This document shows, in pieces, positions 1 through 64,000 of a stretch of DNA of 64,000 bases. Under the pieces are notes generated by a model, which saw only the letters and a program-made list of their open reading frames with translations, was not told the DNA's origin and searched no databases. Made by a program: the position numbers and the translations under genes. Source of the stretch: Rhabdobacter roseus (lineage in GTDB: Bacteria; Bacteroidota; Bacteroidia; Cytophagales; Spirosomataceae); NCBI RefSeq assembly GCF_014202275.1, contig NZ_JACHGF010000007.1, positions 186,001 through 250,000 on the forward strand, written 5' to 3'. The number at the start of each line of letters is the position of its first letter. Positions within the stretch are counted from its first letter, which is position 1.

Positions 1-641
1 CAGGCTTCTTTATTAAAGTAGGTTTTGGCTGCTACTTTTACCCCGTAGGTATTATTGCCGAAGGAGTTGGTGTTGAGGTACATCATCAGGATTTCCCGCT
101 TGGTGTACTTCCGCTCCAGAATTACCGACAAGATCCACTCTTTGGTTTTGGCAATGACGGTACGGACAAAGGGTACGTGCCCCAGCAGCCCCCGGTACTT
201 TTCGGTACGGGTTTCAAAGAGGTTTTTGGCGGTTTGCTGCGTGAGGGTACTTCCACCACCGGAGCTTGAGCGCCCCGTAGCCACTCCGCGCACGGCCCGC
301 GCCAGGCTGCGGGGATCAATGCCCGAATGCTTCACAAAACGGGCGTCTTCCGTGGCCAGCAGCGCCTCGATGAGCCGCGGCGATACTTGGTCAAACTCAA
401 TGAGCGCACGGTTTTCGATGATGTACTTCCCGAGCGACTTACCGTCTTCCGAGATCAGCTCCGAAGCTAGTTCCCACTTGGGATTTTCGAGCGTTTTGAG
501 GTCAGGCATGCCGCCAAACAACCACAATAGATTGATGCTTACCGCAAAAATATAAAATATAATAAGACCTAAGCCGACGGCCGCATAACGCCAAATGTTG
601 ATGATAGTACGGCGGTATTTTCCCGGCTGTAATTCAATCAT
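1..641 (-). CDS. class A penicillin-binding protein, N-terminal part (runs off window start)
   Basis: Bifunctional peptidoglycan synthase of the PBP1A type; only the first 213 residues lie in the window, so the transpeptidase domain is not visible. After a short cytoplasmic tail there is one membrane anchor (about residues 16-42). The glycosyltransferase family 51 domain follows: the ATEDARF motif with catalytic Glu98, the GGSTLTQQTAKN motif at 129-140 and the ERKYTKREILMMYLN motif at 176-190. The ATG at 641 is the only start just before the anchor. Transcribed away from the window; the upstream neighbour on the same strand is porW/sprE, ending 121 bases earlier. Identification of GT51 is firm; the exact PBP subclass is inferred because the C-terminus is missing. 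Confidence 0.93.
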   Translation of the reverse strand, partial: MIELQPGKYRRTIINIWRYAAVGLGLIIFYIFAVSINLLWLFGGMPDLKTLENPKWELASELISEDGKSLGKYIIENRALIEFDQVSPRLIEALLATEDARFVKHSGIDPRSLARAVRGVATGRSSSGGGSTLTQQTAKNLFETRTEKYRGLLGHVPFVRTVIAKTKEWILSVILERKYTKREILMMYLNTNSFGNNTYGVKVAAKTYFNKEA

Positions 642-749
642 GTGCTTTTTTATAATGAGTTAATAATGGAGGGTTACGAAGGTACTTTCGAAAACCGGTA
701 CTACTCCTTTTTTTCGAAAAGAACGCCGATGATCCGGGGATCATTCCGG

Positions 750-757
750 CAAAGATA
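750..757 (-). promoter_or_regulatory. candidate -7 box of the PBP gene
   Basis: TATCTTTG on the minus strand matches the Bacteroidota TAnnTTTG consensus and lies about 110 bases upstream of the PBP start, just past the stop of the upstream gene. No clear -33 TTG is found at the usual spacing. Confidence 0.35.
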
Positions 758-762
758 ACATT

Positions 763-2997
763 TCAATACTTACGCCGCGCAGCCGCTTGTCCGCTGATCT
801 CGAGCATTTCCTGCACCCGGGGCAGCAAAGGGCTGCTTGGATACAGGCGAATGAACTCATTAATGGCCCCCAGGTAGGCATCCCGCCCCCGTACTTTACC
901 CACCAAAAAGATACGCAGCAGGGCAAACTTATCTTCCAGCGCGTGGCCGTGAAACTGCGCCACGGCATTTTCCACCTGTTCAAGGGCTTCGGTGTAGTTG
1001 CCCCGGGTATAGAGGGCATAAACGGCATCGTAGCGTTTAGCGGGTGAGCCCGCCGCGGTCGTTCCGGCCAGGCCGTTGTCGTCAGGCGTTTGGTTGAGCA
1101 AGCGCGCGTAGAGGGAATTGGGGTACTCCGTCAGCAATTTTTCTTTCCACAAAGGGCGGTTCTTGTCCTGTTCGTCCAGGGAGAGGTAGATCAGGTAGTA
1201 GACCTCTTCGCGGAAGGTAGTGGAGGGGTACTCTTTTAGCAAGCGGGTAAAGGAAGCGACCGCCTTCTGGGGTTCCTCCAGGTCAAACCGGTAGATTTTA
1301 CCCAGGCGGTAGAGGGCTTCTTCTTTTCGTTTCTGGGAAGCCGCCAGGGCCTCGGCGGTGAGCGGTATGGCCCGGCGGAGCTCGTCGCGGCGCGCCTGCC
1401 ACTCCTCCGAGCCTTTGGTCATGGTCGTGGCGGCGTCGGCATTCTGGGCCGGTTGCTCCAGGCCCGCCAGCGGCATCGACTGGTTGGGGGTAGAAAGCGT
1501 ACGGTTGTCGCGGGTGGAGCGGCGCCAGTCGTCTTCCAGCTTGCGGTTGCCCCACACGCGCCGAAACTCCGCGCGCCCCTGGATAATCAGCTGCGGATCG
1601 TAAAGCTCGAACCGGCGCTCGTTGCCCGCCAGCGGAAGGCTGCCCGGTTTATTGGCCGCGGCCAGCGACACCGCCAGCGCTTCCTGCGCTTTCTTGAGCA
1701 GTTGTTTTTTCTCTTCCTCTTCGGCTTCGATCACCGTGTCGAGCTTGCGCTCCAGGGCGGCGGGGTTCATTTGGGCAAGTACCTGTAGGCTATCTTCGGT
1801 CCGGACGATCGTCATTTGGGCCACAAATTCATCCAAAGCCTTTTTTCGGTCCGCTACCTGGCGGTAGGCTTCGGCTTCGCGGGGCAGTACCACCAGCGCG
1901 CTATCGTAGTAAGCTTTGGCGGCTTCGTAGTTTTCGAGTTGGTCGTAGTGAATCCGGGCTAGCTCAAGGTAGGTGTAGGGAATCTGGCTGGTGTTGGTCC
2001 CGGCCACCTGAACGGATTTTTGCAAGTACCCAATCGCCTCCGGAAAGCGGCCGCGCCGCTCGGCCAGAAGCCCCATGGTGTAATAAATACGGTCACGGAG
2101 GTCCTCGTTTTTACGATCCCGCAGCATCCGGTCAAAGCCTACGGAAGTCAGGTCGGCCTTGGGGTTGATCAGTACCTGGTTTTGCAATGAATTCATGGAA
2201 GCAAAAAACGACAGGTCGTACAGAGGCCGGTTTTTGGACACGGCTTTGTAGTGCTGGTTGGCCAGTGCGTACTGCCCGATCCGGTCGTAAAGCTGCCCGG
2301 CCGCGTAGTGCAGCCGCGCTTTCTCGGGCGATTTCTTGAGCAGAGGAAAGGTTTGTTCCAGAATCGCCACGGAGGTGAGGTACTCTCCCTCCTGCTGGTG
2401 CACGTAAGCTTTGGTCAGGTAAAAGTCCCGCGTGGCGGCTTTGGTCAAGGGCTGCTGGCGCAGGTACTCGGCCACGTTGAGGGCATTGGCGTAGTCGTCG
2501 CGCTCTGCGTAGGCGCGCATGAGCCAGGTCAGGGCCTCGTTTTTATCGTTTTCGTCGCGCCCGCTGGCAAAGACGTACCGCAGCGCTTCCACGCCATCTT
2601 CCCACTGCCCCAGGTACAAGCGCGACCGGCCCAGGAGTGTGTAGCTATTGTCCAGCCATTTGCTGTTTTGGTGCTTTTCGGCTACGATGGACGCCTTCTT
2701 GATGGCATCTTCCAGCTGAGGCTTAACGCCCTGGTAAAGTACCGAGTCCATGGGCAGTAGGAGCGGCAGCAGCTGATTGTAGTCGTCCCGGTAGGCTTTT
2801 TGCACCGTCATTTCGGCGTTGCGGAGGTCGGTACGGGCAATGTAGTAAGCGTTGTACCGGGCCGTAAGGTTATGAAAGGCCACCGGGCCCGGGCGGTTAC
2901 TGTACTGCGAGCAACCCGCCAGCAGGGCCGTCAGGGTACTTAGTAAAGCCAGGCAGGCCAAAAGTCGGGAAGAGATGGATCTGAAAAAGCCTATCAC
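763..2997 (-). CDS. porW: type IX secretion system TPR lipoprotein PorW/SprE
   Basis: Lipoprotein rich in tetratricopeptide repeats resembling PorW/SprE, an outer-envelope component needed for type IX secretion and gliding. An open frame extends to 3276 but would run into the divergent atpZ-like gene; I prefer the GTG at 2997, which gives 744 residues beginning with a lipoprotein signal peptide ending LLAGC (lipid-modified Cys29). An ATG at 3084 is the alternative but leaves an oddly long basic leader before the signal. The N-terminal FHNLTARYNAYY stretch after the Cys is typical of the family; several TPR-like helical pairs follow to about residue 450, then a charged linker and a second TPR-like block near the C-terminus. 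No other T9SS gene is nearby. Family call from recalled sequence character; moderately sure. Confidence 0.7.
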   Translation of the reverse strand: MIGFFRSISSRLLACLALLSTLTALLAGCSQYSNRPGPVAFHNLTARYNAYYIARTDLRNAEMTVQKAYRDDYNQLLPLLLPMDSVLYQGVKPQLEDAIKKASIVAEKHQNSKWLDNSYTLLGRSRLYLGQWEDGVEALRYVFASGRDENDKNEALTWLMRAYAERDDYANALNVAEYLRQQPLTKAATRDFYLTKAYVHQQEGEYLTSVAILEQTFPLLKKSPEKARLHYAAGQLYDRIGQYALANQHYKAVSKNRPLYDLSFFASMNSLQNQVLINPKADLTSVGFDRMLRDRKNEDLRDRIYYTMGLLAERRGRFPEAIGYLQKSVQVAGTNTSQIPYTYLELARIHYDQLENYEAAKAYYDSALVVLPREAEAYRQVADRKKALDEFVAQMTIVRTEDSLQVLAQMNPAALERKLDTVIEAEEEEKKQLLKKAQEALAVSLAAANKPGSLPLAGNERRFELYDPQLIIQGRAEFRRVWGNRKLEDDWRRSTRDNRTLSTPNQSMPLAGLEQPAQNADAATTMTKGSEEWQARRDELRRAIPLTAEALAASQKRKEEALYRLGKIYRFDLEEPQKAVASFTRLLKEYPSTTFREEVYYLIYLSLDEQDKNRPLWKEKLLTEYPNSLYARLLNQTPDDNGLAGTTAAGSPAKRYDAVYALYTRGNYTEALEQVENAVAQFHGHALEDKFALLRIFLVGKVRGRDAYLGAINEFIRLYPSSPLLPRVQEMLEISGQAAARRKY

Positions 2998-3132
2998 AAA
3001 CGGGTAGTAGCTGGTAAAAATGGATGGTATTCCGACTTCCCTAAAACGCCGGAATGAACAATTACGTATCGAAGATAATGCCATTTCCGAAAATTGAAGC
3101 AACTTTACTTTTAAATTAGCAACGTACCCCGC

Positions 3133-3366
3133 ATGACGACCCCCAAAAAGGACGATTGGGACGACGCCCGCCGCCGCACCAACAACTACGCCAAGTACTC
3201 TGCCCTGGCCTTTCAGATGCTGGGGACGATCCTGGTTTTTACCTATGGTGGCTATAAATTGGACGAATGGCAACAAAACCAGGTACCCATCTGGACCCTG
3301 ATCCTGTCGTTGGGCTCCATTGCCGCTTCGCTCTATTTGTTCATTCGTAACATGCCTAAATACTAA
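3133..3366 (+). CDS. AtpZ/AtpI-family small membrane protein of the ATP synthase operon
   Basis: Small 77-residue protein with a charged N-terminus and two transmembrane helices (about 25-42 and 54-71) separated by a short KLDEWQQ-type loop, the usual layout of AtpZ/AtpI proteins that help assemble the c-ring or handle Mg2+/Ca2+ at the F1Fo complex. First gene of the atp cluster, divergent from porW/sprE; the next gene starts 11 bases downstream, so they are surely cotranscribed. The family assignment rests on size, topology and position as well as on sequence flavour. Confidence 0.85.
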   Translation: MTTPKKDDWDDARRRTNNYAKYSALAFQMLGTILVFTYGGYKLDEWQQNQVPIWTLILSLGSIAASLYLFIRNMPKY

Positions 3367-3377
3367 CCGATCCGGTT

Positions 3378-3740
3378 ATGATCAGAAGCATCCTGGCTAC
3401 GCTAGTCATCGGAATTGTATTTTTTCTAGCCCAACGGACCCAGCAGGACGCCTGGCTTCACCCGTCGGTCTGGTACATGCTGGCCTTTTACCTGGGCGTT
3501 TCTTTTCTCATTCATCGGCTCATGGAATACGGTTTTCGCAACACACGCGAGAAATTCGTTCCCTTTTATCTTTCTACCATCGTGGCGCGCCTGTTGTTGT
3601 GCGTCATTTTTGTGGGCGTTTTTTTCTACCGCGGGGTTACAGACCCGCTCCTTTTCATTCTTAACTTTTTTGCACTCTATTTATTTTACACTTGTTTTGA
3701 AATCTATGGTTTGTATCGTAACTTGCGCCGCGATTCATAA
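3378..3740 (+). CDS. four-helix membrane protein of the ATP synthase operon (AtpI-like position)
   Basis: Hydrophobic protein of 120 residues with four predicted membrane segments (about 4-18, 31-48, 65-84, 89-108) and a basic C-terminal tail. It sits between the atpZ-like gene and atpB, the place occupied by atpI/ATP synthase subunit I in many operons, so a role in Fo assembly is likely. I do not recognise conserved catalytic residues, and the sequence is not obviously AtpI; the functional label comes from position only. Confidence 0.75.
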   Translation: MIRSILATLVIGIVFFLAQRTQQDAWLHPSVWYMLAFYLGVSFLIHRLMEYGFRNTREKFVPFYLSTIVARLLLCVIFVGVFFYRGVTDPLLFILNFFALYLFYTCFEIYGLYRNLRRDS

Positions 3741-3761
3741 CGCCTAGTCTTACAAGCTTTT

Positions 3762-4856
3762 ATGTTTAGTTCTATCCGCCGAATACTATCCGTTGCCCTG
3801 GCCGCAACCATATTCATTTCCAGCTCCTTAGTGGCTCAGCACGACGAAGGCGCTCACGGTAAAAAAGGGGTTGAGGGAGAAATCAACCAGAAAGAACATG
3901 CTATTGATCAAAATCTGAAAGAGAACGAAGAGGAGTTCAACATTGGCCAGATGATCATGCACCACATTTCTGACTCGCACGAGTGGGAATTTGCGCACGG
4001 CATGGTACTTCCGCTGCCCGTGATCCTGTACTCCGCCGACCGCGGCCTGGAAGTATTTTCTTCCAGCAACTTCCACAACGAGCACCACGAATACAACGGC
4101 TACCACCTGGTTCACGGTGATTCCGAGCAGATTGTACCTGTCGATGAGTCGCGCACGGTATATGACTTTTCCATTACCAAAAACGTAGCCTCCATGCTGC
4201 TGAGCGCGGTGATTCTGGTGCTGATCTTCGGCTCGGTAGCCAAAGCCTACAACAACCGCAAAGGCAAGGCCCCCAAAGGTTTTCAATCGGCCATGGAGGT
4301 GATCATTCTTTTCATTCGGGACGAAGTAGTAAAGCCTAACATCGGCCCCGCCTACGAAAAGTACCTCCCCTACATGCTGACGCTCTTCTTCTTTATATTG
4401 GTCAATAACCTGCTGGGACTGCTTCCCGGCGCCGCCAACGTAACGGGCAATATCGCCGTCACCATGACGCTGGCCGTGCTGACGTTCATCATCGTGCACC
4501 TCAACGCCAACAAGCATTACTACCTGCACCTTTTCAAGCCTACGGGGGTACCGGTAGCGCTGCTGCCCATCATGATCCCCGTCGAGATCGTGGGGGTATT
4601 CATGAAGCCTTTTTCGCTGATGGTCCGGCTTTTTGCCAACATGACCGCCGGGCACATTATCTTGCTTAGCCTTTTCGGTTTGATTTTCATATTCAAGAGC
4701 CTGGCCATTGCGCCGGTTATCTCGCTCTTTGCCCTGTTCATGAACGCCATCGAAATCATGGTAGCCTTTATTCAGGCTTTCATTTTCACGCTGCTTTCGT
4801 CCATGTACATCGGAAGTGCCATTGAAGATAACCACGAGCCCGACCACGGCCATTGA
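3762..4856 (+). CDS. atpB: F1Fo ATP synthase subunit a
   Basis: Membrane subunit forming the proton half-channels of Fo. The protein has 364 residues: a cleavable-looking signal sequence (residues 1-25, ending LVAQ), a long His/Glu-rich soluble N-terminal part to about residue 138 that is typical of Bacteroidota subunit a, then the membrane domain. The hallmark PFSLMVRLFANMTAGH is at 283-298, with essential Arg289. The IEDNHEPDHGH C-terminal tail is again His/acid rich. The gene is 21 bases after the preceding small membrane protein and 58 bases before atpE. Confidence 0.97.
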   Translation: MFSSIRRILSVALAATIFISSSLVAQHDEGAHGKKGVEGEINQKEHAIDQNLKENEEEFNIGQMIMHHISDSHEWEFAHGMVLPLPVILYSADRGLEVFSSSNFHNEHHEYNGYHLVHGDSEQIVPVDESRTVYDFSITKNVASMLLSAVILVLIFGSVAKAYNNRKGKAPKGFQSAMEVIILFIRDEVVKPNIGPAYEKYLPYMLTLFFFILVNNLLGLLPGAANVTGNIAVTMTLAVLTFIIVHLNANKHYYLHLFKPTGVPVALLPIMIPVEIVGVFMKPFSLMVRLFANMTAGHIILLSLFGLIFIFKSLAIAPVISLFALFMNAIEIMVAFIQAFIFTLLSSMYIGSAIEDNHEPDHGH

Positions 4857-4902
4857 TCCTTTTTGCAATCTTTTGTTTTCTTTTTAATTCTATATCTCTT
4901 AA

Positions 4903-5178
<276 letters not shown>

Positions 5179-5241
5179 TTAATCAGCAGCGTACGCCTGA
5201 GCTTCCGTTGCATTAGGCAAGGAAGTGGCAAAAAAATGTTT

Positions 5242-5272
5242 TCCGTAGGAGCACTAGGCTCCTACGGATTTT
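5242..5272 (+). terminator. hairpin between atpE and atpF (attenuator/processing site)
   Basis: Perfect 11-base-pair stem (5242-5252 with 5258-5268), 5-base loop, followed by a short TTTT run. It lies in a 211-base gap between two genes of one operon, so it is more likely a partial terminator or RNA-stability element than the operon end. Plus-strand polarity is supported by the T run. Confidence 0.6.
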
Positions 5273-5389
5273 CAAAAGATTGAATTTACAAGTACCTAGT
5301 TTCTCCAGGTACCCCGACCCATCAGGTACTTGGCAAGACTACTGAACGATATTTTCTTTTTACATTCATTCCTTTTTATTCTATAAACA

Positions 5390-5884
5390 ATGGCTCTATT
5401 AACTCCTGCCCTAGGACTACTCTTCTGGATGCTGGTGGTATTTTTGCTGCTGGTGTTCATCCTACGTACCTACGCCTGGAAACCCATCATTGGTGGGCTG
5501 AAAGAGCGTGAGCACGAAATCCAAAGCGCCCTGGACCTGGCCGAGCGTACCCGCTCCGAAATGGCGAAACTCCAGGCCGATAACGAAAAACTACTGGCCG
5601 AAGCCAACGCCGCCCGCGACCGCATCATTCGCGAAGCCCGGGATGCGTCCGATCGGATGATTGCCGAAGCCAAAGAAAAAGCGACCCTGGAAGGTCAGAA
5701 AGTGATTGAAAGCGCCCGCAAGGCCATTCAGGACGAGCAATATGCCGCCGTGAGCAAGATGAAAGTTGAGGTAGCCAAGCTGTCGCTGGAAATTGCCGAG
5801 CAGGTACTGCGCCGGGAACTCAGCGACAAAGCCTCGCAGGAAAAGCTCATCGCCGAGCTGGCGAGTTCCGCGCGTTTGAACTAA
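5390..5884 (+). CDS. atpF: F1Fo ATP synthase subunit b
   Basis: Peripheral-stalk subunit, 164 residues. One N-terminal membrane helix (about 6-26) is followed by a long, highly charged amphipathic helix rich in Glu, Lys, Arg and Ala (about 33-150) that dimerises as a coiled coil and reaches up to subunit delta. Length is normal for the family. It is separated from atpE by an unusual 211-base gap carrying a hairpin, and from atpH by 58 bases that contain two GGTAC words, including the 12-base palindrome AAAGGTACCTTT. Confidence 0.95.
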   Translation: MALLTPALGLLFWMLVVFLLLVFILRTYAWKPIIGGLKEREHEIQSALDLAERTRSEMAKLQADNEKLLAEANAARDRIIREARDASDRMIAEAKEKATLEGQKVIESARKAIQDEQYAAVSKMKVEVAKLSLEIAEQVLRRELSDKASQEKLIAELASSARLN

Positions 5885-5942
5885 GTTTTTTAAGCTGAAA
5901 GGTACCTTTTGGAGGTACTTTTCTCATCAAGAAGACACAATT

Positions 5943-6479
5943 ATGTCCGTAAGTTCCGTTGCCGCTCGCTACGCCAAGTCGTTGATCGAACTGGCCAAAG
6001 AAAAAAACGTCGTCGATATCGTCTATGACGACATGCTGCTCTTTAAAGATACGGCTTCCAAAAACCGGGGCCTGATGCTCGCCCTGGGTAGTCCGGTGGT
6101 GAGGCACGAAAAGAAGCTGGGAATTTTGAAGGCCCTGTTTTCAGAAAGGGTACATCCCGTTTCGTACACCATCTTCACGATCATTACCAAAAAGAACCGG
6201 GAAGCCATCCTGGACGCCATTGCGGAAGAATACATTACGATATACAACAGCTACCGGGGCATTCAAAAAGCGACCATTACATCAAGTACCCCGCTCACCG
6301 ACGCCCTGCGTAAGCAATTTAGTGACATGGTGGCCGAGGCTACGGGCAAGACCGTCGAACTGGAAGAGAAGGTAGATGACCGGCTCATCGGAGGGTACAT
6401 TTTGCGCGTCGGTGACCGCCAGATTGACGCCTCCCTACGGAGCCGTCTTAACGAGCTTCGCCTGGAGTTTGCTCCCTAA
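5943..6479 (+). CDS. atpH: F1Fo ATP synthase subunit delta
   Basis: OSCP/delta subunit that joins the peripheral stalk to the top of F1; 178 residues, normal length. The N-terminal helical domain begins VAARYAKSLIELA as in the family, and the C-terminal part carries the conserved GGYILRVGDRQIDASLRSRL segment region (about 150-170). It is the last gene of this atp cluster: a strong intrinsic terminator begins 31 bases after the stop, and atpA/atpG, which often follow atpH, are absent. Confidence 0.95.
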   Translation: MSVSSVAARYAKSLIELAKEKNVVDIVYDDMLLFKDTASKNRGLMLALGSPVVRHEKKLGILKALFSERVHPVSYTIFTIITKKNREAILDAIAEEYITIYNSYRGIQKATITSSTPLTDALRKQFSDMVAEATGKTVELEEKVDDRLIGGYILRVGDRQIDASLRSRLNELRLEFAP

Positions 6480-6510
6480 GATTTTACTTTTTATCTGTAT
6501 AATTTGGAAA

Positions 6511-6540
6511 GACCCGGTAGCTTTGCGGCCGGGTCTTTTT
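6511..6540 (+). terminator. intrinsic terminator of the atp operon
   Basis: 7-base-pair GC stem (gacccgg/ccgggtc; 6511-6517 with 6529-6535), 11-base loop, then five T. Located 31 bases after the atpH stop. Confidence 0.85.
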
Positions 6541-6803
6541 ATGTTAAAAGTACCCCAGCGAAGCGGCCCCCGCGTGGTTGTACAGGCCAAAAAATGTGTG
6601 ATTCCGCTGAAATCGGAGGTAGGCATGGCCCGACTCCGGGCTATATACGTGGGATTCTTCCGGAATCTTGAAATACCGGCATAAGGTACTTCATACATCC
6701 ACTGGTGTTCCCGTAAGTACCTAAGTGCTGCGAAATTTTTATTTTCACTCCCCTTCGGGAGGAAAACAGCTGGTACTTTACACGCTGATTCAAGCAACGC
6801 TAG

Positions 6804-7490
6804 CTACAAATGCTCGATGTACTTTTGCCCGCCCAGCAGGCGCATCTGCCGGGAAATTTTTCCGGCCCGGCCGCTTACGTAGGAAGAAGGATTCTTGATT
6901 GAAAAACGAATGGGATTGGGTAGTACCGCCGCAATGCGGGCGGCTTCGGCCCGACTCAAATTCTTGGCCGACTTGCCGTAAAATCGTTGCGCCGCGGCTT
7001 CCACCCCAAAGGTCATTTTACCCGTTTCGGCTACGTTTAGGTATACCTCCAGAATGCGCTTCTTGCCCCAGATCAACTCGATCAATACCGTAAAGTACGC
7101 TTCCAGGCCCTTGCGTATGAAGCTCCGGCCGTGCCACAAAAATACGTTTTTGGCCACCTGCTGCGAAATGGTACTGGCCCCGCGCGGCCGGGCGCGCTTC
7201 TCGGTCATGGCGTCGTAGATTTCGTCGAAGTCAAAGCCCCAGTGCGTCGGAAAGTTCTGGTCTTCGGAGGCTACTACGGCCAGAGCGGCTTCCCGTGAGA
7301 TGTTTTCGTAGGGCTCCCAGTCATAATGAATTTTTGTGGCCTCGCCCGCCCGGCTCGCTTCGAGCTTCCGAACGGCCATCAGGGGTGTAAACCAAACCGG
7401 AACTACCTTCAAAACCGCCACCCACCCCACCGAAAGCAGGACGAAGTAAAGTACCAATTTAAAGAAAAAAGCAAAGAAAACGCGAAGCAT
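6804..7490 (-). CDS. mtgA: monofunctional biosynthetic peptidoglycan transglycosylase
   Basis: Glycan-chain polymerase without a transpeptidase domain, 228 residues. One N-terminal membrane anchor (about 5-31) is followed by a GT51 domain: VASEDQNFPTHWGFD with catalytic Glu76, GASTISQQVAKNVFLW at 104-119 and the GKKRILEVYLNVAE region after residue 140. The size and the FEVYLN-type motifs match MtgA rather than the bifunctional PBP at the window start. Transcribed convergently to the atp operon; a 263-base gap with no credible gene separates them. Confidence 0.93.
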   Translation of the reverse strand: MLRVFFAFFFKLVLYFVLLSVGWVAVLKVVPVWFTPLMAVRKLEASRAGEATKIHYDWEPYENISREAALAVVASEDQNFPTHWGFDFDEIYDAMTEKRARPRGASTISQQVAKNVFLWHGRSFIRKGLEAYFTVLIELIWGKKRILEVYLNVAETGKMTFGVEAAAQRFYGKSAKNLSRAEAARIAAVLPNPIRFSIKNPSSYVSGRAGKISRQMRLLGGQKYIEHL

Positions 7491-7615
7491 ATACGTGACC
7501 CAGGTTAGCGGACTATCTTTCGGGTACGAAGGTCGGAAATCTGTCGTTAATATCTAGTCGTCCCAACGGACGATCAGACCAAAATGACTATCATTACCCA
7601 TTCACACGGGCTGTT

Positions 7616-8908
7616 ATGAACGAAGATTTCCTAAGTTTTGTGTGGCGCTATCAGTACTTTGATACCACGCAGCTCCTGACCGAAGCGGGCGAGGCCCTTC
7701 AGGTACTTCGGGTAGGCTTCCCCAATACCCACGCCGGCCCCGATTTTTCGGAGGCGCGCGTTGTGGTGAACGGCACCGAATGGGCGGGCTGCGTGGAGAT
7801 ACACGTGCGGTCGTCGGATTGGGAGCAACACCGCCACACCACCGACGCCGCCTACGAGAGCGTAGTGCTGCACGTCGTCTGGGAAGACGACCGCCCCGTG
7901 CGCCGTGCCGACGGTACCTTGCTGCCTACCCTCGTCCTGCGCCAGCGGGTACCCCCTGCGGTGCGCGAAAGGTACTTACAACTCTTGGAAAATGAAGATT
8001 TCATCCCGTGTGCGCCGCAGTTTGCCCAGGTTGCCGACTTGCCCAAACTAGCCATGCTGGACCGCGTGCTGCTGGAGCGGCTGGACCAAAAAGCGGATCT
8101 GGTGCGGGCACTGTACGAGCAAAACCAGCGCGATTGGGAAGAAACAGCCTACCAGTGGCTGGCGCAGCACTTTGGCTTCAAACTCAATGCTCCGGCCTTT
8201 TTGCGCCTGGCTCAGCAGGTACCTTTGAAGGTACTTCAAAAGCACCGCGACCAGCCCCTCCAGCTCGAAGCGTTGCTATTTGGGACCGCTGGCCTCCTGC
8301 CCAGCACCTCCGAGGAGCCCTACGTGCAGGCGCTGGGGCGCGAGTACCGCTTCCTAGCGGCCAAGTACCAGTTGCTGGACAAAAAAATGGGTAGTCACGA
8401 ATGGAAATTTCTAAGGCTGCGCCCGGCGGGTTTCCCCACGGTACGCCTGGCGCAGCTGGCAAGTTTGCTCCAGCGGCAGGTAGGCATTTTCGGGACGCTC
8501 ACGAGCCCGGAACACGTGGACGAGCTGCGGACTTTTTTTCGTCTGCACCAGTCCGACTACTGGCGGGGCCACTACCAGTTTGGCAAACCGGCCAAGGGCC
8601 AGGTACCTACGCTGGGCAAAGACGCCGCCGACCTGCTGATCATCAATGCCGCGGTGCCACTGCTGGTGGCTTACGCCCGGCAACGAGGTACCTCCGCCCT
8701 GCTAGACCGGGCTGTGCGCTGGCTGGAACAGCTCCCGGCCGAGGATAATCAGCTCATTCGGCAGTGGGGTACTTTGGGAATGCGGGTCAAGACGGCCTTT
8801 GATTCACAGGCGCTGCTGGCTTGGCACCGGGCTTACTGCACGCCGAAGCGCTGCCTGGATTGTACGGTGGGGGCTACCCTGCTACGACCGGCTACGTCCG
8901 GCCGATGA
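7616..8908 (+). CDS. DUF2851 family protein
   Basis: Soluble protein of 430 residues, no signal peptide. The N-terminal LSFVWRYQYFDTTQL start, the NTHAGPDFSEARV stretch (about 36-48) and WAGCVEIHVRSSDW (about 56-69) are characteristic of the Bacteroidota family DUF2851, whose function is unknown. The C-terminus carries a Cys-containing segment (CTPKRCLDC) that could bind a metal. The 3' end overlaps the convergent small membrane protein by 17 bases. The gene is rich in GGTAC words, in more than one reading frame. Confidence 0.85.
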   Translation: MNEDFLSFVWRYQYFDTTQLLTEAGEALQVLRVGFPNTHAGPDFSEARVVVNGTEWAGCVEIHVRSSDWEQHRHTTDAAYESVVLHVVWEDDRPVRRADGTLLPTLVLRQRVPPAVRERYLQLLENEDFIPCAPQFAQVADLPKLAMLDRVLLERLDQKADLVRALYEQNQRDWEETAYQWLAQHFGFKLNAPAFLRLAQQVPLKVLQKHRDQPLQLEALLFGTAGLLPSTSEEPYVQALGREYRFLAAKYQLLDKKMGSHEWKFLRLRPAGFPTVRLAQLASLLQRQVGIFGTLTSPEHVDELRTFFRLHQSDYWRGHYQFGKPAKGQVPTLGKDAADLLIINAAVPLLVAYARQRGTSALLDRAVRWLEQLPAEDNQLIRQWGTLGMRVKTAFDSQALLAWHRAYCTPKRCLDCTVGATLLRPATSGR

Positions 8909-9092
8909 GGTTTACGCCCGAAAGCAGGAAGACGGTCCCGACCAAAAAAGGTACCAGCGACTCCCACTTGCTGACGTCCAGGCCCAACACGGGTTTGTCG
9001 GAGAGGAAAGCTACGCAGGCAAAAAGTACCACCACGATCCCGAGGATGGTTAGGAGGGCGGCAAAAAAACGCTTGAAGCGGGTATTATCCAT
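8892..9092 (-). CDS. small two-helix membrane protein, unknown function
   Basis: 66-residue protein with a basic N-terminus and two hydrophobic segments (about 8-29 and 45-62) joined by a polar loop. It overlaps the end of the convergent DUF2851 gene by 17 bases and lies 41 bases upstream of the end of the CCA-adding enzyme gene's strand-mate, so it may be cotranscribed with that region. Small proteins of this kind are common in Bacteroidota; I do not recognise a named family. Confidence 0.7.
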   Translation of the reverse strand: MDNTRFKRFFAALLTILGIVVVLFACVAFLSDKPVLGLDVSKWESLVPFLVGTVFLLSGVNLIGRT

Positions 9093-9133
9093 AGATTAGG
9101 GGTAGTTGTATTACATTCGATGTTTAGTTTTTA

Positions 9134-10567
9134 TCAGGCTTCTTTGCGCGCACGTACTACCTCCAGGCCCAGCTTTTTTCCTTCTTCCACCATAAACGCG
9201 TAGGCTTTTTCCAGCTCGTTGGGGATGGTACCTTCCAGAATGGCCTCCCGTATGGCTTCTTTAATAAGCCCTACTTCGCGGGAAGGCTTCAGGGCAAAAA
9301 CTTCCATGATGAGCTCGCCCGTAATGACAGGCTGAAAGCTACGGAGTTTGTCGCGTGCTTCCAGGTCCTGCAAACGCTGCTCCACCAGGTCAAAATTACG
9401 AAGATAACGCCGTACTTTATCGGGATTTTTGGAGGTAATATCCGCGCGGCAGAGCGTCATGAGGGCTTCCAGGTCTTCGCCAGCCTCCACCAGGAGCCGC
9501 CGCATGGCCGAATCCGTGATTTCTTCTTTGGAAAGTACAATGGGCCGCAGGTGCAGACGCACCAGTTTTTTCACAAACCGCATCTTTTCGTTGAGGGGTA
9601 GTTTCATGCGGCGAAAGAGCTGAGGCACCATCCGGGCGCCTACTTCTTCGTGGTTGTGGAAAGTCCAACCTACTTTTTTATCGAAGCGCTTGGTAGCGGG
9701 CTTGGCGATGTCGTGCAGAATGGCCGCCCAGCGCAGCCAGAGGTCGTCGGAATGCTCGGCGACATTATCAAGTACCTGGAGCGTATGGTAGAAGTTATCC
9801 TTATGTCCTTTGCCTTCGATATTCTCCACCCCTTGTAAGGCAATCATTTCCGGAAAAATGAGGGGCAGCAGCCCGGCGTGGTACAGCAGCTTGAAGCCGT
9901 AGGAGGGCTTGGGCGACAGGATTATTTTGTTAAGTTCGTCGGAAATGCGCTCCTGCGACACGATTTCGATCCGGTCTTTCATCTGCACGACTCCCTCGAA
10001 GGTACCCGGCTCGATGTCGAAATTGAGCTGCGACGCAAACCGGATGGCGCGCATCATTCGCAGGGGATCGTCCGAGAAAGTGAGGCTGGGCTCCAGGGGC
10101 GTGCGCAGGCTTTTCAGGCGCAGGTCACGCAGGCCACCAAACGGGTCGATGAGCTCGCCGTAGTCGGCGCGATTCAGGCTCACGCCCAGGGCATTGATGG
10201 TAAAATCGCGCCGGTTTTGGTCATCTTGTAAAGTACCATCTTCCACGCTAGGTTTGCGTGAGTCGGACCGGTAGGATTCGCGCCGGGCGCCCACAAACTC
10301 CACGTCCAGGTCCTGATAACGCACCTGGGCCGTACCAAAATTCTTGTAAACGGCCACGTGTACGTCCGGTCCCAGCGCCAGTGCCACGCGCTCGGCAAGC
10401 TCGATGCCACTGCCCACGCACACGATGTCAATGTCTTTACTAGGTCTTTTAAGTAGTAAGTCACGCACAAAACCCCCAATGACGTAGGCCGCTACGCCCA
10501 GTTCGTCGGCCGCTTTGGCCACGAGTCCGAACACCGGAAAAGGTTGCAATTGATCAGCTAAATTCAT
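9134..10567 (-). CDS. cca: CCA-adding tRNA nucleotidyltransferase (HD-domain type)
   Basis: Adds or repairs the 3' CCA of tRNAs. With the ATG at 10567 the protein has 477 residues. The class II nucleotidyltransferase head has GGFVRD at 31-36 and the metal-binding DID at 45-47, followed by RRDFTINAL (about 122-130) and RMMRAIRFA (about 173-181) of the poly(A) polymerase family. A C-terminal HD domain (AAILHDIAKP, about 264) is present, as in many bacterial CCA enzymes. The open frame continues to 10609 but a near-perfect -7 promoter box lies between that point and 10567, so the shorter start is right; the message is then almost leaderless. Confidence 0.92.
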   Translation of the reverse strand: MNLADQLQPFPVFGLVAKAADELGVAAYVIGGFVRDLLLKRPSKDIDIVCVGSGIELAERVALALGPDVHVAVYKNFGTAQVRYQDLDVEFVGARRESYRSDSRKPSVEDGTLQDDQNRRDFTINALGVSLNRADYGELIDPFGGLRDLRLKSLRTPLEPSLTFSDDPLRMMRAIRFASQLNFDIEPGTFEGVVQMKDRIEIVSQERISDELNKIILSPKPSYGFKLLYHAGLLPLIFPEMIALQGVENIEGKGHKDNFYHTLQVLDNVAEHSDDLWLRWAAILHDIAKPATKRFDKKVGWTFHNHEEVGARMVPQLFRRMKLPLNEKMRFVKKLVRLHLRPIVLSKEEITDSAMRRLLVEAGEDLEALMTLCRADITSKNPDKVRRYLRNFDLVEQRLQDLEARDKLRSFQPVITGELIMEVFALKPSREVGLIKEAIREAILEGTIPNELEKAYAFMVEEGKKLGLEVVRARKEA

Positions 10568-10571
10568 GCGG

Positions 10572-10579
10572 CAAAGGTA
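10572..10579 (-). promoter_or_regulatory. -7 box of cca, leaderless arrangement
   Basis: TACCTTTG (minus strand) matches TAnnTTTG exactly and ends 4 bases before the ATG at 10567, which places the expected transcription start at or beside the start codon. The box is part of a GGTAC word. No good -33 TTG is visible. Confidence 0.55.
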
Positions 10580-10742
10580 CGGGTTTGCGCCGGAAAAAAG
10601 AGAGCTCACGAAAAGGTACTTTCAGAAGCTCCTGGGCTTTGTACGACCTTGCTCCATCGTGAGGCTGTCCAGGCAAAAGACCAGGTAAAGTACCTTGCCG
10701 CGGATCAGTCGAGCCTGCACAAATTCGGCTTAAATTTATCCT

Positions 10743-10757
10743 AGTTGATAATCAACT
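10743..10757. promoter_or_regulatory. 15-base perfect odd palindrome, operator candidate
   Basis: AGTTGAT-A-ATCAACT is perfectly self-complementary around one base and lies between the divergent cca and DoxX-like genes. It may bind a dimeric regulator; no regulator gene is adjacent. Confidence 0.3.
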
Positions 10758-10882
10758 CCTTACGCATTCATAAAGTACCTCTACCAGTAAAGCAAGGTAC
10801 CTGATTTCGTGCAGCGATCCGGTGTCGCAATTGGCCCCATAGTTTGTCGGAATTACCCAATCTGCCAATCAAATAGGGTTGG

Positions 10883-10890
10883 TACCTTTG
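10883..10890 (+). promoter_or_regulatory. candidate -7 box of the DoxX-like gene
   Basis: TACCTTTG, an exact TAnnTTTG match embedded in a GGTACC word, 66 bases before the start codon. No TTG at the expected -33 distance. Confidence 0.4.
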
Positions 10891-10956
10891 TCTTGTTCCT
10901 TACCAGAACGCTTCGAAAATCAATAAATCCCCAACCTTAAACCAACTGTAAACAGC

Positions 10957-11352
10957 ATGAAAAAGGCAAAAATAATTTACTGGTCGGCTACTACGTTTAT
11001 CTTCCTGTTTGAAGGCGTTATGCCTGCACTGACTTCCCATACCGAGCTAGCCGCCGAAGGTACCCGGCACCTGGGCTTTCCGGATTACTTCCGGATTGAA
11101 CTGACCGTTTTCAAGATACTTGGGGCGATTGCGCTGATCCTGCCGATGGTACCGGCCCGCTTCAAGGAATGGGCCTATGTGGGTTTTGGCATCAACATGA
11201 TTTCGGCTTTCATTGGTCACTGGGTAGTAGACGGCCTGAACGCCGAAACGTTCTTCCCGCTGGTTATTTTTGGGATTCTGGCTTTGTCGTATCACTACTA
11301 CCACCGGCTCCGCAAGCAGGTACCTGGCCCCCAGGCTAGCTATGCGTTTTAG
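10957..11352 (+). CDS. DoxX-like family membrane protein
   Basis: 131-residue integral membrane protein with four predicted helices (about 6-24, 47-66, 71-90, 100-115). The pattern FEGVMPALTSHTE near the N-terminus and GAIALILPMVPARFKEWAY in the middle is typical of the DoxX-like (PF13564) group often seen in Bacteroidota. Function is unknown; related DoxX proteins take part in redox or stress-related membrane complexes. It stands alone, with a TAnnTTTG box upstream, and converges with the AMP nucleosidase gene. Confidence 0.8.
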   Translation: MKKAKIIYWSATTFIFLFEGVMPALTSHTELAAEGTRHLGFPDYFRIELTVFKILGAIALILPMVPARFKEWAYVGFGINMISAFIGHWVVDGLNAETFFPLVIFGILALSYHYYHRLRKQVPGPQASYAF

Positions 11353-11463
11353 AAAGATAAAGGGTAAAGAATTTAGGTAAATCCTACAAGAAAAAGCAGC
11401 CCATGAAAGAGCTGCTTTGGGTAGTTTGAGTTGTTGAGGAGACCGAATGTTTGGACCAGGTAC

Positions 11464-12234
11464 CTACTCGAAGCGCAGGTGCTTCACGGAAGCGCCCGAC
11501 TCAGCCAGCTCGGTGAGGGCGTCAATGCCGATGTCCAGGTGTTTTTTTACGTACTGAGCGGTTACTTTTTTGTCGCTTTCTTCGGTCTTGACGCCTTCGG
11601 GTACCAGCGGGTTGTCAGACACCAGCAGCAACGCGCCGTGCGGAATGGAATTGGCAAAACCGACGATGAATATCGTAGCCGTTTCCATGTCGATGGCCAT
11701 GGCCCGGATGTCACGCAGGTACTCTTTGAACTTCTCGTCATGCTCCCAGATGCGCCGGTTGGTGGTGTAGACGGTACCCGTCCAGTAGTCCATTTCGTGC
11801 TTGGCAATGCTGGCCGAAACCGTGCTTTGTAGCCGAAAAGAGGGCAACGCGGGAATTTCGGTAGGCATGTAGTCGTCGCTGGTACCTTCGCCCCGGATGG
11901 CCGCAATGGGCAGGATCAAGTCCCCCACTAAGGTTTTCTTCAGGCCGCCGCATTTTCCCAAAAACAGCACCGCTTTGGGTTCAATGGCCGACAGCAGATC
12001 CATTACCGTCGCCGCCATGGCGCTGCCCATCCCGAAGTTGATGATGGTAATGTTGTTGGCGGTGGCGGTTTGCATGGCCCGCCCGTTTCCTTTCACCTCC
12101 ACCTCAAACCGCGCGGCAAACATGGTGACGTAGTTGACAAAATTGGTCAGCAAGATGTACTGTCCAAATTCTTCTAGGGGCGTGCCGGTGTAGCGGGGGA
12201 GCCAGTCTTGTACGATTTGTTCTTTGGTAGTCAT
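11464..12234 (-). CDS. amn: AMP nucleosidase (short Bacteroidota type)
   Basis: Hydrolyses AMP to adenine and ribose 5-phosphate; 256 residues from the ATG at 12234, the length of the short AMP nucleosidase found in Bacteroidota. Phosphorylase-fold signatures: INFGMGSAMAATVMDLL, FLGKCGGL, and AIDMETATIF containing the Glu that contacts the ribose. The open frame reaches 12450 but the extra part overlaps the divergent HsdR-N-like gene and looks non-coding, so the start MTTKEQIVQDWL is preferred. Confidence 0.9.
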   Translation of the reverse strand: MTTKEQIVQDWLPRYTGTPLEEFGQYILLTNFVNYVTMFAARFEVEVKGNGRAMQTATANNITIINFGMGSAMAATVMDLLSAIEPKAVLFLGKCGGLKKTLVGDLILPIAAIRGEGTSDDYMPTEIPALPSFRLQSTVSASIAKHEMDYWTGTVYTTNRRIWEHDEKFKEYLRDIRAMAIDMETATIFIVGFANSIPHGALLLVSDNPLVPEGVKTEESDKKVTAQYVKKHLDIGIDALTELAESGASVKHLRFE

Positions 12235-12266
12235 ATTTTCAAAAAAGAGATACGAATAAAAACAAG

Positions 12267-12297
12267 TTGCAGGAGCGGGCACTAGTGCGTACTTTCG
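12267..12297 (+). promoter_or_regulatory. promoter of the HsdR-N-like gene, leaderless arrangement
   Basis: TTG (12267-12269), 20-base spacer, TACTTTCG (12290-12297; one mismatch to TAnnTTTG). The start codon at 12301 begins 3 bases after the -7 box, so transcription should start at the ATG. Confidence 0.5.
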
Positions 12298-12300
12298 AGC

Positions 12301-12741
12301 ATGGAATCGCTCAACCTCCCTCCTTTTGCGCACAAAGTTAAGGAGCTCTACGGCAAACCTCACATTTACGATCTCATTCGTCGCAAATTTGTGGCCCTCA
12401 CGCCCGAGGAGTGGGTGCGGCAGCATTTTATTCACCTGCTCATAAGCCACTACGGCTATCCGAAGGCGCTCTTTGCGGTGGAGACGGGGCTCTACTACAA
12501 CAAGCTCGCCAAGCGCAGTGACATCATGGTACTTTCAACGGTGGGCGAGCCTTTTCTGCTGGTGGAATGCAAAGCCCCGCACATTGCCCTGAACGAAGGT
12601 ACCCTGGCGCAGATTGGCCGGTATAACTTTACGCTGCGCCCGCAGTACCTGGCCGTGACCAACGGACACCAGCACTACTGCTTCACGGCCTCCTCCGACG
12701 GAATCAGGTACCTCGACGATTTTCCGGTTTTCCTTAGATAG
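12301..12741 (+). CDS. HSDR_N_2 domain protein (PD-(D/E)XK nuclease fold)
   Basis: Stand-alone 146-residue protein resembling the N-terminal domain of type I restriction HsdR subunits. The nuclease-fold core is visible as KRSDIMVL (acidic metal ligand) followed by FLLVECKAP (E-x-K) at about residues 71-96, so the PD-(D/E)XK residues are intact. There are no hsdM/hsdS genes or helicase domain around it, so this is not a restriction system; such single-domain proteins are widespread in Bacteroidota and of unknown role. A terminator hairpin begins 4 bases after the stop. Confidence 0.85.
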   Translation: MESLNLPPFAHKVKELYGKPHIYDLIRRKFVALTPEEWVRQHFIHLLISHYGYPKALFAVETGLYYNKLAKRSDIMVLSTVGEPFLLVECKAPHIALNEGTLAQIGRYNFTLRPQYLAVTNGHQHYCFTASSDGIRYLDDFPVFLR

Positions 12742-12744
12742 CCA

Positions 12745-12774
12745 AAAACCTGCCAGGTACCCCCAGCAGGTTTT
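12745..12774 (+). terminator. terminator after the HsdR-N-like gene
   Basis: aaaacctgc (12745-12753) pairs with gcaggtttt (12766-12774) around a 12-base loop containing GGTACC; the T run is part of the stem, so it could act in both directions. Confidence 0.6.
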
Positions 12775-12784
12775 AGATCGTGGC

Positions 12785-12801
12785 ACGGACGAGACGTCCG
12801 T
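12785..12801. repeat. REP-like palindrome, copy 1
   Basis: ACGGACG-aga-CGTCCGT: 7-base-pair perfect stem. The same arms recur at 12899-12915 with a different loop, giving two near-identical palindromes about 100 bases apart. Confidence 0.5.
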
Positions 12802-12893
12802 CGTGATAGTAAGCAAGGAATCAAAAAGGTATCTCTTGCCGCAGTAGAGGGGTACTTGGTTCGAAGCTACCGGGTTAAGGTACCTTGGCGGCT

Positions 12894-12915
12894 TAAAAAC
12901 GGACGGAACGTCCGT
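12894..12915 (-). terminator. terminator of yceI made of REP-like palindrome copy 2
   Basis: ACGGACG-gaa-CGTCCGT (12899-12915) followed on the minus strand by TTTTT; located 15 bases after the YceI stop codon. Confidence 0.65.
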
Positions 12916-12929
12916 ACCCACAACCTAGC

Positions 12930-13550
12930 TTACTTAGAAGCAACCAGCTTCACGTCGATGGTAAAATCGTCGTAGATCAGCTTGTCACCCAGGGTGTTGG
13001 CATCAAAAAACGACTTGGAGCGAAACTTCATGTCGTACTTGGAGCGGTCGACCACGATGGTTCCCGTTGCTTCGGCCCCGTTGGCGGTGGTTTTCACGGT
13101 TACCGGAAAAGTAGCGGGCTTGGTGATGCCTTTGATGGTCAGGTCACCGGTTACGTCGTATTGGCCCGCGCTTTTTGGCGTAGCTTTGGTCACCACAAAC
13201 TTGGCGGTGGGGTGGCTTTCTACGCTGAAGAAATCATCTGATTTCAGGTGGCCCGCCAGCTTGCCGTTCATGTCTTTATCCGTTACATCTTGCACGGTGA
13301 GGCTCGTCATGTCCGCTACAAAAGAGCCGCCAATAAGCTTGGCACCGTCCAGCGTGAATGATCCTTCTTTCAGGTTGATGGTACCGTAGTGCTCGCCCGT
13401 TACTTTTTTACCATTCCACTTGAGGGTACTTTTAGCAGGGTCTACTTTAAAGGTGATGGCTTTAGCTTTTGTACCATCTTCGGCTACGACGACAGAAGTC
13501 AGCAGCATCACGGCCGCCATGGCGCCGGCAAGTTGTTTCAATAGTTTCAT
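12930..13550 (-). CDS. YceI-family periplasmic lipid-binding protein
   Basis: 206 residues with a Sec signal peptide (residues 1-23, ending VVVA). The mature part has the YceI lipocalin-like pattern: FKVDPAKSTLKWNGKKVTGEHYGTI-type start, DDFFSVESHPTAKF near the middle, and DVTGDLTIKGITKP. YceI proteins bind polyisoprenoid-type lipids; here it is preceded by a MarR-family gene on the same strand 84 bases upstream, a frequent Bacteroidota pairing that suggests control by that regulator. Own promoter box at 13596-13603. Confidence 0.9.
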   Translation of the reverse strand: MKLLKQLAGAMAAVMLLTSVVVAEDGTKAKAITFKVDPAKSTLKWNGKKVTGEHYGTINLKEGSFTLDGAKLIGGSFVADMTSLTVQDVTDKDMNGKLAGHLKSDDFFSVESHPTAKFVVTKATPKSAGQYDVTGDLTIKGITKPATFPVTVKTTANGAEATGTIVVDRSKYDMKFRSKSFFDANTLGDKLIYDDFTIDVKLVASK

Positions 13551-13595
13551 TGTTAATTGGAAATTAGATTGATAGATTAATTAGAAAAAATATAG

Positions 13596-13603
13596 CAAAA
13601 ATA
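13596..13603 (-). promoter_or_regulatory. candidate -7 box of the YceI gene
   Basis: TATTTTTG matches TAnnTTTG, 45 bases before the start codon. -33 element not evident. Confidence 0.45.
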
Positions 13604-13634
13604 AATGCTCTATAGTAAAGAAAGTTTCCCGCCC

Positions 13635-14090
13635 TTAGGCCGAATCCCGCAGACGGTCTAGCAGCGAGCTTATCAGGTCAGCCTCCTCGGGAGTCAGGCT
13701 ATGTAGGTTCTCCTCCCATTCAGAGATGACAGGATCCAGCTTCTTGAGCAGTTCCAGCCCCTGCTCAGTAATGACCACATCGACGGCGCGGCGGTCGTTC
13801 GGGCACTCGTTTCGTTCCAGCAGCCCTTTGCTGAGTAGTTTATCCACCAGTCGGGATGCGTTGGACGTTTTATCCAGCATTCGTTCCGCAATGGCATTGA
13901 CCCGAATGGGCTTCGGATGCTGGCCGCGCAAAATGCGCAGCACGTTATACTGTTGCGTAGTAATGCTGTATTCCCGAAAAACATCCAGCTGTTTATACAT
14001 CAACCAGTTACTTGTGTAAATGAGGTTGATGGCCATCCGATGGTAAGGATTCCGGAATTTTTTCTGTTTTATATCGGTTTCAATGGACAT
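13635..14090 (-). CDS. MarR-family transcriptional regulator
   Basis: 151 residues from the ATG at 14090 (an upstream open extension to 14174 crosses the likely operator and is rejected). Winged-helix pattern: YSITTQQYNVLRILRGQHP, then recognition-helix region AERMLDKTSNASRLVDKLL and wing LLERNECPNDRRAVDVVITEQG. Probably senses a small ligand or redox signal and represses itself and the downstream YceI gene; an inverted repeat lies 34 bases upstream of the start. Confidence 0.88.
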   Translation of the reverse strand: MSIETDIKQKKFRNPYHRMAINLIYTSNWLMYKQLDVFREYSITTQQYNVLRILRGQHPKPIRVNAIAERMLDKTSNASRLVDKLLSKGLLERNECPNDRRAVDVVITEQGLELLKKLDPVISEWEENLHSLTPEEADLISSLLDRLRDSA

Positions 14091-14123
14091 AGTCTCGATC
14101 CTTCTCCACAATATTAGTGTATT

Positions 14124-14136
14124 TACATTTAATGTA
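14124..14136. promoter_or_regulatory. inverted repeat, candidate MarR operator
   Basis: TACATT-T-AATGTA, a perfect 13-base odd palindrome in an AT-rich stretch just upstream of the MarR gene start. MarR proteins typically bind such repeats to autoregulate. Confidence 0.45.
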
Positions 14137-14300
14137 CAAACATCTATTTTATTTTTTTGGTTCAGCGTTCGCACAAGTAGCGTGAGTTGCTCATGCGAAT
14201 AGCACCCCGCCCAAGCAAATATACTTAATTTTGCTGCATCTACCTTTTATATAAATTCTTTTACTTCAATAGCTTGCAGCCAACCCATCCGGTCCAGCTT

Positions 14301-14912
14301 ATGCTCAAACTTTCTCGTTCCCTGGTACTAGCATCTAATTCTCCCCGGCGTCAACAGCTCATGAAAGACGCCGGTTTTACGTTCCAGGTAGAGGTACGCC
14401 CTACGCCCGAAACCTATCCGGCCACGATGCCCCCGTCGGAAATTGCCAGGTACCTGGCGGTGCAAAAAGCCGAAGAATTTAGACGAAGCTCAGAGGAGCG
14501 CCTCCCGGAGGATCGCCTCCCGGAGGACCGCTTGGTACTTTGCGCCGACACGGTGGTTATCAGCCAGGATACCGTGCTGAACAAACCCGCCGGAGCCGCC
14601 GAGGCCCGCGCCATGCTGCGCCAACTCTCGGGCCGTACACACCAGGTAGTGACGGGCGTGGCCTTGCTGAACTACGATGAAATCCATAGCCTCACGGACG
14701 AAGCCCTGGTAACGTTTCGCCCGCTCCTGGAGGCAGAAATAGACTACTACCTGGATCACTACCAGCCCTATGACAAAGCCGGGGCCTACGGTATTCAGGA
14801 GTGGATTGGCATGGTAGGCGTCCAGCGCATCGAAGGTTCCTATTATACCATCATGGGGCTGCCTGTTCACCGGGTATACGATCTGCTCCGCCCGTATGCC
14901 TTCCCGCTTTAA
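14301..14912 (+). CDS. maf: Maf-like nucleotide pyrophosphatase
   Basis: Hydrolyses non-canonical or dTTP/UTP nucleoside triphosphates to monophosphates. From the ATG at 14301 the protein has 203 residues (a TTG start at 14274 is possible but unneeded). Family motifs: LASNSPRRQQL at the N-terminus, LCADTVV, LNKP-x4-EA, HQVVTGVAL and YDKAGAYGIQ. A 15-base tandem duplication inside the gene doubles the pentapeptide LPEDR just before LCADTVV. The next gene starts 12 bases after the stop. Confidence 0.93.
   Translation: MLKLSRSLVLASNSPRRQQLMKDAGFTFQVEVRPTPETYPATMPPSEIARYLAVQKAEEFRRSSEERLPEDRLPEDRLVLCADTVVISQDTVLNKPAGAAEARAMLRQLSGRTHQVVTGVALLNYDEIHSLTDEALVTFRPLLEAEIDYYLDHYQPYDKAGAYGIQEWIGMVGVQRIEGSYYTIMGLPVHRVYDLLRPYAFPL
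14499..14528. repeat. 15-base tandem duplication inside maf
   Basis: Two copies of CGCCTCCCGGAGGAY in direct tandem (14499-14513 and 14514-14528); the reading frame is kept and the unit RLPED is repeated in a surface loop region. Confidence 0.85.
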
Positions 14913-14924
14913 CCCCAGCCCTTG

Positions 14925-16424
14925 ATGACCCCACTTCCTAAGGTTTGTTACGAAATATTTGTCCGCTCTTTCTGCGACTCCAACGGCGACCGCATCGGCG
15001 ATCTGAACGGCATTACCTCCCGGCTGGACTACCTGCGCGAGCTGGGCATCGAGGCCCTCTGGCTCACGCCCGTGCACCCATCGCCCTCCTACCACAAGTA
15101 CGACGTCCTCGATTACTACGCCATTGACCCCGAGTACGGTACCCTGGACGACTTCAAACGCTTGCTCCGGGAAGCCCACCAACGCGGCATACAGGTGTAC
15201 CTGGACCTGATCATCAACCATACCAGTGTACTGCATCCGTGGTTTGAAGAGGCCCGCCAAAGCGCACAGAGCCCCTACCGCTCCTACTACTGGTGGATGA
15301 ACCAGGAGCAAATCGACCGGCTGGGCGTGGCTGTACGCTCCCAAACCGCCGACTCCCGGGAGGTCTATCCCTGGCACGACAATGCGGATGACCCGGAAAA
15401 GTACTACGGTTTATTCTTCAAAGGAATGCCCGACCTGAACTACGACTCGGCGAATCTGCGAACGGAAATCCGCCAGATCATGGATTTTTGGCTCAATGAG
15501 ATGGGAGTGGATGGCTTCCGGCTGGACGCTGCTCGCCATATTTATCCCGAATGGCTTAAAGAAAAGAACCACGCCTTCTGGGAGGAGTTTGGCCAGGTAG
15601 TGGAAAGTACCAGGAAAGGTACCTACACCGTGGGTGAAGTGTGGGCTCCGGCCCAGGAAGTGGCTCCCTACTTCAAGGGGCTCAAGGCTGCCTTTCACTT
15701 TGATCTTAGCTTCGAGATTCAACTACTCCTGCTCCGGGGGCGAGACAAAGGCCTGGTAGAAAAGCTGCTGACCGACTACACCATTTTTGAAGAGCACAAC
15801 CGGGATTTTATCGACGCCACCATGCTCACCAACCACGACCAAAACCGCATTGGAAGCGTAGTGGGTGGGGATATTCGAAAAATGAAGCTGGCGGCCGCCC
15901 TCCTCCTGACGCTTCCCGGCCAGCCTTACCTCTACTATGGCGAAGAGATTGGGATGCTGGGCATGAAACCCGATCCGCGCATTCGGGAGCCCTTTCTCTG
16001 GACCGACGAGCGCGACGATCCCCAGCGGCCGCTCTGGATCAAGCCCCGGCATTCGCGCCGGGCCAACGTGCGCGCGCTGGCCCTCCAACAGCCCGATCCG
16101 GACTCGCTCTTCAACCATTACAAGCGGCTCATTGCGCTTCGCAAATCCCATCCGGCGCTGGGCCAGATCATCCGCCCCAACCTGGCCGCTTTTCCGCTCG
16201 ATGATACCGAATGGCTGGCCTACTACCGCCCACACGACGAGCAGTCCGCCTGGGTACTTCATAACCTCTCGGGCCAAACCAAGTACCTGGCCCACGAGCA
16301 GATAGGGCTGGAAAAGCACCAGCTTCTCTTTGCTACCTACCCTACTACCCTGCTGCGGGACGCCCCTCTGGAGGTACCTCCGTACGGAAGTGTGGTCCTG
16401 GGCTACGCGCCACCCGCCGAATAA
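14925..16424 (+). CDS. GH13 alpha-amylase family glycoside hydrolase
   Basis: Cytoplasmic-looking alpha-glucosidase/amylase of 499 residues without signal peptide. GH13 signatures: DLIINHTS (94-101), DGFRLDAARH with nucleophile Asp201, TVGEVW with acid/base Glu238, and LTNHDQNR with Asp305; a C-terminal beta domain follows after about residue 410. The family includes maltases, sucrases and trehalose synthases; the exact substrate cannot be read here. Likely cotranscribed with maf (12-base gap). Confidence 0.9.
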   Translation: MTPLPKVCYEIFVRSFCDSNGDRIGDLNGITSRLDYLRELGIEALWLTPVHPSPSYHKYDVLDYYAIDPEYGTLDDFKRLLREAHQRGIQVYLDLIINHTSVLHPWFEEARQSAQSPYRSYYWWMNQEQIDRLGVAVRSQTADSREVYPWHDNADDPEKYYGLFFKGMPDLNYDSANLRTEIRQIMDFWLNEMGVDGFRLDAARHIYPEWLKEKNHAFWEEFGQVVESTRKGTYTVGEVWAPAQEVAPYFKGLKAAFHFDLSFEIQLLLLRGRDKGLVEKLLTDYTIFEEHNRDFIDATMLTNHDQNRIGSVVGGDIRKMKLAAALLLTLPGQPYLYYGEEIGMLGMKPDPRIREPFLWTDERDDPQRPLWIKPRHSRRANVRALALQQPDPDSLFNHYKRLIALRKSHPALGQIIRPNLAAFPLDDTEWLAYYRPHDEQSAWVLHNLSGQTKYLAHEQIGLEKHQLLFATYPTTLLRDAPLEVPPYGSVVLGYAPPAE

Positions 16425-16461
16425 CCTGAGCTGGGTCAGCGTTTGGAGTGGGGAGGTGTCA

Positions 16462-16494
16462 TTGGGGAGGAGCAACAAAAAATGAATATCTTTG
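16462..16494 (+). promoter_or_regulatory. promoter of the universal stress protein gene
   Basis: TTG (16462-16464), 22-base spacer, TATCTTTG (16487-16494): good match to the Bacteroidota -33/-7 promoter, 27 bases before the start codon. Confidence 0.65.
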
Positions 16495-16521
16495 GCTTAT
16501 CACAACCATTGCGCTAAACCC

Positions 16522-17376
16522 ATGAAAACGATCCTTGTTCCTACCGACTTCTCCGACAACGCCCGCCACGCCCTCCGCTGGGCGGCTCATATCGCACGGG
16601 CGAGCCAGGCCGAAATCATTGTGCTGCACGTGAATGAAAAACCCGTTTTGGCGGCTCCCTCGCGGCGGTACAGTACTTCCAGCCAAACGCTCCGAAGCCT
16701 GATCACGGAGAATACCCCCGAAGAAATGGTTCCGGCGATTCAGGAAATAGCGGCCAACCCACTTTACCACAATCTGCGCCTGCGGACCGAGGTACTTTCC
16801 GGTGCGCTGGTAAAAGTGATTCAGGAATATACCGAAGAGCAGTCCGTGGACCTGATCGTGATGGGTACCCGCGGTGCCAGCGGCATGGAAGAACTGCTCA
16901 TCGGCTCCAACACCGAAAAAGTAATCCGCTACGCGCCCTGCCCCGTACTGGCCGTTCCCAAAGGAGCGTTCACACTCCCTTTTAAGGCCGTGGTAGTACC
17001 TACTACCCTCCACGACAACCAAAAAGTAGTACTGCGGCGGTTGGCCGCGCTGCCCTCCGAGCTACTGGGAACGGCCCCGATCTACCTGCTTTACCTCAAC
17101 GACCCCGCCGGGCTGGGCAGCGAAGAGCCGGTACAGGAGCGCGCGCAGGAGTTCCTGCTCGACAGCGGCCTGGATCGGGCCGAGCTCCGGATGCTGGGTA
17201 CCTTGAGAGGCGACGAAGGCGATGCCATTCTTGAATTCGCTTCCCAGCACGAAGCCGGACTGATTGTGATGGGTACCCACCAGTTGCGGGGCCTCTCCCA
17301 CATGATCTGGGGTAGTTTGACAGAAGACACCGCCAACCACTCCCCCATTCCGGTGCTGAGTATTCCCATTCGCTAA
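16522..17376 (+). CDS. universal stress protein, tandem UspA domains
   Basis: 284 residues made of two Usp domains. The first (1-145) starts KTILVPTDFSDNARHAL and keeps the ATP-binding G-x2-G-x9-GS pattern in GTRGASGMEELLIGS; the second (about 150-284) has a degenerate version, GTHQLRGLSHMIWGS, lacking the second Gly, so perhaps only one domain binds nucleotide. The start at 16522 follows a strong promoter; the longer frame from 16492 would begin inside the -7 box. Confidence 0.92.
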   Translation: MKTILVPTDFSDNARHALRWAAHIARASQAEIIVLHVNEKPVLAAPSRRYSTSSQTLRSLITENTPEEMVPAIQEIAANPLYHNLRLRTEVLSGALVKVIQEYTEEQSVDLIVMGTRGASGMEELLIGSNTEKVIRYAPCPVLAVPKGAFTLPFKAVVVPTTLHDNQKVVLRRLAALPSELLGTAPIYLLYLNDPAGLGSEEPVQERAQEFLLDSGLDRAELRMLGTLRGDEGDAILEFASQHEAGLIVMGTHQLRGLSHMIWGSLTEDTANHSPIPVLSIPIR

Positions 17377-17490
17377 CGAGCAGGTACCTTTGGTTAAAGT
17401 ATTTTCTTTTTTCAAAGGTAGTTTTACAGGTACTTTTTTCTTTTACTACCTAATATGCAATTCATTTCTTTAACACAAACGCATTGTTTT

Positions 17491-18513
17491 ATGAGGTTCT
17501 GGTTCCGTATTATGGCAATGGCCTCCGTAGTGCTCTTCCCTACCTTAGCCATGGCTCAGTCTACCTATCCTACCCTTGGACAAATAATCTACGAGGATGC
17601 TTCTCTGGAAAAACTCCTGCCCAAAGGTACTTCGCTGGAAGTACTGGCCTCGGGCTTCGACTGGTCGGAGGGGCCCGTATGGGTGAAAGAGGGAAAGTAC
17701 CTGCTGTTCTCGGATGTACCCAAAAACACCATCTATAAATGGCAGGAGAAAGAAGGGCTGTCGGTATTCCTGACCCCTTCGGGCTACACCGGCCGGGGTA
17801 CTTACAGCGACGAGCCCGGCAGCAACGGCCTTACCCTCGACAACCAGGGGCGGCTCATTGCCTGCGAGCACGGCGACCGGCGCATTACGGCCATGCCGCT
17901 GGACGTAGGTGGCAAGCTCACCCTGGCCGATCGCTACCAGGGCAAACGCTTCAACAGCCCCAACGACGTAGTACAGCACCCCACCAACGGCAGCTACTAC
18001 TTCACGGACCCGCCCTACGGCCTGGCCAAAAAGGATAAAGACCCAACCCGTGAACTCCCCTACTTTGGTGTGTACCGCGTTACCCCAGAGGGCGAGGTAA
18101 GCCTGCTCATTCAGGACCTCACCCGCCCCAACGGCCTGGCGTTCTCGCCCGACGGCAAGATCCTCTACGTAGCCCAGTCCGACGCGAGCCGGGCCGTCTG
18201 GATGGTCTACCCGGTGCTGGAAAACGGCAACGTAGGCTCCGGCAAGCTGCTTTTCGACGCCACGCCAATGGTCAAAAAAGGATTGCCCGGCCTGCCCGAC
18301 GGCTTCAAGGTAGACCAGGACGGCAGGCTGTGGGCCACTGGGCCGGGCGGCGTGCTGGTACTTAGCCCGGCAGGAAAGCTACTGGGCCGCATCGACACCG
18401 GACAGGCCACCGCCAACTGCGCCTGGGGCGACGACGGAAGTACCCTTTACATCACCGCCGACGGGTACCTGTGCCGGATCAAAACCACCACCCGAGGGGC
18501 GAACCTTAGATAA
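17491..18513 (+). CDS. secreted SMP-30/gluconolactonase-family lactonase
   Basis: Six-bladed beta-propeller hydrolase probably acting on sugar lactones in the periplasm. From the ATG at 17491 there are 340 residues with a Sec signal peptide ending LAMAQ. Propeller motifs: GFDWSEGPVWV, GSNGLTLDNQGRLIACEHGDRR, FNSPNDVV, RPNGLAFSPDG and LPDGFKVDQDGRLWATGPGG, with the metal-binding Glu (SEGP), Asn (SPND) and Asp residues present. Upstream ATG at 17455 would add 12 residues before the signal peptide. Monocistronic. Confidence 0.9.
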   Translation: MRFWFRIMAMASVVLFPTLAMAQSTYPTLGQIIYEDASLEKLLPKGTSLEVLASGFDWSEGPVWVKEGKYLLFSDVPKNTIYKWQEKEGLSVFLTPSGYTGRGTYSDEPGSNGLTLDNQGRLIACEHGDRRITAMPLDVGGKLTLADRYQGKRFNSPNDVVQHPTNGSYYFTDPPYGLAKKDKDPTRELPYFGVYRVTPEGEVSLLIQDLTRPNGLAFSPDGKILYVAQSDASRAVWMVYPVLENGNVGSGKLLFDATPMVKKGLPGLPDGFKVDQDGRLWATGPGGVLVLSPAGKLLGRIDTGQATANCAWGDDGSTLYITADGYLCRIKTTTRGANLR

Positions 18514-18637
18514 AAAACGCACTTTATTAGCTTTTTGCAAGAATCCCGATAAAATCCAATTTACTTTTTGATAAATGTTTCAATATCACGAACTTCGTGG
18601 CGAATTTGGTGTGAACAGGAAATTTTGAACGTGAGGA

Positions 18638-20584
18638 ATGCTTGAGAATCGTCGTTTTGTTATTATTGGAGCTTTTTTAATGGTCGGCGTCGCCTACCTG
18701 ATGCGTCTTTTTTATCTGCAAGTACTCGACGAAAGTTATTCCATCGAATCGTCCAGCAACTCCATCAAACGGATCGTGGAAGTACCCTTCCGAGGGCAAA
18801 TCTACGATCGCTACGGGAATCTTATTGTGTACAATACGCCCGTCTATGACTTGCTCGTGACGCCTTACAAAGCTCGGATTCAGGATACACTTACCTTCTG
18901 CAACCTGCTGGGCATTGAGCGGCACGATTTTGACAGCCTCATGACCGCCGCCCGCTCCTACTCCCGCTTCAAGCCTTCGCTTTTTCTGCGGCAGCTTTCC
19001 AAAGAAGACTTTGCCCGCATCCAGGACATCATGGTAGATTATCCGGGCTTCGAGTTTGCCAAGAGCTCGCTCCGTACCTACTCCTCCCAAACGCTGGCTA
19101 ATACGCTGGGCTACGTAAGTGAAATTTCCCGGGGCCAGCTCGAAAAGCAAGAATCGTACTACTACCGCCAGGGCGACTACGTAGGCCAGAACGGCATTGA
19201 GAAGTACTACGAAGAGCAGCTGCGGGGCAAACGGGGAATCAAGTTTATCATGCAAAACGTCAGTGGTGTCGCCAAGGGCTCCTGGAAAGACGGCGAGCTG
19301 GACACGCTGGCCGTGGCGGGGCAAAACCTGTATACGGGCATCGACCTGGAAGTACAGCAGTACGCCGATAGCCTCATGGTCAACAAGGTAGGTAGTGTGG
19401 TAGCCATTGAGCCCAAAACCGGCCAGATCATCGCGATGGTGTCTGCCCCTACCTATGACCCAAACATACTGGCTAGCAGGCATTTTTCAAAAAATTACTC
19501 CGAGCTAGCAGCCAATCCCTACAAGCCGCTCTTCAACCGGCCCGTCATGGCCAGCTACCGCCCCGGCTCTACCTTCAAGCTCATCCAGGCGCTCATTGCC
19601 CTCCAGGAGGGGGTGATCTCGCCCAACACGGGCTTTAGCCATGCGGGGTCTCCCGTAAAGTGCCACGGGCACCCCGGTACTGGTACGGTGGCCTCGGCCG
19701 TACGCTACTCTTGCAATCCGTATTTTTACCACGTATTCCGGCGGCTCATCTATAACAACGAGCTGAATAACACCTTCAAGGCTTCTGCCGAAGGGCTCGA
19801 GCTCTGGAACAGTCACGCTTCCAAGTTTGGCATCGGCGACCGGCTGGGCGTGGACCTACCCAGCGAGTACAAGGGCAACCTGCCCGACGCCAAGTACTAT
19901 GACAAAATTTACGGCGAAAAACGCTGGAAATTTTCGAACGTATACTCCCTGAGTATCGGGGAGGGAGAGCTCCTGATTACCCCCCTAAAAATGGCCAACG
20001 TGGCGGCCATCATTGCCAATCGGGGGTACTTTTATACTCCGCACGTGGTGAGTGGCATTGGTGAGAAAAACAAACCCCTGCCCGAATACACCGTCCGCCA
20101 CGAAACGGGGATTGATCCCCGTCATTTTGAAACCATCATTCCGGGCATGATCGGGGCCGTGGAAAACGGTACCGTACTGGGCCTAGCCCGCATTGACAGC
20201 ATCCAGATCGCCGGGAAGACGGGTACTTCGCAGAATAGAAAAGGCAAAGACCACTCCATCTTCATTGCCTTTGCCCCCGCCCACGACCCTAAGATAGCCA
20301 TTGCCGTTTTTGTGGAGAATGGCGGCTTCGGTGGCTCGGCGGCCGCGCCCGTAGCGAACCTCCTGATTGAAAGGTACCTGAAAAGAAAAACCAAAAACAA
20401 GGCTTTGGAAAACTACGTGCTGTCCAAAAACTACATGCCAAACGTAGTACTGCCCAACGCCCCCAAAAAGGTAGTTCCTAAGGATTCTTCCGGCCAAAAG
20501 AAAGAGACACTTCCGCCCCTGGCCAAGCACCAAAACCAACCCGCCAAGCGCAACGAAGAGCCGCTTGCTTCCTCGGGCAAGTAA
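18638..20584 (+). CDS. mrdA: penicillin-binding protein 2 (elongasome transpeptidase)
   Basis: Class B PBP of lateral wall synthesis, 648 residues. N-terminal membrane anchor (about 7-28), dimerisation domain, then transpeptidase domain with STFK (Ser311 nucleophile), SCN (358-360) and KTGT (527-530). The PFRGQIYDRYGN segment at 50-61 is typical of PBP2. A hydrophilic Lys/Pro-rich tail ends the protein. The rodA gene follows after 68 bases, the standard PBP2-RodA pairing. Confidence 0.95.
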   Translation: MLENRRFVIIGAFLMVGVAYLMRLFYLQVLDESYSIESSSNSIKRIVEVPFRGQIYDRYGNLIVYNTPVYDLLVTPYKARIQDTLTFCNLLGIERHDFDSLMTAARSYSRFKPSLFLRQLSKEDFARIQDIMVDYPGFEFAKSSLRTYSSQTLANTLGYVSEISRGQLEKQESYYYRQGDYVGQNGIEKYYEEQLRGKRGIKFIMQNVSGVAKGSWKDGELDTLAVAGQNLYTGIDLEVQQYADSLMVNKVGSVVAIEPKTGQIIAMVSAPTYDPNILASRHFSKNYSELAANPYKPLFNRPVMASYRPGSTFKLIQALIALQEGVISPNTGFSHAGSPVKCHGHPGTGTVASAVRYSCNPYFYHVFRRLIYNNELNNTFKASAEGLELWNSHASKFGIGDRLGVDLPSEYKGNLPDAKYYDKIYGEKRWKFSNVYSLSIGEGELLITPLKMANVAAIIANRGYFYTPHVVSGIGEKNKPLPEYTVRHETGIDPRHFETIIPGMIGAVENGTVLGLARIDSIQIAGKTGTSQNRKGKDHSIFIAFAPAHDPKIAIAVFVENGGFGGSAAAPVANLLIERYLKRKTKNKALENYVLSKNYMPNVVLPNAPKKVVPKDSSGQKKETLPPLAKHQNQPAKRNEEPLASSGK

Positions 20585-20652
20585 GGCGTCTAGCTTTTCG
20601 TCGCGCCGATTTTATCAGAACTGATACGTACCCTCATTGTTAATTAGTACCC

Positions 20653-21936
20653 ATGGCTCGCCAGCAAACTTTAACTCAAAATCTCGACTGGGTCGCCGTC
20701 CTCATCTACCTGCTCTGCGTCATGATGGGCTGGTTCAATATCTACGCGGCGGTGTACAGCCCCGAAGTACCCACCAGCATTTTTGACATGTCGCACAATG
20801 CCGGCAAGCAGCTCATGTGGATCGGAACGACCCTGCTGCTGATCCTGTGCATTCTGGTGATCGACTATAAGTTTTACGAAACCTTCGCGTTCATTATCTA
20901 CGGGTTGTTTATTCTGTTGCTGATGCTGGTGCTGGTCATCGGGGCCGACATCAACGGTTCGCGCTCCTGGATCAGAATAGGTACCTTCCAAATTCAGCCC
21001 GCCGAATTTGCCAAGCTGGCCACCAGCCTGGCCCTGGCCAAGTACCTCAGCGACCCGACCATTAGCCTCACGCGCAAGCTCAAAGACTACCTGCCCATTG
21101 CGGGGCTCATCGGGCTACCGGCCGTGCTCATTTTGCTCTCCAACGAAACGGGCTCCATGCTGGTTTTTGCGTCGTTCACGATCATGCTCTACCGCGAAGG
21201 CCTGCCGGGATTCATCCCCGCCATCGGCATCGTGATGGCCGTGCTTGTGATCCTGACGCTGCTGGTAGCGAAGTGGTACATTGTAATAGGCATCCTGCTC
21301 ATTGCGGGCCTGGCCCTGTGGCTGATGCCCACGGGTACCCGCCGTCGGGGCGGCTTCGTCGCCACGCTGCTGGTGAGCAGCCTCATGATTGGCGTCGTCT
21401 TTGGGGTTGATTTTTTTATCAATAATGTACTTCAAAAGCACCAGCGCAGCCGGATTGTGGTCCTGCTTGACCCCGACTCCGACCCGCGCGGCGCGGGCTG
21501 GAACGTCATTCAGTCCAAGATCGCCATCGGCTCCGGGCGCTTGTTCGGAAAGGGATTTCTGGAAGGTACCCAAACGAAGTTCGATTTTGTGCCCGAGCAA
21601 AGTACCGACTTCATTTTCTGTACCGTGGGCGAAGAGCACGGCTTCATTGGAAGTACCATCGTGGTGGCGCTGTTTGTGGCGCTCATCGCCCGCCTGATCG
21701 TGCTGGCCGAGCGACAGCGTACCCGCTTTGCGCGGGTGTACGGCTACTGCGTGGCGGGCATTATTTTCTTTCACTTTCTGATCAACATCGGCATGACCAT
21801 CGGCCTCATGCCCGTCATTGGCATTCCGCTGCCCTTTTTTAGCTACGGCGGCTCTTCGTTGTGGTCTTTTTCGGTACTTCTGTTTATCTTCCTGAAAATA
21901 GACTCTCAGCGCCCGTTCACGCTGTCGCGTACCTAG
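20653..21936 (+). CDS. rodA: rod shape-determining protein RodA
   Basis: SEDS-family peptidoglycan glycosyltransferase that works with PBP2; 427 residues, about ten membrane helices. Family landmarks: INGSRSWIRIG, QPAEFAKLATSLALAKYL, SNETGSMLVF, GWNVIQSKIAIGSG, FIFCTVGEEHGFIGS and PVIGIPLPFFSYGGSS near the C-terminus. Length is somewhat above the enterobacterial protein because of a longer middle loop. The kinase-like gene begins only 9 bases after the stop. Confidence 0.95.
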   Translation: MARQQTLTQNLDWVAVLIYLLCVMMGWFNIYAAVYSPEVPTSIFDMSHNAGKQLMWIGTTLLLILCILVIDYKFYETFAFIIYGLFILLLMLVLVIGADINGSRSWIRIGTFQIQPAEFAKLATSLALAKYLSDPTISLTRKLKDYLPIAGLIGLPAVLILLSNETGSMLVFASFTIMLYREGLPGFIPAIGIVMAVLVILTLLVAKWYIVIGILLIAGLALWLMPTGTRRRGGFVATLLVSSLMIGVVFGVDFFINNVLQKHQRSRIVVLLDPDSDPRGAGWNVIQSKIAIGSGRLFGKGFLEGTQTKFDFVPEQSTDFIFCTVGEEHGFIGSTIVVALFVALIARLIVLAERQRTRFARVYGYCVAGIIFFHFLINIGMTIGLMPVIGIPLPFFSYGGSSLWSFSVLLFIFLKIDSQRPFTLSRT

Positions 21937-21945
21937 CCCCGTCCT

Positions 21946-22968
21946 ATGGCCCTTATTAGCAGGAAGAAAATTCCGTATCCGATCAGCCCGCTGCTTCGGG
22001 AGTACCTCACTAAAAACCAGCGGGAGGTACCTTTGCGCATTCACTTCAAGGACCTGCTGCGGTTTTCCAACGCCATTTCGCTCTACGATCCCAAGGGAAA
22101 CGATACGCTCTGGATCTCGGTTTTTTACGAACCCAGCGATACCGACGAGATTTTCTACGCCCTCAAAACCATTTATGCGCACCTCAAAGCCGACGGTGAT
22201 CTCTCCATCCTGAGCCACCTTTCCGTCGACCGGGTGGATCTGTGTACCTACGGCAATACACGCCCCTTCCGGATTCGGATCGTCAACCAAATCAACGACA
22301 ACTTCGACTATTTTTACGTAAAAAACGCCGATGCTTCGCGGGTGTACGGGCTGGAGCTGGAAGATATTTTTTCGCCCAATCAGGTGAGCTACCTCACCAG
22401 CGGCGAGTCTTTGGTGGAGGAACATATTGTGGGAATTCCCGGCGACGTGTTCATGAAGTCGCACCTGAGCGATCCTAACCTCAACCCGATTCGATTGTGT
22501 AAAGAATTCGTGAAGTTCAACGAGCGCTGCTTTGTGCGGTTGCTGGGCGATATGCATTCCAGCAATTTTATCGTTGACATCACTCCGGACTTTGAGGAAA
22601 TCTACTACCGGCTGCGGGCCATTGATTTCGACCAGCAGTCGTACGAAGGCAAGAAGTCGGTGTACATGCCGCAGTATTTCCGGCAGAATAACGCCATCAT
22701 TGAGCTGGGAATGAAGTACATGACGCCCGAAAGCGTACGCCAGTACCAGATCGAGGAGCGCTCGCAGATCGCCACCCGGATGCGCATCGAAAAGTCGCGC
22801 GCCAACGACATCCTGGACGTGATGTCCGAAGACCGCATCTCCAGCCCCGACTACGTAGCTCAACTCCGCCGGGAGCTGGCCCGCCACTACCGCCACCAGG
22901 GCTTTATGGAATGCCGCACCATGGGGCAGCTGGTACGCCGGAGCCTGCAGCTCCTATCCGCCCACTAG
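21946..22968 (+). CDS. uncharacterised protein with kinase-like (APH/HipA-type) catalytic motifs
   Basis: 340-residue soluble protein I do not recognise as a named family. The middle and C-terminal parts resemble aminoglycoside-phosphotransferase-type kinases: a candidate ATP-anchoring Lys126 in YFYVKNADASR, a hinge-like LVEEHIVGIPGD (156-167), a catalytic-loop-like LLGDMHSSNFIVD with Asp202 and Asn207, and a metal-binding-like AIDFDQQS with Asp227/Asp229. No glycine-rich loop is evident. The gene is 9 bases after rodA on the same strand, so it is probably expressed with PBP2-RodA. The kinase fold is inference; its substrate is unknown. It converges with the DUF423 gene, overlapping by 4 bases. 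Confidence 0.7.
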   Translation: MALISRKKIPYPISPLLREYLTKNQREVPLRIHFKDLLRFSNAISLYDPKGNDTLWISVFYEPSDTDEIFYALKTIYAHLKADGDLSILSHLSVDRVDLCTYGNTRPFRIRIVNQINDNFDYFYVKNADASRVYGLELEDIFSPNQVSYLTSGESLVEEHIVGIPGDVFMKSHLSDPNLNPIRLCKEFVKFNERCFVRLLGDMHSSNFIVDITPDFEEIYYRLRAIDFDQQSYEGKKSVYMPQYFRQNNAIIELGMKYMTPESVRQYQIEERSQIATRMRIEKSRANDILDVMSEDRISSPDYVAQLRRELARHYRHQGFMECRTMGQLVRRSLQLLSAH

Positions 22969-23345
22969 GCTAGCTTTGCCGCCGCCAAGAATAAAAGTAC
23001 CCAGCCCGCCATCAGCAGCAGCCCTCCGATGGGTGCCACCGCGCCAAACTTAGTAATGCCCGTAAAGCAGATGGCGTACAGCGCCCCCGAGAAGATAAGT
23101 ACCCCCGCCGCAAAGGCATAGCCCGACCAGCCCAGCCACCGGCTGGCGTCTTCGCCCGCCCGCTGGGACAAAATACCCACCAGCACCAGCGCCAGCGCGT
23201 GGTAAAACTGGTACTTTACAGCCGTCTCGAAGGTATCGGCGCGCCCGGAGGCTTCCAGGCTGGCCCGCAGGGCGTGCGCGCCGAAAGCCCCCAGCCCAAC
23301 GGCCAAAGTACCCAGCAGGGCACCCGCTTGTATCATGAATTTCAT
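22965..23345 (-). CDS. DUF423 family membrane protein
   Basis: 126 residues, four predicted membrane helices. GALLGTLAVGLGAFGAHALR at the N-terminus and the YQFYHALALVLVG and IFSGALYAICFTG segments are characteristic of DUF423 (YgdD-type) proteins, small inner-membrane proteins of unknown function. It overlaps the end of the convergent kinase-like gene by 4 bases. Confidence 0.9.
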   Translation of the reverse strand: MKFMIQAGALLGTLAVGLGAFGAHALRASLEASGRADTFETAVKYQFYHALALVLVGILSQRAGEDASRWLGWSGYAFAAGVLIFSGALYAICFTGITKFGAVAPIGGLLLMAGWVLLFLAAAKLA

Positions 23346-23466
23346 AGGAATCGGTCGTATGGTTGGTCAAATCACGAGCTCAAAGGTACGGGCTGCGCGC
23401 AGGGGAATCAACTTCGTCTTTCATTTTTCTTCGCTAAATTGCGCCCCGAAAGACAAAGACTGATCT

Positions 23467-24522
23467 ATGCCCTTGCAACGCTTCGTAGCGCTCTGGACGC
23501 ACCGTTACCACAAGTACTCCCATATTTTCCGGGCCCACCGGCTGGCTTACCAGGCCTGGATATACTTTATCATCAAGAAAAAGCAACTACCCCAAGGTAC
23601 CCGGCTGGTGGCTATCGTACGCACGGAGCACTTCGGCGACATCGTGGCGGCAGAGCCGCTCTCCAGGTACCTGCGTAGCCTTCATCCCCACGACCACCTC
23701 GTTTGGTTCGTGAAGCCGGTCTTTCGGGAACTCGTGGACGTCAACCCTCACCTGGACGAGACTTTTGCCGAGTACTGCGTGACCCAGCGCCGGGTACTGC
23801 TGCAAACGGGTGTTTTTGACAAGGTGTACCCCTTGCAGTTTCGCAACAACGACCACTGCCCTCGCTGCCAGGTTTTTATGGACAATCCCATCTCCGACGC
23901 CGCCGGTGTCAACGTCCATACGTACTTTAATTTTGGGCATCTGCTTCAGGTTTTTGCTCTTACGGGTGGTATTAACATGCCGCTGCCCCCGGAGACCGAC
24001 GATCAGCCCCGCGTGTACCTCCAGGAAAAACACCGGCAAAAAGTAGACGACCTGGCGCTGAGCCAGCCCTTTATTGTGCTGCATACGCAGTCTAATTTCG
24101 CACCCAAAGACTGGCCTATCAACAAGTGGCAGCAGCTGGTGCATTGGCTCCTGGACAAGTACCCCTACCAGGTAGTAGAGATTGGCCTGCGCAGCAACCT
24201 GGGCCTGGAGCACCCGCGCTACCAAAACCTGTGCGGAAAACTCTCGATTCTCGAAACGGCGGAGGTGATTCGGCGGGCGGCCTATTTCATCGGGCTGGAC
24301 AGCGGCCCTTCGCATTTGGCGAACGCCACAGGTACCTTTGGCTTTATCCTGATGGGATCGCTGAACGAATTTCCGGTGTATAATCCCTACTCGGGGCGCT
24401 ACGGCCGGGAAGAACAGTGCGTGCTGATCCGGGAATTGGGGGTACCTTGCGCCGGACTTTCCCTCGAGCGGGTACAGCGGCCCATCGAAGCCGTGCTGGG
24501 AGCCGGGGAGCCTCAGGCGTAG
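23467..24522 (+). CDS. glycosyltransferase family 9 (heptosyltransferase-like)
   Basis: 351 residues, no signal peptide. N-terminal Rossmann-like half with RTEHFGDIVAAEPLSRYLR, C-terminal half with FIVLHTQSNFAPKDWPINKW and the GT9 acceptor/donor motif GLDSGPSHLANATGT. GT9 enzymes transfer heptose or related sugars to lipopolysaccharide core. It is not within an obvious LPS cluster here. The last 10 bases overlap the convergent yggS gene. Confidence 0.88.
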   Translation: MPLQRFVALWTHRYHKYSHIFRAHRLAYQAWIYFIIKKKQLPQGTRLVAIVRTEHFGDIVAAEPLSRYLRSLHPHDHLVWFVKPVFRELVDVNPHLDETFAEYCVTQRRVLLQTGVFDKVYPLQFRNNDHCPRCQVFMDNPISDAAGVNVHTYFNFGHLLQVFALTGGINMPLPPETDDQPRVYLQEKHRQKVDDLALSQPFIVLHTQSNFAPKDWPINKWQQLVHWLLDKYPYQVVEIGLRSNLGLEHPRYQNLCGKLSILETAEVIRRAAYFIGLDSGPSHLANATGTFGFILMGSLNEFPVYNPYSGRYGREEQCVLIRELGVPCAGLSLERVQRPIEAVLGAGEPQA

Positions 24523-25181
24523 AGGCGGGCGCCAAAGATGGCGCTGCCCACCCGCACCAGGGTACTTCCTTCCTCTACGGCCAGGAGGTAATCGCCACTC
24601 ATGCCCATCGACAACTCCCGCAGCTGGATGCGTTCGTTCGGCAAGGACTTTAGCGAATCAAAAAAAGTACGCAGCACCCGGAACTCCTTCCGGACCTGGG
24701 CCTGGTCGTCGGTGTTGGTGGCCATGCCCATCAGTCCCACAATCCGGATGTGATGCATTTGGATCAGTTCTTCGGACTCCAGCAGCGCCCGCGCTTCCGG
24801 CTCCGACAGGCCAAACTTCGTTTCTTCTTCGGCAATATGGATTTGCAGCAAACAGTCGATCACCCGGTTGTTTTTGCCGGCCTGCTTATTGATCTCCGCC
24901 AGCAACTTGAGGCTGTCCACGGAGTGGATCAGCGCCACAAACGGCGCAATGTACTTCACTTTGTTGGTTTGCAGGTGCCCGATCAGGTGCCACTCGATGT
25001 CTTTGGGCAAGGCCTCGTACTTCTCGACCATCTCCTGTACTTTATTTTCACCAAACCGCCTGAACCCCGCTTCGTAGGCCTGCTGCAGTACTTCCACGGG
25101 TTTGGTTTTTGTGACGGCCACCAGCCGGGCTTTAGACTGTAGCTGCTGCTCGATATGGGCAATGTTTTCTCTAATACTCAT
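24513..25181 (-). CDS. yggS: YggS/PROSC-family pyridoxal phosphate homeostasis protein
   Basis: Single-domain alanine-racemase-like barrel that binds PLP and keeps vitamin B6 pools balanced; 222 residues, normal length. The PLP lysine lies in LVAVTKTKPVE near residue 25; other motifs are FGENKVQEM, WHLIGHLQTNKVKY, IHSVDS and the C-terminal LSMGMSGDYLLAVEEGST-type phosphate site with RVGSAIFG. Convergent with and overlapping the GT9 gene. Confidence 0.93.
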   Translation of the reverse strand: MSIRENIAHIEQQLQSKARLVAVTKTKPVEVLQQAYEAGFRRFGENKVQEMVEKYEALPKDIEWHLIGHLQTNKVKYIAPFVALIHSVDSLKLLAEINKQAGKNNRVIDCLLQIHIAEEETKFGLSEPEARALLESEELIQMHHIRIVGLMGMATNTDDQAQVRKEFRVLRTFFDSLKSLPNERIQLRELSMGMSGDYLLAVEEGSTLVRVGSAIFGARLYA

Positions 25182-25242
25182 TGTATTTTACCATTAAACT
25201 ATTGACTGCTAGGTACTTAATTTATTTACAGAAATAATACCC

Positions 25243-25250
25243 TATATTTG
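25243..25250 (+). promoter_or_regulatory. candidate -7 box of the coiled-coil protein gene
   Basis: TATATTTG, exact TAnnTTTG match, 63 bases before the start codon; TTTA occupies the -33 position instead of TTG. Confidence 0.5.
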
Positions 25251-25313
25251 TGTTTTTAAGTACCCCTAAAATTCCAGTTAGCCCGTTTATTAAACACATT
25301 TTCTGATTAACGT

Positions 25314-26276
25314 ATGGACTACAATCAAGAGCAGAAGCGTGATCGAAAAAACCTTCTGTGGGCCGCCCTAGCCGTATTAGCCTTGCTCAACGTGGTGCTT
25401 TTGTACTTTTTCTACCAGGAGAGGCAGGAAAACGAAACCAAAGATACGATCATTGCCGCCAAGACGGAGGAAGTTCTGAGTACGAAAATAAAATTCGATT
25501 CCATTTCCGTGCAGCTCGACGCCAAGATTGCCGAGATTCAGCAACTGGGAGGCAGCGTGGATTCGCTGATTTCGCTCAAAGCGCAGTTGGAAAAAGACAT
25601 GCAGTCCCTAAAAGACATGAACACCTACTCGGCCCGGAAGTACGAGGATAAAATTAAAAACTACGTAGCCATCCTGGCCCAGAAAGATACGGAGATTGTA
25701 AGGCTGCGCGAAGAGCTAGGCATCGTGACGGCTCAGAACGAGGAGCTGAGCGAAAAACTATCGGGCCTGGAAACCGAGCGGGAAAGCCTGCAAAGCGAGC
25801 GGCAGGCCCTGAGCGACTCCATGAGTACCTTTGCGGCCCAAAACCGGGAGCTGAGCGAAAAAGTGTCGCTGGCCTCGGCCCTGCGCGCCGAATCCATCAG
25901 CGTGAACTCCATCACTTCCAAAGGCAAGGAGCGGGACGGCGGCAACTACCGCGCTCGCCGGATCGATAAGCTTAAGGTGACCTTCAAACTGGCCGATAAT
26001 CCCATTGCCCGCCAAAACCAAAAGGAGATTTACCTGCGCGTGCTGGACCCCAACGGCGCGGTACTATCCGACATGGCAACGGGCTCGGGTGCCTTCCTTC
26101 ACAACGGCCGCGAGATGATTTATAGCTCCAAAGAACTCATTAACTTCACCAACAGCCGCCAGGAAGTAAGCATCATGTACGGGCGGGGCGGGCTACCGCT
26201 CAAAGACGGCAAGTACGCCGTGGAACTGTACAGCGAAGGTTTCCGGATCGGGCAGGGGGAGTTTACGGTCAAGTAG
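25314..26276 (+). CDS. membrane-anchored coiled-coil protein, unknown function
   Basis: 320 residues: basic N-terminus, one membrane helix (about 14-33), then a long charged coiled coil (about 40-190) rich in Glu, Lys, Leu and Ser, and a C-terminal beta-rich domain (about 205-320) beginning RRIDKLKVTFKLADNPIA and ending GEFTVK. The bulk would be periplasmic. Similar proteins with this layout occur across Cytophagales without known function; a structural role in the envelope is a guess. It is monocistronic, with a -7 box upstream and a strong terminator downstream. Confidence 0.8.
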   Translation: MDYNQEQKRDRKNLLWAALAVLALLNVVLLYFFYQERQENETKDTIIAAKTEEVLSTKIKFDSISVQLDAKIAEIQQLGGSVDSLISLKAQLEKDMQSLKDMNTYSARKYEDKIKNYVAILAQKDTEIVRLREELGIVTAQNEELSEKLSGLETERESLQSERQALSDSMSTFAAQNRELSEKVSLASALRAESISVNSITSKGKERDGGNYRARRIDKLKVTFKLADNPIARQNQKEIYLRVLDPNGAVLSDMATGSGAFLHNGREMIYSSKELINFTNSRQEVSIMYGRGGLPLKDGKYAVELYSEGFRIGQGEFTVK

Positions 26277-26303
26277 GGTACTTCATAAGCAATAATAAGG
26301 GTA

Positions 26304-26338
26304 AGGGCTTGGAAAAGTTAATTCCAAGCCCTATTTTT
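26304..26338 (+). terminator. terminator of the coiled-coil gene (overlaps promoter-like sequence of rpsF)
   Basis: Perfect 11-base-pair stem (26304-26314 with 26322-26332), 7-base loop, ATTTTT tail. The same bases contain TTG (26309-26311), a 20-base spacer and TATTTTTG (26332-26339), a full -33/-7 match, so one sequence may both end the upstream gene and start the ribosomal operon. Confidence 0.8.
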
Positions 26339-26394
26339 GCACCCTCATTTTGAGAGAATTATACTTACTTTGTTACTAACCAATTAATTACCGT

Positions 26395-26778
26395 ATGTCT
26401 AAGCAGTATGAAACGGTATTCATTTTAACTCCCATCTTGTCTGAGGCCCAGACAAGGGATGCCGTTGAGAAATTCCGTACGATCCTCACCTCCAATGGTG
26501 CGGAAATGGTACACGAAGAAAACTGGGGATTGCGTAAGCTGGCCTACCCCATCCAAAAGAAAAACACCGGTTACTACCAGTTGTTTGAGTACACCTCCGC
26601 CGGTCCGGTTATCGACACCCTCGAAACGGAATTCCGCCGTGATGAGCGCATCATGCGCTTTCTCACTATCTCCCTGGATAAGCACGCCGTTGCCTACAAC
26701 GAAAAGAAGCGTAAAGGGCTGGTAGGCAGAAAGAAAGAAGAGTCAACCGAAACCAAAACCGAAGAAAAGGAGGCCTAA
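26395..26778 (+). CDS. rpsF: 30S ribosomal protein bS6
   Basis: 127 residues; starts [15 protein letters not shown] and has the family core [23 protein letters not shown] and the [17 protein letters not shown] strand. An acidic/basic tail ([15 protein letters not shown]) extends it beyond the core. First gene of rpsF-rpsR-rplI. No Shine-Dalgarno sequence precedes it, unlike the next two genes. bS6 pairs with bS18 on the platform of the small subunit. Confidence 0.97.
26767..26773 (+). promoter_or_regulatory. strong Shine-Dalgarno of rpsR inside the end of rpsF
   Basis: AAGGAGG lies within the last codons of rpsF, 8 bases before the rpsR ATG. Such strong sites are unusual in Bacteroidota, where most genes lack them. 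Confidence 0.8.
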
Positions 26779-26781
26779 GCT

Positions 26782-27033
26782 ATGTCACTCGTAAACGAAC
26801 CGGTTGAAAAGAATATCAACCGCAAAAAATATTGCCGCTTCAAGAAAGCCGGTATTAAGTACATCGATTATAAAGATCCCAACTTCCTACTGAAGCTCGT
26901 CAACGAGCAAGGTAAAATCCTGCCCCGCCGCCTGACGGGTACCAGCCTGAAGTACCAGCGCAAGGTAGGGCAAGCAATTAAGCGGGCGCGCCACTTGGCG
27001 TTGTTACCGTTCGTAACCGATCAGTTGAAATAA
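26782..27033 (+). CDS. rpsR: 30S ribosomal protein bS18
   Basis: 83 residues, with [33 protein letters not shown]-type core (about 14-46) and the basic C-terminal [25 protein letters not shown] region typical of bS18. It begins 3 bases after the rpsF stop and is preceded by a perfect purine-rich ribosome binding site within rpsF. Together with bS6 and bS21 it forms the pocket that hides the anti-Shine-Dalgarno tail of 16S rRNA in Bacteroidia, so this site may serve feedback control. Confidence 0.97.
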
Positions 27034-27039
27034 TAAAGG

Positions 27040-27047
27040 AAGGAGGT
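27040..27047 (+). promoter_or_regulatory. strong Shine-Dalgarno of rplI
   Basis: AAGGAGGT, an eight-base match to the anti-Shine-Dalgarno consensus, 10 bases before the rplI ATG. Confidence 0.8.
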
Positions 27048-27057
27048 ACGCAACACA

Positions 27058-27501
27058 ATGGAAATCATACTATTGACAGATATCGCCGGTGTGGGTTATA
27101 AAAACGACATCGTGAGTGTTAAAGCGGGCTTCGGACGCAACTACCTGATTCCTCAGGGATTTGCCGTGCTGGCTAACAACTCGAATCGTAAGATCGTGGA
27201 GGAGAACATCCGCCAAGCCTCCCACAAGGCCGAGAAATTAAAGAAAGATGCCGAAGATATTGCCGCTTCTATTGGCGATATGGTGATCGAAATCTCGACG
27301 GTAGTGGGGGAAAGCGGCCGCATCTTTGGCCGGGTTACTAACACCCAGGTAGCCGATGGCCTTAAAGCCAAAGGAATCGACATTGATCGTAAGAAAATTA
27401 CCGTTGATGACGTGAAAAGCGTCGGAACGTATAAAGCGATCGTTGACCTGCACAAGGAAGTGAAGCACAGCGTGACGATCAACGTCGTTGCGCAGGACTA
27501 G
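27058..27501 (+). CDS. rplI: 50S ribosomal protein bL9
   Basis: 147 residues, full length. N-terminal domain: MEIILLTDIAGVGYKNDIV start, then VKAGFGRNYLIPQGFAVLA (21-39), a long connecting helix rich in Lys/Ala (about 45-75), and a C-terminal domain with GRIFGRVTNTQVADGLKAKG. Last gene of rpsF-rpsR-rplI; a long terminator hairpin starts 23 bases after the stop. Confidence 0.97.
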   Translation: MEIILLTDIAGVGYKNDIVSVKAGFGRNYLIPQGFAVLANNSNRKIVEENIRQASHKAEKLKKDAEDIAASIGDMVIEISTVVGESGRIFGRVTNTQVADGLKAKGIDIDRKKITVDDVKSVGTYKAIVDLHKEVKHSVTINVVAQD

Positions 27502-27524
27502 CTTCTGACCATACCCGTTTGACG

Positions 27525-27557
27525 AAGGCCGGAATATACCCTATATTCCGGCCTTTT
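27525..27557 (+). terminator. terminator of the rpsF-rpsR-rplI operon
   Basis: 14-base-pair perfect stem (27525-27538 with 27542-27555), 3-base loop, T-rich end. Confidence 0.92.
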
Positions 27558-27849
27558 GTATGAGGTACCTTGCTTACCTGTTACTTCCCGGTTCGGCCTA
27601 GAGGTACTTTTGGTCCAAGGTAGTTTGTTAATCCGTAGCGTTGATCGCCCTGTTTAAGAAGATGGTGGGGTTAGTTTCTTCAAGCTGCAACGTTGTCTTT
27701 TCGGCTGCAACCGCTTCGGCGGTCCGATTCGTTACTTTCTCCGTACATAGCCTCCGGCTATGCACGGAGAAAGTGCCTCGTTTCGCTCGAAAACCCTTCG
27801 TTTCGCTATTAAATTAATATCCCAAACACCTTCTAAGCGTTAGTACGCC
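27558..27849. other. intergenic region before hemW with long hairpin
   Basis: No credible gene. Contains GGTAC words, TTCGCTCG/TTCGCT-type short repeats and the strong hairpin listed at 27734-27774. No clear TAnnTTTG promoter for hemW was found. Confidence 0.5.
27734..27774. repeat. 41-base inverted repeat
   Basis: Arms 27734-27752 and 27756-27774 pair over 18 of 19 positions (one A/C mismatch) around a TCC loop. There is no T run on either strand, so it is not a simple terminator. It may be a remnant of a miniature mobile element or an RNA structure in the hemW leader. Confidence 0.7.
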
Positions 27850-28995
27850 ATGCACTTGTACGTTCACATTCCTTTTTGTCGGCAAGCCTGCCATTACTGC
27901 GATTTTCATTTCAGTACCCAAACCGGGCAAAAGCGGGAAATGACCGGGATGATTGCGCGGGAAATAGCCTTGCGATCCGGGTATCTGCCCGGCACCGAAC
28001 TTCAGACGCTGTACCTGGGCGGAGGTACTCCCTCGCTGCTGGACGAAGCAGAACTAGTCCTGTTGCTGGAAACGGCCCGTACGCACTTTTCCCTTAAACC
28101 CAACGCCGAAATCACCCTGGAGGCAAACCCCGACGACCTCGACCCAACGAAGCTACGCGAGCTGGCCCGGGCGGGCATCAATCGGCTGAGCATCGGCATT
28201 CAATCGTTTAACGACGCTCACTTAAAGTACCTCCACCGCGTTCATTCGGGCCCAGAAGCCGAATGCTGCGTGAAGCAGGCCCAAGACGCCGGGATTAGCA
28301 ATATCTCCATCGACCTGATCTACGCCATTCCGGCTCCGGACCACCAGGTACTTCGGGAAGATCTGGAACGCGCCCTGGCGCTACGCGTATCCCATATCTC
28401 TGCCTACTGCCTTACCATTGAGCCCCAGACGGTCTTTGGCAACTGGCTGCACAAAAAGAAGATAGAGCCCATCGACGACGACTTTGCCGCCGAGCAGTTC
28501 GAGTTACTGGTGAGTCAACTGGCTCAGCACGGCTACGAGCAGTACGAGATTTCTAACTTTGCCCGCGACGGGCAGTACAGCCAGCACAATACCGCCTACT
28601 GGCAACGCCGCTCCTACCTGGGCGTAGGCCCCAGCGCCCACTCCTACGATGGTGCCAGTCGCCAGTACAACGTCAGCCACAATGCGCAGTACCTGCGGGC
28701 GCTCCAGCGGCACGAAGTACCCGCCACGCGGGAGGTACTTAGCCGTACCGACCAGGTGAATGAGTACCTGCTTACGGGCCTGCGCACCAAGTGGGGCTGC
28801 CGCCTCGACCTGCTGGCCGAGCTCTCAGAAGGGGGCTTTTTACGCAGCCAAAATCAAACTTTGTTTCGGCTGTTTGAAAAGGGGTGGCTACAGATAATCA
28901 ACGATACGCTGCTGCTGACCGAAGCCGGAAAGCTCTTCGCCGACCGGGTGGCCAGCGAGCTATTTCTCGATAGCGAGTCCGGGTTGATCAACTAA
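27850..28995 (+). CDS. hemW: radical SAM heme chaperone HemW
   Basis: 381 residues. The radical-SAM cluster motif is CRQACHYCDF with Cys10, Cys14 and Cys17, followed by LYLGGGTPSLL (about 55-65), ITLEANPDDLD and GINRLSIGIQSFND. The HemN_C domain follows (about 300-375). HemW-type proteins carry heme to target enzymes; they lack the residues of the true coproporphyrinogen oxidase HemN, and the C-x3-C-x2-C-D-F spacing with a short N-terminus fits HemW. Monocistronic between terminators. Confidence 0.9.
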   Translation: MHLYVHIPFCRQACHYCDFHFSTQTGQKREMTGMIAREIALRSGYLPGTELQTLYLGGGTPSLLDEAELVLLLETARTHFSLKPNAEITLEANPDDLDPTKLRELARAGINRLSIGIQSFNDAHLKYLHRVHSGPEAECCVKQAQDAGISNISIDLIYAIPAPDHQVLREDLERALALRVSHISAYCLTIEPQTVFGNWLHKKKIEPIDDDFAAEQFELLVSQLAQHGYEQYEISNFARDGQYSQHNTAYWQRRSYLGVGPSAHSYDGASRQYNVSHNAQYLRALQRHEVPATREVLSRTDQVNEYLLTGLRTKWGCRLDLLAELSEGGFLRSQNQTLFRLFEKGWLQIINDTLLLTEAGKLFADRVASELFLDSESGLIN

Positions 28996-29070
28996 AATAC
29001 GTTGGGTGAATTTATTGATAGCAAGGAAGTAGAAGTACCTAGGTACTTAGGGGGCTCTTCTTTCATAAAC

Positions 29071-29113
29071 AAAAAAGTACCCCCCGGACCTAATGCGGCC
29101 GAGGGGGTACTTT
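29071..29113 (-). terminator. terminator between convergent hemW and DUF6807 genes
   Basis: 11-base-pair stem (29074-29084 with 29103-29113) containing AAGTACC/GGTACTT words; on the minus strand it is followed by TTTTTT. An inner CGG/CCG pairing extends it. It probably ends the PUL-side transcript and may act on hemW too. Confidence 0.75.
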
Positions 29114-29138
29114 CATCTTAAAAATGGGTAGTTTGAGC

Positions 29139-30164
29139 CTATTTCACTTTGGCAAAATCGGCGGCCAGGGCATCTAGCTCCGCTTCGGTGAGGTACTTGG
29201 AGTCTACCACCAGGCGGTATCGGAACGTTTGCGATTCGCCTTTTTTCAACTGAAAATTTTTCGCCTCTTTCCCGTTGGTAAACTCCTTGGTACCCATAGG
29301 GTTGATGGCAAACAGGCCGTAGCCGCGGGCGTGCCAGTACGAGGGGTAGCTTACGTTTTTGGGATGATCAATGATGGCTACGCCGATCTTCTCGTTGCCA
29401 ATTTGCCCCGTAAGGTTACACCAGACGGAACGCTTGGCCCACACATCTTCCCCCTTGATGCCTTCTTTGTTGGTATAACTACCCGTTACCCCCGTGTTAT
29501 TGAGGGCAGGTACTTTGGTAGCGATGCCGCTGGCATCCGTAAATAGCTCGGGCTTGTTGGAGGGGTGCTCGAGCTGGCGAGCCAGGCGGACGGCAAACAC
29601 GCCCTCTTTGGAGTCCTTGAACGTAATGTCTTCCTGCGTAGCGGTCAGGGTGGTGATGCGGTCGATAGTGCGCTGCTCGCCGACGGCTCCAAACACATAG
29701 GTCGTTGTTTCTTTTAGCATCAGGCCACCATCCTGGTTGATCCAGTCGGCAGTTACGGTGAGCTCACCCTTCTTCTTGCCACTCTTCATGGACTTAACGC
29801 CCGTATGCAGGATATCCCCGTACTTGTGCTTGGTTCGGTCAACGGCGGCGGAGCTGTTCCAAAAATCGTATCCGTTCACATCCCCGTGGTTGAGCCATAC
29901 CCCCACGTGATGCGGGTGATCTACGCGCTCGTCGGGCCGGGGGTCCATGGGCCAGCCGCGGGTAATGGCCGTGCCGTGGGCCGTCTGGACGGGATAAAGT
30001 ACCGCTTTCTTCAGATCACCGCCCGGATAAATGTAGGCCGTAAAAGGTTTCCCGTCTACGGTAACGGTCACTTTCTTCTCGGCTTCCAGATGGGTCAGTT
30101 CCACGCGTTGAGCCGTAGCTACCCCGGCGTAGAGGGCCAGGGCAATCGTTGCAATATTTTTCAT
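29139..30164 (-). CDS. secreted DUF6807 (PmoA-like) protein
   Basis: 341 residues from the ATG at 30164, with a Sec signal peptide ending VATAQ. The DUF6807 pattern is clear: GGDLKKAVLYPVQTAHGTAITRGWP-type start, then RVDHPHHVGVWLNHGDVNGYDFW (about 85-107), and near the end YWHARGYGLFAINPMG. This family often sits beside Gfo/Idh/MocA oxidoreductases and sugar-modifying proteins; the molecular role is unknown. It is the last gene of the block transcribed from the Tat/Sec enzyme cluster, 90 bases after the oxidoreductase gene. Confidence 0.85.
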   Translation of the reverse strand: MKNIATIALALYAGVATAQRVELTHLEAEKKVTVTVDGKPFTAYIYPGGDLKKAVLYPVQTAHGTAITRGWPMDPRPDERVDHPHHVGVWLNHGDVNGYDFWNSSAAVDRTKHKYGDILHTGVKSMKSGKKKGELTVTADWINQDGGLMLKETTTYVFGAVGEQRTIDRITTLTATQEDITFKDSKEGVFAVRLARQLEHPSNKPELFTDASGIATKVPALNNTGVTGSYTNKEGIKGEDVWAKRSVWCNLTGQIGNEKIGVAIIDHPKNVSYPSYWHARGYGLFAINPMGTKEFTNGKEAKNFQLKKGESQTFRYRLVVDSKYLTEAELDALAADFAKVK

Positions 30165-30254
30165 AAAAAAGCAATTTGACAAACAGGTAGATTGGGATCT
30201 CTAAAGCAGAAAAAAGGGCCAGCACCAGGAGTAGTACCGACCCTTTCTCTCCGC

Positions 30255-31598
30255 CTAACTCAATACGATGTCCGTTTTCTTGGTATCCCAGGTTACGCGC
30301 TTGCCGGTATGCATGGCCTGCGTGGCCATGATATTCGCTACCGAATGGTTGAAGCCCGCCCGGGCCGGTGCGTTGGGTTGCTTGCGGTTGCGGATACACT
30401 CCATCCAGTTGCGCATATGCATGGAAGTCATGGGGTCGGCACCGGTGTTGGCACCGGTTTCCATCTTGATGCCGCCGGTACCCAGTTCCATTTTGGGCAG
30501 CATATTGGCCTGCATATTCATAGCCTTAGCCGCATTGGCGCTCAGACCGCCATCAGGAGTGATCTGGTTCGTATCCAGGTTAATCATCCCACCGTTGGAG
30601 TAGTAGTATTCCTTCACGTCACCAGCGGCCTGGTGCATCCGGGATGAGTAAATAACCTGGAAGCCTTTTTCTTTGTCGTCAAAAGGACCGTAGTCAAATA
30701 CCGCCGTAAAGGTGTCGGCATTGGTACGGCCATCTTTCCATACATACACGCCCCCGTTGGCTACCACGCTGCGGGGTGCTTCGAAGCCCGAGAACCAGTG
30801 TACCGTATCAATCTGGTGCGACATCCACTGTCCCGGAATCCCCGAGGAGTACGGGTAGAACAGGCGGTACTCCAGGTAGTAGCGCGGGTTCCAGGCTACT
30901 TTGGGACGGTTGAGCAGGAAGCGATCCCAGTCTACATCTTCCTTCTTGATGGAATTGACCAGGTCAGGACGGCGCCAACGCCCAGGCTGATTGACGTTCC
31001 AGGTCATTTCTACCATGGAAATATCGCCAAACTTGCCCGAGCGAATAAAATCATTGGCGGCCCAGTAGTTGGGAGCACTGCGGCGCTGCGATCCAACCTG
31101 CACGATTTGTTTAGAAGCTTCTACCGTTTTCAGAGCCAGCTTGGCGTCTTCCAGCGATTCGGCAAAGGGTTTCTCCACGTATACATCCCGGCCTGACTTC
31201 ACGGCGTCGACGCAGTGCAGCGCGTGCTGGAAGTCCGCCGTACTGATAATGACGGCATCGATGTCTTTACGAGCCAGGAGTTCGTCGTTATTGCGGGCTT
31301 TAAAAAAGTCTTTGGAAGCCGATGGTTTATCTTTAAAGTACTTTTCGGCTTCGTCCCGACGGCGGTTCCAGATGTCAGAAACCCCCACAAATTCAAAATT
31401 CATGGCCTTGGCGTGGTCGGCAAAGCTGGGAGCCAGGGAACTACGGAACCGATCCGAGAAGCCAATGATACCTACCCGTACGCGGTCGTTGGCGCCTACA
31501 ATACGGCGGTAGCTGCCTGCGCTCATGGCGTTGGCCGAAAGGGCCACACCCGCCGTAGCCAGGGCAGTTTTCTTTATAAAGTCTCTTCTGCTACTCAT
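30255..31598 (-). CDS. Tat-exported Gfo/Idh/MocA-family oxidoreductase
   Basis: 447 residues with a twin-arginine signal (SSRRDFIKKTALATAG), so it is likely folded with its NAD(P) cofactor before export. Rossmann start VGIIGF at about 42-47, the family Glu-Lys-Pro at 142-144 (YVEKPFAESL), then the C-terminal beta-sheet substrate domain with WMSHQIDTVHWF. Relatives oxidise or reduce sugar C3 hydroxyls. Its neighbours (tandem DUF1080 protein, TIM-barrel isomerase, DUF6807) suggest a periplasmic 3-keto-glycoside route. Substrate unknown. Confidence 0.9.
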   Translation of the reverse strand: MSSRRDFIKKTALATAGVALSANAMSAGSYRRIVGANDRVRVGIIGFSDRFRSSLAPSFADHAKAMNFEFVGVSDIWNRRRDEAEKYFKDKPSASKDFFKARNNDELLARKDIDAVIISTADFQHALHCVDAVKSGRDVYVEKPFAESLEDAKLALKTVEASKQIVQVGSQRRSAPNYWAANDFIRSGKFGDISMVEMTWNVNQPGRWRRPDLVNSIKKEDVDWDRFLLNRPKVAWNPRYYLEYRLFYPYSSGIPGQWMSHQIDTVHWFSGFEAPRSVVANGGVYVWKDGRTNADTFTAVFDYGPFDDKEKGFQVIYSSRMHQAAGDVKEYYYSNGGMINLDTNQITPDGGLSANAAKAMNMQANMLPKMELGTGGIKMETGANTGADPMTSMHMRNWMECIRNRKQPNAPARAGFNHSVANIMATQAMHTGKRVTWDTKKTDIVLS

Positions 31599-31738
31599 AG
31601 GGTTAACTATTTAGGTTTTACAATATATGTTTGCAAAATAATAGGGTAGAAACCACGATGGCTTCTTTGGTCATAGTACCGGCAAACCGTCCAAAGGTAC
31701 TATGGTTAAAAGGGTACTTTGATCTAAGCTAAAAGGCT

Positions 31739-33106
31739 TTACTTGATTTCTTTTACTTTCAGGCTCCGGAACGAAACCAAATCGCCGTGATCCTGCAAGA
31801 GTAGGTTTCCTTCTTTGGCCAGGCCAAAACCTTCAAAATCCTTGTACTTGGAGCGGGCTACCAAGGCTTTATAAATGGCCCCACCGCGCTTGTATTCCAG
31901 TACTTTTTGTTCGTTCAGAAAATGCTCCACGGTACCATCCGGGTGCACCACCAGGCGGCCTCGGTTCCACTCGCCAATTTTCTTCTGGGAGTTGCCGGGC
32001 TTTTCGGCGGGAATCAGGTCGTATAGAGATGCCAGCGTGCGGTTTCCTACTACGCCCATTTTAGCGTCAGGGTGCTTGGCGTCGTCCAGTACCTGGTACT
32101 CCAGGCCCAGGCCGGACTTTCCTTTGGCGTCCAGGCCTTCGTTGACGAAGTACTTCACGCCACTGTTGGCTCCTTCGGTGAGCTTAAACTCAAATTGAAA
32201 CTCAAAGCCGGGACCAAATTTCTCGCGAGTCACGATGTCATTACCGGTTTCAGAGCCGTCAGACTTGGCTACGGTAATGGTACCGTCCTGGTAGCTCCAG
32301 CGCTTCGGCGGAAACTCCTGGCTGTTGTAACCACGCCAGTGCTCGGCCGTTTTGCCGTCGTACAGCAGCTTCCAGCCCTGCGATTTTTCCAGCTCGGAAA
32401 GGTTGTTGGGCAGCATGTTTACCACCCGAATATCGGCCGTCGGACTGGGCTTGAGGTCCGTGGTTTTGATGCGCACGTTTTTCCAGCGTACCTGCGTACC
32501 TTCCTGCTCTTTTTTATTGATGGAATGTACCTGTAAGCAAATAAAGCCGCTGGGCGTCATGTCGTCAATGAGGTGCGCCACGGGCACATCGTTCACAAAA
32601 GTACGGATGGAATTGCCGATGGCTTCCACGCGGTACTTGTTCCACTCGCCCTTCTTAAAGGCTTTCCGGCCCGACTGATTGATGTCGACGGGGTACAACC
32701 AGCCACGGCGGGCTTCGTCATAGATACCTCCCGACCAGGCGCGGTCGCTGGGGTCGATTTCAATCTGATATCCGTGCACGCGGCCGTCCTGGTAGTCGGG
32801 CTTAGAGAGGCTACGAATCTGAATTCCGGAGTTCAGACTATTATCGACCATCACATCGCACTCAAAAATGAAATCGGAATAGTCTTTCTCGGTAGTCAGA
32901 AACGAGTTGGGGGTATTCAGGGTGGAAGTACCGATGATCATCCCGTCCTTTACCTCGTACTTGGCCTTGCCGTTCAGCTGTTTCCAGCCGGTAAGGTCCT
33001 TGCCGTTAAAGAGCATTTGCCAGCCATCTTTCGACTTTTGGGCGTATCCTGTGGTCAGTGCACCTGCGAGTAAGGCTGCCATCAGCCAAAAACGTTTTTT
33101 CTTCAT
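31739..33106 (-). CDS. secreted protein with two DUF1080 (3-keto-disaccharide hydrolase/lyase) domains
   Basis: 455 residues, Sec signal ending GYAQ. Two copies of the concanavalin-like DUF1080 fold: residues about 27-215 (WQMLFNGKDLTGWKQ start, SGIQIRSLSKPDYQDGRVHG, EIDPSDRAWSGGIYDE) and about 243-455 (WKLLYDGKTAEHWRGY start, GANSGVKYFVNEG, GLGLEYQVLDD). DUF1080 proteins act on 3-keto-glycosides, by hydrolysis or elimination/hydration. Most relatives have one domain; the tandem form may combine two steps or two specificities. Which copy is active cannot be told. Confidence 0.88.
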   Translation of the reverse strand: MKKKRFWLMAALLAGALTTGYAQKSKDGWQMLFNGKDLTGWKQLNGKAKYEVKDGMIIGTSTLNTPNSFLTTEKDYSDFIFECDVMVDNSLNSGIQIRSLSKPDYQDGRVHGYQIEIDPSDRAWSGGIYDEARRGWLYPVDINQSGRKAFKKGEWNKYRVEAIGNSIRTFVNDVPVAHLIDDMTPSGFICLQVHSINKKEQEGTQVRWKNVRIKTTDLKPSPTADIRVVNMLPNNLSELEKSQGWKLLYDGKTAEHWRGYNSQEFPPKRWSYQDGTITVAKSDGSETGNDIVTREKFGPGFEFQFEFKLTEGANSGVKYFVNEGLDAKGKSGLGLEYQVLDDAKHPDAKMGVVGNRTLASLYDLIPAEKPGNSQKKIGEWNRGRLVVHPDGTVEHFLNEQKVLEYKRGGAIYKALVARSKYKDFEGFGLAKEGNLLLQDHGDLVSFRSLKVKEIK

Positions 33107-33230
33107 TCAGTAAGCTAAGTCAGAAAGGGTTATTGTACTAAATAAGGGGTACCTAGGTACCTACTACCTTCTATAACGATCATTAAGGGTTACTACCCTG
33201 ACAACCATCCCCGAATTATGCCGGAGGCGA

Positions 33231-34145
33231 TTAGCTCAGTGGGTTTTTCAAGGTACCCGTGATGTACTCCTTGTTCGTCACCGCGCAGGAGTAGGCGGTT
33301 TTGTCAGGATCTGGTACGCCGTCCAGCTCAACAACGGCCCAGCCCTTAAACTTGATTTTATCCAGGGCTTTGAATACCGCGGGTACATCTACCCGGCCTT
33401 GCCCCAGCTCCACAAACTTGTAGCCACTTTTGGTGTCGGCGGGTTTGGTATCTTTCAGGTGCAGCGCATGGAGCATGTTTTTATACTGAATGACCGCCTT
33501 CTCGGGTTCGCCTCCGCCCTGCTTGTAGTGAGCAATGTCCAGCAGCAGCTTCACGTAGCGCGGGTCCATACCCTGCACAATCTGGTCAATCTCTTCGGGC
33601 GTTTCGCCCAGCTGGTGCATGTGGTTGTGGTACACGGCCTGCACGCCCAGATCGGCCGTTTGTTTTCCGATCTCGTTCATGACGGTGGCCAGGCGTTTGA
33701 GCTCCTCGGCGGAGGGAGCGCGGTCTTTGGGGCGGGCGCTGTTGGTGAGCTGCATGGAATTCCCACCCAGGGCTTTCACAAAGCTGGCGTGCGCCACGTG
33801 CATATCGATGGTACTGGCCTCTTTGGCCGGGTCGATCTCCACGTTACCACTCGAAAACATACAAAGGTACATCCCGTTGGCCTGTAGCATGTCCCGCAGT
33901 TCGGAGACTTTGTTTCGGTAGGGACCAAAGGTATTGGCGCGTAGTTGAATGCCTTTGTAGCCCAGCGAGGCTAAGTCTTTAATAGCCTGCTCGTCTTTTC
34001 CGCCCCAGGTAATGGCCGAATAGCCAATCTTGATGTTGCTTTTTTTGAGTAATGCTTCGCCCCATACGGAGTCCCAGGCGGGTAGTGCAAGCGCAGAAGC
34101 GGTAAGCAGAGAGGTTTGCTTTAAAAAGGATCGTCGGTCGGTCAT
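33231..34145 (-). CDS. Tat-exported sugar phosphate isomerase/epimerase-like TIM-barrel protein
   Basis: 304 residues from the ATG at 34145, with twin-arginine signal TDRRSFLKQTSLLTASALA. The xylose-isomerase-like TIM barrel (AP endonuclease 2 family) is visible in KIGYSAITWGGKDEQAIKDL, GYKGIQLRANTFG, VYHNHMHQLG (metal His), YVKLLLDIAHYKQGGG (metal Asp/His) and GWAVVELDG. A longer frame to 34355 crosses a terminator and is rejected. Related secreted proteins act as hydratases/isomerases of keto-sugars. It is separated from the DUF1080 gene by 124 bases. Confidence 0.88.
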   Translation of the reverse strand: MTDRRSFLKQTSLLTASALALPAWDSVWGEALLKKSNIKIGYSAITWGGKDEQAIKDLASLGYKGIQLRANTFGPYRNKVSELRDMLQANGMYLCMFSSGNVEIDPAKEASTIDMHVAHASFVKALGGNSMQLTNSARPKDRAPSAEELKRLATVMNEIGKQTADLGVQAVYHNHMHQLGETPEEIDQIVQGMDPRYVKLLLDIAHYKQGGGEPEKAVIQYKNMLHALHLKDTKPADTKSGYKFVELGQGRVDVPAVFKALDKIKFKGWAVVELDGVPDPDKTAYSCAVTNKEYITGTLKNPLS

Positions 34146-34218
34146 AATCGATTTTTTATTCAAGGTACTTCTAAGGTAAAGCCAGGCTTTGGTTGATTTT
34201 ACTACTCCCGGCAAAGAG

Positions 34219-34243
34219 AAAAGCCCCCAAAGAGGGGACTTTT
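34219..34243 (-). terminator. terminator after susD1
   Basis: Hairpin aaaagcccc/ggggactttt with one mismatch and a short loop; on the minus strand it ends in CTTTTCT. It lies 75 bases after the end of the SusD gene and before the TIM-barrel gene start. Confidence 0.6.
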
Positions 34244-34317
34244 CTACCGGGGAATCAATCGCATGGCAGTATACGCCGGTTGGCGAAAACCACCCTACCC
34301 TCACACAGGTAGTATTT

Positions 34318-35994
34318 TTAGTAGCCAGTATTCTGTGGGAAAGCGGAGTTTCCACCTTCTACCCGATCAATCTGGGTTTGGGGGATTGGGCGCAGTACGT
34401 GGAAAGCCTTGATGTTAGGGGCCGCCTGGTTGTTGTGCAGTTTTACTCGCTCTACCAGTACTCCCCAGCGTTTGAGGTCAAACCACCGCATTTGCTCGCC
34501 AATCAGCTCACGCTCGCGCTCTTCCATGATAAAATCCATGGTGAGCTGCGCGGAAGTAATTTCCATGGCGGCTTGTTTGCCCGGCCAAGCGGCGCGACGA
34601 CGTACCATATTGATATTAGCCGTAGCGTCCTCTACTTTGCCTTGCTTAAACTGGGCTTCGGCCAGCATTAGGTAGGTATCGGCCAAGCGGAAAGCAATGT
34701 AGTCACGGACACCCCCTTCGGCGGTCAGGTCGGCGCGATTGCCATCAATGTGCTTGCGCAGGGCCGGGAACCGGCGCTCATCGTACATACTGGGCGTCAG
34801 TACCTGATAGGGCCGCTTGGCTCTTTCAGCTTCGGGCATTTCATATCCGGGATCGAAAACAGCGGTATCTCCTAATGCAACCGTTATCCGGGCTTTTGAC
34901 TTGTCATAGTTGGTATTAAAAGAACCCGGGTTATTACAGTAGTATACATCCTTGAAGGTTTTGTAGTAGCGGCTGTCGTTCACGCGGTTGGCCAGGTTAA
35001 AGACCGTATTCAGGGTATACTTCGTTGGCATATACCGCTTGAAGGGGCGTCCGTTGGTCACATCGCGACGCATACCGGGCATATTGTCGTACTCCATCAG
35101 AAAATACAGGTGCGAGTTATTGCCGCCGCCATTGGTAAGCGGGTTGTTGGTATACTGTATCCCAAATACCACCTCGTTGTTCATTTCGTTACCCTGGCGG
35201 TGTACATCTCCAAAGTCGGCCAGCAAAGCGGCACCGGGTGTAGCAATAACCTGTTTGAACAAAGCCTCGGCTTTGGCAAAGTCATCGGCCGCTTTGGCTT
35301 CGGAAGTGGCCTTGGTCAGGTACACTTTGCCCAACAGATGCTGGGCAGCCGCTTTGGTCACCCGCCCGTAGTTGGGGTGGCGGTAACGCGCATCCAGATC
35401 CGGAATGCCTTCTTCCAGGTCTTTGATGATCGCCGCGTACAACTCGGCTATCGTAGCCCGGGTGGCCACTTTGGTAGGGGCCTTGGTTTCCGTGAGCCGC
35501 AAATCTACCCCACCAAATAACTGCAGGAGGATAAAGTACTGGTGGGCCCGGATGAATCTCACCTCGGCCACGCGCTCTTTTCTTACCGCATCAGCAATAC
35601 CTGATACGTTGGGAGCCCGGTCAACTACCGTGTTGGCGGCATTGATGGTTTCGTAAAACTGATTCCATACCTCCTGAACGTGCCCCGAACGGGCGTCAAA
35701 GCCTCCGTCGTAGGTGTTCATAAACTTAAAGCCACCGTCGGCACCGTTCTGGTAGGTATCCGTACCAAAGACGGTAAAGTTATTGCCACGCTCGGTACCG
35801 TACCAGTTACGCAGGCCGGAGTATACGGCATTGACGCCGTCGTTGAAGCCATTCGGCGTGTTGAGGTAGTTATCACCAATGCCGGATATTACCTCCTCGT
35901 CCAGTACGCTTTCGCTGCACGACTGTCCCACAAACAGAGCCACTACCAGAGCGCCTGTCTTGAGTATGCTTGCTAATTTTATATTTGCTTTCAT
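34318..35994 (-). CDS. SusD/RagB-family outer-membrane lipoprotein (pair 1)
   Basis: 558 residues with a lipoprotein signal ending FVGQSC (Cys26). SusD features: NTPNGFNDGVNAVYSGLRNWYG near the N-terminus, TPR-like helices with VRKERVAEVRFIRAHQYFILLQLFGGVDLRL, and the C-terminal YDERRFPALRKHIDG and FIMEERERELIGEQMRWFDLKRWG segments. It caps the SusC pore on the cell surface and binds the glycan. It follows susC1 by 31 bases in one transcript. Confidence 0.95.
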   Translation of the reverse strand: MKANIKLASILKTGALVVALFVGQSCSESVLDEEVISGIGDNYLNTPNGFNDGVNAVYSGLRNWYGTERGNNFTVFGTDTYQNGADGGFKFMNTYDGGFDARSGHVQEVWNQFYETINAANTVVDRAPNVSGIADAVRKERVAEVRFIRAHQYFILLQLFGGVDLRLTETKAPTKVATRATIAELYAAIIKDLEEGIPDLDARYRHPNYGRVTKAAAQHLLGKVYLTKATSEAKAADDFAKAEALFKQVIATPGAALLADFGDVHRQGNEMNNEVVFGIQYTNNPLTNGGGNNSHLYFLMEYDNMPGMRRDVTNGRPFKRYMPTKYTLNTVFNLANRVNDSRYYKTFKDVYYCNNPGSFNTNYDKSKARITVALGDTAVFDPGYEMPEAERAKRPYQVLTPSMYDERRFPALRKHIDGNRADLTAEGGVRDYIAFRLADTYLMLAEAQFKQGKVEDATANINMVRRRAAWPGKQAAMEITSAQLTMDFIMEERERELIGEQMRWFDLKRWGVLVERVKLHNNQAAPNIKAFHVLRPIPQTQIDRVEGGNSAFPQNTGY

Positions 35995-36025
35995 AAATAC
36001 TGTCTTTTTCTTGGTTCTGAACTAC

Positions 36026-39000
36026 TTAGAACTTTGCATTAATACCAAACGTGATCACCATCGTAGCCGGGGAGAGATCCGACCCAATGGCCCGGTTCTC
36101 GTTACTCGGGCCGTTATCCAGCTCTACTTCCGGGTCTATTCCCTTGTATTTGCTGCGGTATTCCGAGAAAATAAACGGCTGCTGGATGCTGGAATAAACG
36201 CGAAGGCTCTGCATTTTTAGCTTACTGGCCCAATTAGCCGGTACGTTATAACCCAGGTTGATGTTACGTACTTTCAGGAACGAACCATCAAAGTAGCGCA
36301 GCGTGGAGCTATAGCGCGGGGTCTCCTGGTTTACGTTCGGACGGGGGAAATCGTTGGTGGGGTTGGTCGGCGTCCAGTAGTCGATGTCCAGGTTGTTGTA
36401 GCGGCCGGCCAGGGTGTTGTTGCCCTGGTGGAAACCACTCACGATAAACTGGCCGGCCCGGGCGTAAAGGAAGAACGCCAAATCAATTCCTTTGTAGCTA
36501 AAGCGGTTGGTTACCCCGGCAATAAAATCAGGGATGGCAGAGCCCAAAATAACCCGGTCATCGGCGTTGATAAGCCCGTCTCCGTTTACATCCTGTACTT
36601 TGATCTCACCCACTACGCTCTGGTACTTTCTGGCTTCCTCGGCTTCGTTGGTTTGCCAGATTCCGATTTTGCGGTAATCAAAGACTACCGAAAGGGGTTG
36701 ACCAATGAAGCGCCCCGCGGCAACGTCATCCACTTTTCCGTTGGCCAGTTCTACAATTTCCTCTTTGTTACGACCAAACATCCAGTCGGTAGTCCAGGTG
36801 AAGTCGCCCTTGTCAACATTAACCGTAGTCATCGTTAGCTCGATACCCCGGTTACGGGTATGGCCGATGTTGGTTGTAAAGCCACCAAAACCGGTCGAGT
36901 TAGGTAGTGGTTGGGGAGCCAGCAGGTCGGTGGTGTTGGTGATGTAGTATTCCAACGAACCCGATATCCGGCCGCTCCAGAAACTGAAATCCAAACCGGC
37001 GTTAGAAGTAGCTGAGGACTCCCAACGGAGGTTAGGGTTTCCGATCGAACCGGGACGATACCCAAAGGCCGCCGTGTTATCCCAGGCGTACGAGGTACGT
37101 GACAGCAGGGCCTGGGTTTGGTAGGGGTTGATGGCCGTGTTTCCGGTCACGCCGTAGCTCAGGCGTAGTTTCAACACATCCAGGGCCCGGATCGTCTGCA
37201 TGAAGGGCTCGTCGGCAATATTCCAGCCTACGGCTACGGAAGGAAAGTACCCAAACTGGTTGTTAGCCCCGAAACGCGACGAACCATCCGCCCGCATGGT
37301 AGCGGTCAAGAGGTACTTCTCTTTGAAATCGTATTGGACCCGAGCCATGTACGACAGCAGCGCCCACTCAGACAAGCCTGTGCCAACACCATTTACCAAG
37401 CTGGCGTTGCCTAGGTTATAGAACTGTTGGGTCTCGGCCGGTACCCCGGTAACTCTGATCTCCGACCTTTCATCATGATTCTTTTGGAACGACTGCAACA
37501 GCGTTACGTTCAGGTTGTGTACCTGGTTGAATTGCTTGGTGTAGGTAAGGATATTTTCCAGCGTATAGTTGAACTGGAACCGGTTAAATACATTGGCGGT
37601 GGGATCGGCCCCACGGCGGGCGTTGGTTTGGCGACCAAAGAATTGCCCGTAGCGATCAATTTTGAAGTCAGGACCGAAGTTGAAGCGATACTTCAGACCG
37701 CTGATAATATCTACTTCGCCGTACAGGCTGTTGAAGATCCGGTAGTTTTTGCGCTCGTCAATGATCGCACCCGGCACGATCTCGGCGTAGGGGTTGGTAC
37801 GCAGACCATCCTGCGTGGGCAGGAAGATCATTAGCCCATTATCATCAAACGGCTTCCCAAGGGGGTTTTCGGCCAAGGCACCTCCCAGTGGGTTGAAGTT
37901 TTCGCCGTTCCTCAAGCTGTATACACCCAGCGTAGAAGTACCTATCTTGATCCGATTATTGATCCGGTGGTCAAGGTTTACCCGGAACGTAAAGCGGGTA
38001 AAATCCTGGTTTTTTACTACGCCTTTATCCTGGAAGTAATTGCTAGAAATATTGAACTGGGTTTTTTCGGTACCACCCGATACCCCAATCTGGTAGTTCT
38101 GGATGGCTCCGGTACGGAGCAAAGCGGCGGGGTAGTCGGTACTACGACCCATCTGAATCGACTCCATCTCGACGGGTTCAAACAAGGCTTCGTCGGTGGT
38201 GTAGGCATTCACGGCCCGTCGCGACTCGCGCTTGTATTCGGCAAATTCGGCCCCGTTCATCACATCAATACGGCCCAGCGACTGGTTTATACCCGTGTAG
38301 GCATCCACACTGACCGTTGTACGGCCGGGCGTACCGCGCTTAGTAGTAATAATCACGACCCCGTTGGCCCCCCTCGAACCATAAATGGCCGTAGAAGAAG
38401 CATCTTTAAGTACCTCCATGGAGGCAATGTCGTTGGGGTTGATGTCTTCAATACCACTTGCCAAGGGAATACCATCCACTACGAACAGAGGATCGTTGGA
38501 GGCATTGAACGAACGGCGCCCCCGGATACGAATCTGAGGGGTAGCTCCGGGCTTGCTCCCGGCCATGTTCACGTCCACCCCAGCCGCGCGGCCCTGCAAA
38601 GCCTGCTGCGCATTGGTGATGGGTAGTTCACTAATTTCCTTAGCGCTCACGGACGAAATGGCACCCGTCATTTGGCTCTTTTTCTGGACACCATACCCTA
38701 CTACCACCACCTCACTGAGGGACTTGAGATCGGAAGCTAGCGTGATGTTTACGGCACTCTGATTGCCAACGGTAATCTCCTGGGTTACGAACCCTACGGC
38801 TGAGAAAACCAGTACTGAACTGGCCGACGGTACGCTAATCCGGAACTTGCCGTCTGCATCGGTATTGGTACCTTGGGTGGTACCTTTAATAACCACCGAT
38901 ACGCCGGGAATGGAGCTGTTGTCGTCGGCGGAGAGGATTTGCCCCGTTACGACTCTTTCCTGAAAAATAATGTGTGCCGCCAGCGTGGAACTAGCCGGAG

Positions 39001-39100
39001 CGGCAAGGGCCAACAAAGGCGTTAAGCAGGTACCTACCAAGGTGGCTACCAGGCAACCTCGAGCAACGTACTCCATAGGGGAGGTAAAACGTTTCATCAT
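36026..39100 (-). CDS. SusC/RagA-family TonB-dependent transporter (pair 1)
   Basis: 1024 residues: signal peptide (to about residue 35), a carboxypeptidase-regulatory-like domain (about 48-128) starting VVTGQILSADDNSSIPGVSV, plug domain beginning at SEVVVVGYGVQKKSQ (about 134-148) with the SusC-typical ATAIYGSRGANGVVIITTKRG-like stretch near 235-255, then the 22-strand barrel ending MVITFGINAKF. No STN domain, in contrast to pair 2, so this transporter should not signal to a FecR anti-sigma factor. The gene is 300 bases downstream of the orphan FecR-like gene. Confidence 0.96.
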   Translation of the reverse strand: MMKRFTSPMEYVARGCLVATLVGTCLTPLLALAAPASSTLAAHIIFQERVVTGQILSADDNSSIPGVSVVIKGTTQGTNTDADGKFRISVPSASSVLVFSAVGFVTQEITVGNQSAVNITLASDLKSLSEVVVVGYGVQKKSQMTGAISSVSAKEISELPITNAQQALQGRAAGVDVNMAGSKPGATPQIRIRGRRSFNASNDPLFVVDGIPLASGIEDINPNDIASMEVLKDASSTAIYGSRGANGVVIITTKRGTPGRTTVSVDAYTGINQSLGRIDVMNGAEFAEYKRESRRAVNAYTTDEALFEPVEMESIQMGRSTDYPAALLRTGAIQNYQIGVSGGTEKTQFNISSNYFQDKGVVKNQDFTRFTFRVNLDHRINNRIKIGTSTLGVYSLRNGENFNPLGGALAENPLGKPFDDNGLMIFLPTQDGLRTNPYAEIVPGAIIDERKNYRIFNSLYGEVDIISGLKYRFNFGPDFKIDRYGQFFGRQTNARRGADPTANVFNRFQFNYTLENILTYTKQFNQVHNLNVTLLQSFQKNHDERSEIRVTGVPAETQQFYNLGNASLVNGVGTGLSEWALLSYMARVQYDFKEKYLLTATMRADGSSRFGANNQFGYFPSVAVGWNIADEPFMQTIRALDVLKLRLSYGVTGNTAINPYQTQALLSRTSYAWDNTAAFGYRPGSIGNPNLRWESSATSNAGLDFSFWSGRISGSLEYYITNTTDLLAPQPLPNSTGFGGFTTNIGHTRNRGIELTMTTVNVDKGDFTWTTDWMFGRNKEEIVELANGKVDDVAAGRFIGQPLSVVFDYRKIGIWQTNEAEEARKYQSVVGEIKVQDVNGDGLINADDRVILGSAIPDFIAGVTNRFSYKGIDLAFFLYARAGQFIVSGFHQGNNTLAGRYNNLDIDYWTPTNPTNDFPRPNVNQETPRYSSTLRYFDGSFLKVRNINLGYNVPANWASKLKMQSLRVYSSIQQPFIFSEYRSKYKGIDPEVELDNGPSNENRAIGSDLSPATMVITFGINAKF

Positions 39101-39400
39101 AGTTTTTGAACGATTAATAATTGTTAAAAAAGTAATAAATTATCCTAGAAATTTTCTTTTTGACGTACAAATGTAACCCATACCCGTACAATTAATTATA
39201 TTAAATTTTCATTAGAGCACATGTAACCTATTTAATACATTCTATTTAATATGAATATAATCCTATTGAAAGTAACTTAAAAAGGGCTTTATAACGCTTT
39301 ATACGCGGAAAAATCTAAGTGGGAAGAAGGGTAAAATAGTTTAAAAGAATAGGCGAGAGGCGCGGCCTTTTAGCTACTGCAAACGCGAAAAAGCATCCTC
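39101..39400. other. AT-rich 300-base gap upstream of susC1
   Basis: Markedly AT-rich compared with its surroundings, without a credible gene. It holds the -7 box for susC1 at 39168-39175 and many A/T runs; no terminator for the FecR-like gene is obvious. Confidence 0.6.
39168..39175 (-). promoter_or_regulatory. candidate -7 box of susC1
   Basis: TACATTTG, exact TAnnTTTG match on the minus strand, 67 bases before the start codon. The only TTG nearby is 13 bases upstream, too close for a usual -33. Confidence 0.45.
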
Positions 39401-39898
39401 CTAACGAATTGATTTCCGGTAACTGGGGGGGGTAGCAAGGCTGTCGGAGAGAGGAGCCTGTCTAGAAGTAGTACTATCCGGGTGTACCAGCAAAGGGCCG
39501 GAAAGTTGGCGGGTTAGGGAGCTCGGCGCCAAAAAAAACCAGAGGCTCAGGAGCAGCATAGTAGCCAATATACCCGCGCTCCAGCGAAAAAAAGATCCTC
39601 GGGTGGCCTTGGTACGCACCGTAGTGGTAAGCGGCTCTACTACGGGAAGTACCTCAATGGAATTCTGGATCCGGCTCCAGAGGGTACCTACTTCCTCGAC
39701 GGTAAAATCGTCGGTTCGATCCGAGGCGGTCTCGACCAGGTCGCGGGCTTGCTGCACCGTGCGGTTCATGGTAGGGTGCTGGATCATCCAGTTTTCCCAA
39801 AAGGTACGGATGGGAAGATCGTCAGGGAACCGAACCCACCTGATAAACAGGCGCTCCATCGCGAGCTCTTCGGCAGAATATTCCGAATAAGGTTTCAT
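39401..39898 (-). CDS. truncated FecR-like membrane protein (anti-sigma N-domain plus TM only)
   Basis: 165 residues. The N-terminal part (1-80) looks like the cytoplasmic anti-sigma region of Bacteroidota FecR proteins: LFIRWVRFPDDLPIRTFWENW and HPTMNRTVQQARDLV. One membrane helix follows (about 105-124). The remaining 40 residues are a Ser/Thr/Pro-rich tail; the FecR periplasmic domain that senses the SusC STN domain is absent. No frame in the next 300 bases continues it, so this is a stand-alone short form, not a frameshift. No sigma gene is adjacent. It precedes susC1, which likewise lacks the STN partner domain. Confidence 0.7.
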   Translation of the reverse strand: MKPYSEYSAEELAMERLFIRWVRFPDDLPIRTFWENWMIQHPTMNRTVQQARDLVETASDRTDDFTVEEVGTLWSRIQNSIEVLPVVEPLTTTVRTKATRGSFFRWSAGILATMLLLSLWFFLAPSSLTRQLSGPLLVHPDSTTSRQAPLSDSLATPPSYRKSIR

Positions 39899-40218
39899 GG
39901 GTAGTTCGGTGACGGTTTAGAAGTGTATGTTATCCTATGGTATATCCGTGGCTCGCACGGCAGCTCAGCGCTACGCAGCTTTCAAAAAGAAGGCTCCTTC
40001 GCAGTACCTTATAACCAAAACAACCGCTTATGGTTTTTTTACTCATGGCCAGGTGTGATTGAGCCGCGCCGGGCTAGCTTTAGGCATTAAAGGATTCGTA
40101 TAGCGCTGTCCTACTCTGTCGATGCGCGTCAGTACGGAATACTAAATCCGAAAAAGCCAAAAAAAAGCGCCGTAGGGCGCTTTTTTAGAGAAAAAATATT
40201 CTTGAGAATAAAAATACG
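39899..40218. other. 320-base gap between the FecR-like and heparinase genes
   Basis: No credible gene. The right end holds a strong terminator for the lyase operon (40161-40186). Nothing else recognised; no clear -7 box for the FecR-like gene. Confidence 0.5.
40161..40186 (-). terminator. terminator of the lyase gene cluster
   Basis: Perfect 11-base-pair stem AAAAAAGCGCC/GGCGCTTTTTT with GTAG loop; T runs on either strand make it bidirectional. It is 33 bases after the heparinase-like gene. Confidence 0.9.
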
Positions 40219-42174
40219 TTACCTGGCCGCGACCGTAAAGTCGAGTTTGTCGGCTGTTTTAGGACTAAGTACCTTAAAATTAATGCGGTGTATTGTATCG
40301 CCCCACTTGGTCCGGATGCCCTCGTCTTCCACGGCTTCCAGTTTTATTTTTTCAACGCTGGCCTGCATTTGCTTGGGGTTGTATTTTACCACAAAATCTT
40401 TCAAAGTACCTCCCGGGGGCTGGTAGTGGATCACCACTTCGCCGGCCTTAAGTACCTCGGCGGGGTAGCTGGTCATAAGGTGCTGCGTGACGGCATCCGC
40501 TTTTTTGAGGTTTATTACATCCTGAATCACTACGTTTTTACCCCGGTTGAGGCGAATGGTGCGCTGCCATTGGGTAATGCCCGCTTCGGCCGGGTAGGCC
40601 TTGCCCATGTCCAGGGCGAATTGCGCGTAGGTACCTTTCTCCTGAAAAGCGACGTTAGAGGCCTTAAATTGTCCGCCCGGCGGTTGGGTTTTGCCGTTGA
40701 TGGTGGGCAGGTTGTGGTAGTCGGAGCAATTGTACCAAATGTCGTAGCGCTGGTCGCTGAAGGTTTTGCGGGTGTAGGTACCCCGGCCCACGTCGATGAG
40801 CAGCGGCTGGCCGTTGTAGTACACCACGTAGTTGCCAATGTCGTTGTGGTTATGGCTTTCGTCGTTGTCGCCACCCTTGGCCGCCACGAAGAAGCCGTCG
40901 GTGGTACCTTCCTGGTCGCGCACAGCCATGACCTGCAGGTCGGGTAACCACACGCTCTGGGGCAGCGGCAAGCCCTGCGGCGCTTTTTGGTATTCATCCT
41001 GCATAAAAACCGCGTAGAAGTTGCGGAAGTAGTGGAACCGGCCGATCGAGCCCGGCTCCGGCTCGCGGTAGTACGCCCCAAACCGCATCATGGCGTCGTC
41101 GCCGATGGCCTTCCCGAACCGGTAGATCATGTTGGCCGACATCTTGGGTTGCGGGTCGGCGTCGGCAAAGTTGAGAAAGTACTCTTTACCGATCTGCACG
41201 CGGTAGATAAAGCGCCCCATGTTCTTGATTTTCTCGTCGGCGAAGACGTACCCGAAGCTGTCGTTACTGGCCTGGTTGAGCAGGGCCAGGTTGTCAAACA
41301 GCGAGGCCGCCGCCGCTCCCCAGTAGCTGGGGCCTTCGTCGCAGCCGCCGTCCTGCGGGTGGGGATTCAGGTAGTTGTCAAGTACCTTCAGGATTTTCTC
41401 GACCGCTGCGGCGCGTTTGACTTGATCTTTCTCGAGCAGCAAGACGGCGTTGAGCCAGTTGGAACAAATCCAGGGATTCCAGTTGTTGGGGCGGCGCCCG
41501 GCGGCACTGGAGGTCATGAATCCGTGCGGTTTGGTCATGAGGGGCTCCAATACCCGGCGGTTGGTTTCGTGGTAAATGCGCTTGCGGATCTGGGGAGACA
41601 CGGCGTCGAATTTTTCGCCCAGGTAGTAGTCGGCCCAGGCCAGGAAGGTGGCCGTTTCGGCCGCAAACAAATCCACGAAGGGCTGCGACACATCCACCAA
41701 GCCTGCGATGTCCTTCGTGCGGGGTAGGTGCGCCGGTACGCCCCAAAACGATTCCTCGCAGATGGACCACACACCGTCGATGATGGGATCGATAAAGCGG
41801 CCCTGGTTTTCGTGGATTTCGGCCAAGATCAAGGTACCCAGTACCTCCCGCTTCTTGAAGCTAACCCCTTGGTATTCATTGCGGTCACCGGTACGCTCAA
41901 TGAGCAGCGACTTGGTAGCCGGAATGTAGGGCCAGTCGTAGCCAAGGTACCCTTCGGCTTTTTTCACGAAGGCCTGCATCATGTCGGGGTCGGCCTTGGC
42001 CCAGCCCGCGCGGTCGTTCAGCTTGGGAAAGGGCGTCCACTGCGCCTGCGGAATAAGTACCTTGCCGAGCTCCGTTCGGCTGTACTTGCCACTGAGCAGG
42101 TTGGCGTCCTGGGCCAGGAGCAGGCTGGGCAAGAGCAGCACCACGAGCCCCAAAAGTAATTTTGCTGGTTTCAT
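40219..42174 (-). CDS. secreted heparinase II/III-family polysaccharide lyase
   Basis: 651 residues with a Sec signal ending LLLAQ. The N-terminal half (about 50-370) is an alpha/alpha toroid (WTPFPKLNDRAGWAK, NNWNPWICSNWLNAVLLL, GGCDEGPSYWGAAAASLFD); the C-terminal half is the heparinase II/III beta-sandwich with SHNHNDIGNYVVYYNGQPL (about 438-456) and the following IDVGRGTYTRKTF. Such lyases eliminate at uronic acids in glycosaminoglycans, alginate or related chains. No sulfatase is in the locus, so heparin is an unlikely substrate. Fourth and last lyase-cluster gene before a strong terminator. Confidence 0.88.
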   Translation of the reverse strand: MKPAKLLLGLVVLLLPSLLLAQDANLLSGKYSRTELGKVLIPQAQWTPFPKLNDRAGWAKADPDMMQAFVKKAEGYLGYDWPYIPATKSLLIERTGDRNEYQGVSFKKREVLGTLILAEIHENQGRFIDPIIDGVWSICEESFWGVPAHLPRTKDIAGLVDVSQPFVDLFAAETATFLAWADYYLGEKFDAVSPQIRKRIYHETNRRVLEPLMTKPHGFMTSSAAGRRPNNWNPWICSNWLNAVLLLEKDQVKRAAAVEKILKVLDNYLNPHPQDGGCDEGPSYWGAAAASLFDNLALLNQASNDSFGYVFADEKIKNMGRFIYRVQIGKEYFLNFADADPQPKMSANMIYRFGKAIGDDAMMRFGAYYREPEPGSIGRFHYFRNFYAVFMQDEYQKAPQGLPLPQSVWLPDLQVMAVRDQEGTTDGFFVAAKGGDNDESHNHNDIGNYVVYYNGQPLLIDVGRGTYTRKTFSDQRYDIWYNCSDYHNLPTINGKTQPPGGQFKASNVAFQEKGTYAQFALDMGKAYPAEAGITQWQRTIRLNRGKNVVIQDVINLKKADAVTQHLMTSYPAEVLKAGEVVIHYQPPGGTLKDFVVKYNPKQMQASVEKIKLEAVEDEGIRTKWGDTIHRINFKVLSPKTADKLDFTVAAR

Positions 42175-42223
42175 AACGGGTTACATTTTAACGGGATTAG
42201 GAGAAAGGTACTTTGGCAAAAAC

Positions 42224-43555
42224 TCACTTCGAAAGCTCGTATAAGACTAGTTCCGACGGAGCCGGGTAAGGCTCCGGGCGCGGCCGATCCTGGTTGGTGG
42301 GTAAGGTCTGCCACTGCAGCAGGTACCTACCGGTGTTGTCGGGCAGGCGGTGCTCGATCATCCCCTCCCGCGGGGGCAGGGCCGTCAGCTGCTGGAGGTA
42401 GGCAGGTACTTTTTCGGGTAGTTGCTCCTGGATGGTCATGGTGTTTTCATTCACCAACCAGGTACCTTTGCCGTGCTGCTGGTGGTGGTAGGCCACGGCA
42501 AGTACCCCCTCTCCTGCTGCCTCCACGGAGCTAATGCCCACGTCATTGCTCAGGCTGCCGTTTCGGTTCAGGTCCCAGGTGAAACCCTCCCACCGGCTGA
42601 GCTGGTAAGGCTTCCACTGGTCGCCCTCCCAGCGGGCCAGGTACACCTGGCTGATGCCGCGGGCGTCGTACTTATGGTAGCTGATGTAAGGTACTTTTTG
42701 GCTATTCCAACTTACTTTATACCCCATGTTAATGAGGCCGTTCCAGGGGCCCACGGGGTCTACCACGGCGCGGTTGTCGCGCCACTTGATGGGCAACGTC
42801 ATGGCGTCGCCCCGCTGGTTTTCCCAGCGCTTCAGGTCCTTGCTCCGAATGCACGACAGGTTGTGGTTGGTGCTGGCGGTAGGCGTAGCGCGCCACATCC
42901 AGACAATGTAAAAGTACCCGTCGGGCCCCAGGGCCGGGTTGGTCATGTAAGCGCTAGCCTCCTCCTCGCCGTCGAAGAATGGCGTATCAAACACCCCCTG
43001 CCACTGTTGGGTATCGGCGTGGTATTTGTTCCAAAAGGTAATCCCTTTGCCGCTCCCGCCGCTTCGGTACTGGAAGTACAGGTCGCCCGCGGCGTCTTTG
43101 AAAAAAACGGGGTAGGTCACGCGCTCCTCGTGCTGGCCCGTCATGGGTAGTTTGGCAAACGCCTCGATGCTCTCGGGCTTGGTGGAGCGGAAGTAGATGA
43201 GCGGTACGTTGTGCATATTGCCCGAAATATGGATAAACCCGCGCTTGTCCACGGCTATTTTGATGGAGTTGTGGCTATCCCACCCTACCTGGGTAGGTAG
43301 TTTGGTAGTTTTCCAGGTTTTGGAGCTCAGCGGGCGCTGTGCCACCACCAGGGTCCGGCTGGAGTCGTAGTAGCAGGCGTATTGAAAGCGCTCGGTGGTA
43401 AGGAGCTGAAAGCCCACCGGATGCCCGGCCCACACCTTGGCCACCGGCAAAGTACCTACCACGCGGAGCTCCGGCTGCTGCGCCAGAACCCTTCCGGAAA
43501 AAAGTAGGCTCAGCAAAAGTACCTGCGTCAGGTAGTTTATCGTGCTTCGTTTCAA
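42224..43555 (-). CDS. secreted BNR-repeat protein, polysaccharide lyase-like
   Basis: 443 residues starting at a TTG (43555); the sequence MKRSTINYLTQVLLLSLLFS reads as a good signal peptide from there and no ATG fits. The mature protein is a beta-propeller: WDSHNSIKIAVDKRGFIHIS, NMHNVPLIYFRS, RVTYPVFFKDAAGDLYFQYR and YDARGISQVYLARWEGDQW resemble the PF15892 BNR family, which includes ulvan and rhamnogalacturonan-type lyases with a catalytic His/Tyr in the HNSI region. Activity is inferred. 33 bases separate it from the upstream lyase gene. Confidence 0.75.
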   Translation of the reverse strand: MKRSTINYLTQVLLLSLLFSGRVLAQQPELRVVGTLPVAKVWAGHPVGFQLLTTERFQYACYYDSSRTLVVAQRPLSSKTWKTTKLPTQVGWDSHNSIKIAVDKRGFIHISGNMHNVPLIYFRSTKPESIEAFAKLPMTGQHEERVTYPVFFKDAAGDLYFQYRSGGSGKGITFWNKYHADTQQWQGVFDTPFFDGEEEASAYMTNPALGPDGYFYIVWMWRATPTASTNHNLSCIRSKDLKRWENQRGDAMTLPIKWRDNRAVVDPVGPWNGLINMGYKVSWNSQKVPYISYHKYDARGISQVYLARWEGDQWKPYQLSRWEGFTWDLNRNGSLSNDVGISSVEAAGEGVLAVAYHHQQHGKGTWLVNENTMTIQEQLPEKVPAYLQQLTALPPREGMIEHRLPDNTGRYLLQWQTLPTNQDRPRPEPYPAPSELVLYELSK

Positions 43556-43588
43556 AGTAAAGTACCGTTTTAGGATAAAATAAATACC

Positions 43589-44824
43589 TCAAAAAAGTGC
43601 ATGGGTCAGTTGGGCTATCGCCTGGGGTTCATCAGGGTACTGATCCAGGAATGACTTCGTAGGACTTTGGGGATAAAGTACCTTTCCCGTACGCGCCAGC
43701 GGCACGAAAATCTGCTTGTCCATGGGCTTGATCTGCTGATGCTCCCAGGCTTTTTCGCCCGCGGCGCGGGACAGCATCCAGTCAAAGGCCTTTTGCAGGC
43801 TTTTGCCCTGGGGCGTCTGGTAGTGCCACAGGTCCACGCCCACGTTCTCGCCCAGCAGCGCCAGCTCAAAAAAGCCGCGCAGGTTCATCACCGAGTACCC
43901 CCAGGAAAGCGTGCGCGCCAGCTCATGGGGCTGGCTGCCGTCTTCTTTCAGTTGGCTCTCGATCCGGGCCTTGGTTTGCTCTTCCAGGATTTTTTTGGCT
44001 AGCTGCGGCTGCTCCGTAAACAGCGCGATAGACGCCGCCTGCACGTCGTAGTAAGTACCGTGGTTGTTGTGCTCGTCGGCCTCGTCCAGGCCCACGGGGC
44101 TCGTGAGCATCCAGTCCAGAAACTGCCGGTACCAATCCTGAAGAGCCCGGTAGTCGGCCGCCGACAGTGCAGGCGAGTCTTTCAAAAGCTGAATGCCGTC
44201 GATGAGCTTCGTGACCCCGTGGGTGTCGATGAGGCCTATCCCCCGCCCTTCCGTCCGGCCGGGTACCGCCTGGCCGTAGTTGAGGTGCGGGTTCATGCGG
44301 GTGGTTTCGTCCAGAAACCACACCCGCAGTAGCCTGGCGGCGTGCTCGGCGTATTTTTTATCTTCGGTATAGTACCAGGCTACTCCCAGCAGCTGCACAT
44401 CCTGACACAACGCTTTGTAATATTCGGCGTCCTGGATCGCAAAGCGCTCGGGGTTCACCTGCCCGTCCTTCCGGATGTAGGGCAGGCCGTCGGCCTTGGA
44501 CGAGTCGGGCCACCAGTACGGACCCACGCTCATGTAGTCGCGCTTGTCGCCACTGGGGGGTACTTTGCCTTTGGCCGTCACGGTATAGGGGCCGCGTTGC
44601 AGCGCCTGGTCGGCCTGCTGGGAAAGTGCCGCCACCGCTCGTTTCAGCGCCGGATCTTTCTTTTTCAATTTCGCTTTATTGTCCTGCAAAACCGACGGCT
44701 TTACGAGGAAGGTCACGGGAGGGGTACTTTTTGGCAGGCCGGCGGTCAGGGCAAAGCTACTCAGCAGCCAGCAGAGCATGGCCCAGAAGGTACTTTTTCG
44801 TTGGATCAGCGGGTTAGGAATCAT
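43589..44824 (-). CDS. secreted alginate-lyase-family protein (PF05426, PL38-like)
   Basis: 411 residues, signal peptide at the N-terminus (to about residue 28). Alpha/alpha-barrel lyase with YMSVGPYWWPDSSKADGLPY (about 96-115), a conserved DTHGVTKLIDGI, and the active-site pair Asn254-His255 in HNNHGTYYDVQA. The SVGPYWWPD and NNHGTYYD signatures are typical of the PL38 branch, which includes glucuronan and mannuronan lyases. Size is normal. Located 28 bases before the fusion enzyme's stop in the same transcript. Confidence 0.85.
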   Translation of the reverse strand: MIPNPLIQRKSTFWAMLCWLLSSFALTAGLPKSTPPVTFLVKPSVLQDNKAKLKKKDPALKRAVAALSQQADQALQRGPYTVTAKGKVPPSGDKRDYMSVGPYWWPDSSKADGLPYIRKDGQVNPERFAIQDAEYYKALCQDVQLLGVAWYYTEDKKYAEHAARLLRVWFLDETTRMNPHLNYGQAVPGRTEGRGIGLIDTHGVTKLIDGIQLLKDSPALSAADYRALQDWYRQFLDWMLTSPVGLDEADEHNNHGTYYDVQAASIALFTEQPQLAKKILEEQTKARIESQLKEDGSQPHELARTLSWGYSVMNLRGFFELALLGENVGVDLWHYQTPQGKSLQKAFDWMLSRAAGEKAWEHQQIKPMDKQIFVPLARTGKVLYPQSPTKSFLDQYPDEPQAIAQLTHALF

Positions 44825-44852
44825 CGTATGGCTAGGGATTTAGGAATAAAAA

Positions 44853-46928
44853 CTACTCGGCGGGGTACTTGGCATCCATGATCATTTTTTTCTCCTTGCT
44901 TAGCTTTTGCGGATCGGCACCGGGACGACCATTGCCCGCGTAGGTATTGCCTTTGGCCTTTACGTTTTTGGCCGCGTAGGCTTCCAGGCCGTGTCCGGTG
45001 TTGTAGTGAATGAGGTTATGGCTTAAAGTAACGTTTCGGGAGCCCTGGTGCAGGTACTCCAGCATCACGCCACTGCGGTCGTTGGCCTCGATAAGGTTAT
45101 TTTCCACCCAAATATTTTCCGACTCGGTGACGAGCAGGCCGTAGTACGCATTGCGGGCTATTTCGCAGTTGGCCACAATGACGTCCCGGCAGTACCCTAG
45201 CGCCAGGCCGCTGCCGTGGGGGGAGGTAGCCAGGCGACTATCGCGAACCGTGACGTCGGCGCAGTGCGTCAGGAGCAGGTTATGCTGGAGCTTGGGGCCG
45301 GGTACTATGCTGGCCCCGTTTTCGTTGAAGTCGCAGCCAAGTACCTTCAGGCCGGTGGCTCCGCTCACAAATACGCCGTTGTAGGTCGCATTTTGTACCG
45401 TTATATTTTCAAAAGTGATATTTTTCATTTGTCCTTCCTGCTGCGCCAGCAGCATAATCCCGCCCCGGTTGGCCGTGCTCCGGTACGAGCGGGCGCTGTT
45501 GGGGTCGGAAGGTACCTCGGTGCGGGTCGCGACTTCGATCACCAGGTCTCGTAGCGTGAAGTCGTGCAGATTGGGCTCAGCGTTCACCAGCGCATCGCGC
45601 ACGCCAGAAGCCGGGTCCAGAAAAAGGATGGTACTTAGGCCCTCGCCCGCCAGCGTGACGCCACTGGGTACTTTGAGGGTAGTAGGTAAGCTATGTATTC
45701 CGGCCTTCGCCACCACCCAGCGGTTTTTCCCCGCCGCGGCATCCAGCGCCGCCTGTAACGATTCGCCCGGCGCTACCAGCAGCGCGTCGGAGGGTACTTT
45801 GGCCGTGGCCGAATGGCGCGCCCCGGCTACGTAGCCAATGGTACTTGCCTTGGGCGAAACCGCCTGCGTAGGTACCTTCGCCAGCGGGGCCCGCACGGCC
45901 GTCAGGACGGAGCGGCTCGCTTTGGTCCGGACCGAGTCGGCCGCCTGGCGGGTGTAGGGCATGTCAACGCCGCGGGCGGCGTAGTGGCGGTATACGTACT
46001 CGTAGTCGTCGCGCAGGGTGCGGGCTCGCTCGGAAATGGTCCCGTAGCTATGGGGTTTGTCGCTCAGCAGGAACTGGGCCGTGTACTCGTAGCCCAGGGC
46101 CAGGCGATTATTCCCAATCGAAAAGAGATCTACCCCCTGCGTGTAGGCAATCTGGGCCGCCCCGGCAAATTCGCCCAGGCCCAGCTGCACGTGCGCCTGA
46201 TCGCGGGTACTTTCCTGGCACTGTCCGCTGGGGTAGATGTACTTGAAGATCCCGCCGTTAACGGGCCCGTGCAGAAAATGAGCGACGGCGTTGTCGAACA
46301 GGGGCCGGTTGTCGGTAAAAATAGCGATGGCAAGCAGCGAGTGGATAATGGCCCCGTCCCAGTTGCCATTGGCCTGGGGGTAGTAAAAACGCATGAGCGG
46401 GTAGTAGACCGTCGTGAGCATCTTTGTAAAGCGCTCTACCTCGGCGGAAGCCAAACCGGCGTTGGTATAGCGCAGAATCTCGGCGGCATTGCACAGCGCG
46501 TGGCCCGTCCAGGCGGCGAGTAGCTTGGCGTCGTTGTAATCAAAATCCCAGAGGGTACCTGACCAGGCGTTCAGGATCTCGATGGCTTTCCGGGCGTAGG
46601 CGGGGTCGTTGGTGAGGTACCAGAGCAGGGCGCAATTATAGGCCATATTGGCTCCTTTGGACAAATCATCCCCGCCGATATTGGGCCGCCCGTAGGGTCC
46701 CCGCAGTACGTGCGTGTGCGGCTTTACTTCAAAAGTAAGGTCAGTTGCTGCTTTGAGTCGATCGAAGGCGTCTTTCCAGGGCTGCTCGCCTTTGAGCACC
46801 TGCTGCTTCATATAAGCCAGGTCCTGGGCCGACTGGTCGATACCCGGATGGATGAATTTTTGGGCAAAGGCCGAAGGAAGCAAGACGGTAGTAGCAAGAA
46901 CTACCACCAACATCAAAAGTCTTTTCAT
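44853..46928 (-). CDS. two-domain enzyme: alginate-lyase-fold domain fused to right-handed beta-helix
   Basis: 691 residues from the ATG at 46928, Sec signal ending SAFAQ. Residues about 22-325 form an alginate-lyase-superfamily toroid (ANMAYNCALLWYLTNDPAYA, NGNWDGAIIHSLLAIAIF, GQCQESTRDQAHVQLGLGEF); the place of the usual Asn-His pair reads Asn-Trp. A low-complexity linker (about 330-370) leads to a right-handed parallel beta-helix (about 375-670) with GLSTILFLDPASG, NATYNGVFVSGATGLKVLG, HGSGLALGYCRDVIVANCEI and YNTGHGLEAYAAKNVKAKG coils, as in PL6 lyases and C5-epimerases. The pair of folds in one chain suggests two linked activities on uronans. Both domains are visible; activities are inference. 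Confidence 0.8.
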   Translation of the reverse strand: MKRLLMLVVVLATTVLLPSAFAQKFIHPGIDQSAQDLAYMKQQVLKGEQPWKDAFDRLKAATDLTFEVKPHTHVLRGPYGRPNIGGDDLSKGANMAYNCALLWYLTNDPAYARKAIEILNAWSGTLWDFDYNDAKLLAAWTGHALCNAAEILRYTNAGLASAEVERFTKMLTTVYYPLMRFYYPQANGNWDGAIIHSLLAIAIFTDNRPLFDNAVAHFLHGPVNGGIFKYIYPSGQCQESTRDQAHVQLGLGEFAGAAQIAYTQGVDLFSIGNNRLALGYEYTAQFLLSDKPHSYGTISERARTLRDDYEYVYRHYAARGVDMPYTRQAADSVRTKASRSVLTAVRAPLAKVPTQAVSPKASTIGYVAGARHSATAKVPSDALLVAPGESLQAALDAAAGKNRWVVAKAGIHSLPTTLKVPSGVTLAGEGLSTILFLDPASGVRDALVNAEPNLHDFTLRDLVIEVATRTEVPSDPNSARSYRSTANRGGIMLLAQQEGQMKNITFENITVQNATYNGVFVSGATGLKVLGCDFNENGASIVPGPKLQHNLLLTHCADVTVRDSRLATSPHGSGLALGYCRDVIVANCEIARNAYYGLLVTESENIWVENNLIEANDRSGVMLEYLHQGSRNVTLSHNLIHYNTGHGLEAYAAKNVKAKGNTYAGNGRPGADPQKLSKEKKMIMDAKYPAE

Positions 46929-47005
46929 AACGAATGGTAAAAGGGCTAGGGTACCTGAGCAGCGGGCCGTGTCCACTACACGGTCAAGCTTTTATGCTTA
47001 CTTAG

Positions 47006-47067
47006 AAAAACAAATGGTTGAATTGTTGGTCTAGAAGCAATTCTAAACGTAGCAATTCAACCATTTG
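47006..47067 (-). terminator. long terminator of the susCD2 operon with inner GCAA-loop stem
   Basis: 15-base-pair perfect stem (47011-47025 with 47053-47067); inside it a 5-base-pair stem (47032-47036 with 47041-47045) closed by the plus-strand tetraloop GCAA. On the minus strand the outer stem is followed by TTTTT. It separates the SusCD/lipoprotein transcript from the lyase genes. Confidence 0.85.
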
Positions 47068-47124
47068 AAGGTATTCCAACTTTTTCAACGTCAAGAAGTA
47101 CTTATAAAGGTACCTCCGGGCAAA

Positions 47125-48117
47125 TTAAAGGGCGTAGCGCTTGATGCTGATCCGGGCGCTGCGGGCACCGTTGTTTATGGCGTTAAAGTAGATATAAGCC
47201 CGGTAACGACCATCGGCCGTTTCTACCCAGGCACCCGACTCGGCCCGCATGTTGATGGCGAAGTTAGGCTCCCCTTCCAGGTTCAACTGCTGGAAATCCA
47301 GGTCGTCGATGTACACCCCAAACTGGGTGCGCGCCAGGTGGAAATCCCGGATTCCCCAGGCTTTCCGGATCTTGATGCTACGGTTTACGCCCGCCGGGAG
47401 CGTAATACCCGGACGGTACTGGGCATCGGCCGCTGGCGAAACCAGCCCGTGGTTGAACGTTACGTTCGGGATGGTCCGGTAGAGGTACACCAGGTCGATC
47501 TTGTCCGGATTGGCGGCGGCTTGTGCTGCCGTGTACACGGCCATGTCGGCAATCGAGATGTAGCAGGCTCCGGCGTCTACGACGTTCAGGTCCAGTTTAA
47601 GGTCCATTTTCCCAACGGTATACGGCCCCATGGTATAGGATACCGTTTGGCCGTTACTGCTGGTCGCCGAGAACGTAAAGTTCACCGACTGGCCGCGTGC
47701 TTCTTCGGGAATCCGGTAGAAATAGCGCAGCGTAGCCGCCGAGGTATCGGCTGTGAAGTTCACCCTGGTGATGCGCCCTTCGGTAGCGGAGGGCTGGCCC
47801 ACCACGACGCCCACGTCCGCTCCACCGCCATCGGTATAGAAAGAACGATGCTCCAGGTAGGTACCGCTGGCCCCCGAAATGGAGGCTTCTACCTGGGCGG
47901 AGGTGATCCGGCCCATGTCCCGGGGAAGCGCCATGGCGTAGGCAAACTCAATGTCGAGGCCCACCACGTTGGGGCCCAGCGTACGTTTAATCACATCGTT
48001 CTGAAATCCACTGCCTTTCAGCGGCGTGACCGTCACGATCTCCTTCTCCTGGCAGGCCGAAACGCCCAGCAGACAGATCAGAAGCAATAGGGTAATGTAT
48101 GAATAGTTCCGTTGCAT
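47125..48117 (-). CDS. lipoprotein, candidate surface glycan-binding protein (DUF4466-like)
   Basis: 330 residues from the ATG at 48117, with a lipoprotein signal ending LLGVSAC. The mature chain is beta-rich: LDIEFAYAMALPRDMGRITSAQ, IPEEARGQSVNFTFSATSSNG, then a C-terminal domain with WGIRDFHLARTQFGVYIDDLDF that may bind glycan. The order SusC-SusD-lipoprotein-lipoprotein is the usual place of surface glycan-binding proteins. I am unsure of the DUF number; no catalytic motif is seen. It overlaps nothing and begins 16 bases after the preceding gene's stop. Confidence 0.7.
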   Translation of the reverse strand: MQRNYSYITLLLLICLLGVSACQEKEIVTVTPLKGSGFQNDVIKRTLGPNVVGLDIEFAYAMALPRDMGRITSAQVEASISGASGTYLEHRSFYTDGGGADVGVVVGQPSATEGRITRVNFTADTSAATLRYFYRIPEEARGQSVNFTFSATSSNGQTVSYTMGPYTVGKMDLKLDLNVVDAGACYISIADMAVYTAAQAAANPDKIDLVYLYRTIPNVTFNHGLVSPAADAQYRPGITLPAGVNRSIKIRKAWGIRDFHLARTQFGVYIDDLDFQQLNLEGEPNFAINMRAESGAWVETADGRYRAYIYFNAINNGARSARISIKRYAL

Positions 48118-48133
48118 GATCGATGGTTTTTTA

Positions 48134-48541
48134 TTACGGTTTCTGAACAGTAACGTAAACAGTATAAGGCTTCCGCACCTTTCGGTTACCGGAAACAACT
48201 GTGTACACTTTGGGATTAGCCAAATCGGAGAAATCCACTTTGCCGGTAATCTTGGGGTCCAGCTTGGCGTCAGTCACTAACGAAAACTGAGGGAAGAGGT
48301 TCCGTAGGTCCGTACCGTAAAATACCTCCACTTGAATGGTTTGGGCGGTGGTATCAATCACGGGGTTTTTGGTGCGGACGGTTTGGAAATCCCCGCCCAG
48401 CAACTCAAAGTTACTCACGAAACACTCGGCCCGATCGGTGATGAGGAGTCCGTCCTCATCTACGGGAAAATCATTCTTGCAACCTACCCAGGCAACGGAT
48501 ACCAGCAAGAGTACGCAGGCTATTCTAAAATATTTTTTCAT
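48134..48541 (-). CDS. small lipoprotein with DUF5018-like Ig domain
   Basis: 135 residues from the ATG at 48541; lipoprotein signal ending AWVGC. The mature part is one beta-sandwich of the DUF5018 type: VEVFYGTDLRNLFPQFSLV, KITGKVDFSDLANPKVYTVV and KPYTVYVTVQ. Such domains act as spacers in surface glycan-binding lipoproteins. It lies 46 bases downstream of susD2 and 16 bases upstream of the larger lipoprotein, so the two may form one surface unit. Confidence 0.75.
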   Translation of the reverse strand: MKKYFRIACVLLLVSVAWVGCKNDFPVDEDGLLITDRAECFVSNFELLGGDFQTVRTKNPVIDTTAQTIQVEVFYGTDLRNLFPQFSLVTDAKLDPKITGKVDFSDLANPKVYTVVSGNRKVRKPYTVYVTVQKP

Positions 48542-48587
48542 TGCAATGTTCATTTATATTACAAAAATCTCACTAGGATAGCCTGGC

Positions 48588-50432
48588 TTACATCCACGGC
48601 CGGTTTTGGGTCAGGTTCGGGTTACGATCCCGCTCTCCGGGCGGAATCCGGAAGATGTAGGCCTGCTCGTACACGCGCTCGGAGGCATTTTGGTAGTAGC
48701 GCTGCTGCTGAGCACCGCGCGTGTCGATCCGCCATACGCCCTCCGTGAGAGGTCCACCCCATACGCGTTCGATGGCCCGCCAGCGGCGCAGGTCGAAGCC
48801 CCGGTGGCCTTCGCCCAGCAGCTCGATGATCCGCTCCTGCTCAATGGCGTCAAAGAAAGCTTGTTTGCTGGCCGTTTTGTCTGCCTTCAACGGAGGCAAA
48901 TTACCCCGGTGACGAATTTTATTCACCAGCTCAATGGCGTCGGCTTGGGGACCGTTGATTTCGTTGGTCGCTTCGGCGTACATCAGGTACACATCGGCTA
49001 GGCGCATCACGGGGAAGTCATAATCGCCGTCGCTCCGTCCCTGCCCGGCGTAGTTGCGCAGGAACTTCCGGAATACGTAGCCTGAGTTGCTACCGTCGGT
49101 ATTATAGGAAGTATATCGAACGCCGTTGATAGTCACGGGTTGATTCCAGGTTTGGTAAATAAAGGGTACCCAGCCGGTCGACTGTAGACCAATCATCCCG
49201 ATGCTCATTTCGTAATCCCACATGATGGAAGACTTCATGCGGTAGTCGCGGTTGGCGTAGCTCTGCGGATTCACGGCCGAGTTTGGCGTGGTACGAGCCG
49301 CGGGATTAGCCGAAGGGTTCATCGGAATCATCGGTTCCATAAAGTCGCCGGTGATGGTCGATTGGTAGCGATCGGCGATTTCGTAACGCGGAGAAACCCA
49401 GCATTGGGATCCTTCATGGGAGCGCCCGGCCACGTCGCGCATGAGTTCTTCACCCTGCGCGGTACCTACGCCACCGTGCGTGAAAGTCATGATCATCTCG
49501 GGATTTCCGTTCGCAATGGGCGTAAACAGATAGTAGTAGTTGGGTAGTTTTTCGGCTTTCCCTAGCTCATCGATTTCACCGGGTTCTCCTCCCCGGAACA
49601 GCGTCAGACCGAAATCCTGAATCACTTTACGGAAGTCCTCGGCGGCGGCGGCGTAGGCCGCATCAGCGGCGGCAGGATCACTCTTAAAGGTTTCGAGCTC
49701 CGGCCAGCCAAACTTATTCCAGCACGCCCAGTAGAGCTGCAACTTACCCCGGAAGGCCAGTGCGGCAGGCTTGCCGGCCCGCCCTATGGCGGCTCCCTTC
49801 ACAGGTAGCTTTTCGTAGGCATAGGTAAAGTCAGCCATGATGGAGTCCTTCACCTGGGCGATGGGCATCCGGGTAATGTCTGCTACCTCCGCGTTGGCAT
49901 TCACAATGTTGCTGATGTAGGGTACATCCCCCCACATGGAGATCAAGCGGAAGTACACCATCCCGCGGAGCAAGCGAGCCTCCCCCACAATCGCTTCCAG
50001 GTTCTCCACCGAGGAGGGGCTGGCCGTTTGCAGCATTATATTTACGTTATCGATTACGTAGTTGGCGCGGTTAACGCCCCCGTAGAGGTAACGGTACATT
50101 TTATCGAAGCTTCCCGCGTAGCCCGAAGGGTTGTAGTTACCGTTATGGTACGCATCTCCAAGCCTTAAATTTTCATTTGTTGCGCTGGTTCCGCGGGTCC
50201 GGACGTACTCCCCGTGGCCGTCAAGGTAGTAGTCGCGATCGAATAGAGGACGAATGGACGAATAGGCACCCATGAGGGCAAAGGTAGCGTCGGCTTCCGT
50301 TTTCCAGAAAGCGTTGGTTCCCAGCTCGGTTGTGGGCGCCTGCTCGAGCAGATCTTCCTGGCAGGAGCTTGCCCCCAGCATGAAGCCCGTCAAAGCCGCA
50401 ACGGACAGTATTTTTGAAGTAATTCTTTTCAT
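48588..50432 (-). CDS. SusD/RagB-family outer-membrane lipoprotein (pair 2)
   Basis: 614 residues from the ATG at 50432; lipoprotein signal ending GASSC. SusD hallmarks: TTELGTNAFWKTEADATFALMGAYSS near the N-terminus, VGEARLLRGMVYFRLISMWGDVPYI in the TPR-like core, and FFDAIEQERIIELLGEGHRGFDLRRW near the C-terminus. Partner of susC2, 19 bases downstream of it. Longer than SusD of pair 1 and not closely similar, so the two pairs probably bind different parts or different glycans. Confidence 0.95.
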   Translation of the reverse strand: MKRITSKILSVAALTGFMLGASSCQEDLLEQAPTTELGTNAFWKTEADATFALMGAYSSIRPLFDRDYYLDGHGEYVRTRGTSATNENLRLGDAYHNGNYNPSGYAGSFDKMYRYLYGGVNRANYVIDNVNIMLQTASPSSVENLEAIVGEARLLRGMVYFRLISMWGDVPYISNIVNANAEVADITRMPIAQVKDSIMADFTYAYEKLPVKGAAIGRAGKPAALAFRGKLQLYWACWNKFGWPELETFKSDPAAADAAYAAAAEDFRKVIQDFGLTLFRGGEPGEIDELGKAEKLPNYYYLFTPIANGNPEMIMTFTHGGVGTAQGEELMRDVAGRSHEGSQCWVSPRYEIADRYQSTITGDFMEPMIPMNPSANPAARTTPNSAVNPQSYANRDYRMKSSIMWDYEMSIGMIGLQSTGWVPFIYQTWNQPVTINGVRYTSYNTDGSNSGYVFRKFLRNYAGQGRSDGDYDFPVMRLADVYLMYAEATNEINGPQADAIELVNKIRHRGNLPPLKADKTASKQAFFDAIEQERIIELLGEGHRGFDLRRWRAIERVWGGPLTEGVWRIDTRGAQQQRYYQNASERVYEQAYIFRIPPGERDRNPNLTQNRPWM

Positions 50433-50451
50433 ACCTATAAAAATCTTTGAA

Positions 50452-53400
50452 TTAGATACCAATGTTGATACCAACTGAATACGATTTATTGATCGGGTAC
50501 ACGTTGCTGCGGTTACCGTCTTTTTCGGGATCAAGGCCCCGGAACTTGGTCAGTGTAGCGATGTTTTCCGACGAGCCGAAGATCCGAACGCTAGCCAGGC
50601 CAATTTTACGCAGCACGGTCTTGGGTACATTATAGCCTAACTGCACGTTTTTCACCCGGATGTAGCTCAAATCGTCCAGCCAGAAGGTACTTTCGGTTGT
50701 GTTATTACTTCCTCCTAGACGGGGCCAGGCTCCGTCGCGGTTTTCCCACGACCAAGGATTCTCCCAGTGCCCCCAGGTAGAAGCGTAGCGCTGGGTACCG
50801 AAGTTTACGTTGTTGTGGTTGTTGAGCCAGAAGTCCTTACGACCCGTAGCCCCTTGCACCAGCACCACGATGTCAAACCCGCGCCAGGAGGCATTGGCGT
50901 TCAACGCTAAGAAGGTCGTAGGGCGTTCACGCTGAAATTTAGAATGGGCAATTTTATCGTTATCGTCAATCCGGCCATCACCGTTCACGTCCTTACGCAG
51001 AATATCGCCCGGCGAGGCACCTTGGGGCGTGGCGTTGTACACATCCTCCCAGGTCTGAGCAATCCCCATATCCTCCCAAGCATACACATAGCGGTACGGC
51101 ATGTTTAGGAATACCCAACCTTTCCCCAGGAACTCGTTCCACTTCTCCAGGGTTGTGACGTTTTTCGAGCCGTTCAGGTTGACGCCGTAGGCGACCTGTC
51201 CGATCTGGTCGCGCCAGGTTAGGTTCAGCTCCACCCCGCGGTTACGGAGGTTCCCGATGTTGCGGCGGGGCGCGGTGTAGGCTCCCGTCAGGTGGATCGA
51301 CATCTCCGAAGGCCGGTTCATGCCCGTCGTGAGGCGGTCGTAGAAGTCGATTTCGGCGGTCAGGCGGTTGTTGAGGAAGCCCAGGTCCAACCCTAGGTTA
51401 AATACGGAAGTCGTTTCCCAGGAAAGATCCCGGTTGACCATCTTGCGGTTCACGAAGCCCTTCTGGATGCTGTTCCCCAGGAAATAGTTGCTGGCGGCCA
51501 GCGTTTCCTGCTGCTCGTAGCGACCCACCCCAGCGTTGTTTCCGAGACTACCGTACGACACCCGTAGCTTACCCGAGCTCAGGAAACGATCGGTAAAAGC
51601 ACTGATGAAGCTCTCTTCGGTAAAGCGCCAGCCCAAAGCCGCCGAAGGGAAGAAGCCAAACCGACTTCCGTCTAAGAACTTGGAAGAACCGTCGGCGCGG
51701 AAGTTCACTTCGAGCAAGTAGCGGTCAAAGGCCGTGTAGTTGAGGCGGCCAATGTACGAGCGAAGCCCTTCGGCGCTGGAGCTCCCCCCTGTGCCTTGAA
51801 TGTCGGTCAGGGCAGCATCGATTTCGTGCAGGGACGGGTGCAGACGGTCGTTACGGGAAGAAGACTGGTAGCGATCGTACCAGTATTCCTCGCTGTATAC
51901 GGCCAGGGCGCTCAACGTGTGGTTTTTCCCAAAGGAGGTGTTGTAGGTCAATCGCCCGTTGAGCATCGTTTTGTAGCCGGTGTTGGTAAAGTTACCTACC
52001 CCCGCGTTATCCGTAACGTACGCCCGGGCCCCAAAGGCTCCCTGCTGGAAGTTGTAGGCGCGGTTGGGCATGTTGGCGTTCCAGCGAAACTGGTTGTCGT
52101 AGTTCAGGGCGTAGTCAATACGAGCCGTTAGGCCTTTGATCGGCGACCAGTCCCAGAACAAGTTGGCGTTGGCTTCCTGGCGGTTCTGGTAGCTCAGGTT
52201 GTTGATGTAGTTGGTGTAGGGATTGTAGGCCTGGGGATCTTCGTTGTAGGCCATGGTCCCCCCGTAATAACCCGAGACCGGATCGTAAGGAACAATACCG
52301 GCAATGGCGTACTGCATGTCGTAGCCCGCGGTGTTGTTGTCCTCGGTGAAACCATCCGCCAGGAAGTAGGTAAACTTCGACCAGTTCCCCTGGAAACGTA
52401 CCCCTACGTTCATATTTTTGTTCAGCTTATAATCAAAGTTGAAGCGGGCGTTGTAGCGCTTAAAGTCGTTGTTGATCTGCAAACCTTTTTCGTCCATCAA
52501 ACCAATCGAGATGAAGAAGTTGGACTTGTCATTGCCGCCGGAGGCCGAAAGGTTGTGGTTCTGCATGGTACCGTTACGCATGATGATGTCCCACCAGTCG
52601 GTGTTGGGATAGCGCAGCGGATCTACCATACCCAGGGCCATCCACTGGTCGATGGTACCGTCCCGGAAGAGGTAGTTAGAACGCAGCGTACCCACGTCGG
52701 CCGCGCGCTGGTGCAGCGTCAGGGCGCGGGGGTAGTCGTCCATGAAGTCGATGGCCCGGGTTGGTACCTGTACGGCGTAAGAGCCCGTATAGTTGATGCT
52801 GGCCCGTTCCTGCCCTTTACCCGACTTGGTGGTGATCAGGATAACCCCGTTGGCCGCCCGTGATCCGTACACCGATGCCGAGGTAGCGTCTTTCAGTACC
52901 GATACGCTCTCGATGTCGTGGATGTTGATCCGGTTGATGTCTACGTCGGGCATGCCGTCGACGACGATCAGCGGACCGGCACCATTGACCGTACCCAAGC
53001 CGCGAATCATCAGGCTGGCGTTATTACGGCCCGCCATACCCGTCGACTGCGTCACGGCCATACCGGGTACCAAACCCGCCAAACCCGACGATACGTTGGC
53101 CAGCGAGCGGCTGGCAATTTTTTCGTCGATGGTCACGGTGGCTACCGCGCCCGTGACGTTGGCGCGCTTCTGGGTACCGTACCCAACTACTACGACTTCG
53201 TCCAGCGCCCGGTCTTCTGACTGAAGGACCACTTCGACGGTCTGGCGGTTGCCTACTTCTACCTCCTGGGTGGCATAGCCAATAAAGCTAAACACCAGCA
53301 CGGAGCTTGCATTGGTGACGTTGAGCGAGTAATTCCCGTCGGTGTTGGTGGTAGTACCGTTGGCGGTACCTTTTTCTACCACACTCACACCGGGCATTCC

Positions 53401-53955
53401 TTCTTTGCTATCAGAACCCGTCACGCGGCCCGTAATGGTGATAGCCTGAAGGCGGCGGGCGTTGGTCAACATTTCCGAAACAGCTACCGACCGAAAGGGA
53501 GCCTGCATACCCGAAGCGGTATTGCGGCTGGCCAGCTGAATGGGCACGAGCTGGTTGGAGGGGACTACCAATTCCGTTACCGACACCCTTTTCGTGGGGT
53601 TTTCCGTAACGTGAATCGTTTCGTTGACCCGGCGAAAGCTCAGGCCCGTCTCCTGCGAAATGGACCGAAGTACCTTACCCAGGCTCTCGTTCGTAAAATC
53701 CTGACTGAGTTTCTTATTACTCACGATTTTTCGGTCGTACTGAAAGTTGAGGTCCGTTTTCTCAACAATCTTCACGAACGCATCTTCCAGCTTCATATTA
53801 CGCAGATTTGCCGAAAGGTAAATGTCCTCAATACTTTTTTCCTGGGCCTTCAGGTCAGAAGCGGCCAATAGTCCCACGAATAAGCACTGGATAATTCCTC
53901 CTAGTAGTGCGTACCTTGTCATTGCTACAATTTGTGGTAGTAGTTTGAATTTCAT
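50452..53955 (-). CDS. SusC/RagA-family transporter with STN signalling domain (pair 2)
   Basis: 1167 residues. Signal peptide (to about 37), then an STN (secretin/TonB short N-terminal) domain (about 45-118) with LRNMKLEDAFVKIVEKTDLNF, then a regulatory-like domain starting ITITGRVTGSDSKEGMPGV, plug from DEVVVVGYGTQKRANVTGAV, the SVYGSRAANGVILITTKSG motif, and a barrel. The STN domain is the part that contacts a FecR protein, and a FecR/ECF sigma pair lies directly upstream. So this transporter is probably the signal-transducing one of the locus. Confidence 0.96.
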   Translation of the reverse strand: MKFKLLPQIVAMTRYALLGGIIQCLFVGLLAASDLKAQEKSIEDIYLSANLRNMKLEDAFVKIVEKTDLNFQYDRKIVSNKKLSQDFTNESLGKVLRSISQETGLSFRRVNETIHVTENPTKRVSVTELVVPSNQLVPIQLASRNTASGMQAPFRSVAVSEMLTNARRLQAITITGRVTGSDSKEGMPGVSVVEKGTANGTTTNTDGNYSLNVTNASSVLVFSFIGYATQEVEVGNRQTVEVVLQSEDRALDEVVVVGYGTQKRANVTGAVATVTIDEKIASRSLANVSSGLAGLVPGMAVTQSTGMAGRNNASLMIRGLGTVNGAGPLIVVDGMPDVDINRINIHDIESVSVLKDATSASVYGSRAANGVILITTKSGKGQERASINYTGSYAVQVPTRAIDFMDDYPRALTLHQRAADVGTLRSNYLFRDGTIDQWMALGMVDPLRYPNTDWWDIIMRNGTMQNHNLSASGGNDKSNFFISIGLMDEKGLQINNDFKRYNARFNFDYKLNKNMNVGVRFQGNWSKFTYFLADGFTEDNNTAGYDMQYAIAGIVPYDPVSGYYGGTMAYNEDPQAYNPYTNYINNLSYQNRQEANANLFWDWSPIKGLTARIDYALNYDNQFRWNANMPNRAYNFQQGAFGARAYVTDNAGVGNFTNTGYKTMLNGRLTYNTSFGKNHTLSALAVYSEEYWYDRYQSSSRNDRLHPSLHEIDAALTDIQGTGGSSSAEGLRSYIGRLNYTAFDRYLLEVNFRADGSSKFLDGSRFGFFPSAALGWRFTEESFISAFTDRFLSSGKLRVSYGSLGNNAGVGRYEQQETLAASNYFLGNSIQKGFVNRKMVNRDLSWETTSVFNLGLDLGFLNNRLTAEIDFYDRLTTGMNRPSEMSIHLTGAYTAPRRNIGNLRNRGVELNLTWRDQIGQVAYGVNLNGSKNVTTLEKWNEFLGKGWVFLNMPYRYVYAWEDMGIAQTWEDVYNATPQGASPGDILRKDVNGDGRIDDNDKIAHSKFQRERPTTFLALNANASWRGFDIVVLVQGATGRKDFWLNNHNNVNFGTQRYASTWGHWENPWSWENRDGAWPRLGGSNNTTESTFWLDDLSYIRVKNVQLGYNVPKTVLRKIGLASVRIFGSSENIATLTKFRGLDPEKDGNRSNVYPINKSYSVGINIGI

Positions 53956-54048
53956 AAATTTAAAAGTTTAAAATTCTCGCTTAATTTTAAATAAGGCTGA
54001 ACACTTGCCGCCGAGGTGCCACTCAAAGCAAGTACCCGCCTGGATTTC

Positions 54049-54081
54049 AAGCCGGCAATCTTTACAGATTGTCGGCTTTTT
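54049..54081 (+). terminator. hairpin between fecR and susC2
   Basis: 13-base-pair stem with one G-T pair (54049-54061 with 54066-54078), 4-base loop, TTTTT on the plus strand. The genes here run on the minus strand, where no T run follows, so its role may be attenuation or RNA stability rather than termination. Confidence 0.5.
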
Positions 54082-54121
54082 CACTAGCTACTATCGAGTA
54101 GTTTCATTTTCCTGGGTTATC

Positions 54122-55171
54122 TTATTTAATTATTACCTCTCGGTCGGTGACTACAAAAGAAAAACGGTTGGGGTAACGGCAAATCTCCAGAATATAATCA
54201 ATGGACCGGTTCTCGAACTTCCCGCTCAAACGCCAATCGGGGCTCATTTTCACCTCACCCTCAATCCTTATTTTTACGCCGTACCACCTTTCCAGCCTGC
54301 GTACGATTTCGGCAAAGTCGGCTTTCTCAAAGTGCAGAACCCCGTCTTTCCAACCCAGCAATTCATATTTATTGTAGGTACTTACCGTCATGGCTTTCTT
54401 CTGCTTTTCAAACGTCACCATCTCGTCCCGTACCAGGTAAATCTCATTTTGGGCCGCTTCATCCGCTCCGTTGCTTACGCCTACCTTGCCCTCCACCACG
54501 GCTACCCGCACGTCCTGATTTTCGGGATAAGATTCGACGGCAAACTTCGTCCCCAGTACTTTGATGTGCAGCTCATCGGTGTGGATAATGAAGGGTGCCT
54601 TCGGGTTGGAAGCGACCTCAAAGAAGGCTTCTCCCTCCAGGTACACTTCACGTCGATCGCCAGGAAATTTTTCGGGGTAAGAAAGGGTGGATCCGGCATT
54701 GAGTTTAATCACACTCCCATCCATTAGCTTGATGGTCAGCTGCTGGCCATTGGCTACCTCCTTGCGCGCCAGGCTGGGCGTAGGGGTGCTCAGAGAAGTC
54801 CAGTATTGTTTTCCGGCCCACAGGCCTGAGAGTAGGATCACTGCCGCAGCTACCCGAAATAGCAACCGACCAATTCGCTTTCCAGCACTTTCCTCTTCCG
54901 TATCCCACGCGTCGTCCTGTTCCAGGCTAGCCGCCTTCACCTTCTCCCACTCCTGCTGCACCGTATCACTATCTAGCTTATTTTCCTTAAATGACAATGC
55001 CGCATAGAGCTCTTGCGCTTTTTCTACTTCGGCCCGTTGTCCGGGATTGTCGCTGAGCCACTCTTGCCATTCCCGGTTAGACTGGGGGCTATCACCGCGC
55101 ATCCAGGCCAAAAAATCATCATCCAGCAAAAAATCCGAAGCTCGAAAATGAACGTACCGCTGCTTTTCCAC
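54122..55171 (-). CDS. FecR-family anti-sigma factor
   Basis: 349 residues starting at a GTG (55171). N-terminal cytoplasmic domain (about 1-100) with DFLAWMRGDSPQSNREWQEWL, one membrane helix (about 107-123), then the FecR periplasmic domain with ELTIKLMDGSVIKLNAGST-like and EKFPGDRREVYLEGEAFFEV strands (about 145-185), and a C-terminal LERWYGVKIRI / DYILEIC secretin-like end. Pairs with the ECF sigma factor 223 bases upstream and with the STN domain of SusC2 downstream: the normal trans-envelope switch. Confidence 0.93.
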   Translation of the reverse strand: MEKQRYVHFRASDFLLDDDFLAWMRGDSPQSNREWQEWLSDNPGQRAEVEKAQELYAALSFKENKLDSDTVQQEWEKVKAASLEQDDAWDTEEESAGKRIGRLLFRVAAAVILLSGLWAGKQYWTSLSTPTPSLARKEVANGQQLTIKLMDGSVIKLNAGSTLSYPEKFPGDRREVYLEGEAFFEVASNPKAPFIIHTDELHIKVLGTKFAVESYPENQDVRVAVVEGKVGVSNGADEAAQNEIYLVRDEMVTFEKQKKAMTVSTYNKYELLGWKDGVLHFEKADFAEIVRRLERWYGVKIRIEGEVKMSPDWRLSGKFENRSIDYILEICRYPNRFSFVVTDREVIIK

Positions 55172-55394
55172 AAAATCTGTTGAAATTGTCTTTTGCTAGT
55201 ATAAAGCTAGAATATTACCACAGTGACCCTCTCTGATTCATTTTTTTTCTAAAAAAAATACTTTCCTCAGCACTCGCTGTTATCAGGGGTACTTTGAAAG
55301 GGTACTTTGACCCTAAAAAAGGAGGGTAGAGGTAAAAAAAGCATAGCCGCTTGGAAGGGTACTTGAGCCAGGGGCAAAAAAAGCCAGGGCCGGG

Positions 55395-56024
55395 TTACCT
55401 GAGCAAGAATAAGGTACTTAGCAGAAAAGGAACTACGCTCATCAGTACCGACACCGGCTCCGCCGTAAACTCTTCGGTGAGGGCGTCCAGGGCTTTGTAG
55501 ATGAGCTTGTAGACGGCCCGGGTGCTGATGTTCATGGTATGCGCAATGTCGGCAAACGACTGCTCCCCGTAGTACTTCAGGTACAGGGCTTCCTTTTGGC
55601 GGGCGGGTAGTTTTTCCACGCCACGCTGCAGTTGGCTCAAACGATCGCTTGCCGTTTGGTCCCGGATCATCTGGGCTTCGATGGAAAGCTCGGAGTGGAG
55701 GTTAAATGTATCGGGGTCAATCGTGAGCCGTAAAGAGTCTGACTTCATGCGCTTTAGCACCAGACGACGCAGCGACGACAACAGGTAGTTTTTAATGGAA
55801 GTCGTTGGCCCCAGGAAAGTGCGGCGTTCCCAAATGGTAAGAAATAGAATCTGGAGACAATCCTTGATTTCGTCCTCATCGTCCTGAAAACGCTGGCAGT
55901 AGTTAAACAAGAAACTGTAGTGCTGCTTGAATATTTCCTCATAAACGATAGTATTCCCCATTTTCAAGGCTTCCCACCGCTCCGCATCGGAACTACTCGC
56001 CACTACATTATCCTCCATTTTCAT
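55395..56024 (-). CDS. ECF RNA polymerase sigma factor with hydrophobic C-terminal tail
   Basis: 209 residues from the ATG at 56024 (a TTG at 56039 and an ATG at 56018 are alternatives). Region 2 is in YEEIFKQHYSFLFNYCQRF and DEIKDCLQILFLTIWERR; region 4 in LPARQKEALYLKYYGEQSFADIA and MNISTRAVYKLIYKAL. The last 16 or so residues (LMSVVPFLLSTLFLLR) form a hydrophobic segment that could insert in the membrane. It should switch on susC2D2 when FecR releases it. 223 bases precede fecR. Confidence 0.9.
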   Translation of the reverse strand: MKMEDNVVASSSDAERWEALKMGNTIVYEEIFKQHYSFLFNYCQRFQDDEDEIKDCLQILFLTIWERRTFLGPTTSIKNYLLSSLRRLVLKRMKSDSLRLTIDPDTFNLHSELSIEAQMIRDQTASDRLSQLQRGVEKLPARQKEALYLKYYGEQSFADIAHTMNISTRAVYKLIYKALDALTEEFTAEPVSVLMSVVPFLLSTLFLLR

Positions 56025-56039
56025 ACTAGGTTGTAACAA

Positions 56040-56423
56040 AAAAACTGGGTAAGCTTAACTTCCGAAACTTAGGGCCTTTCTTGATAAGTACGCGGTGCAT
56101 CCTCATTCAGACTACTGTGTCCAGCGCGGAGTATTAGGTGGCGCGGGCTCGAAAAGGATTTAAGCCCTTTTTCTCCTTCACTATCCTGTACCTTCATGCC
56201 TTAGAGACGGCTATTTCAAGCCGTACCCCTACGACGATCTATGATTTTTCTAAAATAATATTTAATAAATTTCAGACTACCCCGGCTGGCTTACCTACGT
56301 CCAGGAAAAGGTACCCAGACCAGGAGGTACTTGCCAAAGGTACTTGGTCGATAACATGTTGAAGTTCAGAAAATTGAAGGATAGTAAGGAAGCCAAAAAC
56401 GGAAGAGGTACCTGTCTGATTCG
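56040..56423. other. 384-base gap between the sigma factor and folB
   Basis: No credible gene, although a 74-codon open frame on the plus strand (56138-56362) exists without family character. Contains several GGTAC words near the right end. No clear terminator or sigma-gene promoter was found. Confidence 0.5.
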
Positions 56424-56774
56424 CTAGCCTTCCAGGGTAATTTTGGCGCGGGTACACACGCCGCCCACCGGAGGGTTAAACTTTGACACGCTAACCGTCA
56501 CCCGCTCGACGCGGGGGTACTTTTGGCGCACCTTTTCAATGACCCGGAAAGCAATGTGCTCGAGCAAGCGGGAGCGCTCCTGCATCACCTCGGCGGCAAT
56601 GCGGTAAAGCTCTTCGTAGTTGACGGTTTCGCTCAGGCGGTCGTGGTGGGCGGCCGCTACAAAATCAGTGGTGATGACGATATCAAGCGAGTACCGGTTG
56701 CCTATTTTTTGTTCTTCGGCGTAGTAGCCGTGGTAGGCAAAAAACTCTAGCCCTTCTAGTGTAATGGTACCCAA
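56424..56774 (-). CDS. folB: dihydroneopterin aldolase
   Basis: Folate biosynthesis: converts 7,8-dihydroneopterin to 6-hydroxymethyl-dihydropterin. 116 residues; GLEFFAYHGYYAEEQKIGNRY at the N-terminus, the TVNYEELYRIA segment, and VTVSVSKFNPPVGGVCTRA at the C-terminus fit FolB. The only fitting start is a TTG at 56774, giving MGTITLEG. A TACTTTTA box lies about 10 bases upstream of it, so the leader is very short. Confidence 0.9.
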   Translation of the reverse strand: MGTITLEGLEFFAYHGYYAEEQKIGNRYSLDIVITTDFVAAAHHDRLSETVNYEELYRIAAEVMQERSRLLEHIAFRVIEKVRQKYPRVERVTVSVSKFNPPVGGVCTRAKITLEG

Positions 56775-56893
56775 AGCAGCGTGTAAAAGTATAAAATGTA
56801 CCTATAGAATGAAATCAATACGTATTCAGAGGTAGTTTGTAAAACTACCCATCCGTGGCTCGTTCCCGGCCGTTGGGCCGGAAGTGCAGGTAC

Positions 56894-57877
56894 CTAGTTG
56901 ATTTGATCAAAGAAGGAACCACCGCCTTTTTTGGGTGCCGCGCTCGTCTCCATCGCCCTGGCTTCGTTGCTTTTCTCCAACCTTTCGTTGGCTTCTTGCA
57001 CCGCTTTTTTCACCTTTTGTGCTTCCGCCATGGCTTCCGAGGCGGCATCGGGTGCAGGCTCCGGCTCTACCTCTGCTACTACTTCTTCCGGTTTTTCTTC
57101 CGGGGTACTTTCCGGTTCGGTGATGGGCTCCGCAGCGGGTGGGGGTACTTCCTCATCCAGGGGAGCTTCGGCTACGGGCTCCTCCACGGGCTGGCTTTCC
57201 TCGGTGGCCTCTTCAGCCTGCGGCTGCTCTTCCTGAGACTGCTCTTCGCCCACAAGTACCTCTTCGCTCGCTGCTACGGCTTCGTCCGCCCCGGCTTCCG
57301 GGCTGCTTTCGGCTACCTGCTGGGTTACTTCCTCCATTTTCTGCAGGAAAGAATCTTTATTGAATTTTTTCTCGAAGCGGTCTACGGTTTCGCTGGTGGT
57401 ACTTACCAACGTCCGGAGCTGAACGATCAGGTTGTCGCGGTACTTCTCCATGGCTTTGAAATCCCGGTCCTGGTTTTTCAGCTCATTGAGAATTTCCTCT
57501 TTGATGTACTTGGATTGGTTTTCGGCGTCCTGAATGAGCATACTGGCCTTGCGCTTGGCCTCGTTGAGCAGTTCGTCCGATTTCTGCCGCGACTCCTGCA
57601 GGTACTTTTCGGCGGCCTTGTTGGCCTGCTCGGTGATCTGCCCGCTGGTGTCTTCGGCCGTTTTGAGGGTACGGAACAGCGTCATCTCCACATCTTTGAG
57701 CTTATTGAGCTCTTTCTCGGCTATTTCGAGCTGCATTTTGAGCATTTTTTGCTCGTTCATGATCCGCTCCCACTCCTGCGATAAGGAGTTCAGAAAGGCA
57801 TTCACTTCATCCACGTTATAGCCTCGGAATACCTTCTCAAAAGTGTGTTGCCGTATATCAATGGGAGATATTTTCAT
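56894..57877 (-). CDS. DivIVA-domain coiled-coil protein
   Basis: 327 residues. N-terminal DivIVA/GpsB domain (1-60) beginning KISPIDIRQHTFEKVFRGYN and followed by VDEVNAFLNSLSQEWERI, then a coiled coil to about 160 and a long Glu/Pro/Ala-rich low-complexity stretch (about 190-290), ending in a short basic coil. DivIVA proteins mark membrane curvature and guide division or growth in Gram-positives; the Bacteroidota version is poorly studied. Not linked to other division genes here. Confidence 0.88.
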   Translation of the reverse strand: MKISPIDIRQHTFEKVFRGYNVDEVNAFLNSLSQEWERIMNEQKMLKMQLEIAEKELNKLKDVEMTLFRTLKTAEDTSGQITEQANKAAEKYLQESRQKSDELLNEAKRKASMLIQDAENQSKYIKEEILNELKNQDRDFKAMEKYRDNLIVQLRTLVSTTSETVDRFEKKFNKDSFLQKMEEVTQQVAESSPEAGADEAVAASEEVLVGEEQSQEEQPQAEEATEESQPVEEPVAEAPLDEEVPPPAAEPITEPESTPEEKPEEVVAEVEPEPAPDAASEAMAEAQKVKKAVQEANERLEKSNEARAMETSAAPKKGGGSFFDQIN

Positions 57878-58028
57878 GCGCGTTTCGTCCGTTTTGAGTT
57901 AGTTAAATCTTTGTTGTGAAATTAACGGTTAAATTAGCACAATTCAAAAACTTAATCCAAATTATCCTCTTGAGGGTACTTGTACTCCCGCAGGGGTACC
58001 CGTTCTTAACCTGAGCCCGGCAGCGGCC

Positions 58029-58928
58029 CTATTCCACTTCCCAAACCGAAATCATGCGGTCGTCGCTGCACGAAACGAGCCGGTTTTGGTGCTCTTTCCA
58101 AAGCAGCTTATTCACCGAAGTACCATGCCCGGCGTGCCGCGCCCGGTCGATCACCTTCCGAAGCCGGAAGGTACCGGCATCCCATACTTTAATGGATTTG
58201 TCCATGCTGCCCGTGGCCAGCCAACGCCCGTCGGGGCTATACGTGAGGTGGTTAATGGCGAACAGGTGCGCCGGGATGTCTTCCCGCAGCTCGTAGCCCT
58301 GCTGGACATCCCATACTTTGAGGTGGGCGTCGCGCCCGGCCGTGAGCAGGTAACGGCCGTCGGGGGAGTAGCGTACTGTAAAAACGGAGTTGTCGTGCGC
58401 GCGCAGCGTTTTTTTTAGCAAAAATCCGTCCGCGTCAAATATACTCACAGTCCAGTCGCTGAATCCGGCGGCGATTTCCCCGGTAGCCGGGTTGACGGCC
58501 AGCGTACGAACGCTTTTCGCGGAGGCTTTGATGTGTTTTTGCACCGAAAAGGAAGGTACATCCAGCACCACGATCACGCCGTCGCCCTGGGCTACCCAGG
58601 CTTTTTCGCCGAAAAACTGGATGTCAAAGATAGGCACTGAGGAAAGCTTGAGCGAGGCGATGACGGCCTTTCCCGCGGGGTCAATCTTTTGAATACCTTC
58701 AAAATTCTGACCAATCCAAAGCGTATGCTCCTCCGGATGGTAGGCCAGTGCGTACACCGAAGCCCCCAGGCGTGCTACTACCTCTCCCAGGTCGGGGCGT
58801 TGTAAGTCCCACTTCACCACCAGCCCATCGCCCCCGGCCGAGTAGAAGCCCTGCGGCGTGTGGTCTGAAATTAAAGTATAGACGCAGTCGCGATGCCCGG
58901 AAAAAGTATCAATTTTGCGGATATTCAT
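58029..58928 (-). CDS. WD40-repeat protein
   Basis: 299 residues forming a seven-bladed WD40 beta-propeller. Repeats end in recognisable GH-x-WD cores: GHRDCVYTLISDHTPQGFYS, VWDVQQGYELREDIPAHLFA, YSPDGRWLATGSMDKSIKVWD and SCSDDRMISVWEVE. No signal peptide or catalytic motif, so it is a cytoplasmic scaffold. It is divergent from the phosphopantetheinyl transferase gene by 53 bases. Confidence 0.9.
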   Translation of the reverse strand: MNIRKIDTFSGHRDCVYTLISDHTPQGFYSAGGDGLVVKWDLQRPDLGEVVARLGASVYALAYHPEEHTLWIGQNFEGIQKIDPAGKAVIASLKLSSVPIFDIQFFGEKAWVAQGDGVIVVLDVPSFSVQKHIKASAKSVRTLAVNPATGEIAAGFSDWTVSIFDADGFLLKKTLRAHDNSVFTVRYSPDGRYLLTAGRDAHLKVWDVQQGYELREDIPAHLFAINHLTYSPDGRWLATGSMDKSIKVWDAGTFRLRKVIDRARHAGHGTSVNKLLWKEHQNRLVSCSDDRMISVWEVE

Positions 58929-58981
58929 ACATTCGGTTTAATGGAGGGAACTCCGGTTGTTGACAGTTAACACCTATTGCC

Positions 58982-59611
58982 ATGCCACTCGTTCACTACG
59001 AACCCTTACTACAGTCGGGCCAGCTACTGCTCTGGAAATTGGACGAAAGTACCGAAGAGCTCCGTACGTTGTACGCGTTGCCGTACAATCAGGAAGAGCT
59101 CAGGGGGATTTCGCACCCCCAGAAGGTACGTGAATGGCTCGCCGGGCGGCTGGTGATCCGGCAGCTGGCCGAGCGCGCCGGGATCAACTACCAGGGGCTG
59201 CGCAAAGACGAGCACGGTAAGCCCTTTCTGGTGGGGTCATCCTGCCCGATTTCCGTCACCCACAGCCTGGACTACGTGGCCGCCGTGCTGCATCCGGACA
59301 GGCCCGTGGGGATTGATATGGAAAAAAAACACGAGAAGTTGATTCGTACCTCGTCCAAGTACCTGTCGGAGGCGGAGCTGCTTCAGGCCGGTGGGGATGT
59401 GGCCAAACTTTGCATGTACTGGTGTGCCAAGGAAGCGCTATTCAAGCTCAATGGTCGCCAGAAGGTCAGTTTCCGGGACCACATCCGGATCGCCCCGTTT
59501 GAGGAGGACAGCCTGCGGCTGGATGGTACCCTTACCGACGACGGCGTGGTGCGTTCAGCGGCGCTGTACGTACAGTGGGTAGGTAGTTACTGCCTGGTTA
59601 TTGCTACGTAA
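58982..59611 (+). CDS. 4'-phosphopantetheinyl transferase
   Basis: 209 residues. Transfers phosphopantetheine from CoA to acyl-carrier or peptidyl-carrier proteins. Family residues: PISVTHSLDYVAAV, GIDMEKK with the metal Asp, and WCAKEALFKLNG with the W-x2-KEA signature. No nearby polyketide or peptide synthetase, so it may activate the fatty acid carrier or a distant pathway. It converges with the SirB1-type gene 9 bases further on. Confidence 0.88.
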   Translation: MPLVHYEPLLQSGQLLLWKLDESTEELRTLYALPYNQEELRGISHPQKVREWLAGRLVIRQLAERAGINYQGLRKDEHGKPFLVGSSCPISVTHSLDYVAAVLHPDRPVGIDMEKKHEKLIRTSSKYLSEAELLQAGGDVAKLCMYWCAKEALFKLNGRQKVSFRDHIRIAPFEEDSLRLDGTLTDDGVVRSAALYVQWVGSYCLVIAT

Positions 59612-59620
59612 GCACGAAGC

Positions 59621-60469
59621 CTACTCGCCCAGTTCGTCGTCCAGAATTGATAAAAGTATCTGCTCTACCTCCCGAATTTTGTCCGGCTCGCCCGCTTTTT
59701 CGTAGGAAAGAATCAGGTTGCGAAGTACCCTTTGAATAATCTCGAGGTGGGTGCAGGGTTGGTAAAAAGACTCCTGCGTTTTCAGGTTCAGCTGCGCTAT
59801 GTAGTGGTCAATGTCGGTCTTCAGAAAAATAATGCCCCGGTTGAAGACATTGATGTAAAACTGCACCTTGTCCTGCTTGTAGGTGAGTACGAAGAGGTTG
59901 GGCAAATTGACCCCGTAGACCGGCATCCCGAGTTTGCGCGCGATCAGCATGTAGATGACACAGAGCGTAATGGGGTTGCCGCGGCGGTTTTCGAGCACGA
60001 TGTTGATCATCGAGTTGGAGGCCGAGTGAAAGCTCTTGGTATTGGCCCCAAAGTTCATGGATCCATAAAACAGCGTATTCATCAGCTTCACCTGGTCCGA
60101 CGGATTCATATCGTCCTGAAACTGCGGCCAGATGGAGTAGTGGAGCTGCTCAATATCCATCCGCAACTTTTCAAGCGACAGATCGGGGTACTGGTAGGTA
60201 GCTACTATCCACATACCTTCCAGCAGGTCCAGCGCCCCGCCATTTTTCCAGGCCTGCAAGCGGTCGATCATTACGCTGAGCTGCAGATCGTGGATCAGTT
60301 GTTCGATTTTTCGCTGTACAACCGGACTGAAGCTTCCCTCCCATTCGGTTTCCAGAAAAGGTATCACGCTACTACCCAGCGAGCGGATTTTCTTTTCTAC
60401 GTGCCCGGTAATCTCACGGTCCTCGTCGTCCAGCAAGGAAACCAAAGCCTTTATTTCCTTTTCGTTCAT
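59621..60469 (-). CDS. SirB1/transglutaminase-like protein lacking the usual motif His
   Basis: 282 residues. N-terminal SirB1-type helical domain, then the transglutaminase-like core RRGNPITLCVIYMLIARKLG and MPVYGVNLPNLFVLTYK. Most relatives read GVNLPGHF or GVNLPNHF at this point; here the His is Leu. The fold should be kept but the catalytic role, if any, is doubtful. Function is unknown. It is convergent with the phosphopantetheinyl transferase gene and divergent from galE. Confidence 0.82.
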   Translation of the reverse strand: MNEKEIKALVSLLDDEDREITGHVEKKIRSLGSSVIPFLETEWEGSFSPVVQRKIEQLIHDLQLSVMIDRLQAWKNGGALDLLEGMWIVATYQYPDLSLEKLRMDIEQLHYSIWPQFQDDMNPSDQVKLMNTLFYGSMNFGANTKSFHSASNSMINIVLENRRGNPITLCVIYMLIARKLGMPVYGVNLPNLFVLTYKQDKVQFYINVFNRGIIFLKTDIDHYIAQLNLKTQESFYQPCTHLEIIQRVLRNLILSYEKAGEPDKIREVEQILLSILDDELGE

Positions 60470-60540
60470 ACCTGCTCCAGATTGTGTTTTGATAACGATG
60501 GCTTAAATAAAAACAATTTTTATATGGGTTTCAAATTTTC

Positions 60541-60548
60541 TACTTTTG
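60541..60548 (+). promoter_or_regulatory. candidate -7 box of galE
   Basis: TACTTTTG, exact TAnnTTTG match, 71 bases before the start codon; TTTT occurs at the -33 distance. Confidence 0.5.
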
Positions 60549-60619
60549 CCCGAAATAAAACTACCTTAATCCACAAAATTCATTCCATCGCTTAATCTGC
60601 TTACTACTATTCAACGTTT

Positions 60620-61648
60620 ATGAAAATTTTGGTCACCGGGGGTGCTGGTTTTATTGGCTCGCATACCGTCGTAGAACTTCACAAAGCCGGTTTCGAGCCC
60701 GTTATAGCCGATAATCTCTCTAATTCCAACCGGGGCGTGCTCAACGGCCTGCGTACAATTATTGGCCAGGAAGTACCTTTTTATGAACTAGACTGCAACG
60801 ATTCCGCGGCCCTGCGGGACTTGTTTCGGCAGGAGGCGTTTGGCGGAGCGATCCATTTTGCGGCCTACAAAGCCGTGGGCGAATCCGTTCAGAAGCCGCT
60901 CAACTACTACGAAAACAACCTGGGCTCGCTGTGGGTATTGCTAAAAATCATGCAGGAATTCGGGGTAGGTAACCTCGTCTTTTCTTCTTCCTGCACGGTG
61001 TACGGCCAACCTACCGACCTGCCCGTTACTGAAGATACCCCACGCCAACCGGCCGCTTCGCCCTACGGCAACACCAAGGCCATCAGCGAAGATATTATCC
61101 GTGACCACGTCTTTTCGGAGCCGGGCCTCAAAGCCATTGCGCTGAGGTACTTCAATCCCATCGGGGCGCATCCCTCGGCCCTGATCGGGGAGCTGCCCCT
61201 GGGGGTACCTAGCAACCTGGTCCCTTTCCTGACGCAGGCCGCCGCCGGGCTCCGGGAGTCCCTGACGGTCTTTGGCAGCGACTACAATACCCCCGACGGT
61301 ACCTGCGTGCGCGATTTTATCCACGTGGTGGACCTGGCCAAAGCCCACGTGAAGGCGCTGGAACTGCTGGCCGAGCAACCCAACGCAAACTACTACGATG
61401 TGTTCAACGTCGGGACCGGGCGGGGCAACACCGTGCTGGAACTGATCAAAACCTTTGAAGAAGTAAATAACCTGAAGCTCAACTATACCATTGGTCCGCG
61501 CCGCCCCGGCGACGTAGAAAAAATATACGCAGAATCCAGGAAAGTCAATACCGTGATGAAATGGGAAGCCGAAAAAACGCTGGCCGAGGCCCTTCAGGAT
61601 GCCTGGCGCTGGCAGCAAAAATTGGCAGAAACCCACGTAGCTTCGTAG
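60620..61648 (+). CDS. galE: UDP-glucose 4-epimerase
   Basis: 342 residues of an extended SDR fold. NAD-binding VTGGAGFIGSHTVVELH at residues 4-20, active-site SSSCTVYGQP and the SPYGNTKAISED Tyr/Lys pair, then AHPSALIGELPLGVPSNLVPF and DGTCVRDFIHVVDLAKAH, typical of GalE. It interconverts UDP-glucose and UDP-galactose for surface polysaccharides. It starts the sugar-nucleotide gene row galE-rfbB-rfbA. Confidence 0.95.
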   Translation: MKILVTGGAGFIGSHTVVELHKAGFEPVIADNLSNSNRGVLNGLRTIIGQEVPFYELDCNDSAALRDLFRQEAFGGAIHFAAYKAVGESVQKPLNYYENNLGSLWVLLKIMQEFGVGNLVFSSSCTVYGQPTDLPVTEDTPRQPAASPYGNTKAISEDIIRDHVFSEPGLKAIALRYFNPIGAHPSALIGELPLGVPSNLVPFLTQAAAGLRESLTVFGSDYNTPDGTCVRDFIHVVDLAKAHVKALELLAEQPNANYYDVFNVGTGRGNTVLELIKTFEEVNNLKLNYTIGPRRPGDVEKIYAESRKVNTVMKWEAEKTLAEALQDAWRWQQKLAETHVAS

Positions 61649-61690
61649 ATTCACGCGGTTTTTAACGAACTAATTCAATCAAGGAATAGT

Positions 61691-62761
61691 ATGAAGAAGA
61701 TTTTGATAACGGGGGGAGCAGGCTTCATTGGCTCGCACGTGGTGCGCCGCTTCGTGACACAGTACCCGCAGTACCAGATCCTGAACCTCGACGCACTCAC
61801 CTACGCCGGTAACCTCGAAAACCTGCGTGACATCGAAAACGCCCCCAACTACACCTTCGTCAAAGGCGACATCACCGACGCCGCTTTCATCGACGCCCTC
61901 TTTGCTGAGCATGACCTCCAGGGCGTCATTCACCTGGCCGCCGAGTCGCACGTGGACCGCTCCATCTCTGACCCCATGGCCTTCGTGATGACCAACGTCA
62001 TCGGGACCGTGAACCTGCTCAACGCCGCCAAAAAAGCCTGGAAGGACGACTATGCAACACGTGGTGCGACCAACCGTCGTTTTTACCACGTCTCGACCGA
62101 CGAAGTCTACGGGGAGCTGCACGACCCTACGGAGTTTTTCCTCGAAACCACCAAGTACGATCCGCGCTCGCCCTACTCGGCCTCCAAAGCCTCTTCGGAT
62201 CACTTCGTGCGCGCCTACCACAATACCTATAAACTACCCGTGGTCATTTCCAATTGCTCGAATAACTACGGCCCCAACCATTTCCCCGAGAAGCTCATCC
62301 CGCTGATCATCCACAACATCATCCAGCAGAAGCCGCTGCCGGTCTACGGCAAGGGCGAGAACATCCGCGACTGGCTCTTTGTGGAAGACCACGCCCGGGC
62401 CATTGACGTGATTTACCACCAGGGCAAAAACGGCGAAACCTACAACATCGGCGGCCACAACGAGTGGAAAAACCTGGACCTGGTGCTGCTGCTGTGTAGC
62501 ATCATGGACCGCAAGCTGGGTCGCCCCGAAGGTACCTCCGAGCAGCAGATCACCTACGTCACCGACCGCGCCGGCCACGACCTGCGCTACGCCATCGACG
62601 CCACCAAGCTCAAAGAGGAGCTGGGCTGGGAGCCTTCGCTGCAGTTTGAGGAAGGCCTGGAACGAACCGTAGACTGGTACCTGAGCAACCAGCCCTGGCT
62701 CGAAAACGTGACCTCGGGGGCTTATCAGAAGTACTACGAAGGCATGTACGCGGGGCGGTAG
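61691..62761 (+). CDS. rfbB: dTDP-glucose 4,6-dehydratase
   Basis: 356 residues, SDR enzyme making dTDP-4-keto-6-deoxyglucose, second step of dTDP-rhamnose synthesis. Motifs: ITGGAGFIGSHVVRRF, LAAESHVDRSIS, STDEVYGEL and the YSASKASSDHFVRAY Tyr-x3-Lys pair, then RDWLFVEDHARAID. Length is normal. 42 bases after galE and 129 before rfbA. Confidence 0.96.
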   Translation: MKKILITGGAGFIGSHVVRRFVTQYPQYQILNLDALTYAGNLENLRDIENAPNYTFVKGDITDAAFIDALFAEHDLQGVIHLAAESHVDRSISDPMAFVMTNVIGTVNLLNAAKKAWKDDYATRGATNRRFYHVSTDEVYGELHDPTEFFLETTKYDPRSPYSASKASSDHFVRAYHNTYKLPVVISNCSNNYGPNHFPEKLIPLIIHNIIQQKPLPVYGKGENIRDWLFVEDHARAIDVIYHQGKNGETYNIGGHNEWKNLDLVLLLCSIMDRKLGRPEGTSEQQITYVTDRAGHDLRYAIDATKLKEELGWEPSLQFEEGLERTVDWYLSNQPWLENVTSGAYQKYYEGMYAGR

Positions 62762-62773
62762 GGCGCGTAGGAG

Positions 62774-62880
62774 AGTTCATGAGTAAGTGAGTTGATGAGT
62801 ATCCTCATTTTCTCGTCCACTTTTAACTCATCCACTTTCCACTCCTCCTGCACTCATGAACTTACAACTCATTGACTCAT
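62774..62880. repeat. intergenic quasi-repeats with 11-base inverted repeat
   Basis: Between rfbB and rfbA the words ATGAGT/ACTCAT recur several times; AGTTCATGAGT (62774-62784) is the reverse complement of ACTCATGAACT (62852-62862). The block has skewed composition (many TCATCCACTTTCC-like units on the plus strand). It could be an RNA structure or a leftover of slippage. Confidence 0.6.
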
Positions 62881-62890
62881 AAACAACTTT

Positions 62891-63751
62891 ATGAAAGGAA
62901 TTATCCTGGCCGGAGGCTCCGGTACCCGTCTGCACCCGCTCACGCTGGCCGTCAGCAAGCAGCTCATGCCGGTCTTCGACAAGCCCATGATCTACTACCC
63001 GCTGTCGATCCTGATGCTGGCCGGGATCAAAGAAATCCTGATCATCTCTACCCCCCACGACCTACCCCACTTCGAGAAGCTCCTGGGCGACGGCAGCCGC
63101 CTGGGCTGTTCGTTTAGCTACGCTGTGCAGCCCAGCCCCGACGGCCTGGCGCAGGCTTTCCTGATCGGCGAGGAGTTTATCGGCTCCGACAAAGTGGCGC
63201 TGGTGCTGGGCGACAACATCTTTTACGGCTCGGGGCTCTCGCGGCTGCTGCAAGCCAACAACGACCCCGACGGCGGGGTGATCTACGCCTACCAGGTCCA
63301 CGACCCGGAGCGCTACGGAGTGGTGGAGTTTGACAAAGATTTCAACGTACTTTCCATCGAGGAGAAGCCCGCTCAGCCCAAGTCCAACTACGCCGTGCCG
63401 GGCCTGTACTTTTACGACAACCAAGTGGTGGACATTGCCCGTCATACGGCCCCTTCACCGCGCGGTGAGCTGGAAATCACGGACGTCAACCGCCAGTACC
63501 TGGAGATGGGTCGTTTGAAGGTAGGCGTGCTGGACCGCGGCACGGCCTGGCTGGACACGGGTACTTTCCAGTCGCTGATGCAGGCGGGGCAGTTTGTGCA
63601 GGTGATCGAGGAGCGGCAGGGGCTGAAGATCGGGTGCATCGAGGAGGTAGCCTACCGCATGGGCTTTATCAACGCCGAGCAGCTGCAGCGGGTGGCTCAG
63701 CCGCTCATCAAAAGTGGCTACGGCGTGTACCTCCAGAATCTGCTGCGGTAA
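62891..63751 (+). CDS. rfbA: glucose-1-phosphate thymidylyltransferase
   Basis: 286 residues; makes dTDP-glucose, the first step of the rhamnose pathway. Nucleotide-binding [20 protein letters not shown] at the N-terminus (8-27), then [31 protein letters not shown] and [11 protein letters not shown]. Full length. rfbC/rfbD are not in the window; the next gene is a methyltransferase. Confidence 0.96.
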
Positions 63752-63812
63752 TTTACAGGTACCTTGAATTGTTTTTTTGTATAAGAATTAGGGAAAGCTA
63801 TCGTTTCTTTGG

Positions 63813-63820
63813 TAAATTTG
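63813..63820 (+). promoter_or_regulatory. candidate -7 box of the methyltransferase gene
   Basis: TAAATTTG, exact TAnnTTTG match, 51 bases before the ATG. -33 element weak. Confidence 0.45.
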
Positions 63821-63871
63821 ATCATACAACGCCTCCTTTGGCGCTCGGATTGATGTACGCCCTAATCTTGA

Positions 63872-64000
63872 ATGGAGTTTTTACCCAAAGACATTGAAAC
63901 CTATACGGAGGCTCATACGGAGGCCGAAAGCGAGCTGCTGCGTGCCCTGGCCCGCGAAACGCACGCCAAGGTACTTAGGCCCCGCATGTTGTCGGGGCAC
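63872..64000 (+). CDS. class I SAM-dependent O-methyltransferase, N-terminal part (runs off window end)
   Basis: Only the first 43 codons are visible. MEFLPKDIETYTEAHTEAES followed by ELLRALARETHAKVLRPRMLSGH is characteristic of the N-terminus of caffeoyl-CoA-type O-methyltransferases of Bacteroidota. The SAM-binding motifs lie beyond the window. The gene is probably independent of rfbA, having its own -7 box. Confidence 0.75.
   Translation, partial: MEFLPKDIETYTEAHTEAESELLRALARETHAKVLRPRMLSGH

Follow-up and report, generated by a model that had tools for sequence, protein, structure and literature searches.

The minus-strand gene run at positions 56039-29139 of the window (the whole stretch of 64,000 nucleotides analysed) most likely consists of two separate clusters placed side by side, head to tail, instead of one large one, and is best read as a unit 1 (56039-40219) followed by a unit 2 (39898-29139). 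With a probability of roughly 0.62, unit 1 is a polysaccharide utilization locus (PUL) for a non-sulfated, glucuronic-acid-containing, glycosaminoglycan (GAG)-like polymer, and unit 2 a module of the family Spirosomataceae that probably uses a 3-keto route on small glycosides. The sequence itself shows which genes are present, their conservation and catalytic residues, the hairpin at the boundary and the fact that the units stand apart in other genomes; substrate, transport, cellular location, regulation and the chemistry of unit 2 are inferred. The initial annotation had described a single 27-kb PUL of 18 genes on one strand; the common strand is confirmed, but the count is 17 genes. The proposed inventory is found again, with an ECF sigma factor/FecR pair, two SusC/SusD pairs, two small lipoproteins and four lyase-like proteins, followed in this order by TIM barrel, DUF1080, Gfo/Idh/MocA oxidoreductase and DUF6807 proteins, and so is the absence of any sulfatase or classical glycoside hydrolase (GH) family (17 proteins, Pfam E 0.001). 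All features below lie on the minus strand.

Unit 1 opens with an ECF sigma factor (55395-56039; Sigma70_r2/r4), 62-69% identical to its Telluribacter and Arundinibacter counterparts, and a complete FecR anti-sigma regulator (54122-55171; FecR and FecR_C), which would together control the unit. Next come the TonB-dependent transporter SusC1 (50452-53955), whose N-terminal STN-like region lies below the Pfam cut-off, the SusD1 lipoprotein (48588-50534; the ORF begins at TTG and the true start is likely downstream), a 139-aa lipoprotein without Pfam match (48134-48553) and a DUF4466 lipoprotein (47125-48117, start corrected from an ORF opening at 48198; 487 bits to PF14725, 266 bits to PDB 4ei0), presumed to be a surface glycan-binding protein. 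SusC1/SusD1 and the two surface lipoproteins would bind and import the polymer.

The lyase-type enzymes proposed initially are recovered as members of lyase families, with catalytic residues kept in PL33 and PL38 and, by indirect alignment, at the PL42-like site of a propeller. The PL38 lyase (43589-44824) matches 3nfv with 283 bits along residues 50-371 and, compared with known PL38 enzymes (BoPL38 8bdq, 3nfv, RiPL38 and glucuronan lyases), keeps the His and Tyr bases (His255 and Tyr310, corresponding to catalytic His243 and Tyr298 of BoPL38) and the neighbouring Arg (Arg304). Enzymes of this family act on alginate, glucuronan or hyaluronan/chondroitin sulfate, and the sequence of the present member does not tell which. 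The PL33 lyase (40219-42174) is homologous over its full length to solved PL33 lyases (8r73, 403 bits over residues 25-647). Compared with the hyaluronan/heparosan lyases BtPL33 and BcPL33, as described in the available text of PMC11848413, it keeps eight of the nine active-site and platform residues examined; Arg98, His149, Leu169, Asn231, Trp232, Tyr284 and His441 are retained, with Asn231, Tyr284 and His441 matching the catalytic Asn238, Tyr291 and His444 of BtPL33 (a numbering that fits chain 8r6z). Its Trp235 corresponds to position 242, which is given in the same text as Trp in subfamily 1 and Val in subfamily 2; this mark places the protein, as a predicted activity, with subfamily 1 (hyaluronan/heparosan) and not with the gellan-containing subfamily 2. 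The invariant subfamily-1 residues named there are W242, L174 and W239, W224 not being among them (PMC11848413). No residue of the window PL33 aligns with Trp224 of the BtPL33 hyaluronan-binding platform, and as this +2 platform residue is absent, the specificity may differ from that of BtPL33.

A BNR_4 propeller with a PL42/PL24-like lyase site (42224-43555) shares its Pfam family with PL42 FoRham1 and GH145 BT3686 and appears to keep the anterior, lyase-type Asp-His-His set and an Arg (PMC8377490 for the PL42-type propeller and PMC13169297 for both this type and PL38, in their available parts). Asp93, His95, His115 and probably Arg164 align with FoRham1 Asp83, His85, His105 and Arg166, indirectly via the BT3686 alignment. 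A GH145 rhamnosidase was considered and rejected: the catalytic His48 of BT3686 is replaced by Thr54, and the propeller is therefore not a GH145-type hydrolase. Periplasmic PL33, PL38 and PL42-like lyases, possibly with a 691-aa toroid/beta-helix protein (see below), would cut the polymer by beta-elimination, and the resulting unsaturated products would need a GH88-type enzyme from outside the locus for their last cleavage. Both a GH88 and a PL8 gene are indeed present at other places of the genome.

The nature of the polymer is suggested by the neighbours of unit 1 homologues. Within the family, the order SusC1-SusD1-lipoprotein-DUF4466-PL38-PL33 is retained, more than by chance, in 11 of 18 loci around PL33 orthologues (18 of 28 PL33 matches with 68-81% identity), and the SusC-SusD-lipoprotein-DUF4466 cassette recurs across Bacteroidota, in several families. 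Among the best 80 of 129 DUF4466-related places, 73 contain SusC1 and 78 contain SusD1, all others being sequences whose start lies downstream of these genes, and the 139-aa lipoprotein exceeds 150 bits in 75 and gives 140 bits in three more. Downstream of the cassette, these 80 loci carry PL35 (35), the 691-aa family (28), PL33 (22), PL38 (22), PL8 (21) and GH88-like genes (9), PL8, PL35 and the other new labels each being assigned by blastp against a single representative (E 1e-30). Of these representatives, that of PL35 scores 734 bits against GAGase II (8khv) and that of PL8 330 bits against chondroitinase AC; heparinase-II-like genes and a PL8-PL38 fusion (locus L110) also occur. PL8, PL33, PL35, PL38 or heparinase-like genes are found in 54 of the 73 loci of this set in which 6 kb or more of sequence follows the start of DUF4466. 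As relatives of the cassette carry chondroitinase-AC-like PL8, GAGase-like PL35, PL33, PL38 and heparinase-II-like genes, a GAG-like polymer is favoured, which would be hyaluronan-, unsulfated-chondroitin- or heparosan-like rather than alginate or pectin. The target first proposed was a non-sulfated uronan of alginate, glucuronan or pectin type: the lack of sulfatase agrees with it and glucuronan, or a glucuronic-acid exopolysaccharide, is possible, but alginate and pectin do not hold as likely targets. For pectin, the 17 proteins gave no pectin-lyase or GH28 Pfam match.

This GAG-lyase context is new for DUF4466, on which an open literature search found no paper. The family gains a consistent setting, a SusCD-lipoprotein-DUF4466 uptake cassette travelling with glycosaminoglycan-type lyases, which makes the substrate test direct. 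The available text on the GAG-PUL of Roseihalotalea indica TK19036 (PMC13027841) describes a SusC/SusD pair with PL8, PL35 and PL38, induced on chondroitin sulfate; the strain grew on chondroitin sulfate and not on hyaluronan or heparin, and its lyases preferred hyaluronan. In this locus, a 3keto-disac_hyd domain is part of PL38, and PL8 has an N-terminal 'Alginate_lyase' domain. PL8, PL35 and PL38 are families also found with relatives of the DUF4466 cassette. Of this set, the locus in the window has only PL38, PL35 and PL8 being found in sister loci; it differs further by its PL33 and its extra toroid/beta-helix and BNR_4 proteins.

Several observations speak against the GAG reading: in the window, unit 1 has no PL8, PL35 or GH88, 19 of the 73 cassette loci (from the best 80 of 129) carry no counted GAG-type lyase, and some PL38 enzymes have been characterised as alginate or glucuronan lyases. 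The propeller, moreover, suggests a Rha-GlcA-type end group, which is missing from GAGs. The alginate-type folds of the 691-aa protein (see below) and the lack of growth of R. indica on hyaluronan and heparin count on the same side. Unit 1 could alternatively target a bacterial or plant glucuronic-acid heteropolysaccharide (gellan-like, rhamnose-capped, arabinogalactan-like or glucuronan) and not a GAG-type chain, although we consider this rather unlikely. The cassette-bearing genera are mainly those of soil and freshwater, which is consistent with such a substrate. So are the missing counterpart of the BtPL33 platform Trp, the PL42-type residues of the propeller (PMC8377490; PMC13169297), the occurrence of a gellan lyase within PL33 (PMC11848413) and of two glucuronan lyases among PL38 enzymes (PMC13027841), as far as the available texts go. 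On the other hand, Trp235 groups the PL33 lyase with the hyaluronan/heparosan subfamily, and PL35 and chondroitinase-AC-type PL8 genes recur beside the cassette.

Unit 2 begins with a 165-aa FecR relic (39401-39898), made of the cytoplasmic part and the TM segment, the FecR domain being lost. A meaningless fragment was rejected for this ORF, as it is retained in several genera and matches domain-bearing FecR proteins elsewhere; in other genera of the family, a FecR with its domain stands at this position. It is followed by SusC2 (36026-39100; no STN match), the SusD2 lipoprotein (34318-35994), an AP_endonuc_2 TIM barrel (33231-34145; Tat-like signal, the ORF opening at 34355 and the likely start being corrected to MTDRRSFLK), a two-domain DUF1080/3keto-disac_hyd protein (31739-33106; 268 bits to PF06439, 513 bits to 4jqt), a Gfo/Idh/MocA oxidoreductase (30255-31598; Tat signal, EKP motif, Lys143) and a secreted DUF6807 protein (29139-30164; ORF opening at 30182). 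A keto-sugar-type gene set does lie beside the lyases, and it resembles a small-sugar oxidation pathway: DUF1080, TIM barrel and Gfo/Idh/MocA genes stand in one cluster, as in the 3-keto-glycoside pathway of the BT2157/BT2158 type. The BT2156-BT2160 cluster is made up of TIM barrel, DUF1080 and Gfo/Idh/MocA proteins, in part as described in PMC9007349, PMC11501099 and NCBIfam names. Unit 2 differs from it by its single oxidoreductase, its two-domain DUF1080 protein and its own SusCD and DUF6807. With 97 bits to the glycoside 3-dehydrogenase model NF058561, the oxidoreductase falls far under the curated cut-off of 750 for characterised enzymes, and the "elimination chemistry throughout" of the initial annotation is an extrapolation. 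Unit 2 would probably oxidise and cleave small glycosides in the periplasm by the 3-keto route. Its gene order recurs in many genera, but 9 of the 37 SusC2-SusD2 places examined are followed by no gene of the keto type in the sequence covered (40 stretches from 37 distinct genomes picked for genus spread, that of G678 being too short for an upstream view).

The two units are also set apart by the layout of the run. The gap between PL33 and the FecR relic measures 320 bp and that between the relic and SusC2 300 bp, all other gaps being of 223 bp or less. The former holds a terminator-like hairpin (40186-40161) with an 11-bp stem and a T-rich tail, the only strong T-tailed one of the locus on the minus strand, and none of 200 dinucleotide shuffles contained an equally strong one. 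Under a looser terminator definition there is no enrichment (1 site in 38900-40500 for a shuffle mean of 1.9), and the hairpin was found in 1 of 5 relatives tested (seven stretches). A scan of the locus for the Bacteroidota promoter pattern TTG-N18-22-TAnnTTTG gave no full site on this strand. The two large gaps and the hairpin, together with a FecR-derived regulator of unit 2's own, therefore leave the 27-kb PUL unsupported as one unit.

Comparison across the family points in the same direction. Of 200 genomes of the family, 186 have a SusD2 homologue and 41 have DUF4466. Where both units could be placed (33 genomes, i.e., the 41 with DUF4466 minus seven without a listed SusD2 place and G678, on short contigs), they adjoin in 6 and lie apart in 27, when only the best SusD2 place is considered, different contigs are taken as apart and G159, in which DUF4466 is matched by a broken fragment, is included among the 33. 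As the keto-type module is near-universal and the units are so rarely neighbours, the one-locus claim is unsupported, and the combination of lyases and a keto-sugar route, presented as unusual, is for the most part a matter of adjacent placement, largely accidental, in a small number of related genera. Unit 2 would be an old, nearly universal family module that came to adjoin unit 1 in the window's lineage. This corrects the tempting reading of a uronan PUL using keto-sugar chemistry, and offers a case of gene adjacency mimicking a pathway.

It is nevertheless conceivable, if unlikely, that the run is one integrated PUL, in which a uronan would be broken down by the lyases and its oligosaccharides finished by the 3-keto module, replacing GH88/GH105 enzymes. 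The locus has no GH88, and the units are contiguous and on the same strand in the window, Telluribacter, Arundinibacter, Persicitalea and one further genus; in three Dyadobacter genomes, unit 1 is inserted into unit 2, after the FecR relic and before SusC2 (comparison of 16 Spirosomataceae loci, L077, on a short contig, being left out). Since five related genera keep the units side by side, and some Dyadobacter have both in a different layout, a functional tie may exist. The PL38 of the published GAG locus also carries a fused 3keto-disac_hyd domain (available text of PMC13027841). Joint retention of 29139-56039 across relatives, without an internal boundary, was however not found, given the 6 of 33 genomes, the hairpin and the separate regulator, and a GH88 gene is available elsewhere in the genome. 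Literature searches linking DUF1080, polysaccharide lyase and polysaccharide utilization gave only a xanthan review, and those connecting 3-keto chemistry to polysaccharide lyases, SusD or hyaluronan gave nothing. In a SusD1 tree (73 rows), the six genomes in which unit 1 precedes the FecR relic fall in one starred set of seven rows, whose seventh, Parapedobacter, stands next to the window with weak support; L088 bears the label of the inserted arrangement in this tree, but no FecR relic was observed in it. This tree cannot decide between one and several origins of the adjacency.

The remaining unit 1 protein, of 691 aa (44853-46928; ORF opening at 46976), combines an alginate-lyase-like (alpha/alpha) toroid and an AlgE-like beta-helix. 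It has no match among PDB sequences (phmmer, E 0.001), but its AlphaFold2 model has a mean pLDDT of 84, and structure comparison of this model gives the beta-helix an AlgE-type fold (Z 31.1-32.3, rmsd 2.1-2.9 over 274-276 residues). In fold space, the beta-helix has alginate enzymes as neighbours, and so to a large extent has the toroid; no PL8 structure is among the 50 matches listed for the toroid. AlgE-type C5-epimerases use the Tyr-Asp-His of their YGFDPHE motif, of which one register on the beta-helix keeps Tyr and Glu and not Asp and His, the repeats leaving the register unsure, and no single segment of the AlgE4 match reaches the threshold by itself. That unit 1 is an alginate utilisation locus is very improbable: this beta-helix, the Pfam name 'Alginate_lyase' of two proteins and the alginate lyase BoPL38 (8bdq) would suit it, but the locus has no PL6- or PL7-type Pfam match, the cassette's neighbours elsewhere are GAG-type lyases, and RiPL38 acts on hyaluronan and chondroitin sulfate (available text of PMC13027841).

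Both domains of the 691-aa protein have many invariant polar residues, the usual PL38 or AlgE catalytic sets being apparently missing. This conserved, apparently uncharacterised protein is new and may be an unrecognised lyase. A bolder and doubtful proposal is that it founds an unrecognised two-domain lyase family, working with PL38 behind the SusCD-DUF4466 GAG-like uptake cassette, and that the recurrence of this cassette next to or within the keto module in Spirosomataceae would reflect a real pathway coupling. Fusion of a relative of the 691-aa protein to PL38 is seen (locus L131; Chitinophaga qingshengii).

The locus noticed in the initial annotation is real and, as claimed, runs along a single strand, but it comprises 17 genes (56039-29139, minus strand) instead of 18. 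Several of the predicted ORFs opened too far upstream, and their starts were corrected. The host genome (6.9 Mb) belongs to Spirosomataceae, the family that also includes Telluribacter, Arundinibacter, Persicitalea and Dyadobacter. The proposed absence of sulfatases and classical GH families is borne out, no Pfam match to either being found among the 17 proteins. A single 27-kb polysaccharide utilisation locus, in contrast, is not the best reading: unit 1 (56039-40219) is a widespread cassette and unit 2 (39898-29139) is separate from it, set apart by its distribution, its own regulator and a hairpin at the boundary. Unit 1 encodes, in order, an ECF sigma factor, a FecR, SusC1, SusD1, a 139-aa lipoprotein, a DUF4466 lipoprotein, a protein that joins an Alginate_lyase-like N-part to a C-terminal beta-helix, a PF05426 protein, a BNR_4 protein and a Hepar_II_III_C protein. 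Unit 2 encodes a 165-aa protein that matches no Pfam family, SusC2, SusD2, an AP_endonuc_2 TIM barrel, a DUF1080 protein, a Gfo/Idh/MocA oxidoreductase and DUF6807. Beyond unit 1, a gene at 58029-58928, adjacent to a DivIVA-like one, encodes a WD40-repeat protein of 299 aa that matches many eukaryotic-type propeller models.

DUF4466 is present in 3/395 genomes of the phylum sample, that of R. roseus among them, and in 41/200 genomes of the family. In the best 80 of the 129 DUF4466 loci recovered from a scan of named genomes, SusC1 is found in 73 and SusD1 in 78, the misses being stretches that start downstream, and the 139-aa lipoprotein scores above 150 bits in 75 and 140 bits in 3 more. The downstream genes of these best 80 of 129 vary: PL35 (35 loci), the 691-aa family of the toroid and beta-helix protein (28), PL33 (22), PL38 (22), PL8 (21), GH88-like (9), heparinase-II-like (4) and sulfatase (2). 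The order SusC1-SusD1-lipoprotein-DUF4466-PL38-PL33 is kept in 11 of the 18 PL33-centred family loci fetched out of 28 matches at 68-81% identity, one of the 11, from Telluribacter, having further genes interposed. Telluribacter humicola shares the order of unit 1, except that a PL35 gene separates PL38 from the propeller, which is not followed by PL33. The cassette also appears in a metagenome bin named Williamsia (Actinomycetota), whose copy is grouped by the SusD1 tree with those of Niastella and Paraflavitalea; this contig is probably wrongly binned.

Four lyase-type enzymes had been proposed; all four lie in unit 1. The Hepar_II_III_C protein is predicted to be a PL33 lyase, since it aligns with solved PL33 enzymes over nearly its full length (403 bits to 8r73). 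When read against the residues in PMC11848413, whose numbering fits chain 8r6z, R103, H154, L174, N238, W239, W242, Y291 and H444 are kept as Arg98, His149, Leu169, Asn231, Trp232, Trp235, Tyr284 and His441; Trp224 of the reference has no counterpart in this alignment. Position 242 is described there as an invariant Trp in the hyaluronan and heparosan lyases of subfamily 1, subfamily 2 having Val instead. In the PF05426 protein (PL38; 283 bits to 3nfv, about 230 to BoPL38), the two bases that PMC13169297 names for BoPL38, H243 and Y298, are conserved (His255, Tyr310). The BNR_4 protein is closest to GH145 propellers (133 bits to 4irt; 181 bits to NF052497, whose cut-off is 700), and has Thr54 where GH145 has His48. 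It retains the anterior BT3686 pair His90/His110, the neighbouring Asp and an Arg, the counterparts of which are assigned to the PL42 lyase site in PMC8377490 and PMC13169297. On catalytic residues, the lyase prediction holds directly for PL33 and PL38 and, via an indirect alignment, for the BNR_4 protein. Three more PL33-like genes (34-37% identical) lie elsewhere in the genome (C3:196000-215900 and C10:1-19000), one with SusCD- and FecR-like neighbours of its own. In Telluribacter sp. SYSU D00476, the BNR_4 protein and PL33 are separated by an extra PF05426 protein (L079:17856-18935; 140 bits) that has no equivalent in the window.

The lyases found with the cassette suggest that unit 1 targets a GAG-type polymer containing 4-linked glucuronic acid (hyaluronan, unsulfated chondroitin, heparosan). 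Among the best 80 of 129, the sequence extends 6 kb or more from the DUF4466 start in 73 loci, and 54 of these 73 have at least one of PL8, PL33, PL35, PL38 and two heparinase-like groups. The PL35 representative gives 734 bits to 8khv, the GAGase II of Spirosoma fluviale, from a class described as active on HA, CS and HS; the PL8 representative gives 330 bits to chondroitinase AC. Two natural fusions, PL8-PL38 and 691-aa-type-PL38, link these enzymes. According to PMC13027841, a marine species of the phylum has a GAG locus that combines SusCD, PL8, PL35 and PL38 and is induced on chondroitin sulfate; the PL38 of this locus cleaved hyaluronan and chondroitin sulfate. Several points count against a GAG-type target: the window locus holds neither PL8 nor PL35, the PL38 family also has alginate and glucuronan lyases, GAG-type lyases are absent from the other 19 of the 73 loci, and the PL42-like propeller suggests an end group not found in GAGs. 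The main rival target is a bacterial glucuronic-acid polymer. Elsewhere in the genome there are one PL8 gene and three GH88 matches, two above cut-off, one of them strongly. Alginate or pectin, among the targets first suggested, should be replaced by a glucuronic-acid polymer, whether GAG-like or of another kind. In Parapedobacter luteus (L110:11016-14270), a single 1084-aa ORF joins a PL8 and a PL38 lyase.

Unit 2 is distributed differently. SusD2 homologues (E 1e-90 or better) occur in 186/200 family genomes, small ones included. Across 40 stretches from 37 genomes, picked so as to cover many genera, one or more keto-type genes come after SusC2-SusD2 in 28/37, the oxidoreductase does so in 23/37, and 9/37 show no keto-type gene there, one of these at a contig end. 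Unit 1 genes adjoin SusC2-SusD2 in six (two Telluribacter, Arundinibacter, Persicitalea, G672 and Dyadobacter diqingensis), two of these adjacencies being seen through overlapping stretches. Of the 41 family genomes with DUF4466, 33 allowed both units to be located, as neighbours in 6 (R. roseus, G672, G677, G680, G682 and G696) and apart in 27; the units are adjacent in 8/16 named Spirosomataceae loci. In three Dyadobacter genomes unit 1 lies inside unit 2, between a FecR-type regulator and SusC2, whereas in the window's clade it lies upstream of this regulator; at least one rearrangement therefore separates the two arrangements. Each clusters in the SusD1 tree, which does not decide between single and multiple origins of the adjacency.

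The 165-aa protein (39401-39898) belongs to unit 2: FecR proteins occupy the same place in other genera. That of L187 (353 aa) comprises both a FecR and a FecR_C domain, and those of four further relatives (L177, L178, L194, L195; 262-278 aa) have the FecR domain alone. No FecR match was found in the window protein, nor in Telluribacter and two further relatives scanned. The window protein corresponds to the cytoplasmic part and TM segment of a FecR and has no sigma gene as its immediate neighbour, as if the FecR domains at this place had been lost stepwise. At the unit boundary, about 30 bases past the PL33 stop, lies the only strong T-tailed hairpin (11-bp stem) that the minus strand has from 28500 to 57000; such a hairpin arises in 0/200 dinucleotide shuffles of this stretch. 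Terminator-like sites under a looser tool definition are not in excess in 38900-40500 (1 found, 1.9 expected). T. humicola has a hairpin at the same place, and none was found in the other four of the five relatives tested.

By eye, Tat-like signals were recognised on the TIM barrel and the oxidoreductase (with a model match for the latter) and Sec-like ones on DUF1080 and DUF6807, so that unit 2 would fit work in the periplasm with a bound cofactor. The BT2156-BT2160 cluster has the same folds. Since the score of the oxidoreductase falls far short of the curated cut-off of the glycoside 3-dehydrogenase model, we infer only that unit 2 may work like this cluster. The DUF1080 protein of the latter is named a 3-ketotrehalose hydrolase in PMC9007349.

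What is most interesting is then the DUF4466 cassette together with the toroid and beta-helix protein (44853-46928), the fourth putative lyase, of 691 aa after start correction. In an AlphaFold2 model from a 26-sequence alignment (mean pLDDT 84), it has two domains. The first, residues 27-348, groups with PL17, PL35 (9o3q), PL5 and PL38 toroids at Z about 26-27.4; the second, residues 377-682, groups at Z 31.1-32.3 with AlgE4/AlgE6 epimerase modules and an alginate epimerase/lyase. Among PDB sequences, the family profile finds AlgE4 at 5.6e-7 over the whole sequence, no single stretch passing alone. In the alignment with AlgE4, the register of which is unsure owing to repeats, neither Asp nor His of the AlgE motif YGFDPHE is matched. 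Many polar residues of both domains are invariant in 27 sequences. As an 'Alginate_lyase' domain N-side of a PL8 enzyme of Roseihalotalea indica is inactive, according to PMC13027841, the toroid could possibly be non-catalytic by analogy. In Chitinophaga qingshengii (L131:11090-14188), a toroid/beta-helix protein and PL38 form a single 1032-aa ORF.
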